A stretch of 64,000 bases of DNA from Agelas oroides (lineage: Eukaryota; Porifera; Demospongiae; Agelasida; Agelasidae), in assembly GCA_949130485.1 (NCBI GenBank), contig OX422183.1, positions 14,234,543-14,298,542 of the forward strand, given 5' to 3'. The notes below the pieces were generated by a model. It was not told where the DNA came from. It worked only from the letters and a program-made list of their open reading frames with translations, and ran no database searches. The translations under genes were made by a program, and so were the position numbers. The number at the start of each line of letters is the position of its first letter. Position 1 is the first letter of the stretch. This document shows, in pieces, positions 1-64,000 of the stretch.

Positions 1-1280
1 TAAGTCTTGCCATGTGCCAGGTAAGACCATGCTAAGTCTTGTCATGTGCCAAGTAAGATCATGCTAAGTCTTGTCATGTACCAAGTAAGACCATGCTAAG
101 TCTTGCCATGTACCAAGTAAGATCATGCTAAGTCTTGTCATGTACCAAGTAAGATCATGCTAAGTCTTGTCATGTGCCAGGTAAGATCATGCTAAGTCTT
201 GTCATGTGCCAAGTAAGACCATGCTAAGTCTTGCCATGTGCCAAGTAAGATCATGCTAAGTCTTGTCATGTGCCAAGTGAGATCATGCTAAGTCTTGCCA
301 TGTACCAAGTAAGACCATGCTAAGTCTTGCCATGTACCAAGTAAGACCATGCTAAGTCTTGCCATGTACCAAGTAAGATCATGCTAAGTCTTGTCATGTA
401 CCAGGTAAGATCATGCTAAGTCTTGTCATGTACCAAGTAAGATCATGCTAAGTCTTGTCATGTGCCAAGTGAGATCATGCTAAGTCTTGCCATGTGCCAA
501 GTAAGATCATGCTAAGTCTTGCCATGTGCCAAGTAAGATCATGCTAAGTCTTGCCATGTGCCAAGTAAGATCATGCTAAGTCTTGTCATGTACCAAGTAA
601 GATCATGCTAAGTCTTGTCATGTGCCAAGTGAGATCATGCTAAGTCTTGCCATGTGCCAAGTAAGATCATGCTAAGTCTTGCCATGTGCCAAGTAAGATC
701 ATGCTAAGTCTTGCCATGTGCCAAGTAAGATCATGCTAAGTCTTGTCATGTGCCAGGTAAGATCATGCTAAGTCTTGCCATGTGACAGGTAAGACCATGC
801 TAAGTCTTGTCATGTGCCAAGTAAGATCATGCTAAGTCTTGTCATGTGCCAAGTAAGATCATGCTAAGTCTTGTCATGTGCCAAGTAAGATCATGCTAAG
901 TCTTGCCATGTGCCAGGTAAGACCATGCTAAGTCTTGTCATGTGCCAAGTAAGATCATGCTAAGTCTTGCCATGTGCCAAGTAAGATCATGCTAAGTCTT
1001 GCCATGTGCCAAGTAAGATCATGCTAAGTCTTGCCATGTACCAAGTAAGATCATGCTAAGTCTTGTCATGTACCAAGTAAGACCATGCTAAGTCTTGCCA
1101 TGTACCAAGTAAGACCATGCTAAGTCTTGCCATGTGCCAAGTAAGATCATGCTAAGTCTTGCCATGTACCAAGTAAGACCATGCTAAGTCTTGTCATGTG
1201 CCAAGTAAGATCATGCTAAGTCTTGCCATGTACCAAGTAAGATCATGCTAAGTCTTGTCATGTGCCAAGTAAGACCATGC
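1..1280. repeat. 32-bp minisatellite, 40 copies
   Basis: Exactly 40 head-to-tail units of 32 bp (1280 = 40 x 32) with no length change. Variation is almost entirely two-state at about four positions: C/T after TTG, G/A in TGRCC, A/G before GTAAGA or GTGAGA, and C/T in GAYCATGC. It is cut by the window edge on the left. It ends at 1280, about 110 bp before a gene A exon, so it probably lies in a gene A intron. Each unit contains CCARGTAAGA, which resembles a 5' splice site. Confidence 0.97.
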
Positions 1281-1388
1281 TAAGTCACTTCTGAGATGAG
1301 ACTGTTCCCAACCTTGAAAACACCCCATATTTAATATTCTTATCATTCTTCATTGTGTGACAGTACACTTATTATTTGTCCCTATTAG

Positions 1389-1658
1389 ATTCCGCAAACA
1401 CAGTCTTTAATGTGACTGTTGATGTTGGAGTTCATGTGGTTACATGTCAGTTTCTGAATGGCCCAGTTACCTCTGCCACTTGCACTATTCAGTATGGGAC
1501 TGATCCAACATATGTGAATCTACCAAACACTGACTCATCCACTGGCACCAATGTCAACAATGTGACAGTTCCACTCAGTACACCACTCCAGGCTGACACT
1601 CTCTACTACTATGTTGTATCCTCCATGGGAGTACGAATGCAGGGCACATTTCGGACAG
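1389..1658 (+). CDS. Gene A receptor, FN3-like ectodomain exon
   Basis: This is the first visible exon of gene A; earlier exons lie left of the window. It encodes about 90 residues of a beta-sandwich, FN3-like domain beginning SANTVFNVTVDVG and ending near YYYVVSSMGVRMQGTF, with several N-x-S/T sites. It starts after CCTATTAG and ends before GTATGAGT, phase 1 at both ends, as usual for shuffled extracellular modules. The paralogous exon in gene B (43531-43794) is nearly identical, so the exon call is firm. The exact fold family is inferred. The product would be extracellular. Confidence 0.85.
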
Positions 1659-2002
1659 GTATGAGTCACTGATTTGTTTGTAGGAACATTGATGGCAGTA
1701 CCTTGTCTGCACTTCATTGTGAGTTTGAGTAACAGTCTAAGTTACATAATAATTTGGTCTCATGTCAGTGGGAACAAGGATACCATGCCGTAGGTTCTCA
1801 CCTTCCAACAGTGCATCAGTCTGCAAGTAGTCATGTGTCACTTGAGCATAAAGGTTTATCCTATGTATACTTCGCGTAGCTGACCCCTGAAGTGTCACTG
1901 ATTATTATTATAGAGAAACTCAAATTGCGTGGCAAAGTGCGTAATAGACCTATGGTGACTGAGGTAAAACTACATCTTTGAAGTGAGTATAAAAAGTTCA
2001 GA

Positions 2003-2343
2003 CTACCGTCATTATTCGAATAGAACGGTAGACAATTTCAAAACTGGCTTCCGCTAGATTAGATTCATAAAACTTCCAGGAAGCCAATTTCTTCCGTTAG
2101 ATTAGATTCATCAAACAATTCTTCTGAGCTGGAGCTGAAGATCACGCTATCGATGCTGAACCTGAAGATGATGATGAAGACTCATTTGCCTCTGACTCTC
2201 ACTCAGACTTGGACTCTGACTCTGTATTTGTGTTGCTGTTTTGATAAGAACATTTCCTGGTATCAGTTGTTCCGCTAAATTGGATTCACTAGAAAATAAT
2301 TAGTGTAGAGGCTACATTGGATCTACCGAATAATGACGGTATA
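2003..2343. mobile_element. MITE with TACCGTCATTATTCG ends
   Basis: It starts with TACCGTCATTATTCG and ends with the complement CGAATAATGACGGTA. Inside are three copies of a TTCCGYTAGATTAGATTCAT-like motif and a short Asp/Ser-rich coding-like stretch (about 2142-2220) resembling an acidic protein remnant. It sits in the gene A intron between the FN3-like and sushi exons; the matching intron of gene B lacks it, so it inserted after the duplication. A related right end is seen at 17211-17241. Confidence 0.7.
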
Positions 2344-2405
2344 TACAAATGCTCCTTTATATACACAAGAGGAGGCATGCAACAACTAATTTGCTATCTT
2401 GGCAG

Positions 2406-2633
2406 GTTGTGCACTGGCAGACCTTGGTGTTATGGACACAACTCCAGATGAGAGATGTGTTGGACTGCAGAACAGTGCTCAATTTCCAGGTGGAGCTGTG
2501 TGCTACAGTGGTGTCACCCCTGGGTCCCTTGCTGTCTACGTCTGCAACTCCACTCATCATTTGAAGGGCACCAGTTTGAGAGAATGCCAGAGTAATGGAA
2601 ACTGGAGTGGATCTGTTCCACAGTGTGTTCCTG
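2406..2633 (+). CDS. Gene A, sushi/CCP domain exon
   Basis: It encodes one complement-control (sushi) domain of about 75 residues, phase 1 to phase 1. Visible hallmarks are four spaced cysteines (CALADLG, ERCVGL and VCYSG, VYVCN, RECQSNG, PQCVPG), the closing G-x-W motif (NGNWSG) and a Gly/Ser-rich centre. Sushi domains bind proteins or glycans outside the cell. The acceptor is CTTGGCAG and the donor GTTAGT. The paralogue is 44377-44607 in gene B, which has one extra residue early in the domain. Confidence 0.9.
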
Positions 2634-3139
2634 GTTAGTTGTGCATGTATTCTCTCATGTCAACATAACAGTGGATATAACATGCAATAACCTGCAGTAT
2701 GATTAGTGTGGTGATTAGTGTCCATGCAGTTGTTGGGATTTTCATACCTAAGAAGATGTGTGGCACTCATAAGTTGCTGCATGGTTATACATACTTGCTA
2801 TGTATGATCACAAACTACCTTCCTTCAGCTATAGAAATGGGGCTAGTCGGGCAAACTACAATAATTATTACAGTAATTGTATACTGCTTCATGTGTACGT
2901 GTACAGTGGAATGAACGCACATTGTTAAGAGGAGAGTACAAGGCAGATGACATGCAATGACCAACCTAAGGGACTCGACATTTTCCGGGGTAGCACATCC
3001 CCAGACCCTCCAAGAAATTTAGCCATTTCAGACCCATAAACGTGCCTGACCATCTTCTGCATGTTCTTGGCTACACTCTACTAGCTCAGATTTTCCTTAA
3101 TTCCTTAATGAACTTCTGCATGCCTACGCATACCCCCAG

Positions 3140-3468
3140 ATTCACAGTCTTCTACTACTGGCTCAGTTCCAGAACCTGCCACTGATGGTCTCCGTGCTGG
3201 TACTGTTGTGGGTATTTCCATAACCATCTTTCTGGTGTCCTTCTCTGCTGGAGCCCTGCTGGCTTCACTCCTCACCTACTGCTGTGTGAGGAAGAGAGGG
3301 AAGAGCAGTGGACAGCAACATCTCCCACCATCAGGGGGCCCCCTGCCTGCTCCAGTGTATGATGAGGTGGGAGCAGGCAAGCTGGAGGTGAAAGAGAATG
3401 TTGCATATGGTCCAGCGGACACACTGGAGATGAAACAGAATCCCTCTTATGGTCCTGTAAGACGCTAG
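3140..3468 (+). CDS. Gene A, transmembrane and tyrosine-motif tail exon
   Basis: This is the last coding exon, starting after TACCCCCAG. A Ser/Thr-rich stalk leads into a membrane helix (about GTVVGISITIFLVSFSAGAL and beyond), the stop-transfer VRKRGK, and a tail of about 50 residues. The tail has three tyrosines: PVYDEV, VAYGPA and PSYGPV. Such Y-x-x-V/A sites are typical SH2-binding substrates, but only by pattern; none fully fits the strict ITIM form. The stop is at 3466-3468. Gene B has a shorter version lacking the first two tyrosine motifs. The product is a type I membrane receptor. Confidence 0.88.
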
Positions 3469-4779
3469 TTAGTTTAGATTGCTGCATTGACTCAGTAGAA
3501 CATGCACATGGATGTTATTATCAGCTTTAGAATAGTCATATATCTTTCTAGTTTTTTCTATCTTGCTCTTCATAGTCATTACTTGCTGATTGTAGCTATA
3601 TGTGAACTTTTGGAATCTGACTGATTATACTGATCCTAGTCTCTCAAGCTAAGCCATCTCTCACCCAGCCACTTCCAGAAAGATGAGGGAGTGAAAGTTA
3701 CTTATACTGATGTCCGAGTATATAGTTGCCACCATTCCTAAAATTAGCCAGTCAGCCTAACTGTTGGTACCATGTAACTATAGTCCTGTATATCCTGTGG
3801 ATCTCAATGCAGCTTTTGTCACCTCCAGAATTGTATGCTTCAAAGTAGACAAAACTAGTTTGCTGAGGTTTGGTGAATTGATTATGACATGTAGTATACA
3901 TGTAGTAAGATACGTATGTACATGCAATCACTTCATAGGCATTGTTTGTAGCTGACAAAAGGCTGAAGTTGTATAAATCAACTGCATGCTGTACGTCCAG
4001 ATTATCGTTGTGATGCTACTATGCATTTTTGCATGCATGCTAGAATGGGATTTATGGTAAATAATCAGATTGAGGGTATAGCCTGCATGAATGGTGTTGG
4101 TGAAAAACAAATTTCAGGACTACCATTCTCTCATATTTTGTCACATGATATCAAGGAAAATTAAGCATAGGTTGGTTGTATCATTGTTGTATCATTGTCT
4201 ATAGCTATTGCATGTTAAACAAGAGCTCAAGAATTTTCCTCTGATGTCACTATCGTTCTGTGCTTTATTGTTGCATGAATGTGCAACTACAAAGTTGATG
4301 ATTGATGCTACATGCACTCACCTTGGAGGTGTCTGCATATGAACTGCAGATGGAAAGGTATCTGGTGTATATTGTGCAAATGCACCATGTAATTTTTGTG
4401 CGTCACTGAAAGTAGTGAAGCAATGTTCCATACTTTTATTATCTTGAACTTTATTGACCCCATGGAAGTACACTTATGACACTCATTACATGAATTGTCA
4501 AAGTAACCAAAAATTTTAAATCAAATTCTGAAAGGGGGGATTCTAATTGAAGTTGTATTACAATTTCATAAACCTAAAAGTCAAACCAACACACAGTATC
4601 ATGCAGCAAGCCATAATACACTAATAGAGTTTCTAGTTACACATGTTGTCTTCTTAGCAATATCATATACAAATGCATACTATCACCTCAAATCCTTTCA
4701 GCCTACTAGCAAACCTGATTCTATTCAATAAAACTATTTGTAAAGTGTAAGGTCACAACAATTTGAGAAGTGGCTGTTC

Positions 4780-4902
4780 TCAGTCAGTCTTGACAGTGGT
4801 ATAGACCACTGGAGCTTCTGCTTCGGGAGCCTTGCCACTCGTATCAGGACCCTCACCAGTTGTATCAGGAGGTTTGGAGAAATCAACCTCAGCATATTTG
4901 AG
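4780..4902 (-). CDS. Gene C1, distal long-tail exon with two ITIM-like motifs
   Basis: This last exon of the long-tail form has 41 codons including stop, entered in phase 0 directly after a (CA)n tract ending in CAG. It encodes LKYAEV near the start and VVYTTV near the end, both fitting the ITIM pattern (S/I/V/L)xYxx(I/V/L), with the tyrosines 31 residues apart. The paralogue in C2 (46621-46743) has the same length. A TTTATT at about 4449 gives an AATAAA-type poly(A) signal on the minus strand. Its use in C1 is doubtful because upstream exons carry lesions. Confidence 0.8.
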   Translation of the reverse strand, partial: LKYAEVDFSKPPDTTGEGPDTSGKAPEAEAPVVYTTVKTD

Positions 4903-4924
4903 CTGTGTGTGTGTGTGTGTGTGT
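4903..4924. repeat. (TG)n tract at a splice acceptor
   Basis: On the minus strand this is (CA)n running directly into the acceptor CAG of the C1 terminal exon. A G-rich stretch follows on the plus strand (4925-4970). Confidence 0.85.
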
Positions 4925-5189
4925 TTGGGGGGGGGAGAGGGGGAGGGGGAAAAGAGGGGGAAAAATAAATGGTTCAGTAGGGTACTTGTCCATCCTCCCA
5001 CAGGTGTGTCAGACCAAAAATTATTTTTGTTGTTACGCTTAGATGCCCTTCCATCCTCCTCTTCCCTACACAAAGGACCTTTTGCAGAACGATTTTGTCT
5101 ATGATTACCTGTCCCAGTAAGCTTGGATGCCACAGCAGTAATTTTTAGCATGCTGGTCATAAGGGGACTTCCACTATCCACAATTTTTT

Positions 5190-7380
5190 TTTAGAATAAG
5201 CTGTGGGGTTTGGCCCCTTTAATTTCCTGACTCACATGCTAGCTGCGGATAGTGGGAGGGCCACTCACTGAGTACAACGAGTCCAGCATTGACATGGGTG
5301 TTGATTGAAGATTCTTTTAGTAAAAATGACAGTTCTACTAAAGTCAGGAGGATATTTTTTATCTTTTAGACAGGCACTGGATGCTTCTCATATATGTCTC
5401 TTTAATTTTCTCTCTTCATAGTTTTTCTTACTTGTGACTGTCTCCAAATGAGGCCCAGTAGCTAGGTACCACTAATTGTGTGGTGTTAACCACAGTACAA
5501 ATTGTCAATAACTGGCATTTATGCTGATCGAGGCACGGGTCCAGTAAGAAACTGATCTCGTTCAAAGTAAATGAAATCGGACCATCTATGTAACTGTACA
5601 TATTTGTCGCTGAATATCTCCTTAAGACTAATTTTGCTCTGGATTTGGGCAAAAATATAGCGTTTTGTTGTTGCTACAGTCGTGTAAGTTTCCGTTCTCC
5701 AAAATCAAAGGTCACTACAGCAGTCATATCAACCTACAAAGAAGACTGCAGTAGTCTTGAGACTCCATTCACTTGAATGAGCGGCTAGTACGTCCACCCC
5801 CATGTGATGAATTGCATCCACAGTTAATGTCACACATGATAAACGTACCCAGCTTTCCCCTACACCTTACTGCAAGAGCCCGGGAATAAGGCTAACAATA
5901 TTCCTATGAAGTGCTCTAGCCAAAGCTTACACAAGATCCCAGTCCCATAATACAAAGTTTACATTTCTGAAACCACAGATCTCCAAAATAGGTACACTGA
6001 AGTCAGAATTACTACCCACAGTGGTTGCCTGGTAACAACTGTGCAAAACCTTGTGGTATGGTAACCCCTACTGACTATGAATATCATTTTGCAAACACAC
6101 CCTGAACACAGTAACTGCCATTTATAGTCATGTGAGGTTAGTGTACTATGCTAGACTTAATTAACCAAAAATACCGTGCAAACTATAGGCTGTATAGAGT
6201 AGGAAGGCCTATAGGAATGAGGCTAGGCAGCCTACACATTCTTGTGCAGAGAAGCAGCAACTAGTGAGACCTCAAGGTAGCGATTAGGCTAGTGCTATGT
6301 GATTCCATGCGAACTGCCATAGTGGCCCATAGGGAAAGGATCATTTCAAGCAAAACTTGCCATACTACCAGATAAATTTCAATGTGCAGAACATTTTGGG
6401 GCATTCCCATCTTGAGCTCACCTGTCAAACAGTATTCACTGAACGAGTTTTGCAACAAGGGCAACATTCACTATGGGCTGCTAAGGCTGTATGGTTGCAT
6501 CATCATTTGTCCTACTTGCTACATTCAGCACACTATGCGCAATCAAGTACTAGCTTCCAGCCTCCTTTGATCCATGTGCACAGTATTTTCTAATGACGAT
6601 CTTGGAGACACACCAAGTATGTGCACAAAGAGTAACAAGTGATAGGCATGCAAAGCATGACAGAAGCAATGCCACTAGGCACTGGTGAATTATGCTGGCA
6701 TAATTTCTAGCATAATAGGTACCTTCTAGCATAGGAACATATGCTGGCATAACCATCATTATCAGATGCATATACTACACAGTCAAGCTAGCTAGCACAT
6801 AATACTGAGCATAACAGGAGGGTTTTAATAGCAAGGCTGGCATAGCATAATAGGGCAAAGGCTGAGTATAATTCGCCAATGCCTAAATACTATGCAATGG
6901 GTATTGGGGTTAGAGGCATGGTAGAGGCAAGCTAAACACTGATAGTAACAGATGTGGCCATATATGGAAGTGCTTTTTATAGCTCAAATGACCTCTAAAA
7001 ATAGCACATGTAATCACTCAGCTTGTTTAGCAAAGCAAAACACTACCAGGGTTGTAATATACTTGCCTTATAAGGTAAACACTGCCGTGTGTAATCTGTC
7101 AAATGACCTACTCCATATGGTATATCTAGTTAAAAGCACAACTTAGTAATACAGTGTGAAGCCATTTCCTTCTTGTGCAACACAAAGAGGAAACTGGACA
7201 TGAATTTATCTTTTGCTCAGCTCACTTTAAAGCCACTTATCTACTGAAATAGTTAGTGGTTCTAGGCGCTGTCCTGTATGTTTTGTATTAGTCTCATGCA
7301 GCCAGACTCCAGCGAGAGTTTGGGTGCATGACACTAGCTTGTATAGTACTTTTTCATGTGACATCATCACCTTCCGAGAA
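5190..7380. other. Non-coding intron sequence of C1, duplicated in C2
   Basis: No exon seen. This stretch matches 47480-49420 in the same order with many small changes and indels, which is direct evidence for the segmental duplication. ORFs here are short, not conserved in frame between the copies, and interrupted by indels, so I do not call genes. Confidence 0.7.
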
Positions 7381-7613
7381 CCTCTGCCACATTGGTGTAC
7401 AAGAAAGTAGTAGCTAGTGATCTTGACAAACGGAGAGATATACTCATGATGCGTCTAGTATGTGTTAAATCGGACAAATACCACTGCTACATGAATAAAC
7501 CCAGCAAGTGGTTCACTAATGCACGAGTACGGAGTGTGATTGAAACCTTCCAAGTATGTACACCTATCTATCATGACAGTTCAAGATTCTTGAAGGCCTA
7601 GTGTTACACTTAC

Positions 7614-7706
7614 TCCTTGCTCTTGCGGTTCCTCTGTGGGTTTCTTCGTTTCTAGCACGTCATATGTCCCTTCAGTAGGAGCTTCAGTGTCAGTGGGTTG
7701 AGGATC
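7614..7706 (-). CDS. Gene C1, long-tail exon with TYDVL motif
   Basis: A 93-nt exon (31 codons, phase 0 to 0) beginning [10 protein letters not shown], containing GTYDVL and ending EPQEQG at a GTAAGT donor. The acceptor CAG is the end of a long (CA)n tract (7707-7840 on the plus strand). It joins in frame to 4780-4902. The C2 copy (50690-50782) has the same length and nearly the same protein. The YDVL tyrosine is a plausible SH2 site but lacks the -2 residue of a strict ITIM. Confidence 0.8.
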
Positions 7707-7842
<136 letters not shown>

Positions 7843-8122
7843 AGGGGGGAATTAATGAATGTAGAGACTTTCTCCTTGGCACTATCATGTTTCATGGATA
7901 GAAATTCGTATGTTCTGTTCATCATAAATACATTGCAACTTTCTGATAAAGGGCTCACATGAGGTATTGAATGTGTTTGCCCCACCAACACTTTTGTGCA
8001 CATACCAATATAGCTGAAGCTTACCCCAAGTCTTGAGTACAATACACTGTTAAGTATAGGTGTTGAAGAATTGCAGCCAGCAAGCATATAGTTTTCAGAA
8101 ACAAACAGCTTGACCAAGGCCA

Positions 8123-8153
<31 letters not shown>

Positions 8154-8171
8154 ACCTAGACAATGCTTTCC

Positions 8172-8214
8172 CGGCTTATCTGTGCCAGCATCAGGAGGGC
8201 CTTCTTCTGACTTC
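8172..8214 (-). pseudogene. Gene C1, long-tail linking exon with lost donor
   Basis: Homologous to C2 exon 51375-51423. The acceptor is intact (TTGTCCACTGTAG) and the phase correct (2 in, 0 out), encoding KSEEGPPDAGTDKP. The donor is not: where C2 has CAG followed by GTACTA, C1 has CCG followed by GGAAAG, so GT has become GG. Without it the C1 long-tail transcript should not splice normally. Read-through or a cryptic donor cannot be excluded. Confidence 0.65.
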
Positions 8215-8787
8215 CTACAGTGGACAACAAAAGAATAAAGTACATCTGTGATCTGGTAATCCAAATACTGCAGGTTTGGTCTTTGGAAGCATTCTCAAGA
8301 TCTCTCTCACGCCAGCCAACTATGTAGTTCAGGTGTGTTAGATTGTTTTTCACATATACTAAACAAGCGATCAATATTTGGACACCACCAATAATCAGAT
8401 GGAGAAATAAGTCGTGCAGATATACAGTTGTACAATGGAAACGAACGCCAAGTACACTGTATCTGACAACTGAAAAATGGAGCTTGAATTCACGATAGAG
8501 ACAATTAGTGAAACTGCTGCCTGAAACATTTGAAGCAACTCTGGACAAGATTTGCGCACCTTTTCTTGGAGAGCTGGTATAAGACACTATAAGACACCAT
8601 GAGACACTACGAGACACCATAAGGCATTCTAAGAAACCATGTATAACCAAGTTTCTACTTGGCTCAGTAGCTGTGTATGACCATCTGATTATTGGTGGTG
8701 TTGAAGTATTGATCACTTACTCTACTTTCAGATTTGCCACTTTGTAGCAGCATTGCAAAAAATATCTAACATAATACATAATACATG

Positions 8788-9100
8788 TTATAGATAAACC
8801 ACAGTAGACAGGGATTTATGGTCCATAAACCACCCGAGCCCGAGGGCGCAGTAGACAGGGATTTATGGTCCATAAACCACCCGAGCCCGAGGGCGCAGTA
8901 GACAGGGATTTATGGTCCATAAACCACCCGAGCCCGAGGGCGCAGTAGACAGGGATTTATGGTCCATAAACCACCCGAGCCCGAGGGCGCAGTAGACAGG
9001 GATTTATGGTCCATAAACCACCCGAGCCCGAGGGCGCAGCCCAAGGGCGAGGGTTGTTTATGGACCATAAATCCCTGTCTACTGTGGTTTATCTGTTATA
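8788..9100. mobile_element. Foldback element with internal 47-bp tandem array
   Basis: The ends are inverted copies of GATAAACCACAGTAGACAGG (left about 8793, right about 9074-9093) followed by a near-palindrome TTTATGGTCCATAAA. The left arm is expanded into five exact 47-bp units (8802-9036), each containing the near-palindrome and a CCCGAGCCCGAGGGCG block. Copy 2 (around 52.2 kb) lacks it, so it is younger than the duplication. The plus-strand ORF through it is an artefact of the repeat. Confidence 0.85.
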
Positions 9101-9500
9101 TTCTCCACTCTGATTGGTCCTTGTTGTTATTAGTAAATACACATGGTAGTTTTCACTGTAAACAAGGTATGTTATTAGTAAACATGTAAAGTAATTTACA
9201 CGCTAAACAAGGTAGCTTATAGGAAACATCATTTTACAACTTCCTGTGGTATATGGAACAGAATCTACAGAATCTACAACTTCCTGTCAGTATATGGAAA
9301 ATAATACCCACCTGTTACCACAGAAACAAGGGTGAAGTGGAGTATATAGACAAATACAACCCCAACAACATTCAATAACAAATATACCTGTACATTGTGG
9401 TTGCTATTTCCACATACACAATTATAAACCTCCTAATAAACCCACGAAGATTAGTTCAGTAGCAAACTAGCACTTTGTCCTTCTGTTCAGTCTACAGTTA

Positions 9501-9717
9501 CTAATCCATTTTCACTGGCTCATATGCCACATTTCCAGTTTGATCAGTTGGCCCCGAGTATCTTCATAGGCCACATTCTTTTCCACTTCAATCTTCTTGC
9601 CCGGCTGTGTATATGGATTCTGGCCCTGCATATCCACCTCATCGTACGCTGAGGCCAACTGCTGCTGTTCTTTCACAGGCTTAGAGCTACGCTCCTTCTT
9701 GTTCAACCTGTTGATAC
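9501..9717 (-). CDS. Gene C1, alternative short-tail terminal exon (frameshifted)
   Basis: It is entered in phase 2 after GTCTGTATCAACAG and encodes LNKKERSSKPVKEQQQ, then SAYDEV (fits ITIM), then VAYEDT. Near the end the frame shifts: a missing A in a GAAA run sends the reading into an early stop at 9512-9514. The other frame continues as NVAYEPVKMD to a stop at 9501-9503 and matches NVAYAPV in C2. So C1 has lost its last ITIM-like tyrosine in this tail. The hydrophobic-looking peptide just upstream is translated intron, not a second membrane helix. Confidence 0.75.
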
Positions 9718-9719
9718 AG

Positions 9720-12345
9720 ACAGTGACCCACATAGCCCCAGCGATAAATGTCACCAGTGAGTGTGGAGACAATAGTGTTTATCTTCACTGAACAGGTACT
9801 CTTCTGCTACAGTGCAACCACATGGTAACAGCTTAGTGAGACGAAATCCGAAACGGAAAGTCTTAAGTTCGAGGGCCTATACCTTACCTTAACCCTTCTT
9901 TCTATAGTAACAGTAAAATGCTCACAGGAAGTTCTAGTAAGATATGTATCACAGGAAGTTGTAAACTACTTTGTTTACAGTATGAAGTGCAAGCTACTTT
10001 TGTGTATAGTATAGGGAATAAAACAACAAGGACCATGCAATCAGGAGGAAGAATAACGAATTGGGGGGTCCATTAGTCTGAAATATGTTATAAAAACAGC
10101 ATGTGCAGCTTGTGCTGAATCAACTACTTATACATTTGCTGAATAAGACAGTATAGCATGACAGGGTTCCCCCCATCCTTGTTTGAAACCCTGAATATCC
10201 TGTTATGACTGAGCATGTCAAGGAGAGGAAATGATTTGACAGTGGGAAAAGCCCTGGCTTCAGATGGTTGTTGAAAGCCAGTGGCTTTTTGGGACACAAT
10301 AATAGGTCCCTTCTTCTACCCATTCACATGCCTCGATCATTTTATTGCTTGGATGACCACCCAAAGTTGGTGTTGGGCCAGAACCAAGACTAAAACCTAT
10401 AACTAAACTCTTCTGCACTCAAAACTGAGCTGTGCTCTAAAGCTTTGCCTTCAATCTTTCTCAGGTAACCAACTTTTTCTCAGTCATACATGCAGTCTTC
10501 ATAGAGGTGCTATAATCAAACCAACTCCAGCATGGATTGCTTTCAGTTACCATTATCCAAAGAATAAACACACTGGGTGAGGTGTAAATACACAAGCACA
10601 TGACTACCTTCATTAGTGGAAAACTAAAATAAAACTATGACAACTCAAGACCGTTCATTTTGTGCTATGTAAGAGCATAGCCATTAGTCATATATCACCA
10701 TAGCAATGAGCATATACTCAATAAACACACTGGATGAGGTGTGGGAATGAGCGTAAGAAGGGCTATAACTTGCCACTGGCTTTCAATAGCCAGACAAAGC
10801 CACAGCTGTCCCTGTGGCTGTGCAGTGTTGACCAGTGCAATGTGGTTTATTGATTGGGGAACAGCACTTCCTCATGTACAGTGGCTTTGAGCATTCCACA
10901 AGTTCTTACTAGCACTCGCAGCTGCATATATACACAAGCACATGACTCCTTCATTGGTGGAACTCTATAAAAACTATGACGACTCAAGACTGTTTATTGT
11001 GTGCTGCATAAGAGCTCAACGATACCTAGTACCATAGTCATTAGTCATATATCGCCATAGCAATGAGCATATACTGAGCTTTTCAATTCCCTTTGAACGG
11101 AAATTGTTGTCTTGCCAATGAAATGCTCCGCCCAATTTACAGTAGAATGCTACTGCCATTCTACTGCTGCTGAATCAGCAGTAGAATGTGGATAAGCAGC
11201 AGAATGTCAGTAGAATGGCAAATACAGAAGCCACAAATACAATGTATGGGGAATGTAGAACATTGTGGGGCGAGCGTGAGCAAGCAATGCACTACAGCAT
11301 TGAACTGTTATGTAGCTAAAGCTTTACCAGTGAAGTATCAGATCACAGCACACAGGCCATTCATGTAGCTAAAACGAGATTTGTAACTCTATTGTCTACA
11401 AAAGTGCTCAATATAGCTTAGAAAAATTGTCATGGTTGCAGAGAAGAGCTTTTCATGGGGTAGTACTACACAACAGAGCCGTTTGTCCTACTAGCACGCA
11501 GCTACTCTGGTTGTTGCAGTTATAGGCTAAGTCAGAACACAGTCTGGCATGCATATAGTCCTTCAAGACTTGAGGCATCTTTGAGAAATAGTATAGGGAA
11601 GTAGCCACACATCAGCTATGGAGCAAAATCTCTGCCGCCTACTGCATCCGGTAAGCTGCATGTCATTGAGCCTTTCTACACAACTGTTAGCCCTTGTACA
11701 CTTAGTAGTTACTGAGTAGGTGCTATGCTCCAGCTGTGTATCCCAAATGTCGTCGCCAAAACAGAACTGCTATATCTCGTACAATAGGTGTGCACGCTCT
11801 GGCTGTCATTCTTGGCTATCTTTCATAACTGTCGTCATTCACTAGCTTGCTGCCAGAGCATCAAGTTAATACACTCCGCATGCGGCCTGCGGCTATCGCG
11901 TTAAATTACAGCGTCAAGAATATACGGAACGACGTATGACAGAAAATAATAAATGAAAAATTGCAGTACAACACACTAGTGTGGGGCTCGCCCAATTATA
12001 AAGCCATACCTAGTCAAGTGCTAACAGTGAGCCAGCTAGTTTTGAATCCTTACACTGTCAATTAGTGGTTTTGAGTACTACTGCTTCTGTTTCAAAAGCC
12101 AGTGTAGTGTTCACAAAACAGATACCATCAAAAGGTTCAAAGGTTTTCAAAAGGTCAAAGATCAACAAAGCATTTTACATTGTCATGACATCACAGCTGG
12201 AGTGGTGCTTTCAACTTTTAAAATTTTGATCACTTGTTACTACCCATGCCATGTTGATCTTTGACCTTATGGGATTACATATCCTTTTTTGAGTCCCTCA
12301 AACATGTATAGACATGCATGGTAATGGCTCTACTATGGGCAGACG
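9720..12345. other. C1 intron with insertions
   Basis: No exon recognised. Parts (10080-10330, 10900-11070, 12110-12345) match C2 intron at 54585-54790, 55230-55365 and 55370-55520. About 11075-12100 is absent from C2 and carries inserted elements. Around 11141-11225, CAGTAGAATG repeats in both orientations can fold into a stem. Confidence 0.6.
11250..11997. mobile_element. Inserted element with GGGGCGAGCGTGAGC ends
   Basis: The left end (GGGGAATGTAGAACATTGTG, then GGGGCGAGCGTGAGC) and the right end (GTGTGGGGCTCGCCC) match those of the element at 46972-47405, which sits at a different place in the other duplicate. It therefore moved independently. The class is uncertain; subterminal inverted repeats with a small end hairpin would suit a Helitron or Helentron-type non-autonomous element. 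Confidence 0.5.
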
Positions 12346-12349
12346 TCCA

Positions 12350-12351
12350 TA

Positions 12352-12382
<31 letters not shown>

Positions 12383-14430
12383 GCTTTACAGCACAGTGAA
12401 GATTTGGACAGGGTGAATGAAGAACAGAAGTTGGTGCTGAATGAAGATGAAAGTTAGAGATTGTACCGTGCTGAAGGACTACTATGGATAAAGAATAGCA
12501 GCCTGGACAAAAAACACAAACAAGCTAGTGGTGACAAACAATAATTATAGTTTACAAATTATTTATAAATTAAAATCAAAGTTGAAGTTAGTCACGTTGT
12601 TTTTCTGTGGTGGCTGAAGAACTTGCACATGCTTGTTACTCAATTTGAAAGTTCGACTTTGGAACAAGAGAACATTTGCTGCATGGGCAGCAGAAATGGT
12701 ATGTGCATGTAATTTCGCTGTCGAAGTTATGAACAAAGGAGAGCCAGAAGATGTCTTTGAGCTTGTGCTTTATTGTGTCATAGCTGGAATCCAAGTCTAT
12801 AGATGGGAGGGAGTTCCACAGGAGAGGAAGCCTACTGAAATAGAAGTTTTTGTGTCTGGTAGTTTTTACAATAGGCTGAATGAGTTTCCTGTGGCTGCCT
12901 GATCTTGTAGGGTTAGTACTAAAAGAAATATATTGTAGGATGTCAAAAGAACTGCATTGGAGTCTCGACTGCTTTAAGCTTCTGACAAAAAAGAATATGT
13001 CTTGTAATTCAAAGGTCATCATAAGAGGGAGCAGATGTAGTTTCATGAGACGACTCTTGTAATCAAGTGAATTGTCGTTAAGGATGAATTTAGTAGCCCT
13101 GCGTTGGATTTGTTCTAAGCTTTTGATATCTTTGATTAAGGCTGGTTTCCAGATCTGGGAGCCATAGAGTAGCTGTGAACGAACCAGTGAGATGTATAAA
13201 CGTTTCCTAGTTACAATATTATTGGTTGCTGAAAAGGATCTGCGAAGCAGACCGAGAATTCGATAGGCATTGCAAGTGATTTGAGTTATGTGCTTCGACC
13301 AAGAGAGATCATGAGACATAGTGATGCCTAAATCCTTATGATAAGAACATGCTACAACTTCGCAGTTGTTGATGTAGTAGGGGAGGAGACTGCTGGCATT
13401 CCTTGAGGAGCCTGATGTGAAAGATATTAGTGAGCACTTCGACTCATTGAAGAGAAGACTCCAATCTGAACTCCAAGTGGATAGTTGATCTAGATCAGAT
13501 TGTAGGAGTTGGCAGTCCAAAATAGAAGAAATGGGAGACAAACATTTGGTGTCATCAGCAAACAGTAATATCAGTGAGTGACGAACATATTGAGGTAGAT
13601 CATTGATAAATATTAAAAATAATAGAGGTCCAAGTATGCTGCCCTGGGGAACCCCGGATAGGACTGGCAGTATTGCAGAGTTGCAGCCATTTATTGAAAC
13701 GTGTTGGACTCTATTTGTCAGGTATTCACGGATCCACAGCCAAACACTTCCAGTAATACCGATATTCCAGATTTTTGAGAGTAGTTCTTGGTGGGGCACT
13801 GTATCGAAGGCCTTTTTGAAATCTAAGTAAATGACGTCACAAGCACCGTTGCTGTTGAGAATGTGATGAACTCTGTCCAAAAATACTAGAAGTTGCTGAG
13901 TGGTGGACCGATGTTTGAGAAAACCAAACTGGAACTGAGAAATTATGTCGTTAGAGATAGTAAATTTGCATAGATAGTTATATATTAAGCGTTCAAGGAC
14001 TTTTGAGGCTATGCATAGAAGTGACACTGGTCGGTAGTTATTGACTGATGTTCTTTCTCCAGATTTGAAAATAGGAGTTATAGAATGATGTTTCCATTCC
14101 GAAGGAATAGCATGGTTAAGGATGCTTAGAGAGAACAAGTGGTGAAGGGGGATATAGAGAGCTGGAGCACAATGCTTGAGAAGTTTAGAACCAATGCGGT
14201 CGACGCCCATTGATTTGGCTGGATCTAATGAAGATAGAGCCGAAAAGACTTCAAGTTCTGTGAAAGAAATGTTTGCAATAGAAGGGTAGGACACAATAGG
14301 CTTGGAAGAGGGTAGGGGCAGGGTACTAGTTGGACTGGGATTATACACTGAGTGGAAGAAGGAGTTGAACAAATTAGCTTTCTCTAGGTCAGAGGTAGCA
14401 CTAGCCGAGTTGAGAAAAACGGTATATACA
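12350..14430 (-). mobile_element. LINE (non-LTR retrotransposon), 5' truncated
   Basis: On the minus strand an intact ORF (12636-14372, frame open to about 14430) encodes a reverse transcriptase. Motifs in order: YLDFKKAFDTVPHQELL, SGVPQGSILGPLLF, the catalytic FADDTK box, then a C-terminal region with RSQLLYGSQIWKP and LLWNSLPS. No endonuclease domain precedes it, so the 5' end is truncated. The 3' tail ends in an (AAT)n array (plus strand ATT, 12351-12382), typical of several LINE groups. The layout suggests the CR1/Jockey/I assemblage; exact clade not determined. C2 intron lacks it: an empty-site equivalent lies near 55515. Confidence 0.9.
12636..14372 (-). CDS. LINE reverse transcriptase ORF
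   Basis: A 578-residue uninterrupted ORF with fingers, palm and thumb of a non-LTR reverse transcriptase, including the two catalytic aspartates in FADDTK and a C-terminal conserved block ending in SLPSIDLDSSYD. It copies element RNA at a nicked target site. Being intact, it probably inserted recently. It lacks the N-terminal endonuclease, so this copy should not move on its own. No RNase H domain is seen. Confidence 0.92.
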   Translation of the reverse strand: MFNSFFHSVYNPSPTSTLPLPSSKPIVSYPSIANISFTELEVFSALSSLDPAKSMGVDRIGSKLLKHCAPALYIPLHHLFSLSILNHAIPSEWKHHSITPIFKSGERTSVNNYRPVSLLCIASKVLERLIYNYLCKFTISNDIISQFQFGFLKHRSTTQQLLVFLDRVHHILNSNGACDVIYLDFKKAFDTVPHQELLSKIWNIGITGSVWLWIREYLTNRVQHVSINGCNSAILPVLSGVPQGSILGPLLFLIFINDLPQYVRHSLILLFADDTKCLSPISSILDCQLLQSDLDQLSTWSSDWSLLFNESKCSLISFTSGSSRNASSLLPYYINNCEVVACSYHKDLGITMSHDLSWSKHITQITCNAYRILGLLRRSFSATNNIVTRKRLYISLVRSQLLYGSQIWKPALIKDIKSLEQIQRRATKFILNDNSLDYKSRLMKLHLLPLMMTFELQDIFFFVRSLKQSRLQCSSFDILQYISFSTNPTRSGSHRKLIQPIVKTTRHKNFYFSRLPLLWNSLPSIDLDSSYDTIKHKLKDIFWLSFVHNFDSEITCTYHFCCPCSKCSLVPKSNFQIE

Positions 14431-14477
14431 GAAATGATAAGGTATCAACAAAGGACAATGGACACATTGCCATTTCA

Positions 14478-14578
14478 ATCCAAAAGCTAATTCAAAAGCT
14501 AATTCAAAAGCTAATTCAAAAGCTAATTCAAAAAGCTAAATCAAAAAGCTAATTCAAAAGCTAATTCAAAATCTAATC
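14478..14578. repeat. 12-bp tandem repeat
   Basis: About eight copies of AAAAGCTAATTC with small length changes, directly next to the 5' end of the LINE. Confidence 0.9.
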
Positions 14579-14677
14579 AGTTAAAGAACTGTGTACTACT
14601 TGCTTATTGCCCATGTTCTCTTTCACATGCTGCAAATAACCAGTTACACATACATACATAAAGAGGTTGTAACTTAC

Positions 14678-14702
14678 TTCAGTTCAAAGGATCCTTTTTT
14701 CT
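14678..14702 (-). CDS. Gene C1, juxtamembrane microexon (25 nt)
   Basis: A very short exon between the acceptor TTGAACTCTTCAG and the donor GTAAGTTAC. It enters in phase 1 and leaves in phase 2, as required to join the transmembrane exon (phase 1 end) to either tail exon (phase 2 start). It encodes about KKKGSFEL plus two bases, a basic membrane-proximal segment. The C2 counterpart (55771-55801) is 31 nt and keeps the same phases, a strong argument that it is real. Confidence 0.75.
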
Positions 14703-15399
14703 CTGAAGAGTTCAAAGCAACAGAAAGTAAAGATGTTAAGTATAACGTCTTACAAATACTATGAATGATTCATTTTTTCGTATACCTCTCTAAAAATAAT
14801 GTCATGGAAGGTATTTATGTTGCACTGCAAATTGGAAGGCTTCTTTTGCCAAGACCTACAGGCTAGGAGTCTAGCAGCATTTTTGGCTCCAAAATTACCT
14901 CAACTGTGTTCTCAGAGTATTTAAATTTCTTGGGGCTCCCATCTGCTGTGCACCTACCCAGAGGAGGGAGGACATGACGTCACATCGTAGCAACAATTAT
15001 TAGTGTGTTCTGATGATATATATATTCCAAGAACAAGAATTATGGATACAAGCTACAGAAATGGCTCTATGAACAAAGTAACAATGGGTGCTAAGGTTTT
15101 CAGGTAAGCTGAAGCCACTTGGCTAGTCAAAATTGGTTATTATGACTCACCTTGCAGGCTAAGCTTGTAACTTGTTTGTTCAATGCTAGGCGAGTCACAA
15201 GAGGCAAATTTGTCTTCCAGACATCATCAGCTCTGTTGAAAACCTCATGTGCCAATTACACCCATCACACACATCACACCTACCGTGTCCATCACACCTA
15301 TTGTGCCCCAACTGCACCCATTGCAACTTTGTCTATAGAGCTGTTCTTGTATCCACAATTCTTGACTTTGGAATTAAGTTAATCGTTACTATCATGCAC

Positions 15400-15640
15400 A
15401 GAAAGAAAAAAAGTGTGCTAATTTGACACAAAAAGTGTGTCAAAAGTGATGTCTCCAGTTTTGACACACCTACACACATGTCAAATTGTTAGGTGTGTCC
15501 AAATCTACACATGTGCTAACTGGACAGTGTGCTGAATTACTAGTGTGCTATTCAGCAAGTGTGCTAAATAACAAGTGTGTTATTCTTCCAATGTGTGAAA
15601 AATGGTGTGCAAAATTAGCAGTGTGTCAACTGTCATGCAG
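15400..15640. repeat. Degenerate GTGTGCTA / TGACACA repeats
   Basis: Irregular, interspersed GTGTGCTA, GTGTGTC and TGACACA words on both strands, able to fold in places. C2 intron lacks this block. No ORF. Confidence 0.6.
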
Positions 15641-16453
15641 CTGACACCTCAGTTAGTGGGTGGAGCTTTTACATGCAATTTCCGATGAAACACTGTTGAC
15701 TGTAAGCAAAATATAATTATGACATACACTGAATTAAAAACATGAAATAATATACTAAAACGAGCGTTACAGCATTTTATACATATATGTATGTGTTTGA
15801 AGTACTACATTGTACAAAAATGAGTCAATACTCCATACATGCAAAAATGGCATTTAACTATGCATATAATATACATTGTATGTACCTATCAATCAGTTTA
15901 GTTGTGTTCAATTGTTCCATCTGTGAAGAATATCACATGCAATAATTAAGTTGCTGAAATGTACAATCATAGTAGTCAGGTCATGCGATAGAGGAAATTG
16001 AGGAATTGCAGTCACATTTTATTATCACATTATACAATTCATGTGCGTCATCTTGGAAGACAAAACAGTAGTGATTATCATTCAACTTCCCGCCCTAGCA
16101 ATGCTCCTACAAGTAGCTCGCAAAGGTATGTTAAATGTCTTCACTAACCCTCTGCATAGTCTAAAGTTGAAGTTAAACCCCCGAAACAAGCCTGTAGAAT
16201 AGTTTTGCCATGTAAATTTTGTATAATTGCTCATGGCAGCTTGGTACTGATTGTGTCCTTCCTCCTCTGGCACCTAGCCACTATATTCAGACCCACACTT
16301 TATCAGGAGTGCTTTCTACCACCGCTAGATCAGTTGTTCCCATACAAATTTTAGGCTCCGAGGCACACAAGTGTTGTGAGCCGTAAGTATACGTTTGTAA
16401 AAGTACACACGTGTACTGAACATGAGCTACAATGTAACAGTAGTCACACTTAC

Positions 16454-16674
16454 TGGGTGAGTCCTTCCACCTCCAAATCAAATACACTATGAGGATATAA
16501 TGATGAGGACGATGAGAACCACACCAATAAGTCCACCTATCACTCCTCCTACAATAGCCCCTGCTGATGAACCACCACTAACTGGGGGACCTGTTGTTGG
16601 CAGAGTTGTTGTCTGTGGGGGAGGCTGAGTTGGTGTTTGAGATGGCAGTTGGGTTGGTGTTGGAGATGAAGTAG
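16454..16674 (-). CDS. Gene C1, mucin-like stalk and transmembrane exon (frameshifted after membrane helix)
   Basis: The acceptor is ACTCTCTACAG (phase 1) and the donor site GTAAGTGTG. It encodes a Thr/Pro/Ser-rich stalk, then the helix AGAIVGGVIGGLIGVVLIVL. Compared with C2 (57346-57570), C1 has a 3-nt deletion and a 2-nt insertion at the inner membrane boundary. The reading ends IIISS at a stop (16487) just inside the membrane, before the basic stop-transfer residues. C1 is thus predicted to be tailless, unless this is a sequencing error or a decaying copy. Confidence 0.85.
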
Positions 16675-17049
16675 CTGTAGAGAGTGGCATAGTTAGTATA
16701 GTGTAGTGATGTCACTGTTCTATATTTAGTTATGTATGCACGTGATTCATGAGTATTTAAGTCTGGGTTTGTACAGTTTAACAGTTCTCTCTGCAGTTCT
16801 CTCAGTTCTCTCTCAGTCTCTCTAAGTCTATCTTGTACCAAGATATTACAGTGATTGTAACTGAACCCACATTTTAGTAGTAGGTAACTACATATAGGTA
16901 ATCACATGAATTCAAGTGCAATTTGGGATAATTACATGAGTTACAGGCAAAGTAATTGCATGAATGATAGCAAGTGCAATTTATGCCTTTTGTGAGCGTA
17001 ATTACTCCCAAATTGTACAAGAATCAATCAGATACTTTTAAACCACAAT

Positions 17050-17241
17050 GCACAGAACATTGTCTGAGCATCGCGCTGTCTGCTGCAGCGACTGCTTCTG
17101 TACATGTTTTGATAAGAGCAAGGTCTGGGTGCTGACTACAACGCCTCTGCAGTGACTTCAGAAGTGTTGTTTTGATAAATTTGATAAATTGAATTTCTTC
17201 CACTAGATTGGATCTACCGTTTTATTCGAGTAATGACGGTA
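17050..17241. mobile_element. Partial copy of the TACCGTCATTATTCG MITE family
   Basis: The right part shares the GATCTACCG...AATGACGGTA terminus and a TTTTGATAA segment with the element at 2003-2343. I could not find the left end. Confidence 0.45.
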
Positions 17242-17770
17242 TGCCCAAAAACGGGGTATCATTGACTGTAAATTTCGACTTTTCCAATACACCATTGGAT
17301 TTATGCCATAGTTCAGTACATTATTTTACTGCACATATCTTGATCACATGTCTCCACCGTCATTCCAATGTTTGCAATAAAGATGGTGAAACACCACTTC
17401 ATTGTTGCTAGGGTAGATCATGCGGAATAAGTACTGTAAAAGCGATCCACCAGGAGACCAACCAGGCTCACAACTGGCTGAGAAATTATCACATCCATCT
17501 ACCTCTGTTCAAAGTAAGATTGCTGCACTGTATGGACGCAAGCCACAGTTTAATCGATCTAGGGTGTCAGCTGTGACTAAAGTACAGACAAAGGAGTGAA
17601 AGATTAAGCTGTAGTAATGTGGTTCATCAGATTTGAAATGTGCACACATCTGATTGGATGAATATGAGTGTAATTTCTGGCTCAATAAGAGTGCAATTTG
17701 GAAATGATGGAAAGGGGTAAGTGCATGGGCACTAACTAAATAAGCATATCACCATTACACCCCAAGATGC

Positions 17771-18033
17771 AACTTAAGGTGGCACGGTACCCTGTATTTT
17801 CAAGGTCAACAAACCTGGAGTCCAAGTTGATAGTCTTCTTTGTCTTGTTAAAATTTTAGCGCACATTCCGTTTTGGGAGTCTCAAACCGTTCACGGTCCG
17901 TAAAATTGGGGATTTTCCCCATTTCCTGTCGGCATTGCCATCCAATAATCAGTTTATAATTAAGTTAGTTAAGATGTGGCCTGGCGGCACCCTTCATGTG
18001 GTGCTCGGAACTTTGAAGATAAGCTTAGATCGA

Positions 18034-18070
<37 letters not shown>

Positions 18071-18799
18071 GGAGTTTAGTAGAGTGCTGTAGTGTCAGTA
18101 GCTGTGAGTAGTGCGTGATGCCTGCTTGTGAAAGCAAGCTTGTGTCTAGAAGCAGCAGAAAGGCCACAGTGGCCAAGACTGTATTTGTTGAGTAGGCCCA
18201 GGTCTCGCGGCCGTATGCCTAGTCTAGTTGGTGACCGTGGCCAGGTGCTTCGAGTGCTGGGCTGGGCTTTAACTAGAATACGCAATTTATCGTTTGTGCT
18301 ACAGTCTGACAGACAAGGGAGCTGAACGGTGGCTGTGTGTGGAACAGAGCCGTGAGTTGTTTAGCGACATAAGGGGGAGAGGTGGGGCTAGTAATGCTTG
18401 CTTCCACTCGTGAATGAGCCCCTCCCGTAGACAAGCTGTGAATTTTTCGAAATGTGCATTCATTTTGGTGCAGTCAAAGTTGTCCATTCCAAGAGTAGTG
18501 ACAAACATGAGTCTAGCCTGACTTTGAGAGTAGCTTTGAACAAAAGCTGGCATAGATTGATTTGAGATACATTGGTGGTTGGGACGCTACCTACAGTGAG
18601 CGTGTAGATGCGTCCATCGAGTGGCAATTTTGGGTTCATGAATATATTAATGAGCTACTAAAACCCTTTTTAAAATTAGGCAAAGCAAGATTGCCCTAAA
18701 CCAAACCCTAACCCTGAAACTAGGAGTAACCCTGGTCCTGACTGTAACCCAAGTTTATGTTTTCGTTAACCTCCGCCGAGGGACGACCGTGCCACCTTA
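17771..18799. mobile_element. TTAA-flanked element, family TTAAGGTGGC (copy 1)
   Basis: It begins TTAAGGTGGCACGGT and ends with the exact complement ACCGTGCCACCTTAA. TTAA at both ends is the target site of piggyBac-type transposases. No transposase is encoded, so it is non-autonomous. The inside holds a poly(A) run (18038-18065) and, near the right end, telomere-like CCCTAA words. Confidence 0.8.
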
Positions 18800-18905
18800 A
18801 AACCCTAAGCCTAGCCCTAGCCCTAACCCTAGTTTGCCTTAACCCTAAAATTCCTAACCCTAATCCCATTAACCCTAATCTTCCTAACCCTAAGTGAGCC
18901 CTAAG
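18695..18905. repeat. Degenerate telomere-like CCCTAA repeats
   Basis: Many imperfect CCCTAA/CCCTAG units in two clusters, around 18695-18720 and 18802-18905, straddling the right end of the TTAA element. CCCTAA is the animal telomere repeat (TTAGGG). It is too degenerate and too internal to be a chromosome end. Confidence 0.75.
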
Positions 18906-19501
18906 TGAGCCTATGAATCTAATTAAAGCCTGCAGAGCTCTAAAATCTGGAATGTTTCTGTCCATGTCATGAATATTAATAAGTTGGCTTTAACTAGACC
19001 TCAGCATTACCCATGAACAACCCTGGGTTCAGTCAGCTGTCCAATGGGAGGGTTAGGGTATGCTGACTCTCATGAACCTCATTATTGATCTTCTGCTGAA
19101 ACACTGGCAGCTTGGCTTGGGGTTGAAAGGAATGGGTTAATGATGTTGAATATTTATGAGTATGCTCTAAGCCTTTCATAGACTCAAACCTGAACAGAAC
19201 TGGGATATGAACCTCATTAACCCTCTTTGGATACTTGTGAACATTGTTAGTGTCCCGATTGAGATCAATGAATCTCATTAAAGGCATGTAATTCCGGCTG
19301 GAAGTCAGGCAATATCTCTCCTCATGCATATTAATAGGTTGAATTTAGCTAGCTCTGTGTGGCACCCCTAGGCAACATTCCATTCATTGGTCCTCAAGAA
19401 TATGATTAGTGGTGTCATGTTTGTTCTGTGGTAGCACTGGATTGGGTTGACTTGACAAATGTGACATGTTGAATATTCATAGTTAAGTTATGTGCAGCAT
19501 C

Positions 19502-20239
19502 TTAAGGTGGCGGGTAAGCTATCCACGCAAGCGCAATAATTGTTTCCGGTTTACGCCCACCATTGTACAGCTGGTTTGTCTTCTTGAACGAAGCAAATCA
19601 CTGTAGCAGCTGCTTCAGTAGCTTATCGAAGAGCTACGTAGCCGTACAGGCGTACTACAAGCGACAAAAGCATGAAGGAAGGCCTTACGTCGTCGATCGC
19701 CGTACACCAATGGCCACACCCACCAAGAAGGCCATGGATACATTTTTTTCGTGACGCTTCGTGAATCAGGTAAACGACTTTAGCAACTCTCCTTACTATA
19801 AACAGCTTCTCCAGTGGTTAGTCGAGGGGGTAACGTAAAGTATTCGTGATTAACAAACGCCAGGGAGAGATCGTGCCGCGAAACGCCACAAAAAGTGACT
19901 TTCCAATAACAGTTTCAACTCGCCATCCGTTAAGCTTTACAGCTTATGACCAAAACTCTACGTAGCCCCCTCTAGCGACTGTTGAACTTTCTCCTCGCCA
20001 AGAATGGAGTATGTGGCTCTCGTACCGTGCGAGTGAAACGTGATGAAAAATTGTAAAACTCAACCACTGCTCTCCGCGCTATTCTTTGTAGCATTGTATC
20101 AAGATTTGTTACACAGATAGTACTTGCCATACAGTACTTGAATATCAAGTTTGGCTGTAAGTGATTGCACAACTAGTAAGATGAGACATTTTATATATGG
20201 CAGATAATTTATTGTGAAATTATTTACCCGCCACCTTAA
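19502..20239. mobile_element. TTAA-flanked element, family TTAAGGTGGC (copy 2)
   Basis: It starts TTAAGGTGGCGGGTAA and ends TTACCCGCCACCTTAA, an exact inverted pair. The first ten bases equal those of the element at 17771, but the inside is unrelated by eye. The ORFs inside resemble nothing known to me. Confidence 0.8.
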
Positions 20240-20811
20240 AGGACCCGCGTATATATAATACGCAGGCCGGAGGAAGCGTTGGACATCCAATCTAAGTTGA
20301 TATTCGTTAATGGCATGGTGCACTTACCCCATGAATGAAACTGTGGTACACCAATTGGTACACCAACAACTCTCCCTTCACCAGCTACACCACCGTCACC
20401 CCTCACAGCGACTTCCGAAGCGATTTTTTCGCGTACGTGACGTCACACGTTCAAGCGCGCTATCATGCTTCGGGCTAATAGCTAATATTACGCACATAAC
20501 GCGCGAGTATAAAGCAGGTGAAGGCATGCCTTGCTATTCACGATTGATAAACTGATGTCTGGATCCTCCCTTGAGGTAAAGCTTTTTTAAGAAACCACAA
20601 AAAAACTCTGAACTCTAAGGCTTTCTACTTAGGTCTTGTAGCTAAGTAGCAGTGAACTTTGTTTCCTAAGCCTACTAACAAAAATTTCACCTATGTATAG
20701 CACTGAACTCTAAAGTGTTCGAGCCAAGGTAAACCTGCAGCACTAACCTCCCATGAGCATCTTGGTGTGCGGTTACTTTGCTCGTAACATAGATTGAATA
20801 TAATAAAGTCA

Positions 20812-21595
20812 CAAAAAAGTTTTCTGAATGAAAACAAGCACATGTAGGGATGGAACCCTCAAAAACCAACCAAACTAGATAGGAATGACACCACAACAAT
20901 TTCACACCATCCCTACATCTTGTGCCACTTTGGGGTGGGTAGTGCTGGGTGTGAAGTGGATGTTGATGTGCATGGGGAGTGAGTTATGTTGTGGGTGGCT
21001 GCAATGTAGTTGCTATACTGAGCATGGCAGATATGGTCTGTCTTGAATGCAGGAACTGTGGAGTACATGAGCTGGGTCTGTATGGTTATGTCAGAGTAAG
21101 TTATGTTGTGAAATTTTATTGCTGCTGAATATGGATTGTCTTTTATGTAGAAGGCTGTGGAGTGAGCAGTGCTGAGTACAGTGCATTTAGTGGGTGTGAA
21201 TAGGCTAAGTGCAGACACCAGCAGTGGGTCGAGCTCAGACACCAGCAGTGATGAGAGTGGATCAGACAATTCTTCAAGTGAAACTACTGTCATGTAGTTC
21301 TGATGAATCATCCAGTGGCTAGCTGCATTTCATGCACAGCACTTGGCTACTTGTTTCCCCTGGTCCTCTCAGCCTGCTATACCATCCACTTGTCTTCTCT
21401 CAGCTAGCTATCACTTGCCCCACTTGTCTTTTAGCTACATGAGAGTTTTGTGGTGTGCACAGTTAACAAAATGGCACAAGATGTAGGGATGGTGTGAAAT
21501 TGTTGTGGTGTCATTCCCATCTAGTTTGGTTGGTTTTTGAGGGTTCCATCCCTACATGTGCTTGTTTTCATTCAGAAAACTTTTTTGTGACTTGT
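20812..21595. mobile_element. Nested-palindrome element (family ATGTAGGGATGG), copy 1
   Basis: Two inverted arms of about 120 bp (20812-20940 and 21468-21595). Each arm is itself bracketed by ATGTAGGGATGG and CCATCCCTACAT, so the element has four such termini and can fold at two levels. The centre encodes nothing recognisable. Confidence 0.85.
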
Positions 21596-21739
21596 TCCTG
21601 CTGGGTTTTTTTTGTAATGTTTTTTAGGAATGGTAAGAGAGAAGAGACGTGGGAGGGTAGGCCGAGGGGAAGATGTGTGCTGTGTACAGTATGTTCACAA
21701 AGAACTAAGAATCGTCATAAATTCAATGCTTCCAAGTGA

Positions 21740-23080
21740 AATTGTAAATCCAAACATCAAACTTCTTTAACTCTCCATAGGCTGTCACCACAGAGTATTG
21801 AGTCGTAAGACCCCATTACAGGAACAGTTTGATGGTGAGTAGCTATAATCTAAATCGGTTTGAAACCACAACATAGGGATTTATGGAGCTGAACAACTGC
21901 CATTTTCTGTGGCTGCCTCCTCTAGGGTTGAAGTTTTAATGAAGCCATACACTGTTGACTCGGTGCTACTAGTTGCACTAGAGCAGTTCGAGTATACCAA
22001 GCTACCAATAGGCTGCTACTTGCTACCTTGGGGGAATACGAAGACTCAGGCACAACACAAAAGGAGGATGGAAGACACCACCCAAAATGTTAACATCAAC
22101 TCAATGACTAGATTACAAAATGACTTCAACTATGGTCTAAATGGAAGTAGAAACTGCTGCACTTCCAAACTACATGTGCTCAGTGTGGGAGTCCTCACAT
22201 TATGACACATATACACTTTCATTTACAGCAGCTCTAGCAATACATACCACTTCTCCTGGAAACATGCACATCCCCTCTATGATCTGCGTTATACTATAAT
22301 TATATCTGACTTTGCCCGTCTTTGGCTGTTGCCGTCCAATCAAAGTTCACCTTTCACGGTAAAGCTTGATCTAAACACGTTCTCAGTTGAGCTTCCGGGG
22401 GGGGGGGGAGCGTACTTGCTATGAATAATCTTATTCTAGCAAAATGGCATATAGCACTAAGCATTAACATCGGAGTGCTTGAGAATCACTGAAGAATAGT
22501 TTGAGTTCTAGGATAACGGTAAGTAGTGAGTGCAATACCCAGTAATTTATGTTGTTTTTTCGTGTTTGAATCATTGTAATAGCTTCAGCCATTATCGTGC
22601 TAGCCTGCCTTAGAATGAGAGAAGAAGAAAGAAAGTCAGAAGATAGACGATTTGCCCATTTTAGCGACTTGCCAATCTGGTACTTCAGCGTTGCTCTCCA
22701 GTGAAGTTAACAGTCCCGTTGCTCATGGAATCACTCGATAATGCCTGATCTGGCTCATAGAGGCCCTTGACTACTCCAACGTACACATTTCGAGCGTGTC
22801 ATTTGTGCACTTTTAATGTGGCCACCATTTTTTTTCGGGGTCATCCCTACATATGGCGTACTACCGAACGCCATGATTATTTAATAGCCTTCCATATAGT
22901 CTCTTTGTTAAGACACCCAATACTATTGTTGAGATAAACATACACTGTAGGATTGACTCTTAGTTAGATAGCATATCATGTGTGTTAATTAATCCGCACT
23001 GTGAATTATATATTCAATAATGAATTCCTTGATTACTTGTTACTATTTGTCACTTGATGACAAAGAAATGAAGGTACACA
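21740..23080. other. C1 intron, no feature recognised
   Basis: Sequence between the nested-palindrome element and the stalk exon. It includes a G run (22388-22397) and a CATCCCTACAT word at about 22848. No exon, RNA gene or complete element could be supported. Confidence 0.5.
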
Positions 23081-23086
23081 ACTCAC

Positions 23087-23149
23087 TAGTTGGGATAGGT
23101 GTAAGTGTAGGAGTTGGCAAAGACGTAGCACATTGTTCACCATCGTTCT
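23087..23149 (-). CDS. Gene C1, stalk exon
   Basis: A 63-nt exon, phase 1 to 1, acceptor TTTTGTTACAG, donor GTGAGTTG. It encodes NDGEQCATSLPTPTLTPIPT: one cysteine and a Thr/Pro stretch likely to be O-glycosylated. It matches C2 exon 58452-58517 (66 nt) in splice sites and composition. Confidence 0.75.
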
Positions 23150-23642
23150 CTGTAACAAAAGGCAGATGGCAAGCAATTAGCTTGGGTATCTGTATATAAT
23201 GCGTCACAATCGCCTGTAGTGTGTTGTTACATATATAGTTAGTATGTGTTCCAGAAAAATTTTGTTACCCCGTAACCACATGCAGTCCTGTCTGTCAGTC
23301 AACATAAATAAAAATCCCAAGCTTCTTGAGATTTCCGCTAACCCTAGTGGTACAAGTTAAGATATTCTGCATGTGGCAGTCCTAGAGATTTGCCATGTAG
23401 ATCTTAGTACATGCATGTGTACATGAAAAAAGCTGAGCATTTCTATTTGGCTATGCATTTCAAGCAATTTCTTGGAAGTCTCTAAATAAGTATGTCTTTA
23501 TACCCAGACAATAAAATGGACGTAAGACTAAAAACTGGTCACACACAACCGAACTATATGTGAATGTGTGCACTGTGTCCCTCAACTCCAATTCTTAAAG
23601 GAGAAAACCAGTAAGATTAATTCACACAAATGTACCACATAC

Positions 23643-23954
23643 CTTGAACAGAGACGGTAACTGATTCACTCATAGATCGATCGCTATTGAGGCAAGTGAA
23701 GGATGTCCCATTTTGAGCACTAAATGTCAGGGTGGAGTTGAAGCAGTTGTTTGCTACATCATACACCCTTGCTGTTGAACGAAACCCATTCTGATCTACT
23801 TCAACAGAAGATGAGTCTGTAATTCTGTCACCAGTCTCTACTGATATCCTCCAGCGCAGTTCATCTCCAGGCACAGTACACAGATAAACTACCACCTCCC
23901 CTGGACAGGGAGTCTGCTGTGGTGATAGTTTTGTCAGCTGTACACCACTGATAC
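23643..23954 (-). CDS. Gene C1, Ig-like domain exon
   Basis: A 312-nt exon, phase 1 to 1, encoding one Ig-like domain of about 104 residues. It shows the B-strand cysteine (VVYLCTVPG), the core tryptophan (LRWRI) and the F-strand cysteine (GTSFTCLN), with the usual spacing, plus N-linked sites (NSTL, NGTS). Gene B has the same exon at the same length (38297-38608) with about ten amino-acid changes. It is probably the ligand-binding domain, and intact. Confidence 0.88.
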
Positions 23955-24154
23955 CTGGAGTGGGAAGGGAAGTAGAGGTGGAGACAACAACATGCAGTAG
24001 TAGAGGAGACATTGATGTCTCTCTGTACAAATTGGTGTATGTGTACTGTAGCTTTGCATTCAGTGGCATTGTTATACACCCTGCAGTGTGTGTTATTGGT
24101 TTCGTGATACTTATACATAGTACATGCACTATTGAAATCTGATGTTCTGTTTAC

Positions 24155-24224
24155 CTGCTGATTCCACCAAACGAGGATGAAAATAGCACAGGATCAGGAT
24201 CAATAGGAGGCCCACAGGTTGCAT
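24155..24224 (-). CDS. Gene C1, start and signal-peptide exon
   Basis: ATG at 24224 opens MQPVGLLLILILCYFHP, a short N-region and strong hydrophobic core, ending ESA plus one base at a GTAAAC donor (phase 1). An acceptor (TTGTTTTAG) lies directly before the ATG, so an upstream non-coding exon is expected. It is 70 nt, like the gene B start exon (37992-38061). The gene runs leftward to 4780, about 19 kb. Predicted C1 product: signal, Ig, stalk, one membrane helix, no tail. Confidence 0.85.
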
Positions 24225-25414
24225 CTAAAACAAGAAGAATGTGAAGCATTTAGCTAATTGTAACATGGACATTTTATGCTGAAAGCTTCAAACTGCAGGT
24301 GGCCACACAAGTAGAAGTACAATGCAGCATGACTGCTACACATGCAGAGTTGTAGCTATAGGTTATCTCAGCAAAATATTTAAATCACATGTAAGTAGAT
24401 GACATTCTAAGGATGGCTACATAGCTACTGCAAAGTTTTTCTTACTGTCTGTGTTGGGTGCATGCACCTTTCTTGTAAAGTATGACTAGGAATAGAGTGA
24501 GATGATGGCAAAGTATTCGCTTCAAGTTGTTTGCAAGGTGTTACATCCCTTTCCCAATGCAGAGATCCAGACTGTAGTGGAAGTAGTGGGCCAAGGACAA
24601 ATCAATTCACCGAAGTGGTGCACACTTTGGTGTGTTAAAACACAGATGGTAATCTACTATCTACGGTTACCGTACCTGTTTTCGCTAGATTCTCCCTATG
24701 TATATCTTCTTTCTCAGTCTATCACCTTCTCCTTCCTCCAAGGGCAAATCAATTCACCGAATCTACTATCACCTCCTTCCTTTGCTATGTTCTTTTCTGA
24801 GACGGTCCCCCTTTGCTTGTGCCTTAATTCATACTCTGGTATGTCCACTTGGAGACAGCTCCAGTGAATCATTCCCAGAACGTCTATAATTCCAAAATGT
24901 CTATGACTAAAACCAAAATGTCTAATCCCAAAACATCTAAAGCCAATAAAATGTCCAACAGTGCTATAATTAGAGCTCTACCATAAGAATTTACTACAAA
25001 TGCTGGTATCAAACCAGAAACAACCCTTGAAAGGGATTTAATTGTTTGCTAAGAGGTGTACACATAGCCTGTTCTCAGGCCCTTGCAGTGTTTGTCATTT
25101 GCAGTGCAAAATTCTGTCACAACGTAAGTGACAAACACTGTGCATGGGGGCCTGATTGAGAACATGGCTACGTTATACATCCACATCATGGAGAACAGTG
25201 GTTCACTCCCAGACAAGTGTTCACCGCTACTCACCAATTTTGTTCAGTATATGACAGAAATTACATCACCAAATCCTTTGATGATTGGATAGCTCCTAGG
25301 AAGTGTGCATATGGCACTGATCTGAGAACAAGGCACAACTATGTGTTACAACAATGCTCAGGTATCACCAGTAACATTAAATCAATCTTGACTGTCAGTA
25401 TGTAACTGCCCACA

Positions 25415-25550
25415 TTTTCCCCCTCTCTCCTCTCCCTTCCCCTCCTCCTCCCTCCTCCTCCCTCCTCCTCCCTTTCCCTCCTTCTCCACTCCCCTCTCCT
25501 CCCTTCTCCCCTCCCCCCATCTCCCCCATCTTTTTGCCCTCTCCCTGCAG
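25415..25550. repeat. Polypyrimidine tract
   Basis: About 130 bases almost wholly C and T on the plus strand, with CCTCCTCCT periodicity; may form triplex DNA. ORFs on the other strand are artefacts rich in Glu, Gly and Arg. Confidence 0.9.
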
Positions 25551-25779
25551 ACTGAAATCTGTGTGATGCCCACACATTATCAGCAGTTGGCTAGAAAGGT
25601 CACAATGAGTTCAAAACATTAAATCAAGTGCAACTTTAGAGAGGTGTTATACATCACCAACTAAACATTGATCCAACATCAATCAATCTCTTCAATTAAA
25701 CATTCATTATAAGGTACAATTTTTACTACAAAATTTTAGCGATGCCTTTAGTACAGATCATGAAATATGCTAAAACCAA

Positions 25780-26420
25780 GTATTGACACAAGTGGTAAAC
25801 CATACAACAACAACAACAACAAAAAAAATAGGAACAAGTCTAAAAAGTTCCCTAAACAAAAACAAGTGCATGTAGGAATGGAATTCTTGAAAACCAAACA
25901 AACAAAATGGGAGTGACAACACAATACATTTACAACATCCCTACATCTTGTGCCATTTGGCCAACTATGCATAGCTATACGTACTACAAAATTTGCTGCA
26001 TGTATATCAGCCTATTCAACAATTACCACACCCAACTATCTCACAACTCAACTCATAAAATTGATGTGCACTACAGACTCAGCACAACCCACTCCATAGG
26101 TTCCCATCTACAAGACAATCTGTATCTGCCATGCTCAACACTATACAAAATTGCCGCTGTTCATAGGTATACATAAACATGCATCAATATGCATGCAGAA
26201 CATATACCTTGCACTGCTTGCTCCACACTCCCACCCCCAAACCTTTTTTGCATACAAGACAATCAATATTTGTGATACTCAGCAGCATTAAAATTGCAGC
26301 TGTTTACAACGTAACTCACTCACCATGCGCATCAACATGCACTACACACCAAACACTACTGTTTAAAAGCAGACTACCACTTTCCCCAGGAGCGGATAAG
26401 CTGAGAGAAAATAACAGCAT
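25780..26420. mobile_element. Diverged third copy of the nested-palindrome family
   Basis: It contains CATGTAGGAATGG and ACATCCCTACATCTTGTGCC arranged as the left arm of 20812-21595. The following sequence (about 26090-26360) resembles the reverse complement of that element's centre. The right arm is lost or decayed. Confidence 0.6.
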
Positions 26421-26854
26421 TTTCAAAGATGACTGACTCCAGCATGCATTGATTTTCATAGTACAGTTCTAATTAGCACTCTGTTAGACATTTTGGCATT
26501 AGACATTTTGGGATTTAGGCATTCTGGGTAGAGCGGTAACGATAAACTTCAGTACTGTATCGAGGTTTATAATCGTGATTTATAGGCTATGCACCGCAGT
26601 TTCCAATGCCACCTGCTTACCGTTCAACGACAAATAGCCTGTACAACCGAACGGGCGACGGGTAAAGAGGTTCTACCAACTACTTAAGTAGCTATAGCCT
26701 TTGAGGGACAAACTGCAGAAACGTTTGGGCAAACAAAACCTACCCCGACCCTTATACCCTACCCTTCCCCGCAGAAACAATTAAACCAATTAACGGGTCG
26801 AAGTACTATAGTAATACGTTACATGGGCTACGCTTTGCGATGCTTCTGCGCATA

Positions 26855-27102
26855 TCAGAGAGTCGGTAGACTCTCTATGTAGGGATGGCGCCGACGCGCA
26901 ATATATGCAATACTTAAGCAAAAGCCGTATAACTTCACCACAAACGCGCTAAAAGCTTATTTAAGAGCCCAGACATCCTCTTTGAGTGCCTTTGTGATCA
27001 GCAAGACTCATATAAGTGGCCAAAAGCCACGCGGAAGACAGCTAAGCGCAAAAGTGTGCGGTAGCAAAAGTACCATTTTTCGTATTCTTTCTTTCTTTGT
27101 TC
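26855..27102. repeat. Dispersed 240-bp repeat, CpG-rich copy
   Basis: It matches 49425-49660 along its whole length, ending at TTCTTTCTTTCT in both. This copy keeps CpGs that are TpG or CpA in the other. It contains CTATGTAGGGATGG, linking it to the nested-palindrome family. Confidence 0.8.
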
Positions 27103-27150
27103 AGACCACTTGTCAAACGACGATAACTCGAAAACGGCTCAAGTACTCAC

Positions 27151-27249
27151 CTTGATTTTAGCACGAAACGGATGCTCATCACAGCGCTCAGCTTCCCAAC
27201 TACTCAGCGTCTTCATAGCTTCAAATTCACCCTGGTCAACAAAAGCCAT
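27151..27249 (-). CDS. Candidate first coding exon of an unknown gene
   Basis: From ATG at 27249, 33 open codons (MAFVDQGEFEAMKTLSSWEA and on to AKIK) run to a good donor, AAG followed by GTGAGT, phase 0. The surroundings are CpG-rich and could be a promoter. I find no second exon. It could be a lost gene, part of an element, or an upstream exon of C1, whose ATG is directly preceded by an acceptor. Not recognised. Confidence 0.3.
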
Positions 27250-27833
27250 TCACAACACTCTGAGGCTGCTGTCCGTTGCGAAGGACGCCATTTTCTAATT
27301 TTGTACGCATGCGCACACGAAGTCTCGTTCCCAGACTGAAGACCACGGTCATTGGTCTGGAAGCGAGAGTACACAAGCGAGCGGGCGGGCATGGTTTTTT
27401 CCCCCCGCGGCATTGGGCAAGGCTTATGAACACCATGTAGGTAAGGCGCTGCATTCAGCTGCCTACTTGTAGCTACACTAAAACTAGCCTACTCACAGCT
27501 TCACGGTGAACTGTAAAGCTAGGATGGTCTGTTGTCAGTAGCTATGATAGTTTTCTGTGCTGCAGCTGGTCAGTCGTCATGTGATTGATAACTGAATCAT
27601 GAAATTGGTTTCACAAAGTTTGGTACGGAGAGTGGTTGGCCCTTCATCAGGTTCTAGCTGGCTATATTGCACATAATTATTACACTTTTCTCCAGGGAGG
27701 GCAGATATCACACTGGAATCACTACTAAACTGTCAACGCCGCTTCAAGTCCTGGTGTTGTGGTTACACTTGAAATATTCTTCTTAGGCTCAGGTCTAACT
27801 GTAACTGAGATTAACATCAAAAAAAGTACAGAA

Positions 27834-28451
27834 ACAAGACTTAAAAAACATTAAAAATGTAAAAAGATGTAGGGATGGCATGCCAAAAAGTATGCAAACA
27901 AGGTAGAGATGATGCATGAAAGCAAAGGTCTACATATTGGCAAAGCCCCATCCCTACATCTTTTTCACACTGCAGTTAGACAGCGTGCTCGAGAGCTGAA
28001 TCTGCACCCATCCATGCAGTTATTAACGCTGTGCCTGAGTGCTTGAGTTTTACACACTGATTACTATGACCAGTCTGCAGCCCACTCGAGCTCACTGTCT
28101 AGGTTATACCAGAGGCATATAACAAGGGTACCACTGTCACCACAAGTAGTATGTTGGCAATAAAACTGCTAACCTTGGTAGCCACCTACAAGGCACACAT
28201 ATCTATACGCTCATGTTAGCCTCGTTCCCAGGCCATGTGGGAGGAGCTAGAAAGTGCATGGCCTGAGAATGAGGCTACAGCCGTGAACTGCTACCCATGC
28301 ACTGTCTAACTGCAGTGTGAAAAAGATGTAGGGATGGGGCTTTGCCAATATGTAGACCTTTGCTTTCATGCATCATCTCTACCTTGTTTGCATACTTTTT
28401 GGCATGCCATCCCTACATCTTTTTACATTTTTAATGTTTTTTAAGTCTTGT
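27834..28451. mobile_element. Nested-palindrome element, copy 2
   Basis: An almost perfect palindrome from ACAAGACTTAAAAAACATTA to its complement. Each arm (about 140 bp) is bracketed by AAAGATGTAGGGATGG and CCATCCCTACATCTTT. The centre holds a separate small hairpin of the TAGCCTCGTTCCCAGG family (28217-28280). The inner arm sequence differs from that at 20812-21595, but the architecture is the same. Confidence 0.88.
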
Positions 28452-29925
28452 AAAGTATTTGGTTACTACAGTTGCGCGTGACTATTTTTACTATGCAAAT
28501 TTTATGAAGGCAGTGCTGGAAAAGGATACATGCAATGAGCTGAAACTTGAGTAAAAATTTACTACAAAATGTTTTACAAACACCTGAATTAGCGTAGGAA
28601 GGCCACGCAATTGTAGTAACCAAATAATAGTTCATGTATTATAGAACCTCGTTGTTGTCGGTGCACAGGAGACATAACTTACAACGACAGTTATCGCCCC
28701 GCCACGATAACCAAAGTAGCACTACACATCACATTTTGCTCTTTTTTAGTTGACCAAGACACTTGCTATCTCTCTCACAATTGTTTACCCGGTGTCATAG
28801 GGTATTTGGCATCCCCGGTTTTTTGTATCCCCGTACATAATATCCTAGGATATTACGTACTCCCGCAGGAAATATCCTCAGGATATACGGTACCCCCAAA
28901 TGTATCCCCTAGGAAATTTTGTATCCCGTTGCGGTACGGACTAAATTGAACAAACGAAGAAGCTAGCCAAGCAGAATCGCGATATATCGTAAAATCGATA
29001 TATCTTGGTAAAATTGACAGACCCCTCTGGGCTCTGATTAGGGAGGGCCCATTACAGCGTGACACCAGGTTCCACGTACTATAATTATCACCTGCATGTG
29101 TGCATGTGTAAACTACAAAATAAAGTGTGGCGGATATATAAATATACACACAAACGCACAACTGACTGCACATCATGATTATCAGGCTAACACTAAGGCG
29201 CGCGGTCGGCAGTTATGAACGAACATTCTTCATACTGTACCCATTCGCATATGTCTACCATGATATACTATAGACATGGACGTCGGTATGTGAACATTAT
29301 TCTATTGTCTATTTACAAGCACACTGAGACAGCATATGTGCAACTTGGTAGCTGCCACTTGTCTGACACATAATTCCGGCAGCTGTATTCTCACCGTGAA
29401 TGGCAACTTACCTCTAGTAAGGAGTATGCTTGGTGGACAACTCAGGCTACTCACAGACCGCAGAAGATGACAGAAGATTCCCACCTATAGGTTCAAGGCT
29501 TGGTTTGAGTATGAAGTGTAGCTCATATTATAGCTTCGGCCACAATAAAAAATAATGAATGACTGTGCTATATGTACTGTCTATAGCTATGTACTTCTGA
29601 GATCTCTAAACTGCAAACAAAATTGTTGTTTTAGCAAATTAAATTTGGTAATAACAGTTGCATGGCAGTACTCTTCCAGTCTTCCCATGCTAGTAGCTAG
29701 AATGTGATACATTTAGTGGGAGGCTATCAAAGTTGACTCAAGTATCAGCCCCCACAATCTTTCTGAATACTGTGAATTAGCTTAGGGAAAGATAGTCACT
29801 GTATTAACCAAATGCTTTCTGAATATTAATTTTGTTTTTGCCTTTCACTCTAAGAAGCTTGAGGTATAGTTAGGTTTGAACCAGACTGATGTTCACTATA
29901 TTTGGGTACTGTATGTATGTAACAG
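28452..29925. other. Intergenic, no gene recognised
   Basis: Between the nested-palindrome element and the next MITE. AT-rich with stop codons in all frames. ATATCCTAGGATATTACGTA-like words around 28845-28915 form short palindromes but no element with clear ends. Confidence 0.5.
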
Positions 29926-29928
29926 TAT

Positions 29929-30597
29929 ACCGTAGTGTCCCGCAATTACGCCCCCCCTCGCGCATAAGCCCGCTGCATTTTTAGCGCAAAGTCTTGCAGA
30001 GGTATTTTTATCCCGCGCATAAGCCCCCCCTCGTCGAAACTCCTACACAGTCAGGTTCAAGGTCTCCGTGGTGGAATGGCAGTGCAAGAACGAAGCCAGC
30101 ATCCACAGAACCGCTCAACTCCATCGCAAGTTTATTCAAGCCATTCGGCTGGCTTTCTACTGTTAAATTGTCTACCGCGAACGCGGATCGCCTGCAGCAA
30201 CGATGGACACGCCAGCTACTTCGCGGAAGCGCCCTGCTTCCTCGTCCATCAACGCTGAAGCTCGCCATCTTACCGCTAACGTCGGGAGCATCTCTCCGCC
30301 TCGCGTTCTACGCTCGGCGACGCCTCGCGCTTCGGGCTCGTCCCCCCCCCCTCGTTGAAACTCCTATACAGTCAGGTTCAAGGTCTCCGTGGTGGAATAG
30401 CAGCGCATGAAGAACGAAGCCACCATCCACAGAACCGCTCATATTTCTCGATCGAGGGAGGGCGTAATCGCGAGAGAAAATGTCGCATCCCGCGTATAAG
30501 CCCCCCCCCCCTGCGCTTTGTACTAAGGCTAAGGTTGCAAAAGGGGAGGGGGGGGGGGGGGGGGGGGGGGGGGCGTATTTGCGGGACACTACGGTAA
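29929..30597. mobile_element. MITE with TACCGTAGTGTCCCGCAA ends
   Basis: It begins TACCGTAGTGTCCCGCAA then a C run, and ends with the complement (G run, then TTGCGGGACACTACGGTA with one mismatch). TA flanks fit a mariner-like target. Inside, a block of about 95 bp is repeated directly (30025-30120 and 30350-30445), and ATAAGCCC words recur. Long G/C homopolymers (30549-30573) may be mis-sized. The ORFs here are not genes. Confidence 0.85.
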
Positions 30598-31285
30598 TAG
30601 TATTCTTTGTTCTAAATCAGGACGTGTATGTCCCCGACATGAAAAGCTATAATATACATGCAGTGTATAGATACAGATTTCCTGTTGCAAAGTAACTATA
30701 CCTATACCTACCTAGCTACCTCCCTATCTACTTACATATAGATACATACATACCTACGTATGTGCAGGTGTGCCTGTTCTAGCTTGTCAAATAATGTTGA
30801 GTCGTCTTTCTGATGTTTGTAACAGAGAACACACTATTGATGCAACTGACAGAGTGGTTGAAGGCATGCACTGTGAGAAATGATTTAGTTTTAGCCATTT
30901 AGTGATAAGTTTCTTCACTGATTTATGTACAATGTATCTGAGGGTGGGTGAAAACGATGCCAGTAAAGTAAGGATTGCCTGTGCATGTGTCATTTGTCAC
31001 ATTGACAAAAATGTTTAACAGTGAAAGTTTGCTACAGGGTCATCTTCCTGTAACAATGTACAGTATAGAATTTTCATCAGTGTGCATTTAAGAAACAAAT
31101 TTTGGTTCAAGATCCAATATGAAATATGCAAGTTATCTATAATCTTTCTCCTCCACTCTTTTGAGCCTAGAATGAGGTTAACCAATATAATATTTTTGGC
31201 AACATTTCTTGAATCTCTTGAACACATTATGTAATGACATCAAACCATTCTAAAATGAATGGTTTGAGCTATAGATGAGTGTCAT

Positions 31286-31366
31286 ACAACAATTATTTAG
31301 CATTTCCCTTCAAGTCAACAATTATTTAGCATTTCCCTTCAGTGAAGGGAATGCTAAATAATTGTT
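31286..31366. repeat. Short palindrome with duplicated arm
   Basis: AACAATTATTTAGCATT followed by CCCTTCA occurs twice in direct order and once inverted, making a stem of about 24 bp at 31317-31366. Confidence 0.8.
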
Positions 31367-31702
31367 AAACTTGTGACAGAAGGTGGAGTAACTCACAACA
31401 TGGAGTAGCTAACTTGAAACAAAACACTTTTCCTCAACTTCAGAGCAAAAACTGTTATAATTATACAAACTCTGTGACCTGTAAATTAATAGGTACATGT
31501 GAGTTGCACAGCTAAACCGCTACCTACCGGAAGTCCCCATATAGCACGTACAAGTATAATTTAGTATGCATTATGCATTGTCATCAACTTGTCCTGCAAC
31601 AAAACTGACATTTTTTGGGATATGCTCACGCTCATATTTTCAGCAACCGCTCAATATTTTCGCATGGGATGTTTTGTGTGAGACGACTTAGGAACGGGCC
31701 TG

Positions 31703-32244
31703 TTAAAATTTCATTTTCGTATCTGGTACAGAAATGACACCACATCCCAAAACAGTTCCAGACGGGCTTGTGAAACAGTATGTACAAACGATGTCCGAAC
31801 AGCAGTTCTCATTGATTCTGAGGTCTACTGAGATAGAATCCAGCAGAACAAACGTGGATGCAGCTGAAATCAAAAATTGTAAGTTGTTCCCGTGTGTAGT
31901 ATAGAAGATGCAGTTGTCTGAATTTAGGTTAATTTTAACAATTTTAAATGACATTGTATGTCACCTGTCAGGCTCTACACCCATACTATTGCCACTGATA
32001 TTAATTTACTGTCTCTGTGAACTTCTGGGCCTGACTGCTCAACAGCACAGTCATAACTCTTATTCAAGCATACAGAGTCCATGTTGAGTTTCATCCACTT
32101 GAGCATGTTCATCATGTCTGGACTACTTTTTGCAGGCAAGATTGCAACATCTATAGGGAACTTGTATCCTTTGTATTTGTGAGCCAAAAGGTGCCTGTAT
32201 TGCAACTGACTCCTTTTCTTGATTGGTGTTGCTACTTGAGTCAA
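31703..32244 (-). other. Two consecutive unrecognised ORFs
   Basis: On the minus strand an 89-codon ORF (32244-31975) is followed, after a stop, by an 83-codon ORF (31954-31703). The first has KKRSQLQYRHLLAHKYKGYK; the second has alternating hydrophobic stretches. Together they could be remains of one protein, perhaps from a large DNA element, but I cannot name a family. Confidence 0.2.
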
Positions 32245-32249
32245 TTTGA

Positions 32250-35200
32250 AGAAGGGTGTCAGGGTCTAGCTGTTTCCGTCTACTGCCATCCAAAGGTGGG
32301 TAAATTATGTATCCACACTTACATCTTTCTTTTTTTCAAGCCTCTTAGACAACAGAAAGCTGGGGGGAGAGGGGTGAGGTGGGCAGAACTACACCTGGTT
32401 ATTGATTCTGTGATGTAAAAGAATTGCATCGGGATATTACCCTGTGATGTAACAGAACTGTATCTGGATACTCCCCTGTGACGTAAAAAAAAAAAAACTG
32501 TACAGAACTGTATCTGGATACTGTCTGGACTAGCTAAATGCAGGTTTGCCCAACGTACCACAAGAACTGTGGCATAGACACCAGAGGGGGTAGTACTGTG
32601 GAGTACTGTGGAGCTGGGATTTAGTGGAGATGCTACAAGTCAGGTGGTTCAACCACGATTGAGTAGCCGTATGATCCTGTGTTTCAAGTGCACTCAAGAT
32701 TTACAAAGGTATGAGAAGTGCATAAAGTCACTGCACATCTACTGGGAATCACTCTACTCTGAGTCCTGGGGACAAGGCTTCAAGTTTATATATTTTTCCA
32801 GGATATTGTAATCAAGGGACTTGTCACTCTCATAAGCCATGGGTAAGTGTGGTACTTACATTTGTGACTGGCTTTGTGAAGTATCCGTGTACTGTCGAAA
32901 TATAGGTGTGGTAAAGGAGTACATGCTTATTAACTACACTTCTACAGTAGCTTTGCTGACTAAGACCATCATCCTTAGCCTTGTACACTCAAGCCATCAT
33001 TAAAAATGATTCGCCTATCAAAAGCCTGGGTACAAAGCTAGGTAAACCCTTGGATGGCATCACCATCACTTGAGTTGGGGTGTCAGGTGGGGGAGCGCCA
33101 ACATTGCTACGCACATCGTAGCTCCCATTTGTTGAAGCAAGGCTTGCATAATTATGTAGCCTGCAGCTGTGTCTTCTAATGCGTGGGGATCGTTGAGGGA
33201 GAGGGGGGAGGGGGGGGGGGGGGGAAGTGATGGCCACTTGTTCTGGATTATGCTACTTGTGGGGGTAGGGCTAAATCCCCCGGGACCGAAGTATGTATCT
33301 CAGGGTGCGGGTTTGAGTTTCAGATGAAGACGTCATCTCTGCGGTGCTGTGCGGTACATTGATGAGGACAGTAGGAGGGGTTTGGTAAAACTTCAATCAG
33401 TTGCCCAACGTTTCGCTCATCGGTGGTGAGCTTTTTCAAGGGTGTGAGAACATAATTGCTAACTGAGAAGGCTAGCCCTGCTCGCTTAGCTATATGCACC
33501 AAATGACATGCACTAGTGTGTAAGGAGAAAAGATGTTCTAACGCTTACGTAGTAGCCCTTATCCTTGTCTCAATGACTGAACAACAAGCTCCTAGACCCT
33601 TGTACCTCAGTTTACTGTGCATCTACCGCACTTTTGCAGTATTGTATTGTTGTTTGCCTGTAAAATCCTGAAAGACAAAATGTTGCAACCAATTCTTTGA
33701 ATTTGTGAGAAAGGCAGCCTATGGCTACCAATAGTACAAGCGGATTGTTTATCTAAATAGATTGCATTATTAATAGAAGGGCAAGTGAGAAACACTGTGT
33801 AGAAACTGAAGTAGAAAAATGGAAGCACACAAGTGAGAAGAAAGCCATCAATAAGAGTATAGTGCCTTACTGACTCACAATTGTTTATGTTGAGGCCTTG
33901 TATACCCAATGGGTGACTGTCTCCTATGAGCCACGTTAAAAACTGGATCTTGGGATATTGAACTCCTGGGAGCATCATTAACATGAGTGATGCATGATGC
34001 CACCATAGTTAATATAGAACACGTACATCTAGGTATATGTGTTGTATTATATATAGAAGTTTCTTCAACACAGTAATCTCCTCTTACTACCAATAACATC
34101 TTGATCATAGAGCCAAACAGCATTCCTGCACAGTGAAAATAGTGGTAAATCGGAAGTTTATTTGTAGTAGCTGGTGATGAATACCTTCTCCTGTGTAGGC
34201 TTTGCTGTCCTAACAACTGCTTTTTTCTTTCTTTCTTCATTGAGTAAAGAGTGTTGCCTAGTACAGTGAAGTGTATGTTTTTGATCCAAGAATATATAGA
34301 TTCTTGTCTTATGCATCCTGTTCTTAATATGAAATACATTACCAACTTTTTCCTTTTGTAAAGTGCGCATAGTGTGGTGTTAGTTTTATGCATCTATCAC
34401 TGGTATGCCATACCTAGCTACAATACCTGGGGCTTGATGGGGGATAGGAGAGGAACTGACACATCCTAATGGAACAAGCCCCCATACCTGGGGCACAAAC
34501 CTGTGTACCATCCCCCTACATATCCCTTACAAATACCTCATATCTCCCTGTCATGCACATGCAGTGTGTTACAGGGAGATAATATTATGAGTATTGGTGG
34601 AATTCTAAAAGAACATTCCAAAGACATTTAACACAATTACATACACATTCTCTTCCGTTGCAACGAAAGAGAACGTTGAGTGGATTGGGACAATCCCGAC
34701 TAAGTATACCAACACATTGGGGAAGATTCTGACAGCAAATCCCTCTACTTTCTCCAACATCTGCCCAGGTGGGGCATGCCATTGATAGGCGCAATACTGA
34801 CGCAAACAGTTGTTTCTGGAAGGGCTGGGGGGGAGGAGATTCGGCGCAGTCTCCATTGGGAGAGTTGGGAGGAAGAGATTCGGAACAGTCTTCACTGGCA
34901 CAGACACTGGGAGACTTGGGGGAGGGGATTCGGCGCAGTCTCCACATGAGGGCTGGCGTCTCTTTCCAGATACTGACATTGTGACTTTGCTGTGTTCGAT
35001 TAAGGCTCTAAATACGCGAAAGTGCAGCACGGCGCAAGCACGGATGCGCATTGGCGGTGAAGTACGTACAAGCGAGTGAAGTCCCGCATTATTACGGCTG
35101 TTCCGTTATTCCGTATTTCACGTTTAGCAACTCCGTCTGTGTTAATGAAGCTTGATGGAATTCAAGGGGGATGATGGGTGGTAATTGTGTACGTAAATTC

Positions 35201-37980
35201 TCTTAATTCCTATAATACTCAACACGCAGTTCAATGAGCCCTGAAACTGGTGTAACTACCCATAGGTTGTTTTGACCGATTGTAATTGTAGTAGCTATAT
35301 AGTTGCGGTGGAAGGGTTGAGAGATGGGACACTGACGGAAAAATCGAAGGTAAATTTTCAAGTACCTATGTAAAGCCATAGATAGTAGAGTGACTATCTA
35401 TGGTAAAACTATGTCCCTGGTGCTGGCCAAGCTCTTCATGAAAGAGCACATACGGTTTGAGAAAGTGCAGTATGGCTTGCAGCACAGATTAGCTAGCTAC
35501 CTAGAATATGGTAAAAGCTATGATGAAATTCAGTTGTACGATCTTCAGTCTGCATGCAGTCTTGCATAAATATACATGTAGCTAACAATGATATAGCATA
35601 TGCTGCGAATGTTTATACTGGAAGCATTATGTTACCATGTTGTTATTCACGTTGAACCATTCTTACCACGTCATCGTTGATGTTGGACCATTGTGCCAAC
35701 CTTAGCATAGCCCATGTAGTGACCTCCGTGGATTATGGCCTTGTGTGTAATATTATACTTAAAGTATTTCTGTGAATGCAGAGAATAATATTCTGATTGT
35801 AAATTCCATGTAAACTAGCAGCTAAGGGTAAGATTGTACCCTCTTGGCAAGCAGGATTCTGATTGGGGAAAGAGCCTTAGCTTCATGCCCAGGCCCCACC
35901 TTCTCATGACAGTCTGGCAAACCAGGTAAAATTTCTTGGGCTAGGCACAGTTTGGGTAGTGTAACATTCAGAAAAATTTGCAACACACCCACAAAAAGGA
36001 CATTGGGATGTCTGAGAGCAGATACAAAATTTTAATGTTGTAAGGGAAGTGCTACATTATAACGATCTCAACTTTGCTCACCACATGATTTCTCACCAGA
36101 GGGCGCATGAGGTCTGGGAAGGAAACTAAGTTTAGCTGGTGTGGCTCATCACCTTCATGGTTATGAATGTGTAGTTATTTTGTGGTATTGCTCGAAATCT
36201 CAGTGGCTTTTTCAACTAGAGTGCATGTTCTTGTATACAAGCTATTGGTATATAGCTGTATACTGGAAATATTGTCACATTGCATCAGCACAAATGTGGT
36301 TCTATTTTCATTCCTGAGTTTACTAGTAGTCAACAGGTTATTGTGCGCTGAACCTGCTAGCTACCTGGTCAGTGTATTATACCTCAATGGCATAGCTACC
36401 ATGGCTGGCTGTGATGTTACAGAAGGGTGCACATTTTTCTGTGAATAAACACCCCATGGTGCCCCTCATAATATTAGACATCTATTGTAGTCCCTTGATG
36501 GCTGCAGTTTGGATAATTGGAAAATCAGTGAGCACCACGCTGGGTGAGAAGTCAAGGTGCATGCATTTCCTATGCCTTCCCCTTTAGGAAGATAAAGGTC
36601 TCTGGCATGAACTATATAATTATGAGCATTGAAGAACTATATGCGAGTGGAAACTCCGGGCCGTTCTTGAAGGCATGAATGGTAAACATCCGATAGAAAT
36701 TTCTGGGCACGAGTGAAAAGTTTCAACAAAGACAGTCTCTTCTTCAAATTGGCATCTGATCATTTACCAATATAGGCCATCTGTAGTTTAGGTCCATTCA
36801 TTCTCAAAACGCAACCTCAGTGATTGTGGCATACAAGGCAGCTGTTTTTGCTTCATTCAGTAGAAAGAATGATGATCTTGCAAATTGTGTGGTAGTTAGG
36901 CAGCTTTCATACTACTTCATCCTTGTCAGTTCTGCTCACATGCAACCTGATGTACATGTATTCATTCAGGTAGAGTCCCCATAAGTTGGATGTCACAAGT
37001 TACCCTTTGGTACAGAACAGCTTCACAAGCCATTTATGACATGTTTCATGATGGTTGCATGGATAATGCTTTCAGTTACAGGTTATAGCTATACTAGACA
37101 ATTAGATAGACAGCATATTGAGGCTTACTACATACTACAAAATTTCTTTTTCTTCTTTATGCTGCATTTGACACTCCTTCGGAACTCTTTAAAGCTACAA
37201 TCCTTTGACAGTAATATTTGCTACCTCAGGTTCCACATGTGGACAATGGCTTCACATGTGTAATGTACATCAAGAGGAGACCATCAAAATTGCAGAGGTC
37301 AGGAAGAGAATGTGGCAACAGCATTAGCTACATGACATCTTGCAGCTCAGTGAAGCATTCTTCATGCTATTTCACATTTCCACTTAATCGGGAAGAGACA
37401 TACCATATTGCACTTCTGACTGGATGTGTGTGGCTACTTCAAGTTTGCAGCTTTGATTATTCATAAGAAGAGCTCAGAACTGTAGTGGGCTAACTCACCA
37501 AACACTGCATGGGTTTTCTACATGGTATTCGAGTCCTTTAAATATGTTTGCTACGTGCAATATGTATCGGTCAAAGGGCCACTAAGCTTCCTGTGTTATT
37601 CTAGCTATACCTGCTATAGGTCATGTATATGACATTTCAATACCTGACAGTTTTGTGCTATAGGATGTATCTAGGTATGCATGATACCTGACATGTATTG
37701 ATAGTAGCCATTTTGTGGTAGGTAAGATACCTGAAATTTATTTTGGACTGTATAGCTGACATTTTGCGGCATGTAGCTACCTAGTAAGGTACGTGACATT
37801 GATTGTAGCTGGCATTCATGTTATTGTAGCTACCTAGGTAAGATACCTATCATTTTCGTGTATGTTATTATTTTTCCTGTTAGAAATTTCTTGTAGCTAA
37901 TTGAATCCTCTTGTCTTTGGTTAGACAACTGTGATTCCGAGGCCTTCATTAATGTAATGACCTCAAATAGTATTAATTAT
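32250..37980. other. Intergenic, no convincing gene
   Basis: Upstream of gene B. Features seen: a G run (33210-33225); imperfect direct repeats with GATTCGGCGCAGTCTCC (34830-34945), which create Pro-rich minus-strand ORFs; and degenerate TAGGTAAGATACCTGACATT repeats (37590-37860) just before gene B. No conserved exon or RNA gene could be supported. Confidence 0.5.
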
Positions 37981-37991
37981 TTTTGTTCTAG

Positions 37992-38061
37992 ATGCAACTG
38001 TCGGGCCTCTTTTGGATCCTGATCCTATGCTGTATTCATCCTTGTTCTGTAGAACCAGCAG
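37992..38061 (+). CDS. Gene B, start and signal-peptide exon
   Basis: ATG at 37992 directly follows the acceptor TTTTGTTCTAG, so an untranslated exon is expected upstream. It encodes MQLSGLFWILILCCIHP..., a signal peptide, ending in phase 1 before GTAAAG. Gene B is the only receptor here with both ends in the window: signal, Ig, FN3, FN3 (two exons), FN3-like, sushi, transmembrane and tail, eight recognised coding exons over 7.6 kb. A type I membrane protein. Confidence 0.88.
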
Positions 38062-38296
38062 GTAAAGAGAATATCAGTTCTCAAGTATCACAAGCATCAC
38101 AGGTCACTTTGAGCAAGAAACCAGTAACACACACTGCATGCATGGTGTTGCATATAGTCACTGCAGGCACTATGTGTGGAGAAGATTGCAGCCTGAGTGC
38201 AGGGCTGCACTTCATACGCACAAATTTCTACAGAGATGCATCAATGTCTCCTCTACTACTGTGTGTTGTTGTCTCCACCTCTACTTCACTTTCCAG

Positions 38297-38608
38297 GTAT
38301 CAGTGGTGTACTGCTGACACAACAATCACCACAACAGACTCCCTGTCCTGCGGAGGTGGTAGTGTATTTGTGTACTGTGCCTGGGAATCGACTGCGCTGG
38401 AGGATATCAGTAGAGACTGGTGACAGAATTTTGGAATCAACTTCTGCTGAAGTAGATCAGAATGGGTTTCGTTCAGCAGCAGGGGTGTATGATGTAGCAA
38501 ACAACTGCTTCAACTCCACCCTGACATTTAGTGCTCAAAATGGGACATCCTTCACTTGCCTCAATCGTGATCGATCTATGAGTGAATCAGTTACCGTCTC
38601 TGTACAAG
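38297..38608 (+). CDS. Gene B, Ig-like domain exon
   Basis: 312 nt, phase 1 to 1, acceptor CACTTTCCAG, donor GTATGTGG. Ig-like domain with VVYLCTVPG, LRWRI and GTSFTCLN and the same splice sites as C1 exon 23643-23954. Differences cluster in the middle (GNRLRWRI, ILESTSAEV, AAGVYD) rather than evenly, as might be expected of an interface, though this was only compared by eye. Confidence 0.88.
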
Positions 38609-39630
38609 GTATGTGGTACATTTGTGTGGCTACATGCATGTGTGTGAATTAGTCTTACATAGCTACTCCTTTAAGAATCAGAGTGAAACCTGTGAGCATT
38701 CACTTGCATTCAGTTGCAGACTGCTGGTTTACAAACCTGTTTCAATTGGTATTCTTCATTGACACTTTGCCTGTGCTTGGACCACCCAATATCAGGGCCA
38801 GATTGTACTTGGTGGGGGTATTTTGAGGCCCCTATTGGAAATTGATGGCAGGGAAAGGTGAGAGCACATAATTGCTTGAACCTTTCCCTCCCCAGTCATG
38901 CATAAGAGGACAGTTACCACAATGGATATGGGCAACTTGAACATGAAGAACTGAACAAGGCACAAGTATGATGTACTGTAGAGTATCAGGTGCTCATGGT
39001 TAGGGGACATTAGAATGTAATTGAACAAGAGGGTAGGCAGCAGATGTGTACTCCAGGCAGTTAGGCATGTTGTATATATCCACCCACCTACATATGTTCG
39101 TGCTATATATACTAACATGTGTGTCAAGCCCATATATGTTTGCCAGTAGGTTACTAACCTAATGAGCCAATCCTTGGTCACTAGTTACTTGGTCACTAGT
39201 TACTTTGTACTCATGTGCACACAGCTGGGTTAAGTCAGTCTGTTAGTATGTCAATAACATACACTAAACAACCAGACGAACTAGATGGCTTTATATGCGA
39301 CAATCATATTATTATAAGTCCTTGTGCACAATGGCTGAAATGGTTGTAAATTTCCAGTAATTTCTTAGTATAGTCTCTGCATTCTCACCATACCAGAGAG
39401 CAAAATTTCCATCTAGGTACAATTAAGACTGCAAGTGAAACTGTTCACACCCATCCCAGATATACATGTACACATGCAAACTACTTTTCAGTTTCAAGGA
39501 TTTATGTGTTGATTGGGGGAGCACCAACACCAGCTGGCACATCAATGTTCATTATGTGAAAATTTCCACACATACACAAATGTACATACACATGTGAAGT
39601 GTGCATGCAGTTAAAACATACTGGGATATG

Positions 39631-39743
39631 GGGATGGGGTATTTATGGCTTAAATGGATGGGGCATTTATGGCTTAAATGGGTGGGACATTTATGGCTTA
39701 AATGGGTGGAGCATTTATGACTTAAATGGGTGGGGCAGTTATG
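39631..39743. repeat. 24-bp tandem repeat, about 5 copies
   Basis: Units of GGCTTAAATGGGTGGGRCATTTAT in direct order. Because 24 is divisible by 3, it gives a repeated peptide (IYGLNGW), but it lies inside an intron with no flanking splice signals. Confidence 0.9.
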
Positions 39744-39808
39744 GCAAAGTGAGTTATAGTTTTTCGGGAGATATGCTCAAAAACACTGCTCAAAAACACT
39801 GGTCTTCA

Positions 39809-39904
39809 GGGGAGTACCCTTTCCGGTCATTGCATGACCACGGGTTTCGGTCCCTTTGAACTCCCGACCCGTGGCCTACTACAGAAAGGGCGGGACCACT
39901 CCCC
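39809..39904. other. Large imperfect hairpin
   Basis: The outer stem pairs GGGGAGT and CCCTTTC with GAAAGGG and ACTCCCC; the inner stem pairs ACCACGGGT with ACCCGTGG. GC-rich in an AT-rich intron. It could be a short palindromic element or a structured RNA. Not a tRNA: no acceptor or anticodon arm fits. Confidence 0.55.
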
Positions 39905-40864
39905 ACCTAAGGCTTGCTTTGAGTGAGGAGCCCAGCTCTCGGTTGGCATTCACAGAGCTATGAATATTCCAATTACTAAGCAAATTGGGGGTGGGGCTCA
40001 ATGGGTGGAGTTAACTTAACATCAACTAGGGGGATGGGTGAACTAACGTGATGTCTCTCTGCAGAATGCACACAGGATAAGTGGTCTACTAGGCAAGCCT
40101 GATTGAGCCCACATGGATATTGAATCACCTTGATTGAGGCTGTGTGTATGTTGATATAACTGTTTGCAACAGATTTCTGTAAATATTTCAATCCTCAATA
40201 TGCATTTATAAATATGCAGAATAAACTGGATGCATAATTATACAACACGTGCACAATCAAATGACAGCACAGGAGTGGCAATTGAAGTGTTGCACCTACT
40301 GTGTATGGACTAAGGGAGCACAGCACTGTCAGGCAAGACTGCATAGTAACATCATTGAACAAGTGCTTTAGTTGAACCTAGCTTTATATGACAAGTGCCT
40401 AGCTACTGTGTGTGAGCTAAGCAGTTCATGTTTATTATCTACCAAGATGACTTCTGAAGTTTAAACATACTAGTCATAGCAACAACGAGGCTACTAAGAC
40501 TGACTTGAAGGCCTGTGTGTACTTGATGACTCATGGCAAATCATATGTGCCTTTATATAGGCCAAGCTGGCTTTTCATGTTCAACTGCAGTAGCTTCAGA
40601 TATATACTCAAGCCCTGGCATACTGAAATCCTGGCTATACACAATACCTCTGGCAGGCATGCCTTCATCCAGGAAGAATTCCAGCACCGTTTTTCTTTTG
40701 AATTGCTATGAAAATCCCCTACATCCGACATACCTCAATAAGCAGCTGTAGACAATTGTGATGACCCTCTGGAGTGATAAAGAGCGTTTGTTTTTAAGCA
40801 GCACACTTAGTTTGTTACATTGCTGATACATAGGCAAATATTTCCTTTCCCACTATGTTCCCAG

Positions 40865-41176
40865 GCCCCCCAGCTGCCCCAAGGACACCATCTGTGACAT
40901 TCCTCATTCCAGGACAGCAGTTCACCATCACATGGAATGAGCCACCACTGAACATGGGTGGAACAGTTGATACCTACTTTGTCAACATCTCTGGCCCAAA
41001 TGACCTGTGTGGGAATGTCAGTACACTTCAGAGATTTGATAGTAGTACACACAGCTACTTTTGTTCAGGATGGATGATGCCCACTGGGCAGAAGTACATC
41101 TTCACAGTGGCAGCAGCCAACTGTGATGGGAGCCTGAGAGGACCTGAGAGTGAACCTGCCACTGTGTGTCTACACG
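40865..41176 (+). CDS. Gene B, first FN3 domain exon
   Basis: 312 nt, phase 1 to 1, acceptor TATGTTCCCAG. A classical FN3 domain: PPAAPRTPSV start, core tryptophan in FTITWNEPP, YFVNISGP, and YIFTVAAANCDG with the conserved tyrosine. The homologue in C2 (62713-63015) shares PPAAPRT, ITW-EPP and YFVNISGP. Extracellular. Confidence 0.9.
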
Positions 41177-41834
41177 GTATATTGGGACAAGGGCTTGCTT
41201 GTGTGGTAATCTAAACTATTGTTCATGGAACCACTTGTGAATATGTGTGCCCCACATAGGTGATGGAAGCATGGGAGCATCAAGCTTTCTAGATGCATTC
41301 CAAGATCAATTTGCAGACAGTGTACACATTGGGGGTTATATAACCTATAACAGTTGATGTAATACCTATAGTACTATAGTGGTCTTTTGGGTATAGCTAT
41401 TGGTATATTTTTGCTAAAATCAGCACCGCAGAGGGGTAGGTGGATGACAGCCATTTTACTTGGCTGTGTAAAGACCTTGGTTGGCACTGGGTGAGCCATT
41501 TCTGTCTTCCGTTGCACAAACAAGTTAGCTGCGAAGTTCTTCTCTCCTTGTCGCATTTCTGTGTATAATTATAGACAGTTTTCAGGCTGGACAGGCAATC
41601 ACTGGCCAAAAACCCTGACTATTGCACGCTTGTTAATGAGTGGGTGTGGTTAGAGTTACGAATCTGAAGGCTGCAAATGGTCTTGTGATACAGCTGACAT
41701 AAAGAAAACTAAGGTACATTGAGGTGATTTATAGGCTTAAAGTGGCCTTTAGAAAAAAATAACATAAATAAAAAAGTTTAAAAAAATTCAGAATCAAGAT
41801 CCCAGTGGTTTCTTTATACTGCATTCTTCTACAG

Positions 41835-41953
41835 CTCCTAATCCTCCCACACTGACTGCTACACCTCTGTATGACTCATCTGGAGGTCTTCTAGAGATTG
41901 AGAGCCAAGCAACAGAGGGGGTGGGTTGTGATGTTCAGCATGAGTGTCTCTCT
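41835..41953 (+). CDS. Gene B, second FN3 domain, first half
   Basis: Acceptor TTCTTCTACAG, phase 1. It encodes PNPPTLTATPLYDSSGGLLE, an FN3 A/B-strand start. The donor must be phase 0 to join 42988; candidates are GTGGGT at 41921 and GTATAC at 41954, so the right end is uncertain. C2 splits the same domain at the same place. Confidence 0.5.
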
Positions 41954-42158
41954 GTATACAGCGATACATTATTGGCTTGAGATTTTGCATTTAGTCTTCA
42001 AACAAATAATTATTCAGCATCTATGACATACATACAAGTGCTCTAATTTTCTACTAAATACCATAGGCAACAACTGGGTGGGTGTAGCAGACGCTGTGGT
42101 GCATATGATTTTGGTAATGAGCAGCTACAGCAGAAAGCAGTGATGAGTGCTATCAATC

Positions 42159-42787
42159 ATATTAACCCATTACACCCGATAGCGGCCAAATGCGCCCGCG
42201 ATATTTCTTGACCATTACACCCGATAGCGGCCAAATGCGCCCGCACTTCGCTTCCGCTATTTATCGTGATCGCTGCGCCTTTTTGGACTTAGAGTTAGTT
42301 ATTACATGTAACAGGAAGTCAATCGAAGCATAATTAGCTGCTGTATCCTATAGGGACTTCCCCTGAAAATCGCGTTCGAAGTTTGCCTGCCGATCGTAGT
42401 TGGCCACAGTACAGCTTATATCCACACGCTACATGTTCTATCGTCTAGATAGTATCTAATCGTGTCAACGACAGTTGAAACGTACCTTCGCTGGAAATCT
42501 CTGCCAACTTTTGCCGTGTATTATCGGTCATTTTCAAGTACACAGCGGGTACCTACGTTTCCACCGTTGTAGCTTCTTCGGACTTCACTAGCAGGTCTTC
42601 TGACTACATTCTGAGTAAAGCAGGTTTGTTTTCAACTAAGCTAAGCCTAACTATCATTGCCTGAACTCAGCTATTTTAAAAGATATAACGTGATGAATCA
42701 ACACTACACAAAATCGCCATTTTTTATTAGCTTCTCTCGTAACCACGAGATCGATTTCTGCGCATGCGCGTAGGGCTAAAAGGGTTA
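42159..42787. mobile_element. TTAA-flanked element with TTAACCC...GGGTTAA ends
   Basis: It starts ATTAACCCATTACACCC and ends AAAAGGGTTAAT. TTAA plus CCC/GGG ends are the signature of piggyBac-type elements. The left end contains a direct duplication of a block with GATAGCGGCCAAATGCGCCC (42172-42190 and 42218-42236). No transposase ORF. It sits in the intron that splits the second FN3 domain of gene B. Confidence 0.75.
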
Positions 42788-42987
42788 ATCCCCTATTGCA
42801 GTTGTCCTAGCTTACAGTTGTCTGTGTCAATACTCTTGAATGTTGCAGTGACTATATTGCTCTGTTGTTGTCCCCACTGATACCTGCTAAATTTATAACT
42901 GCACGCCTGCACACCTTTGCTTACACTTGCCCCTGATATTCATGGTTTTGTATTTCATGATACCAGTTGCATCATTGCTTCCCTCAG

Positions 42988-43216
42988 TCCCGAGTGACCA
43001 TAGCAGATGGGGTTGACGGTTCACCAACTGAATACATCTTCTCTTATGGAACTGGATCTTCAATCCCTGTGTCAACAGGCTCAGCTTCACAGTGCACTAG
43101 CAGTTCCTGTCAGCACACATTCAGAGTCACTAGCTCCCAAGTGCAGCAGTATACAGTATCTGTGGCTGCCAGAAATGTTGTGGGAGTAGGAACTGCAAGT
43201 ACAGCTGTAACTGTTG
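42988..43216 (+). CDS. Gene B, second FN3 domain, second half
   Basis: Phase 0 in (acceptor CTTCCCTCAG), phase 1 out (GTATGTG). It encodes DGSPTEYIFSYGTG and, near the end, QQYTVSVAARNVVGVG, the C, F and G strands of FN3. Confidence 0.8.
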
Positions 43217-43530
43217 GTATGTGATGGTAGAACTTCCGAGTACTGCAAGCACCACAAAAAGTAGCAGGCTACTAAATTGTGTTAAAGAGGCTGGCCTGCG
43301 AAGGTTGCACTTATGTAGTAACTAGTCACCAGATATTTTGGCACCTGAACCGCCTTTAGGGATATATAAGTTGTACATATAATGAGGTGTGAGACATTCG
43401 CCAGCTGAGACAGCATCATGCGTGTCATTGAATAACTGATAACATCATGATATCAGTATGAATTATTTAACATCTGTACATTTTTGTTTTCTTGTGTGAC
43501 ATTACAGTGTGTATGCTCCCTGTGCAATAG

Positions 43531-43794
43531 GTTCAACAAACACAGTCTTTAATGTGACTGTTGATATTGGAGCTCGTGAGGTCACATGTCAGTTTCTGAA
43601 TGGCTCTGTTACCTCTGCCACTTGCACTATTCAGTATGGGACCGACCCAACAAATCTACCAAACACTGACTCATCCACTGGTACCAATGTCAACAGTGTG
43701 ACAGTTCCACTCAGTACACCACTCCAGGGTAACACTGTCTACTACTATGTTGTATCCTCCATGGGAGTACGAATGCAGGGCACTTTTTGTTCAG
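43531..43794 (+). CDS. Gene B, FN3-like domain exon
   Basis: Paralogue of gene A exon 1389-1658: NTVFNVTVDIG start, then CTIQYGTDP and YYYVVSSMGVRMQGTF. Acceptor GTGCAATAG, donor GTATGAG, phase 1 to 1. Two residues shorter than in A (TYVNLP versus TNLP). Extracellular. Confidence 0.88.
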
Positions 43795-44376
43795 GTATGA
43801 GTCACTGATTGGTATTAATGGTATTGACAACTTCTACTGTCTAGCATTACTTGATTGAAGCATCCTGCGTGTACTTGAATGAGATTGCTACTATTTTATG
43901 TCTGATCTGGTGACGGAACAACCAATAGGATCTCCTAGTTTTAAATAGTGCTGTATACAATATTCATCATGATGTGAATGTCACATCTGCATGCTATTAA
44001 ATTTTCTTCATTGCTCCTTGCCCACCTGCTCAGAGGACTTGCATGGACCTAGCATATCCCTACATGGGTTGCTTTTGCTATATGAGAAGCAAAATTTTGG
44101 TCCTTGTCCTGTATATGATCATAGCTTACTTATAGCTGAAAATAAGTACTGGCAAAAATTAGCCGGTGCATTTGAAGGTTGCTGAATCAGCAGTGTATCT
44201 TGTAGATTAAGACTACTGCATTTCATGAGTACATCTAAGAACCTATGCATGGTAAGAGTTGCAGTAGAGTACACATTTGTTAGATGTGATGTGTATAAGT
44301 TCAGACTGTAGGGACTGCACATAGACATACAAGAGCAGACATGCAACAACTAATAGTTTGCTATCTTGCATGGCAG

Positions 44377-44607
44377 GTTGCACACTTGCAGACCTTGGTG
44401 TTGCGGGCACAACTCCAGACGAGGTATGTATTGGACTGCTGCAGAACAGTGCTCAATTCACAGGTGGTGTTGTGTGCTACAGTGGTATCGTCCCTGGGTC
44501 CCTTGCTGTCTATGTCTGCAACTCCACTCATCATTTGGAAGGTCCCAGTTTGAGAGAATGTCAGAGTAATGGAAACTGGAGTGGTGCTGTTCCACAGTGT
44601 GTTGCTG
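44377..44607 (+). CDS. Gene B, sushi/CCP domain exon
   Basis: Acceptor TGCATGGCAG, donor GTTAGT, phase 1 to 1. Four cysteines plus NGNWSG, as in gene A; one residue longer (VCIGLLQNS). Binds ligands outside the cell in other families; partner unknown here. Confidence 0.9.
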
Positions 44608-44954
44608 GTTAGTTATGCATGTACTCATAACAGTGGATACAACATGCAATAACCTGCAGGCTAGTTGTGCATGTTACCTCTTGCATGTGTGCACTGTGCA
44701 GGACCATGCACACAGTTTCTTGCATGCTGTAGCCATTGTTATGTGATGGTATGATAGTGATAGAATGCCCAACTAACCGGAGTTCAGTTGGTAAAGTCTG
44801 TGCGGTGTTGATTTTCTTACCCTTACTCTATTTGAAAGTCATCTAGCAATGATAATTATCATTCATAGCTACTGCGTAGTTCTAATTATTTATGATCATT
44901 GATATAGCCAAGAACTGTACTGGTGGCATGTACATGTACTTCTCATGCACTCAA

Positions 44955-45060
44955 GCTAGCCTCGTTCCCAGGCCCTGCCCAGCTTTCCGTCGCTTGCAGT
45001 ACGGAAAAGCCGTACTAATAAGCGACGGAAAGCTGGGCGGGGCCTGGGAACGAGGCTACA
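44955..45060. mobile_element. Hairpin MITE, TAGCCTCGTTCCCAGG family
   Basis: A perfect-looking palindrome: TAGCCTCGTTCCCAGGCC outward ends and inner AGCTTTCCGTCGCTT pairing with its complement; loop at about 45010. It lies in the gene B intron before the last exon. Relatives: 28217-28280, 51571-51890, 56530-56606 and 57686-58281. Confidence 0.88.
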
Positions 45061-45349
45061 CTCAAGCTATTATAACTCAAACTGTCACTATGAGTTGTGA
45101 CTCTCCCTGATGTGTTTTTTCCCAAAAAGAGGACATTGATTGCAGGTCACAAGGAGGTGCAATGTACAGAAGAGTAGGATAATCAGAACGGGAGTAGATG
45201 GGGGTAGAACATGAGGAATAGAATAAGGCCACGTAGAATGCATGGCTATAGAGTGGGTATGTATGGAATGTGCATAGATTGTGTTATGATAATTAATTTT
45301 AAGGGTAAATTGTGAAAACCCTTATTGTTTTCCATAATTATGCCTACAG

Positions 45350-45585
45350 ACCCAATTTCCACAGACCCAGGACTTGCCACTACTGTTAATTGTCTCACTG
45401 CTGGTACTGTTGTTGGTATCTCCACCACCATCTTCCTGGTGTCCTTCTCTGCTGGAGTCCTGCTGGCTGCACTCATCATCTTCTGTTGTATGAGGAGTGG
45501 GCAGCCACACCTTTCCCTCTCAGAGGGGCCAGTGAACACTCTAGAAATGAAGCAGAATCCCTCATATGGTCCTGTGAGACACTAG
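45350..45585 (+). CDS. Gene B, transmembrane and short-tail exon
   Basis: Acceptor TATGCCTACAG. Stalk, helix GTVVGISTTIFLVSFSAGVL and on to FCCMRSG, then a tail with a single motif, NPSYGPV, and stop. Compared with gene A it lacks a block carrying PVYDEV and VAYGPA, leaving one of three tyrosines. Signalling output may differ from A. Confidence 0.88.
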
Positions 45586-46620
45586 CTAGTTTTTGATTGC
45601 TGCACTGATTCTAGTTGGCTCTCAGGAGACCTTTGAACCATGTACATGCCTCTTGGATACTTTTTATCACCAAGAATATTCCGTTCTGCTGTTGTCACTC
45701 ATATACTGACTTCAGTTGTACAGCTAATGCTTGGTTGCCACCATCCCTAATACGGTCAATGTTGGTCTCATCCTATACAGAGAAGCTTTTAAACTCTTAT
45801 ATTACAAAGATAGGAGCTATAAACATCCCAGAATTGCATGCATGCAGCAAAGCAGACGAATTGAATAGCAAGCAACTTCCTGGTTGCCTTGTAGCTGAGA
45901 ACAGTTATATCTGCAAATTACCTGCTGTACAGAGTATCATACTACTGGTTCACCTATACTCCAGTTTTATCTATGATTAAACAACCATTGTGTTGATCAG
46001 GTTACACATTGGGCAATCTAACATTCAAAATCTTCTTTAAACAGCAGCTCTAGAACACTATTTAGTGTCCAACCAAGTCCAAAATCGAGTCCATAATCCA
46101 GTCCATAGTCCAGTCCAGAGTCCAGGTTTTGTACCTACCCGAAGTTTGCAGCTTTACAACTATAGTTGACTGGGATGTTTTTTGGAGGTGTCTGCATGGA
46201 TTGGGGTATATTGTACAAACGCACCATAATTTTTGTGTGTCACTAAAAGTAATGTCATTACTTTAAGCAATGTTACACACTTAAACTTGAATGTTCTTTA
46301 TTAACCTCCACTTATGACGCTCATTACGTGAATCCTCAAAGTAACCAAAAATTTTAAATCAAATTCTGAAAGGGGGGATTCTAATATGAAGTTGTATTAC
46401 AATTTCATCAACCTAAAAGTCAAACCAACACACAGTATAATGCAGCAAGCCATAATACACTAATAGAGTTTCTAGTTACACATGTTGTCCTAGCAATATC
46501 ACATTAAAATGCATACTATCACCTCAAATCCTTTCAGCCTACTAGCAAACCTGGTTCTATTCAATAAAGTTTTGCTATTTGTAAAGTGTAAGATCACAAC
46601 AATTTGAGAAGTGGCTGTTC

Positions 46621-46743
46621 TCAGTCAGTCTGGACAGTGGAATAGAGCACTGGAGCTTCTGGTTCAGGGACCTTGCCACTCGTATCAGGAGCCTCGCCAG
46701 TTGTAGCAGGAGGTTTGGAGAAACTAGGCTGAGCATAATTGAG
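46621..46743 (-). CDS. Gene C2, distal long-tail exon
   Basis: 41 codons with stop, phase 0, acceptor at the end of a (CA)n tract. It contains LNYAQP (ITIM position +3 changed to Pro, so probably lost) and VLYSTV (fits ITIM). Poly(A) signal candidate: TTTATT at about 46293 on the plus strand. Partner exons: 50690, 51375. Confidence 0.82.
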   Translation of the reverse strand, partial: LNYAQPSFSKPPATTGEAPDTSGKVPEPEAPVLYSTVQTD

Positions 46744-46971
46744 CTGTGTGTGTGTGTGTGTGTTTCGGGAGGGGGGGTGAGAAGAGGGGAGGGGGGGAAG
46801 ATAAAAATTAGAAAAATAGATAAGGGTTCAGTAGGGTACTTATCCATCCTCCCACAGGTGTGTCAGACCAAAAATCATTTTTGTTGTTACGCTTAGATGC
46901 CCTTTGGCAGATTATCCACTCCTCTTCCCTACACAAGGGACCTTTAGCAGAATGATTTTGTCTATGACTAG

Positions 46972-47405
46972 GGGGAATGTAGAACATTGTGGGGCGAGCG
47001 TGAGCAAGCGATGCACTACAGCATTGACTGTTATGTAGCAGCACGCCTAGCCCTGTCAGCTTCCCTGCGCCTTGACAAGTGAAGTTCTTTCTGTTTTGCT
47101 GTTTCTGCAGAGCGTCGAGCTCTCTCATATTCTCTTTTTCGCCTCAATCTCTCTTGTCTATCCATAGTTTTACAGTTTAGCTCATTAATGTGCCACGTGC
47201 AACAAGAAATATGCTCTTGACCTCTTACCCATGCCTCGCACCCAGGCCTCGTAGCAGTTGATCTCATAATTTTACAGTTAGCTCTTTAATGCAGGGCGCC
47301 GCTTAAATAGATCATAGAGATATACGGAATCACGTACGTACCATACATATCGAGAATCCACCAGCCAACTCGCTAGTGTGGGGCTCGCTCACGCTCGCCC
47401 CAATT
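46972..47405. mobile_element. Inserted element with GGGGCGAGCGTGAGC ends and STPR-like ORF
   Basis: In C1 the sequence TCTATGATTACCTGTCCC is continuous (about 5098-5115); in C2 it is split by this element, giving a clean empty site. The ends match the element at 11250-11997. It contains the ORF at 47031-47267. Possibly Helitron/Helentron-like, not proven. Confidence 0.7.
47031..47267 (-). CDS. STPR-repeat-like fragment inside the element
   Basis: 78 codons. The C-terminal half has about one and a half repeats of the Arg-rich form RLRRKREYERARRSAETAKQ, then LSRRREADRARRA. This resembles the 23-residue STPR motif, a nucleic-acid binding repeat often seen in transposon-encoded proteins. Probably a relic of the parent element's protein, not a host gene. 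Confidence 0.5.
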   Translation of the reverse strand: MRSTATRPGCEAWVRGQEHISCCTWHINELNCKTMDRQERLRRKREYERARRSAETAKQKELHLSRRREADRARRAAT

Positions 47406-47479
47406 ACCTGTCCCGTAAACTTGGATGCCACAGCTGTAATCTTTTTAGCATGCTGATCATAAGGGGACTTCCACTATCC

Positions 47480-49420
47480 ACAAATTTTCGTTGATATTAG
47501 ACTAAGCTGTGGGGTTTGGCCCCTTTAATTTCCTGACCAACACGCTAGCTGCAGATAGTGGCAGGACCGCTCACTGAGTACGAGTCCAGCGTTGACATGG
47601 GTGTTGAAGATTCTTTTAGTAAAAATGACAGTTCTACTAAAGTCAGGAGGATATTTTCAGACAGGCACTGGATGCTTCTCATATATGTCTCTTTAGTTTT
47701 CTCTCTTCATAGTTTTTCTTACTTGTGACTGTCTCCAAATGAGGCCCACTAGCTAGGTACCACTAATTGTGTGGTGTTAACCACAGTACAAGTTGTGTTA
47801 TACTGAATGCGACTTGTATGACAGTCCATGACTTTATAGGACACACGCAGTGCATGCCCAATGCATCCCCACATCCTTTTACCATGTCAGATCGATACCA
47901 ATTATCAACTGCCCATACATTTTCGGCCAGTAACAAGATTCAGCTTGAAAGGAGATAAATACTACCAAATATCTCATACCATTTTGTTATCCTAGTACCT
48001 GACATTTTGTCAATAACTGGCAATTTATGCTGATCGAGGCACGGGTCCAGTGAGAAACTGATCTCGTTCAAAGTAAATGAAATCAGACCATCTATATAGG
48101 CAACTGATGCAACTGTATGTATTTGTGGCTGAATATTGCCTTAAGACTAATTTTGCTCTGGATTTTGGCAAAAATACAGCATTTTGTTGTTGCTACAGTC
48201 ATGTAAGTTTGGGTTCTCCAAAATCAAAGGTAATACCACACTACAGCACTCATATCAACCTAAACTGCAGTAGTCTTGAGACTGCATTCACTTGAATGGG
48301 CGGCTAGTATGTCCACCCCCATGTGATGAAATTGTGTCCACATTTTATGTCACACGTGATAAATGTACCTGGCTTTCCCCTCCACGTACCTTACTGCAAG
48401 GAAAGCCTGGGAATAAGCTATCTATATTGCTACTAAGTGCTCTAGCTAAAGCTTACACAAGATCCCAGTCCCATAATACAAAGTTTACATTTCTGAAACC
48501 ACAGATCTCCAAAATACACTGGAGTCAGAATTATGACTCACAGTGGTTGCCTGGTAACAACTGTGCAAACCCTAAACCCCTACTGACTATGAATATCATT
48601 TAGCAAACACACCCTGCACACAGTAACTCCATTTATAGTCATGTGAGGTTAGTGTGGTATGTTAGACTTAATTTAAAATGTAACCAAAAATATCATACAT
48701 TGTGTGGCAAACTATAGGCTGTATAGAGCGGGAAGGCCTAGGAATGAGGCTAGGTAGGTAGTCTACACATTCTTGTGCTGAGAACCAGCAACTAGTGAGA
48801 GCTCAAGGTTAGGCTAGTGCTATGTGATTCCATACAAACTGCCATAGTGGCCCATAGGGAAAGGATCAAGTTGATTGTTTGAAACAAAACATGCCATATG
48901 ACCAGGTTAATCTCAATGTGCAGAATGTCTTAGGGCATTCACATCTTGAGCTCACCTGTCAAGCAGTATTCAGTGAACGAGTTTTGCATGAAACAAACAA
49001 GGGCAGCATTCCATTACATCATCATTTGTCCTACTTGCTACATTCAGCACATTATGTGCAATCAAGTACTAGCTTCCAACCTCCTTTGATCCATGTGGAC
49101 AGTATTTCCTAATGACTACATGTATCTTGGAGGCACACCAAGTTTGTGCATACAGAGTGATAGGCATGCAAAGCATGGCTGAGACAATGCCATGCAATGG
49201 GCATTGGGGTGAGAGGCATGGTAGTAGTGAGCAATGTCAGTAACAGACATGGCCATATATGGAAGTGCTTTTTTATAGCTCAACAGACCTCTAAAAATAG
49301 CACATGTATCTCACTCAGCATGTTTATATAGCAAAGCAAAACACTGCCATGGCAGATAATATACTTGCCTTATAAGGTAAACACTGCCTTGTGTATCCTG
49401 TCAAATGACCTACTCCATAT
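47480..49420. other. C2 intron, duplicate of 5190-7150
   Basis: Collinear with C1 intron; no conserved ORF. About 47790-47990 is extra here. Confidence 0.65.
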
Positions 49421-49424
49421 GGTA

Positions 49425-49660
49425 TCAGAGAGTCACTAGACTCTATGTAGGGATGGCACGGATGTACAATATATGCAATACTTAAGCAAAAGCCATATAA
49501 CTTCACCACAAATAGCTTATTTAAGTGTCCAGCCTTCCTCTTTGAGTGTGTTTATGATCAGCAAGACTCACATAAGTGCCCAAAAGCCACGCAGAAGACA
49601 GCTAAACGCAAAAGTGTGCGATAGCGAAAGTGCCATTTTTGTTATTCTTTCTTTCTGTCA
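49425..49660. repeat. Dispersed 240-bp repeat, CpG-depleted copy
   Basis: Matches 26855-27102. Several CpGs there are TpG or CpA here, the mark of methylation decay. C1 has no copy at this place, so it inserted after the duplication. Confidence 0.8.
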
Positions 49661-49811
49661 GGGCTGTAGACATACACATGTACTGAACAAGTCTGTTACT
49701 CAGTGAGAGCACAGGAGTGACTTGATTTTACACAAGTGTATTTTCATGCAGCCCTGAAAGTGATGCTTTCTTAATTAAGCCTGTAGCCCTACAGCAGTTT
49801 ACAAAACCCAC

Positions 49812-49836
49812 GGGGGGGGGGGGGGGGGGGGGGGGG
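49812..49836. repeat. Poly(G) run
   Basis: About 25 G after CCCAC; length may be unreliable. Confidence 0.9.
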
Positions 49837-50364
49837 AATAGTATATATGTACCACCCTCTTATTGACTTTGATCTGCCCACTGCTTACAAAGCCCCATTT
49901 GTGTACTTTCACAACTGTTGGCAAACAAGGCATTAGGCCTTATTAGTGGTCTGAAGCCATTTCCTTCTTGTGCAACACAAGAGGAAACTAGATATGCTAT
50001 TGACCACTTCACCTTAGAGCCACTTACCTGAACACATTCAGAAATAGTTAGTCTACACTAGGCATTGTCCTGGTATGTTTTGTATTGGTGTTGCACAGTC
50101 AGACTCCAGCGAGAGTTTGGCTGTATGACTTTATATAGTGCTTTTACATGTGACATCATCACTTTTGAAAATATGACGAAAAACAGAGAACCTGTGCCAT
50201 GTTGGTGTACAAGGAAGTAGTAGCTTCTTAACGCTTCTAAGGTGATCTTGACAAACGGAGAGATATACTCATGATGCATCTAGTATGTGTTAAATTGGAC
50301 AAATACCACCTCTACTTTGCAAGCAAAACAGCTGCATGAACACTTACCTGTGGGGATTTTGATC

Positions 50365-50630
50365 GATACTGCATATGTGGCAGTCCCGGATAGAAATCGA
50401 ATATTATTCCGTTGTGTATTTCGCGCGCATGACCGAGTTTGACGCGCTGTAGCACTAAGCATCCACTAGGGGTGGGGCTCATACACTTCGTAGATGTATC
50501 AGATATTCATGCATTTACATAGCCCCCACCCTTAGCGGAAGTTCAGCGCTATAGCGCATCAAACTCGGTGATGCGCTCAAAATACGAATAATATTCGATT
50601 TCTATCCGGGACTGCCACATATACTGTCAA
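50365..50630. mobile_element. Foldback element, TGGCAGTCCCGGATAGAAAT arms
   Basis: Left arm about 50371-50470, right arm about 50515-50630, inverted and imperfect; each contains ACCGAGTTTGACGCGC-like sequence. Missing from C1 intron at the matching place, so younger than the duplication. It lies 60 bp from exon 50690-50782. Confidence 0.85.
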
Positions 50631-50689
50631 TGACAGACTGTACCTGGTTCAATATCTACTGTTCATTGAAGGTCTAGTGTTACACTTAC

Positions 50690-51058
<369 letters not shown>

Positions 51059-51374
51059 ATGGGAGGGGGAAATTAATGAATGTAGAGACTTTCTCTTTGT
51101 ACTCAAGACTTGGGTAAGCTTCGGCTATATAGGTATGTTATGTGGGGCAAACACATTCACCTCCTCCCTTGGTCATACGAACCCTTTTTCAAAATTAAGT
51201 TGCAATGTTATTTGTGGACACCAGAGACACATATCTCTATCTATGGAACAAGTATGTCGAGTGTCATTACACTGTTATATATAGGTATAGGTGTTGAAGA
51301 ATTGCAGCCAACAAGTAGTTTTCAACAGAAACAAATAGTTTGACCCAGGCCAGGTTTGGGGCGGAATTTAGTAC

Positions 51375-51423
51375 CTGCTTATCTGTGTCAGCATCAGGAG
51401 GTGGTGGGGCTTGTTCTGATATC
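51375..51423 (-). CDS. Gene C2, long-tail linking exon
   Basis: 49 nt, acceptor GTCCACTGTAG, donor CAG followed by GTACTA; phase 2 in, 0 out. It encodes ISEQAPPPPDADTDKQ, Pro-rich. It accepts the same phase as the short-tail exon 52433-52556, so the two are alternatives after the microexon. Confidence 0.72.
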
Positions 51424-51570
51424 CTACAGTGGACAAACAAGTAACAGATGAATAAAAGTGCACTGTGATCTGGTAATCCAAATACTGCATGTTTGGTCTT
51501 TGGGAGCGTTCATAAGATCTCCCTCACATAATAATATAATAGCTACCTATGTAGTTCAGATGTGTCAGAT

Positions 51571-51890
51571 CTAGCCTCGTTCCCAGGCCTTCCCACTGTC
51601 CAGTTTTTGATCACTTGCAGCATGCAAAACTGGAGGAGGTCCATTTTATCGCGTGAATGATGTCAGTGTCTACCCAGGTAGACAGAGGGGGGGAGGGGTC
51701 CCTCATTGAAAGAACGAGCTTGAGGGCATATTTGTAGTTTCTGCCCCAAGCGGTGGAATTTTGAACGTTCACGAAGCGAAAAACGTACTGCTCCTGGTTC
51801 AAAACGAAGAACATGTGTGCAAAATGCATTCTTTCGATTGGGGACCCTCCCCCCTTCTGGGGAAGGCCTGGGAATGAGGTTATGTTAGAT
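51571..51890. mobile_element. Element with TAGCCTCGTTCCCAGGCC ends
   Basis: Left end TAGCCTCGTTCCCAGGCCTT, right end GGAAGGCCTGGGAATGAGG. Absent from C1 intron at the matching place. Confidence 0.75.
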
Positions 51891-52432
51891 CGTACACTAA
51901 ACGGGCGACCAATATTTGGACACCACCAATAATCGGAGAGGGAAATTAGTCACACAGATATACAGTTATATATACCATGGAAACAAACGCCCAGTTCACG
52001 TATCTGACAGCTAAAAAGTGGAACTTGAGCACCAATTCTCCCTTGCAATAGAGAAGATTAGTGTAACTCTCTGAAACAGCTAGAAACATGTATTTTCGGA
52101 CTCCTTCTATGAAGGAACTCTTGACAAGATTTGTGAGCTGGTATAACCAAGTTTCTACGTGGCTTAGTATCTGTGTATGCCTATCCAGTTGTTGGTGGTG
52201 TCGGAGTATTAATCACTTACTCTACTTTCAGATTTGCAGCTTTGTAGCATTGCAAAAAAATAATAAACAAATACAGCCTTACAACATTCATATACCTGTG
52301 CATTGTGGTTGCTATTTCCACATACACACAATTTACACATTTTAAACCTCCTAATAAACCCACAAAGATTGGTACAAACTAGCACTTTGTCTTTCCATTC
52401 AGTCTACAGTTATAAACTGTTTCTTCTTATCA

Positions 52433-52556
52433 TTAGTTCCGTTTCACTGGTGCATATGCCACATTTTCTTCCAGTTCAATCTTCTGGGCCTCCACCTCAT
52501 CATACGCTGAGGCCACCTGCTGCTGTTCTTTCACAGGCTTAGAACTCTTGTTCAAC
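52433..52556 (-). CDS. Gene C2, alternative short-tail terminal exon
   Basis: Phase 2 in after GTCTGTATCAACAG. It encodes LNKSSKPVKEQQQ, then SAYDEV and VAYAPV, both fitting ITIM, then stop at 52433-52435. This is the intact form of C1 exon 9501-9717, though lacking a Pro/Gly segment present there. Confidence 0.8.
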
Positions 52557-52732
52557 CTGTTGATACAGACAGTGACCCACATAGCCTCAGCAATAAATGC
52601 CACAATGGAGTGCGCAGACAATAGGTGCAATGGTTAAATCCTGTTTATCCTTACTGAACAGGTACTCTCCTGCCACAGTGAGACCATGGATGTACGTACG
52701 GTAGACATGTATAGTTTTGTATAAGTCTATAC

Positions 52733-52995
52733 AAGAGCACGTAAGAACGGGCGGCTAGAGTAAGAGCGTGTAACTACGTAAAATTCGAAACCGGACGGAA
52801 TTTACCGCCAGTACTAAAAATAGTAACACGCACTGCGCACGCTGCGTTGACATAAGCCCTTATGCATTGTTGCTAAGTGCACACGTGACTGGATGTTCTA
52901 TTTTTAGTACGGTTCAATAATTTTTCCCGGACTACGGGCTTCTATTGGAGTTACACGCTCTTACTCTAGCCGCCCGTTCTTATGCGCTCTTGGTC
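52733..52995. mobile_element. Foldback MITE, CAAGAGCACGTAAGAACGGG ends
   Basis: Arms of about 43 bp at 52733-52780 and 52950-52992, inverted, with GGCGGCTAGAGTAAGAGCGT in each. Inside, TATTTTTAGTACGGTT also pairs with ACTAAAAATA. Absent from C1. Confidence 0.88.
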
Positions 52996-53875
52996 TATAG
53001 TATAGTGCGCAGAGTGACAACATGTGCACTTGTCCCTTAACCCTTGTTACTCCTATAATAACAGTAACAGGTGGGCACCAATTTTCCCCCATATGTTCTC
53101 TGGCTCTCCTCCTTAGCAAGGAGAGCTTGGGATAGTTGGGAATGAGGCTACCCCATATGCTCAGAGGAAGTTTTAGTGATTATACATACCACAGGAAGTT
53201 GTAATCTACTTTTTTTACAGTACAAGCTACTTTGTGTGTATCAGAGGGAACAATAACAACAAGGACCACACAATGAATTAGAAGAACATGACACTTGTAG
53301 CATGATAGCCATACGCATTTATCATAAATCCCTGGCTACATAATGTGAAACTGCAGCCACAGAAAGTTGTTGGCGTGAGTCATAGCCAGTGACTAAAATG
53401 ACTAAGCTCCAAGGATCCATGCAGACACAAAATCTATGTACAGGGCTCAATTTCCCTTAATCAGAATGCACTTGAATCTCAGAGTTGCATACAGGCATTT
53501 CAGCATTTCAAAAGCTTATAGGGAGACTAAAGACCAGGCTATATATAGTGCTCTTTTGATCATAACAGCTGTAGCCATTTAAAATCCATACTATGCAGAA
53601 CAAAGTCTTCACATATAAGCTCCTTTGTGTCAAATAGCTGCTTACTGAGTGCCTTCAGACTTACTGCTTTTTGTAACTAGTCTCTTAGTACTAGTCTCTA
53701 GGTTGAGTCAATGTCAATTTTCCAAGTGCCAAGTTGGTCAAAAAATAACATTTCGAGTAGCTGTGTTTGACAGTTTGTCCTCCAGTTTTTTGGTCAAAAC
53801 TAAAAGAGTCAAAATTTAGTCAGAAGCTACAGGGCATAGAACTGTGATTTTCCACAGCAAATAAAAGTGCTTTGC

Positions 53876-54524
53876 TACCGTATTCACTCCAATTTATGGA
53901 ATAATTGTATTGGCGACCGTTCCACGTTAATTAGAATGTGTTAAAAATCGCTTCCCTTCGCGTTCAAATAAGTTTTTGCACGTCTCAAAAGCAGTTAAAC
54001 AGCTACTGAAAAAAGCGATTTGTAACGATGTCAACGCCCCGGATAACACAGAAATCTCTCCTAGCTTACGCTGTGGAGACTCCCAGGGGTGAACATTCAT
54101 CGCTGCAATCAAGGAGATAGTTGCCAGCTGTGAACTGTGGCCCTGGTCGACCGACAGATTCACCATGGCCGTTGTTATATGCAGCATTGATAACAGCAAT
54201 ATCACTGTTGGCCATCTATCTAGAGAATTCAGCCGCTTACTCTGGCATTTTCTGACTCGCGGAGGAGAAATGAATGCAGAAGGCGACAGCGCTTGCCACT
54301 CATTCAAGGCGGATTGAAGATTCCCTGCTACATAATGCACCATGGGAAGAAGTTGGTGGTACGAGTGAGCATTATAGCAGGAGAAATAAAACTGAGTAGA
54401 ACTTGCCTGTTCAAGTGATTAGAATGGCTATTTATTTCAAAAATTCATTTGTTCCATTAATTAGAGTGAATTAAAGTTTTGCATTCCAATAATTAGAACG
54501 TAACAAAGCAAATACAGTATATTT
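53876..54524. mobile_element. MITE with TACCGTATT ends and 138-codon ORF
   Basis: The left end TACCGTATTCACTCCAAT and the right end, read inverted as TACTGTATTTGC...CTAATTATTGGAA, are similar. A minus-strand ORF at 53927-54343 fills the centre; it matches no family I know and may be chance or a captured fragment. Confidence 0.55.
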
Positions 54525-55770
54525 GATGCAAATTTAGTAGCGGTAGGAATTTATTGGGCATATACATGTAGCTGTTAGTCTGAAATATTAATATCATTAT
54601 AAAACAGCATGTGCAGCTTGTGCTGAATCACCTACTGCTGAATAAGACAGTAGGGAATTTCCCAGGGTTTCCCCCATCCTTCATACCCTGAACATCATGT
54701 TATGACTGAGCAGATCAAGGATTTAGACAGTGGGAAAAGCTCTGGCTTCAGATAGTTATTGAAAGCCAGTGGCTTTTTGGAATACAATAATATAAGTCCC
54801 TCCTTACTCTCATTCACACACCTCATCTAGTGTGTATATTGCTCGGATAATGGAAACTGGATAAAAGCGAGCCACATGGAGTTGTTGTTTTAGGCCAGAA
54901 ACGAGACAAAAACCAGTAACTAAACCCTTCTGCACTCAACGTTATTCACTTTGGAAAACTGGGCTGTGCTCAAAAGTATCTCAAGCTTTGCCCTCAATCA
55001 CTTCTCAGGTAGCCAACTTTTCACAGGCCATAGTACATAGAAAGACATGACTATTATGTATATAGGTTTTGTTGATTACACGCTGAACTTCAATTTAGAG
55101 GTCCTTGAATTTGGAAATTGGTTTTGCTCAAGCATCTCGTCCTTGACCGTTTCTCAGGCAACTTTTCATATTCATACATGCAGCTCTCATAGGAGTGTTA
55201 CAATCTAAACTGGCTGAGTAGGGTTCGCATATACATAAGCACATGACTATACTGACATTGGTGGAAACTACAAAAACTATGACTCAAGACCGTTCATTGT
55301 GTACTCCATAAGAGCTCAACGACACCATAGTCATTAGTCATATATTGCCATAGCAATGAGCACATACAGTAGTGTTCACATAAGGGCTCAAAGGTTTTCA
55401 ATAAGTCAAAAGGTCAAAGATCAACAAAGCATTTTACATTGTCTCGATTTCATTGAGTCCCTCAAACATGTATAGACGTGCATTGTAATGGCTTCACTAT
55501 GGGCAGACTGTCCATGCTACATATTTAATACACAAATCATAAAGGACATGTTACCACTTCAAATGCAAAAGCTGCGTGGGCAAGAATTTAATATAACACA
55601 GCACAAAGCTTTGAGATCGCATCCAAGCACCCTATTCAGTAGCACACAATTATTTTGCTCTTTAACAGAACAAAGAATTGTGCCCACGCTCTCATACAAT
55701 ACACATGCTGCACTTGCTATTTGAATGAATAACCAGTTACAAACAAACATACACAAGGATGGCAACTTAC

Positions 55771-55801
55771 TTCAGTTGAAGATCTGCTGTATCTTTCTCT
55801 T
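55771..55801 (-). CDS. Gene C2, juxtamembrane microexon (31 nt)
   Basis: Acceptor TTGAACTTTTCCAG, donor GTAAGTTG, phase 1 in and 2 out. It encodes about EKDTADLQL. Six bases longer than in C1 with phases kept. It links the membrane exon to either tail. Confidence 0.75.
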
Positions 55802-55961
55802 CTGGAAAAGTTCAATGAAACAGAAAGTTAAGATGCAAACATTATGTACAAATTATGGTACACATCTTTAGAAATTATGCCATGGATTGTTTTTCTGAAT
55901 TTATGTTTGCACTGCAAACCGGAAAGCTTCCTTTGCCAAGACAGACCTACAGGAGTCTAGC

Positions 55962-56440
55962 AGCATACCGCATAGCTAGAAATTTTCGAGGACTAAAATT
56001 TTCTCGGTTTTCGCGGATTCGCATCACACCTCGAAATTTTCACCCTTGAAAATTTTACCCTCGGCCCTCAAAATTTTTTGCATTGTAACACCTGCTACTT
56101 GAGCTGACACGCCAGCTGTTTCAGTGTTAATCGCCATGGCTCTTTACCGATACTTTCAAACCTCCAACAAATCAACGACGCTACCTGATCACCATGGTCC
56201 TCTCTCTTGATTGCTGCCTTCATCCTCCGTAGCATTGGCAAACAAGAAAGTGAAAGATTTGTGGAAGAATGAAGAGTGTACTGCGGGAAGAAAAAGAACT
56301 CGATACTTGAAGATTTCTCAGGAATTGAAGGCAGAAATCGGCAGGCGGGCAGCATCCTCGAAAATTAAATCGCGAAAAGTTTGCCGAAGGGCTATTCGCG
56401 AAAATTTTAATCCTCAAAAATTTCTAGCTATACGGTATAT
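55962..56440. mobile_element. MITE with TACCGYATAGCTAGAAATTT ends
   Basis: Left ATACCGCATAGCTAGAAATT, right AATTTCTAGCTATACGGTAT; TA flanks. Inside, CGAAAATTTT words recur on both strands. Absent from C1 intron (about 14880). Confidence 0.88.
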
Positions 56441-56529
56441 GGCCCCAAAGTTACCTCAACTGTGTTCTCAGAGTATTTTAATTTTCTTGGGCCAATTCTC
56501 CTCATACCAGGGCCCCATCTGCTATGCAC

Positions 56530-56606
56530 CTAGCCTCGTTCCCAGGCCCTGCGCGTTCGTCGCTTGCAGTACGAAATTCGCGCAGAGGGCCTGGGAACGA
56601 GGCTAC
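56530..56606. mobile_element. Hairpin MITE, TAGCCTCGTTCCCAGG family
   Basis: A 77-bp palindrome, TAGCCTCGTTCCCAGGCCCT outward, with TGCAGTACG near the loop. Absent from the C1 copy. Confidence 0.88.
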
Positions 56607-57345
56607 TATGCACCTACTTAGAGGAGGCAGGATATATATGACGTTACACTGTATAGCAACAATTAGTGTGCTCTGACGACATTCCAAGGGCAAGAATCTT
56701 GGATACAGGCTGCTCTACAGACAAAGTAACAATGGGTGCTAGGGTTTTAATATATCTGGCTAGTCAAAATTGGTTATTATGACTAAGCTTGTAATTTGTT
56801 TGTTCAATGCTAGGTGAGTCACAAGAGGCAAATTTGTCTGCCAGACATCTCCAGCTTTGTTGAAAACCTCATGTGCCAATCACACCCATCACACACATCA
56901 CACCTACCGCGTCCATCACACCTATTGTGCACCCACCGCACCCATTGCAACTTTGTCTATAGAGCCGTTCTTGTATCCACAATTCTTGACTTCGGAATGT
57001 AAGTTAATTGTTACTATCATGTGATCATGTCCTTCCTCCCCTGGCACCTACCCACTATTCAGACCAAAGCCTTTATCAGGAGTGCTTTTATCACCACTAG
57101 ATCAGTTGCTCAACACACAAATTTTAGGCGATGAGTCATAGGTGCATACGTAAAGTACATACATGTGTACTGAACGAGGAGAGAGCCAAAATCACGCACA
57201 AAACCATGCACACTATGTCATGGGCCACGGGATTAAATCTTTCAGGCTCTCTCCTGCTTTTCTGGGGAGGAGTCTGGGTACGAGGCTACATACATATATA
57301 CTGAACATGTGCTACAATAGTACATGTAGCAGCGGTCACACTTAC

Positions 57346-57570
57346 TGGGTGAGTTCTTTGCCTTCCTCCAAATCAAATATGCTACGATGATAATGATCAG
57401 GACGATGAGAACTGCACCAATAAGTCCACCTATCACTCCTCCTGCAATAGCCCCTGCTGATACACCTCCAACATCACCAGGGGAACCTGTTGTTGTTGGA
57501 GGCTGTGTCTGAGTTGGTGGTTGAGTTGGTGCTTGAGATGGTGATTGGGTTGGTGTTGGAGATGATGTAG
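57346..57570 (-). CDS. Gene C2, mucin-like stalk and transmembrane exon
   Basis: Phase 1 to 1, acceptor CACTCTCTACAG, donor GTAAGTGTG. Repeated PTQ-type Thr/Pro/Gln stalk, then GAIAGGVIGGLIGAVLIVLI and the stop-transfer WRKAKNSP. Gly-x-x-x-Gly spacing in the helix suggests helix packing. Intact, unlike C1. Confidence 0.9.
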
Positions 57571-57685
57571 CTGTAGAGAGTGACATACACCTTAATCGCT
57601 CCCATTACAGAGAATGTGACATACTTAGTTTTTAGTTTTCATAGAACTATATACAATTAGCTTATGGTAAGACTTCCAATTAGAC

Positions 57686-58281
57686 TCGTTCCCAGGGCTC
57701 TTCCCACATGCGAATGAAAATTTGACGATAGCCTGGTAAAATTTATCACATGAGCAATGTCACAGGTAGAGAGAAGTTAATTACATGGGGCGAATGAATG
57801 AGTTCACCCACGCTTTATGGACACAAGCTTTATTGTGTGAAAGCTTTATGGCCGACAGAACGGGACTAGACAGCACTATGACCTGGCAGTACGGCAAGCT
57901 ATGGTAAGTGTACATAGACCCATACATTCAAAAATCAGGCTAACTTTCTCACTTAGTACCTGGCAAACTAACCACTGTACACCCTGGAGAATGGTTTCCA
58001 AGGCGCTATTAAACACTAAGGTGGCCCTTTCCAAGACTTTGCTCTGCACTTACTGTTCGAAAGAACTGCCAGAATTGGCTCCTACCAAAACACGGTTACG
58101 TGTACTGTTGATTGCACAATTACATGCGTGGGCACATCAACAATCCGCCTGCACTCAATTAATATCTCTACCTTCTCTCTACCCTCTACGTCACTCACGT
58201 GATAAATTATTCCAGACCCTCTCCCGCTTTTCCGTACTGCAAGCAACGGAAAGCTGGGTGGGGCCTAGCAACAAGGCTAGC
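57686..58281. mobile_element. Element ended by CTCGTTCCCAGGGC-like sequences
   Basis: Left TAGACTCGTTCCCAGGGCTC, right GGGGCCTAGCAACAAGGCTA. Imperfect relative of the TAGCCTCGTTCCCAGG family, with an unrelated centre. Confidence 0.5.
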
Positions 58282-58451
58282 TCCCAATAATATTGTTGGG
58301 ATAAAGATAAATTGTGCATTCATGTTCAATAAATCAGCATTGTGCTGAGTACAGTACAACTAGCATATAATTAATATGCACAAGCTATATTCAAATCCTT
58401 AAATTGATTACTTGTCACTGGATGACAGAAAAACGAAGATACACAACTCAC

Positions 58452-58517
58452 TAGATGGGGTAGGTGTAGGAGTAGGTGTGGGGGTAGGTGTGGTTACACA
58501 TCGGTCATCAGTGTTTT
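58452..58517 (-). CDS. Gene C2, stalk exon
   Basis: 66 nt, phase 1 to 1, acceptor TTTTCTG side intact, donor GTGAGTT. It encodes NTDDRCV followed by a run of Thr-Pro pairs, more regular than in C1, probably O-glycosylated. Confidence 0.72.
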
Positions 58518-60173
58518 CTGTAGCAAGAGGCAAACAGCGAGTAAAATGTCCATCACAATGAGGCTATTAGCTTGAGTATCTGGTTTGACTTCACCAACAC
58601 TTGTAGTGTGTCGTTATAGCAACATAATTATATGGTTGGTGTGGGGTAAAAGTAAACCTCCACACAGAATCATAAATTTCGAGTTAAATGTTTCTGTCTC
58701 TTGAATAGCACTTCACGTAAAAAAAACAACCTAAAAAAGCATTTTTGTTGTCCATCCATTCCTAGGAAATCTTTGCATATGTAAGGTTCTTGGGCAGAGT
58801 GTCTTCTGTTTGAAAGTTTCAAATTGACGTTGCAAAATGAAGCACTGTAGTCTTGTATTCATGCAGGTCTTCTAATCCTGGCATATGGTTATAAGCAGTA
58901 CCCTGTGCTAGCATATCAAGGTTACATATTTTCAACTGCTCAATTTTTGTTGCCATCAAGAGCACATCTATTACACAGTTAGAGTAAGTTAGCAATTATC
59001 GGACGACAGGTATATTCGGACGCTCAAACGCGGAGGGAAAACTGCGTAAACATTTGGCAATACCGCAAGACTGTAGCGGAGGTACGCGGTACCTGGTGTA
59101 CCAAAAATGACGCCCGCTCATTGTTTCCTGTTGGCGCTAGAAGTGATAAAACGGCCGTCCGAAAAACATCAATCTTCGGATAAGTGTATCTATTTTCAGA
59201 CACTGTTGCTTGTGCCTTCTCTGAAGCTGCTTTTGGAGAGATTTTAGCATTGATACGATGCCCCAAGACCTCCCCAATTCACAATATATTTTGGTAGCGG
59301 TAGCAGTAGCAGCTTTGAACACTCAGGGGTGCAGCTGAACATGGACCAGTCCAATTCGATCAATAATCGGACGCTGAAATTTGTCGTTTCTTGCTGTGTT
59401 GTCTCCAAACAAGTTGAAGTCTCCACAATATTAGCATCATTAGAATCTACAGGCTCTTGGCTACATGCTGGTACTTGTCCGGTGTTTGTGCGTTGAGTAG
59501 TTCTCGAGATATAAATATATTCCATGTTTCTTTCCATAAAGTACGCTGGTTGATTTATGTGCAGTATAAATAGGTGAGTTCGAACGATATCGTGCAATAT
59601 GAGTATGGTTATGTGTAAAACTCGCTCTGTTACTGTACTTGCAACTTTCCTTCACAAACTGAAAATATAAACATCAATGAAGTATTATCCAGTGCCAACC
59701 CAAAAATCATGAAGTGCACCTAATCTTATTGCCGGGCTTCACATATAGTACCAAAATGCTTTGAAGTATGTTGTGGGCAGTTCATTTGAGGCCTTCAATG
59801 CTCTGAACATGTAGGAGTTAATTAGGCATGCCTGTGTGATCTCTAGACATGATAGCTGTAATCTATACTGTTGAGCAATTTGTTTTGTTATGAAAGTACG
59901 TAGGCATATCATAGTATGAACCAGGGCAATAGTACATAGGGCAAATGCATATCTTGTAGCATGAACTTTGATAACTGGATGAAGTTTTGTTTGGTTTTGT
60001 GGGGCTTTAACTTGCACTCCCTCAACCAACATGCACAAGCACTGCATGTACACAACTAGTCTCGAACCCAGACCACCCCTCTGGGGGTCTGGGTTCGAGA
60101 TTAGTACACAACATGCGTGTAGGCACTGAGCATGTACTGAGCATGTAGGCACTGAGCATGTACTTATATATGT

Positions 60174-60842
60174 TACAGCCGGATTTCAAACCTTTGACCG
60201 GTTTTTAAACCGTTCAACAGGATTATAAGCTGGTCGGCCGGATTTAAAACCGGTCCGGTTTACGCAAAGTCAAAAAGCGGGTCAATAAGCCGGCGTGCGC
60301 GGTCAAAAAGCGGGCCCACGCATGCGCTGGACGGCTTACCACCTGGTGCGCGTGGTCAATGGTCTTTCAGGTGTGCCGATAAAAGCTACTGGAAAGAGAA
60401 GCTGCAAAACAATATGGGAACGAGGCTAGTCAGTTCTTTTCGTGTTAATCTTAGCTTTACTTGTTTATAGTCTCACAGGCAAGACCCAACCAACGCCAGC
60501 GCGGATCGATTTCAGTATCCGATCCGCGCTGGCGTTGGTTGGGTCTCGCTTGCGAGACTACCTTGCTTGGTATACTTCAGTAAATCGTTTGGCCAGCTTC
60601 ATGCAGTTCGGGCTGTTTGTTTGGCAAGCTTGTACAGCTTTCATGCCGTTCAGGCTGCTTGTAAACCATTCGGCCAGCTTCCAAGCCGTTCGGCCAGCAA
60701 TCAAACCGTTTGGCCTGGTTTCTAAACGGGACCACTTCGCTACGTATTATTGAAAGCGGGCCAACCAGTTTAAAAACTGGCTGACCGGTTTATAAACCGG
60801 TGGCCCGTTTACAAACTGGTCAAGTTTGCAATCGGTTCGCAA
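60174..60842. repeat. CCGGTTT/AAACCGG-rich repeat, left arm of large inverted repeat
   Basis: Many GACCGGTTTTTAAACCG-like and TTCGGCCAGC-like words. The part 60570-60842 is inverted at 63484-63935. Confidence 0.8.
60468..60560. repeat. Near-perfect hairpin
   Basis: A 26-bp exact stem (60483-60508 with 60520-60545), loop 11 nt, extended outward by TAGTCTCRCARGCRAGACCC on both sides. Probably a small foldback element. Confidence 0.9.
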
Positions 60843-61014
60843 AGCCAGAGTTTGCATGAAAACAACTACATAACACCAGTGTATTTACCATCTTAGCTAA
60901 CCACTACATTTTTGGTTGCTTTTGTTTTAGTCATCCCACAGATAACTTTGATTGTAACACAGGGTTGCTCCACCCACCTAACATGCATGCACCGTCGAGC
61001 AGAGGATGATTCCC

Positions 61015-61100
61015 GGAGGTAGCAGCAATGAGAGGCTGACTGACGTAGGAACAACCTCATTTGTGCCTACATCAGTCAGCCTCTCATCGTTTCTGCCTCC
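61015..61100. other. Pre-miRNA-like hairpin
   Basis: 35-nt arms (61015-61049, 61066-61100) with about five mismatches and a 16-nt loop; core AGAGGCTGACTGA. Size and mismatches would suit a precursor miRNA, but a decayed palindromic MITE is equally likely. Strand unknown; it lies in a C2 intron. Confidence 0.4.
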
Positions 61101-61351
61101 GACAGTGTCACTGCACTCATAATATGTATTATGTCAACTACTCTTCTAACAAAACAGCCAGAGATTCTGCTGGTGAGATTGTTTGCTAAACTCATAATAC
61201 TGCTTGGAATTAACAGGAAATTCTCACTATACTAAGCTACTTTCAGTTACTTTTCAGCTACTTTGTCAGCACTTCAGATTAACAGAAGAATCCAACAATC
61301 AACACACATACACATCCATAACACACCATAACAGAAATGCTTTAGCCTTAC

Positions 61352-61562
61352 CGAACAGTTCAGGAGTAGTTTGTCCACTCAAGCCAAAATCATTCCTCAG
61401 TGAGAGACTGATATTGTAGCTTGTCCCATTTACAATGTTGTTGATGCGGAAAGGTTGGTTACTGGATACAGAACGACACTCGTCTGTACAGTTGTCTCCA
61501 GTACAATAGTTGACACAAATATCCCTGGGGGGTAGCGTAAGCCCACTGTTTTCTGTGCGGTC
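61352..61562 (-). CDS. Gene C2, FN3 domain second half
   Basis: Phase 0 in (GCTTCACAG), phase 1 out (GTAAGG). It encodes DRTENSGLTLPPRDICVNYC, and later FRINNIVNGTSYNISLSLRN, FN3 C to G strands with N-linked sites. Corresponds to gene B 42988-43216. Confidence 0.75.
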
Positions 61563-62140
61563 CTGTGAAGCAAACCGCATTAAAACAGCTGTGTTACCAT
61601 ACAATTATATGCATACATGTACAGATACAAATTCCAGTGTCTAATATGCACAGGTGGTTGTGTTTGTAATGGTATCACACATGAAGGGACTTAAACTAGT
61701 CTTCAGTACACCACATCCATAAGCTCAATGATGATTATGTGGGCACAGTCAAAGTCATAAAATTATTACCTATGAAGTTTAATTTAAGTGGCTATTTTAA
61801 CTATGTAGTAAAAGAGAGCACCCCCTTTACCAGCCTCATTCTGCACTAGAAGCTAAGAGACTTCCCTATTATGTAATACCAAATTCCACATGTCTATATA
61901 TACAATGTATTGGCTAACATTACCCAGCTGTCACATGCACTTGCTGACAATAGCAATGACAAAGATGAGCTGTGTGACAACTTTTCTAGACAGCGAGGGG
62001 ACTTTTCATATTCACTCTCCATGAAAATCTACGATTTTATGCATCACTATTTTCAATTGAAATATATTAATTGATGCTCATCTCATGAGACTGAGTAAAC
62101 CCATTAAGGAAATTTACATACATGTACATGCTATCATACC

Positions 62141-62213
62141 TGCCAGACAACATTAACAAACTCAAGATCAGGGCAGTCAGGTTGAAATCTGATGAAAGTT
62201 GGAGCATAAGGTA
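62141..62213 (-). CDS. Gene C2, FN3 domain first half (possible frameshift)
   Basis: Acceptor TTTTTCTCTCCTAG, donor GTATGAT. It begins PYAPTFIRFQPDCPDLE. The length is 73 nt, but 74 is needed to join the next exon in phase 0; one base appears missing near 62160. Either a sequence error or a disabling mutation. Confidence 0.55.
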
Positions 62214-62712
62214 CTAGGAGAGAAAAAGAGATACCAAGTAAACACACCTAGAAATGATGTGAACAAACAATATAAATATAAACTTCATATAATGTAATGG
62301 TTGATTCAGAACTCAGTGTAGGGGTACACTCTTTCCTGCCCATTATAAGGGAAATGAATAGATAGTGTGATTTTATACACACATGCACCTTCTGTTGTTG
62401 ATTTCTTTCGTGTTTTGATTTGTTTACAATGCCATTGCTACCTCTAGCCAGGTGCTTACAGTACTACTAATGACCAATCAGATGCGGAGTTCACTTTTTG
62501 TGCAGCTGAGCCATGTAAAAAGTGAAATCCACATTTGATTGGTTGATAGCGGTGGAATTTGGGATAAATGGTATGTATAGTCTTACAATACAAACTTTAA
62601 GTACCTATACGATTAAAATTGATATCAGTCATAGTTAAAAAGTAAGTAATATTAGTCTAATATAGGAATTAGGAAAAACCGTATTATGTACTAGATCAAT
62701 TGCTCTATATAC

Positions 62713-63015
62713 CTTGTAGGTGTATAGGTGAACTTGCAGGCCCCCTCAGGTCCCCTCGGCAGTTAGCTGCCGTCACTGTGAAGGTATACCTGTCACCTTC
62801 CTGTGGTGTTATCTGTATTGAGCATGTGTAGTTACGTTCAGTCACCCTCTGGACCATGTTGCTATTCCCACACAGATCCTCAGGACCAGAGATATTGACA
62901 AAGTAGGCATCAATGGTTTCATTCATGTCCAGTGGAGGCTCGAGCCATGTGATGATGAACTGCTCCCTCGGGGTGGGAAATGTCACAGGTTCAGTCCTTG
63001 GAGCAGCTGGCGGGG
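62713..63015 (-). CDS. Gene C2, FN3 domain exon
   Basis: Phase 1 to 1, acceptor GTTTCCAG, donor GTATATAG. PPAAPRTEPV, IITWLEPPLD, YFVNISGPEDLCG, YTFTVTAANC: an intact FN3 domain matching gene B 40865-41176. Earlier C2 exons lie beyond the window. Confidence 0.88.
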
Positions 63016-63076
63016 CTGGAAACACAGTGTAGAGTTTGTAAGCTGACATCAGTGGATTGACATGATGGAACACAAT

Positions 63077-63145
63077 GGGTGGGGGGGGGGGGGGGGGGGG
63101 AGGGGGGGGGGGTGAAACAGTCCCCCCCCACCCTCCCCCCCACAC
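63077..63145. repeat. Poly(G)/poly(C) inverted tract
   Basis: G runs (63078-63111) followed by C runs (63121-63140) then CACACA. May form a hairpin or G-quadruplex; length unreliable. Confidence 0.85.
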
Positions 63146-63483
63146 ACACACACTTACTCACTCGCTATTGATATTTGCATGCATAATGATTTCAAGTATG
63201 TTCATTTGTTGCATAACAACAAAGAGAGCAACAAACTCGTGATATTAACTTTTTTTGGTATAGCTATGTACGCACTATGGTGATAATGATTTTATCATAC
63301 GAACCTTCTATTTCATTGCACGTTCAGACTCGCGAGCATATGACTTGTAGTATATGATATGGATTCTCTATCAATACTTGTAGTTAAAAATACGGCTTTT
63401 TATAAACTGCATGCAGCTGCAAGGCCTATTGACTCCCATACATTCGTGCGAGTTAGACGTATGATAAATCCATGTATATGTTG

Positions 63484-63935
63484 CGAACCAATTGCAAACT
63501 TGACCAGTTTGTAAACAGGCCACTGGTTTATAAACCGGTCAACCAGTTTTCAAATGGTTAGCCCACTTTNNNNNNNNNNNNNNNNNNNNNNNNNNNNNNN
63601 NNNNNNNNNNNNNNNNNNNNNNNNNNNNNNNNNNNNNNNNNNNNNNNNNNNNNNNNNNNNNNNNNNNNNNNNNNNNNNNNNNNNNNNNNNNNNNNNNNNN
63701 NNNNNNNNNNNNNNNNNNNNNNNNNNNNNNNNNNNNNNNNNNNNNNNNNNNNNNNNNNNNNNNNNNNNNTCAAGTATACAAAGCAAAGTGGTCCCATCTA
63801 ACGGTAGCCCAAATGGTATGATAGCTGTACAAGCTTGCCGGATGGCTAGAAAGCTGGCAGAACAATTTAAAAGCAGCCCGTGGCCCAAACGGCATGAAAG
63901 ATGGTCGAACAAGTTACAGAAGTATACAGGTAAGG
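63484..63935. repeat. Right arm of large inverted repeat, with gap
   Basis: Reverse complement of 60570-60842, interrupted by 200 N at 63570-63769. It ends in similar words to the left arm; a poly(A) run follows (63945-63957). Confidence 0.8.
63570..63769. other. Assembly gap (200 N)
   Basis: Exactly 200 N, probably a scaffolding placeholder. ORFs across it are meaningless. Confidence 0.99.
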
Positions 63936-64000
63936 CTAACATGCAAAAAAAAAAAAAGCCTCATTTGCAGTTAAAACTACCAGTGGTGCTCACTCTTGTT

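What the first reader, a model, noticed from the sequence alone, without database searches (positions are those of the whole stretch)
1..63015. A duplicated cluster of paired Ig/FN3/sushi receptors with tyrosine-motif tails: candidate recognition locus
Seen: four related type I receptors in two convergent pairs, tandemly duplicated about 42 kb apart, with shared signal/Ig exons, variable domain make-up and tails that differ in tyrosine motifs. Known: clustered, paired, fast-changing receptors with ITIM-type tails serve immune or allorecognition roles (Hydractinia Alr genes, vertebrate KIR/LILR). Inference: this may be a comparable sponge or basal-animal system.
Basis: partly seen in the sequence, partly recalled or inferred. 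Interest (0 to 1): 0.88.

Follow-up and report, generated by a model that had tools for sequence, protein, structure and literature searches.

The report
Sponge Ig receptor cluster, shuffled heads
A sponge chromosome carries a large, fast-changing family of cell-surface receptors whose recognition domains look shuffled between different signalling tails, a layout resembling the immune and self-recognition receptor clusters of other animals, although what these receptors recognise is unknown.

Summary
The duplication is real, but the four receptors are not equal. G3 (37992-45585, +) is a complete gene model: signal peptide, V-like Ig, FN3, PKD-like, FN3-like, sushi, TM, short tail. G4 (-) reads open through its TM and starts outside the window; one linking tail exon was not found. 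G1 is open only with a weak splice acceptor and no signal exon was found. G2 is frame-broken. The units are collinear about 42 kb apart, yet their Ig exons are swapped: G1 shares its Ig with G4, G2 with G3. In both pairs one tail has ITIM-form tyrosine motifs and its partner none, as in vertebrate paired receptors. For G1-G4 the Ig exon has dS 0.12, the next exon 0.54, so heads moved between bodies. Four searches give at least 65 distinct related Ig exons, all 65 on contig C1, 14.1-23.8 Mb. Five gene sets elsewhere have the SH2-SH2-phosphatase order of SHP, the usual ITIM reader. Silicatein marks a demosponge. 68 of 70 dN/dS values are below 1; positive selection is not shown. Expression, polymorphism and ligand are untested. 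Most likely a sponge paired-receptor family for immune or self recognition; allorecognition is possible, unproven.

The parts
1389..1658 (+). G1 FN3-like exon (called D4), phase 1-1
   Evidence: 86% aa identity to the G3 copy
2406..2633 (+). G1 sushi exon, phase 1-1
3167..3468 (+). G1 TM and tail exon with stop: YDEV, VAYGPA (ITIM form lost at +3), NPSYGPV
   Evidence: acceptor not unique (3140, 3167, 3173)
4780..4902 (-). G2 last tail exon, ITIM-form LKYAEV and VVYTTV
   Evidence: assigned to G2 by strand, place and phase
7614..7706 (-). G2 tail exon, YDVL motif, next to a CA/TG microsatellite
9542..9757 (-). remnant of a third TM/tail type (no acceptor found)
12636..14444 (-). reverse transcriptase open frame inside the G2 span
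   Evidence: PF00078 E 1.8e-35
16449..16576 (-). G2 TM exon, frame broken
23643..23954 (-). G2 Ig exon (type B), phase 1-1
   Evidence: 87% aa identity to G3
24155..24224 (-). G2 signal peptide exon
37992..38061 (+). G3 signal peptide exon
38297..38608 (+). G3 Ig exon (type B), phase 1-1
40865..41176 (+). G3 FN3 exon
   Evidence: PF00041 over cut-off
41835..41920 (+). G3 PKD-like domain, first exon (phase 1-0)
42988..43216 (+). G3 PKD-like domain, second exon (phase 0-1)
43531..43794 (+). G3 FN3-like exon (D4)
   Evidence: Pfam only below cut-off
44377..44607 (+). G3 sushi exon
   Evidence: PF00084 over cut-off
45350..45585 (+). G3 TM and shortened tail (NPSYGPV only) with stop
   Evidence: acceptor not unique (45350, 45365, 45371)
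46621..46743 (-). G4 last tail exon, ITIM-form VLYSTV
   Evidence: assigned to G4 by strand, place and phase
50690..50782 (-). G4 tail exon, YDVL motif
52436..52603 (-). remnant of the third TM/tail type
57346..57570 (-). G4 Pro/Thr-rich stalk and TM exon
61352..61562 (-). G4 second FN3-type domain, second exon
62140..62213 (-). G4 second FN3-type domain, first exon
62713..63015 (-). G4 FN3 exon (gene continues outside the window to 67691)
   Evidence: Pfam fn3 23.5 bits, just below the 25-bit cut-off

Best explanation
The window holds part of a large family, nearly all of it found on C1, of type I membrane receptors of a demosponge. Each intact member has an N-terminal V-like Ig head, a stalk of FN3-type and other domains (PKD-like and sushi in the plus-strand type), one TM helix and a tail with tyrosine motifs. 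Most likely they work as paired recognition receptors. A surface ligand binds the Ig head (inferred). Kinases phosphorylate tail tyrosines (inferred). ITIM-form sites (such as NVAYGPV, LKYAEV, VVYTTV) recruit SHP-type SH2-SH2 phosphatases and inhibit (the sites and gene sets with that domain order are shown; binding is inferred), while partners with the same head but no ITIM-form site signal otherwise or are taken up through NPxY (inferred). Diversity comes from exons of one splice phase, nearly all 1-1, that move between gene bodies and strands, so one head is joined to different tails (shown by the crossed Ig exons). The role is probably immune or self/non-self recognition; which of the two is open.
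For: G3 is an open 579-residue reading over 8 exons with consistent phases, FN3 and sushi over Pfam cut-offs. Ig assignment: invariant Cys, Cys, Trp, Cys columns; a profile of 8 members gives antibody chains in 58 of the 60 PDB rows shown (199 in all at E up to 2), best E 0.0036. Crossed heads: Ig of G1 and G4 84% aa, of G3 and G2 87% aa, while FN3 of G1 is 71% like G3 and 61% like G4. Ig G1-G4 dS 0.12 against FN3 G1-G4 dS 0.54; 11 of 98 against 29 of 75 sites, p 4e-5. Ig homology of G1 and G4 runs from -12 to +3 around the exon and the flanking introns score like shuffled sequence. 65 distinct Ig exons, 65 on C1 (from 86 rows, of which 85 are free of stops); Pfam sushi control: 28 of the 150 listed on C1 (hand count). 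ITIM form in 10 of 14 tails. Four SH2-SH2-phosphatase runs on C3 and one on C28. G1-G3 exons: w 0.51, fewer nonsynonymous changes, p 4e-4.
Against: No transcript, protein, ligand or polymorphism data. 68 of 70 pairwise dN/dS values are below 1. Conservation of tail tyrosines and +3 residues over the rest of the tail is marginal (0.94 against 0.74, permutation p 0.057, six tails). Single Ig exons hardly match Pfam: 0 of 12 match an animal Ig model at E up to 1, 1 of 8 matches PF00047 at E 0.01. G2 is broken and G1 doubtful, so in this assembly neither pair is shown to have two intact partners. The exon linking TM and tail in the minus-strand genes was not found. The SHP-type sets rest on domain order only; their letters could not be fetched. 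Two of 36 tail matches lie on C6.
Confidence: 0.58

Rival explanations
1. Adhesion or developmental receptors: the genes code for cell-contact or matrix receptors that expanded by birth and death, and the tyrosine motifs are general SH2, PTB and endocytosis sites, without immune or self recognition.
For: FN3, PKD-like and sushi domains are common in adhesion proteins (recalled); 68 of 70 dN/dS values below 1; NPxY-form motif in 7 of the 8 plus-strand tails. PMC11999971 (passages) links sponge Ig proteins mainly to adhesion and intercellular recognition.
Against: Crossed heads with contrasting tails and 65 divergent Ig exons confined to one contig are unusual for a housekeeping adhesion set (inference).
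Confidence: 0.2
2. A mostly dead array: G3 is a chance survivor of a decaying tandem family with little present function.
For: G2 is broken and G1 open only with a weak acceptor; a copy near 213.7-214.0 kb has its FN3 exon split over two frames; a reverse transcriptase frame, a satellite and hairpin repeats sit in the locus. Four tail matches and two FN3 matches carry stops.
Against: G3 and G4 up to its TM are open with consistent phases; G1-G3 exons show fewer nonsynonymous than synonymous changes per site, p 4e-4; 85 of 86 Ig rows are free of stops.
Confidence: 0.12
3. A version of the best explanation: an innate pattern receptor family aimed at microbes or symbionts, not at other sponges.
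For: Large diverse germline Ig families with contrasting tails fit pathogen or symbiont recognition as well as allorecognition (general knowledge).
Against: Nothing that I found in the sequence separates this from self recognition.
Confidence: 0.35
4. Assembly artefact: the two units are haplotypes of one locus placed in tandem.
For: One 200-N gap at 63570-63769; sponge genomes can be very heterozygous (recalled).
Against: Pooled dS 0.23, different Ig heads, introns that mostly do not align, and several further copies on both sides.
Confidence: 0.03

Closest known systems
Vertebrate paired Ig receptors (KIR, LILR, SIRP, Siglec; recalled)
   Same: Clustered Ig receptors; similar heads on tails with and without ITIM-form motifs; head/tail exchange and broken copies; genes with the SHP domain order present in the genome.
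   Different: Heads are followed by FN3-type, PKD-like and sushi domains; heads are shared across opposite strands; a charged TM or ITAM adaptor partner was not looked for.
Hydractinia Alr genes in the allorecognition complex
   Same: Many diverged Ig genes and pseudogenes in one large interval (at least 41 Alr loci, PMC11067881 passages); Ig nature supported there by structure prediction; single-pass proteins; ITIM and ITAM motifs reported on candidates (PMC12065747 passages).
   Different: Sequence relation was not tested; domain make-up differs from what I recall of Alr; no graft genetics here.
Botryllus fester co-receptors (FcoR) of the fuhc locus
   Same: Type I proteins with a V-type Ig, a sushi domain, one TM and a long tail with ITIM, hemITAM or YxxI/L/V motifs, encoded beside a partner gene (PMC12065747 passages).
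   Different: FcoR has two C2 Ig domains and no FN3 or PKD-like domain in that description; relation not tested.
Sponge aggregation factor family
   Same: Candidate sponge allorecognition molecules.
   Different: Recalled as secreted proteoglycan core proteins; no sequence relation tested. A grafting transcriptome in Amphimedon found no significant enrichment of aggregation-factor adhesion genes (PMC5450542 passages).

Membership tests
V-type immunoglobulin domain | Cys-Trp-Cys core and profile similarity to known V domains | tested here: met
   Invariant Cys, Cys, Trp, Cys columns in 8 members; antibody chains in 58 of 60 PDB rows shown, best E 0.0036; a 12-member profile gave only E 0.09 or worse, 9 of 10 rows antibodies.
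V-type immunoglobulin domain | Single exons match a Pfam Ig model clearly (E 0.001 or better) | tested here: not met
   0 of 12 members match an animal Ig model at E up to 1, 2 match bacterial Ig-like Big_3_5 at best 0.014; 1 of 8 matches PF00047 at 0.01
ITIM-bearing paired receptors (works like) | Shared head, one tail with ITIM form, one without | tested here: met
   Ig type A: G4 with, G1 without; type B: G2 with, G3 without. G2 is broken, G1 doubtful, and minus-strand tails are assigned by strand, place and phase
ITIM-bearing paired receptors (works like) | SHP-type SH2-SH2-phosphatase genes in the genome | tested here: met
   Domain order in 5 runs, C3 and C28; sequences not read
ITIM-bearing paired receptors (works like) | Phosphorylated tail binds SHP and inhibits | not testable with these tools
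   needs biochemistry
Hydractinia Alr family | Sequence homology to Alr proteins | not tested
   no Alr sequence was at hand
Allorecognition determinants in general | High polymorphism and co-segregation with fusion or rejection | not testable with these tools
   one assembly only
Vertebrate KIR/LILR (membership) | Orthology to the leukocyte receptor complex | not tested
   not filed as a member; only a working analogy

The most novel reading that the evidence does not exclude
The 14-24 Mb part of C1 is a sponge self-recognition complex: dozens of Ig receptors whose heads are swapped between inhibitory and non-inhibitory tails by exon exchange across opposite strands, read by an expanded set of SHP-type phosphatases. 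That would place ITIM-type paired-receptor recognition at the base of animals.
Probability: 0.2. Interest if true: 0.93.

Novelty: new variant of a known kind. Interest (0 to 1): 0.62.

Why it matters
The genes behind sponge graft rejection are not established: a recent review calls the mechanisms of invertebrate allorecognition a mystery and places ITIM-type signalling in such systems from cnidarians to mammals (PMC12065747, passages). A sponge family found almost wholly on one chromosome-scale contig, with crossed heads, ITIM-form tails and several SHP-type phosphatase sets, gives a concrete region to map by crosses or grafts, and would extend that signalling logic to sponges. In nine searches of the paper library I saw no title or abstract start that describes this family; some listings were partial (20 of 228), most subscription journals are missing, and bioRxiv is largely not held.

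Tried and rejected
Rejected: haplotype artefact (divergence, different heads, further copies). Rejected: confinement to C1 as a general property of sushi-type genes or of the search tool, since the 150 listed Pfam sushi matches lie on 11 contigs with 28 on C1 (hand count; 150 of 1010 candidates scored) and the 65 silicatein-like matches on eight contigs, none on C1. Tried without result: a signal exon for G1 in 21.5 kb upstream; the exon linking TM and tail of the minus-strand genes; silicatein copies as a control for intron loss, useless because those copies are too diverged; positive selection (two of 70 values above 1); tyrosine conservation (p 0.057). Exon-only homology of G1 and G3 suggested exon-by-exon homogenisation, but about 130 bases of the intron after the PKD-like domain align between G1 and G3, the intron after FN3 gives z 5.3, and introns of G1 and the copy near -60 kb, and of the copies at 123 and 140 kb, align in part. 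Faster intron turnover is therefore a rival and gene conversion is not claimed as shown. The third TM/tail type inside G2 and G4 was first taken for part of those genes and is now read as a remnant. G1 was first called broken; the re-check shows it is open with a weaker acceptor, so I now call it doubtful and lowered the dead-array rival from 0.14 to 0.12. Naming the species was not possible: size and scaffold lengths resemble Spongilla lacustris (248.7 Mb, 70 scaffolds, longest 31.14 Mb; PMC12141999 passages) but do not match that assembly.
Full report
Setting. The window lies at C1:14234543-14298542 of a 259.3 Mb genome in 141 contigs; C1 is 32.7 Mb long. I read 324 kb around it. The genome is most likely a demosponge: two gene copies carry the silicatein active-site form CGASYAFS or CGASYVFS with serine in place of the cathepsin cysteine (silicatein as a sponge marker is recalled). 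Of the six loci read first, four showed cathepsin-type motifs and two none. Size and largest scaffold resemble Spongilla lacustris (PMC12141999, passages) without matching it.

Duplication. Nucleotide comparison of the window with 20 kb on each side shows direct matches from -2791..16691 to 40861..57587, offset 40.8-44.6 kb, pieces of 70-90% identity and one microsatellite piece at 97%.

Gene models. They were made by comparing copies and by scoring splice sites with approximate weights. G3 has 8 exons and reads open for 579 residues: signal peptide, Ig, FN3, a domain split over two exons that Pfam calls PKD (26.8 bits alone against a cut-off of 23.5; 23.0 in the whole protein), an FN3-like domain with only a sub-threshold Pfam match, sushi, TM and a short tail. 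G4 reads open for 426 residues over 6 exons, from a signal exon at 67691 to the end of the TM exon at 57346; its exact start codon is uncertain. Two tail exons that fit each other in phase follow, but an exon to bridge the phase from the TM exon was not found. G1 is open from the Ig exon to its stop only if a weak acceptor at -2047 is used; with the acceptor that matches G3's it stops at residue 239. No signal exon for it was found. G2 has open signal and Ig exons, no FN3 exon on its strand, a frame-broken TM exon and open tail exons. So of four receptors one is complete as modelled, one probable, one doubtful, one broken.

Crossed heads. The Ig exons do not follow the tandem order. G1 carries Ig type A, as does G4 on the other strand 70 kb away (90.8% nucleotide identity over 402 bases). 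G2 and G3 carry type B (345 nt at 92%). Unit 1 therefore reads A+ ... -B and unit 2 B+ ... -A, while the bodies stay collinear. For G1 and G4 the Ig exon has dS 0.12 and the FN3 exon dS 0.54; the counts differ at p 4e-5. The head was thus shared more recently than the neighbouring domain. The same type A exon occurs at 89185-89568 and about 150217-150594, there with a second Ig type (C) after it and a TM exon further on. Homology of G1 and G4 type A is limited to the exon (-12 to +3) and the adjacent introns score like shuffled sequence, z 0.5 and -0.4. Three G1-G3 introns (inside the PKD-like domain, before sushi, after sushi) also fail to align, z 0.5 to 1.6, though the intron after FN3 gives z 5.3 and about 130 bases after the PKD-like domain align. 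The intergenic stretch 4363-5107 aligns with z 131. Exon exchange, inversion between the inverted gene bodies, gene conversion and fast intron turnover all remain possible mechanisms; that heads and bodies have been recombined is the shown part.

Ig identity. 0 of 12 members match an animal Ig model of Pfam at E up to 1. A profile of those 12 finds 10 PDB rows, 9 of them antibodies, none better than E 0.09. A broader profile of 8 members, including one from 23.25 Mb, gives antibody chains in 58 of the 60 rows shown of 199, best E 0.0036; the other two shown are tropinone reductase. I call the domain V-like Ig on this and on the conserved Cys and Trp columns.

Family size and place. At E 1e-3, single-protein searches gave 9 matches (type A), 24 (type B), 29 (type C) and 24 (the 23.25 Mb type), all on C1. 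These 86 rows merge to 65 distinct places from 14.09 to 23.84 Mb, in ten groups more than 400 kb apart. FN3: 18 of 18 on C1. The YEEV/NVAYGPV tail: 34 of 36 on C1, 2 on C6. The minus-strand tail: 5 of 5 at 14.18-14.29 Mb of C1. Controls: the 150 listed Pfam sushi matches lie on 11 contigs, 28 on C1 by hand count; silicatein-like matches lie on eight contigs. All counts are lower bounds by the tool's own statement, and tandem copies are not independent.

Tails. Of 14 tail sequences from the 324 kb, three of them partial, 10 hold at least one cytoplasmic ITIM-form motif ([ILVS]xYxx[ILV], recalled definition); one pattern match in the G1 TM helix was discounted. Within the window, G1 has VAYGPA (lost at +3) and G3 keeps only NPSYGPV, while G2 has LKYAEV and VVYTTV and G4 has VLYSTV. 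So each shared head sits once on an ITIM-form tail and once on a tail without one. In six plus-strand tails, motif residues are more conserved than the rest of the tail, but only at p 0.057.

Readers of the tails. SH2 gives 97 matches, 3 on C1. Combined with phosphatase matches (180, not all listed), four runs on C3 have the minus-strand order SH2, SH2, phosphatase N part, phosphatase C part (1476861/1475009/1473004/1471635; 1445827/1444931/1442862/1441343; 1423855/1421053/1416164/1413682; 1397213/1394945/1392710/1391969) and one on C28 (40395/39460/38126/37211). That is the layout of SHP phosphatases (recalled). Their letters could not be fetched.

Selection. 70 pairwise dN/dS values over eight exon sets, each set a chosen part of the copies found, run from 0.15 to 1.16; two exceed 1. 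Ig type C pairs, six of seven copies used, reach 0.44-1.16; the FN3-like exon 0.15-0.60. G1-G3 pooled over four exons: dN 0.116, dS 0.227, w 0.51, p 4e-4 for fewer nonsynonymous changes. This speaks for coding genes that change fast, not for positive selection.

Literature. Passages of PMC12065747 describe Botryllus FcoR receptors with V-type Ig, sushi, TM and ITIM or hemITAM tails, and state that candidate proteins are not conserved between sponges, cnidarians and ascidians. Passages of PMC11067881 give at least 41 Alr loci and many presumed pseudogenes in the Hydractinia complex. Passages of PMC7385117 report tandem and widespread segmental duplication in the freshwater sponge Ephydatia; the words immunoglobulin and allorecognition do not occur in its main text. 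Duplication itself is thus ordinary in such genomes.

Verdict. A real, large receptor family with head/tail mosaicism; a paired-receptor mode of action is the best supported reading; allorecognition is one of several possible roles.

Noticed in passing
L041, C1:20570800-20572150 (-): A 433-residue open frame that is a TM helix followed by many repeated tyrosine motifs (NEAYGPV, YEEV); a second place with the same matches lies near C1:20.789 Mb.
   Followed up: partly
C3:1.39-1.48 Mb and C28:37-40 kb: Five runs with the order SH2, SH2, phosphatase, suggesting an expanded SHP-type set.
   Followed up: partly
window -15483 to -4116 (L004, L005): A nest of direct and inverted copies of a roughly 1 kb repeat, up to 99% identical, just upstream of G1.
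   Followed up: no
window -908 to 1286: A 32-base tandem satellite, in the G1 intron before the FN3-like exon.
   Followed up: no
C1:6.4-7.0 Mb, C12:4.9-6.4 Mb, C18:0.5-0.6 Mb: Dense runs of tyrosine phosphatase matches, possible receptor phosphatase arrays.
   Followed up: no
window 7566-7880 and 50642-51100: Long CA/TG microsatellites directly beside the acceptor side of the minus-strand tail exons in both units.
   Followed up: no
window 27834-28451: A 150-base inverted repeat, 100% complementary, with 318 bases between the arms.
   Followed up: no
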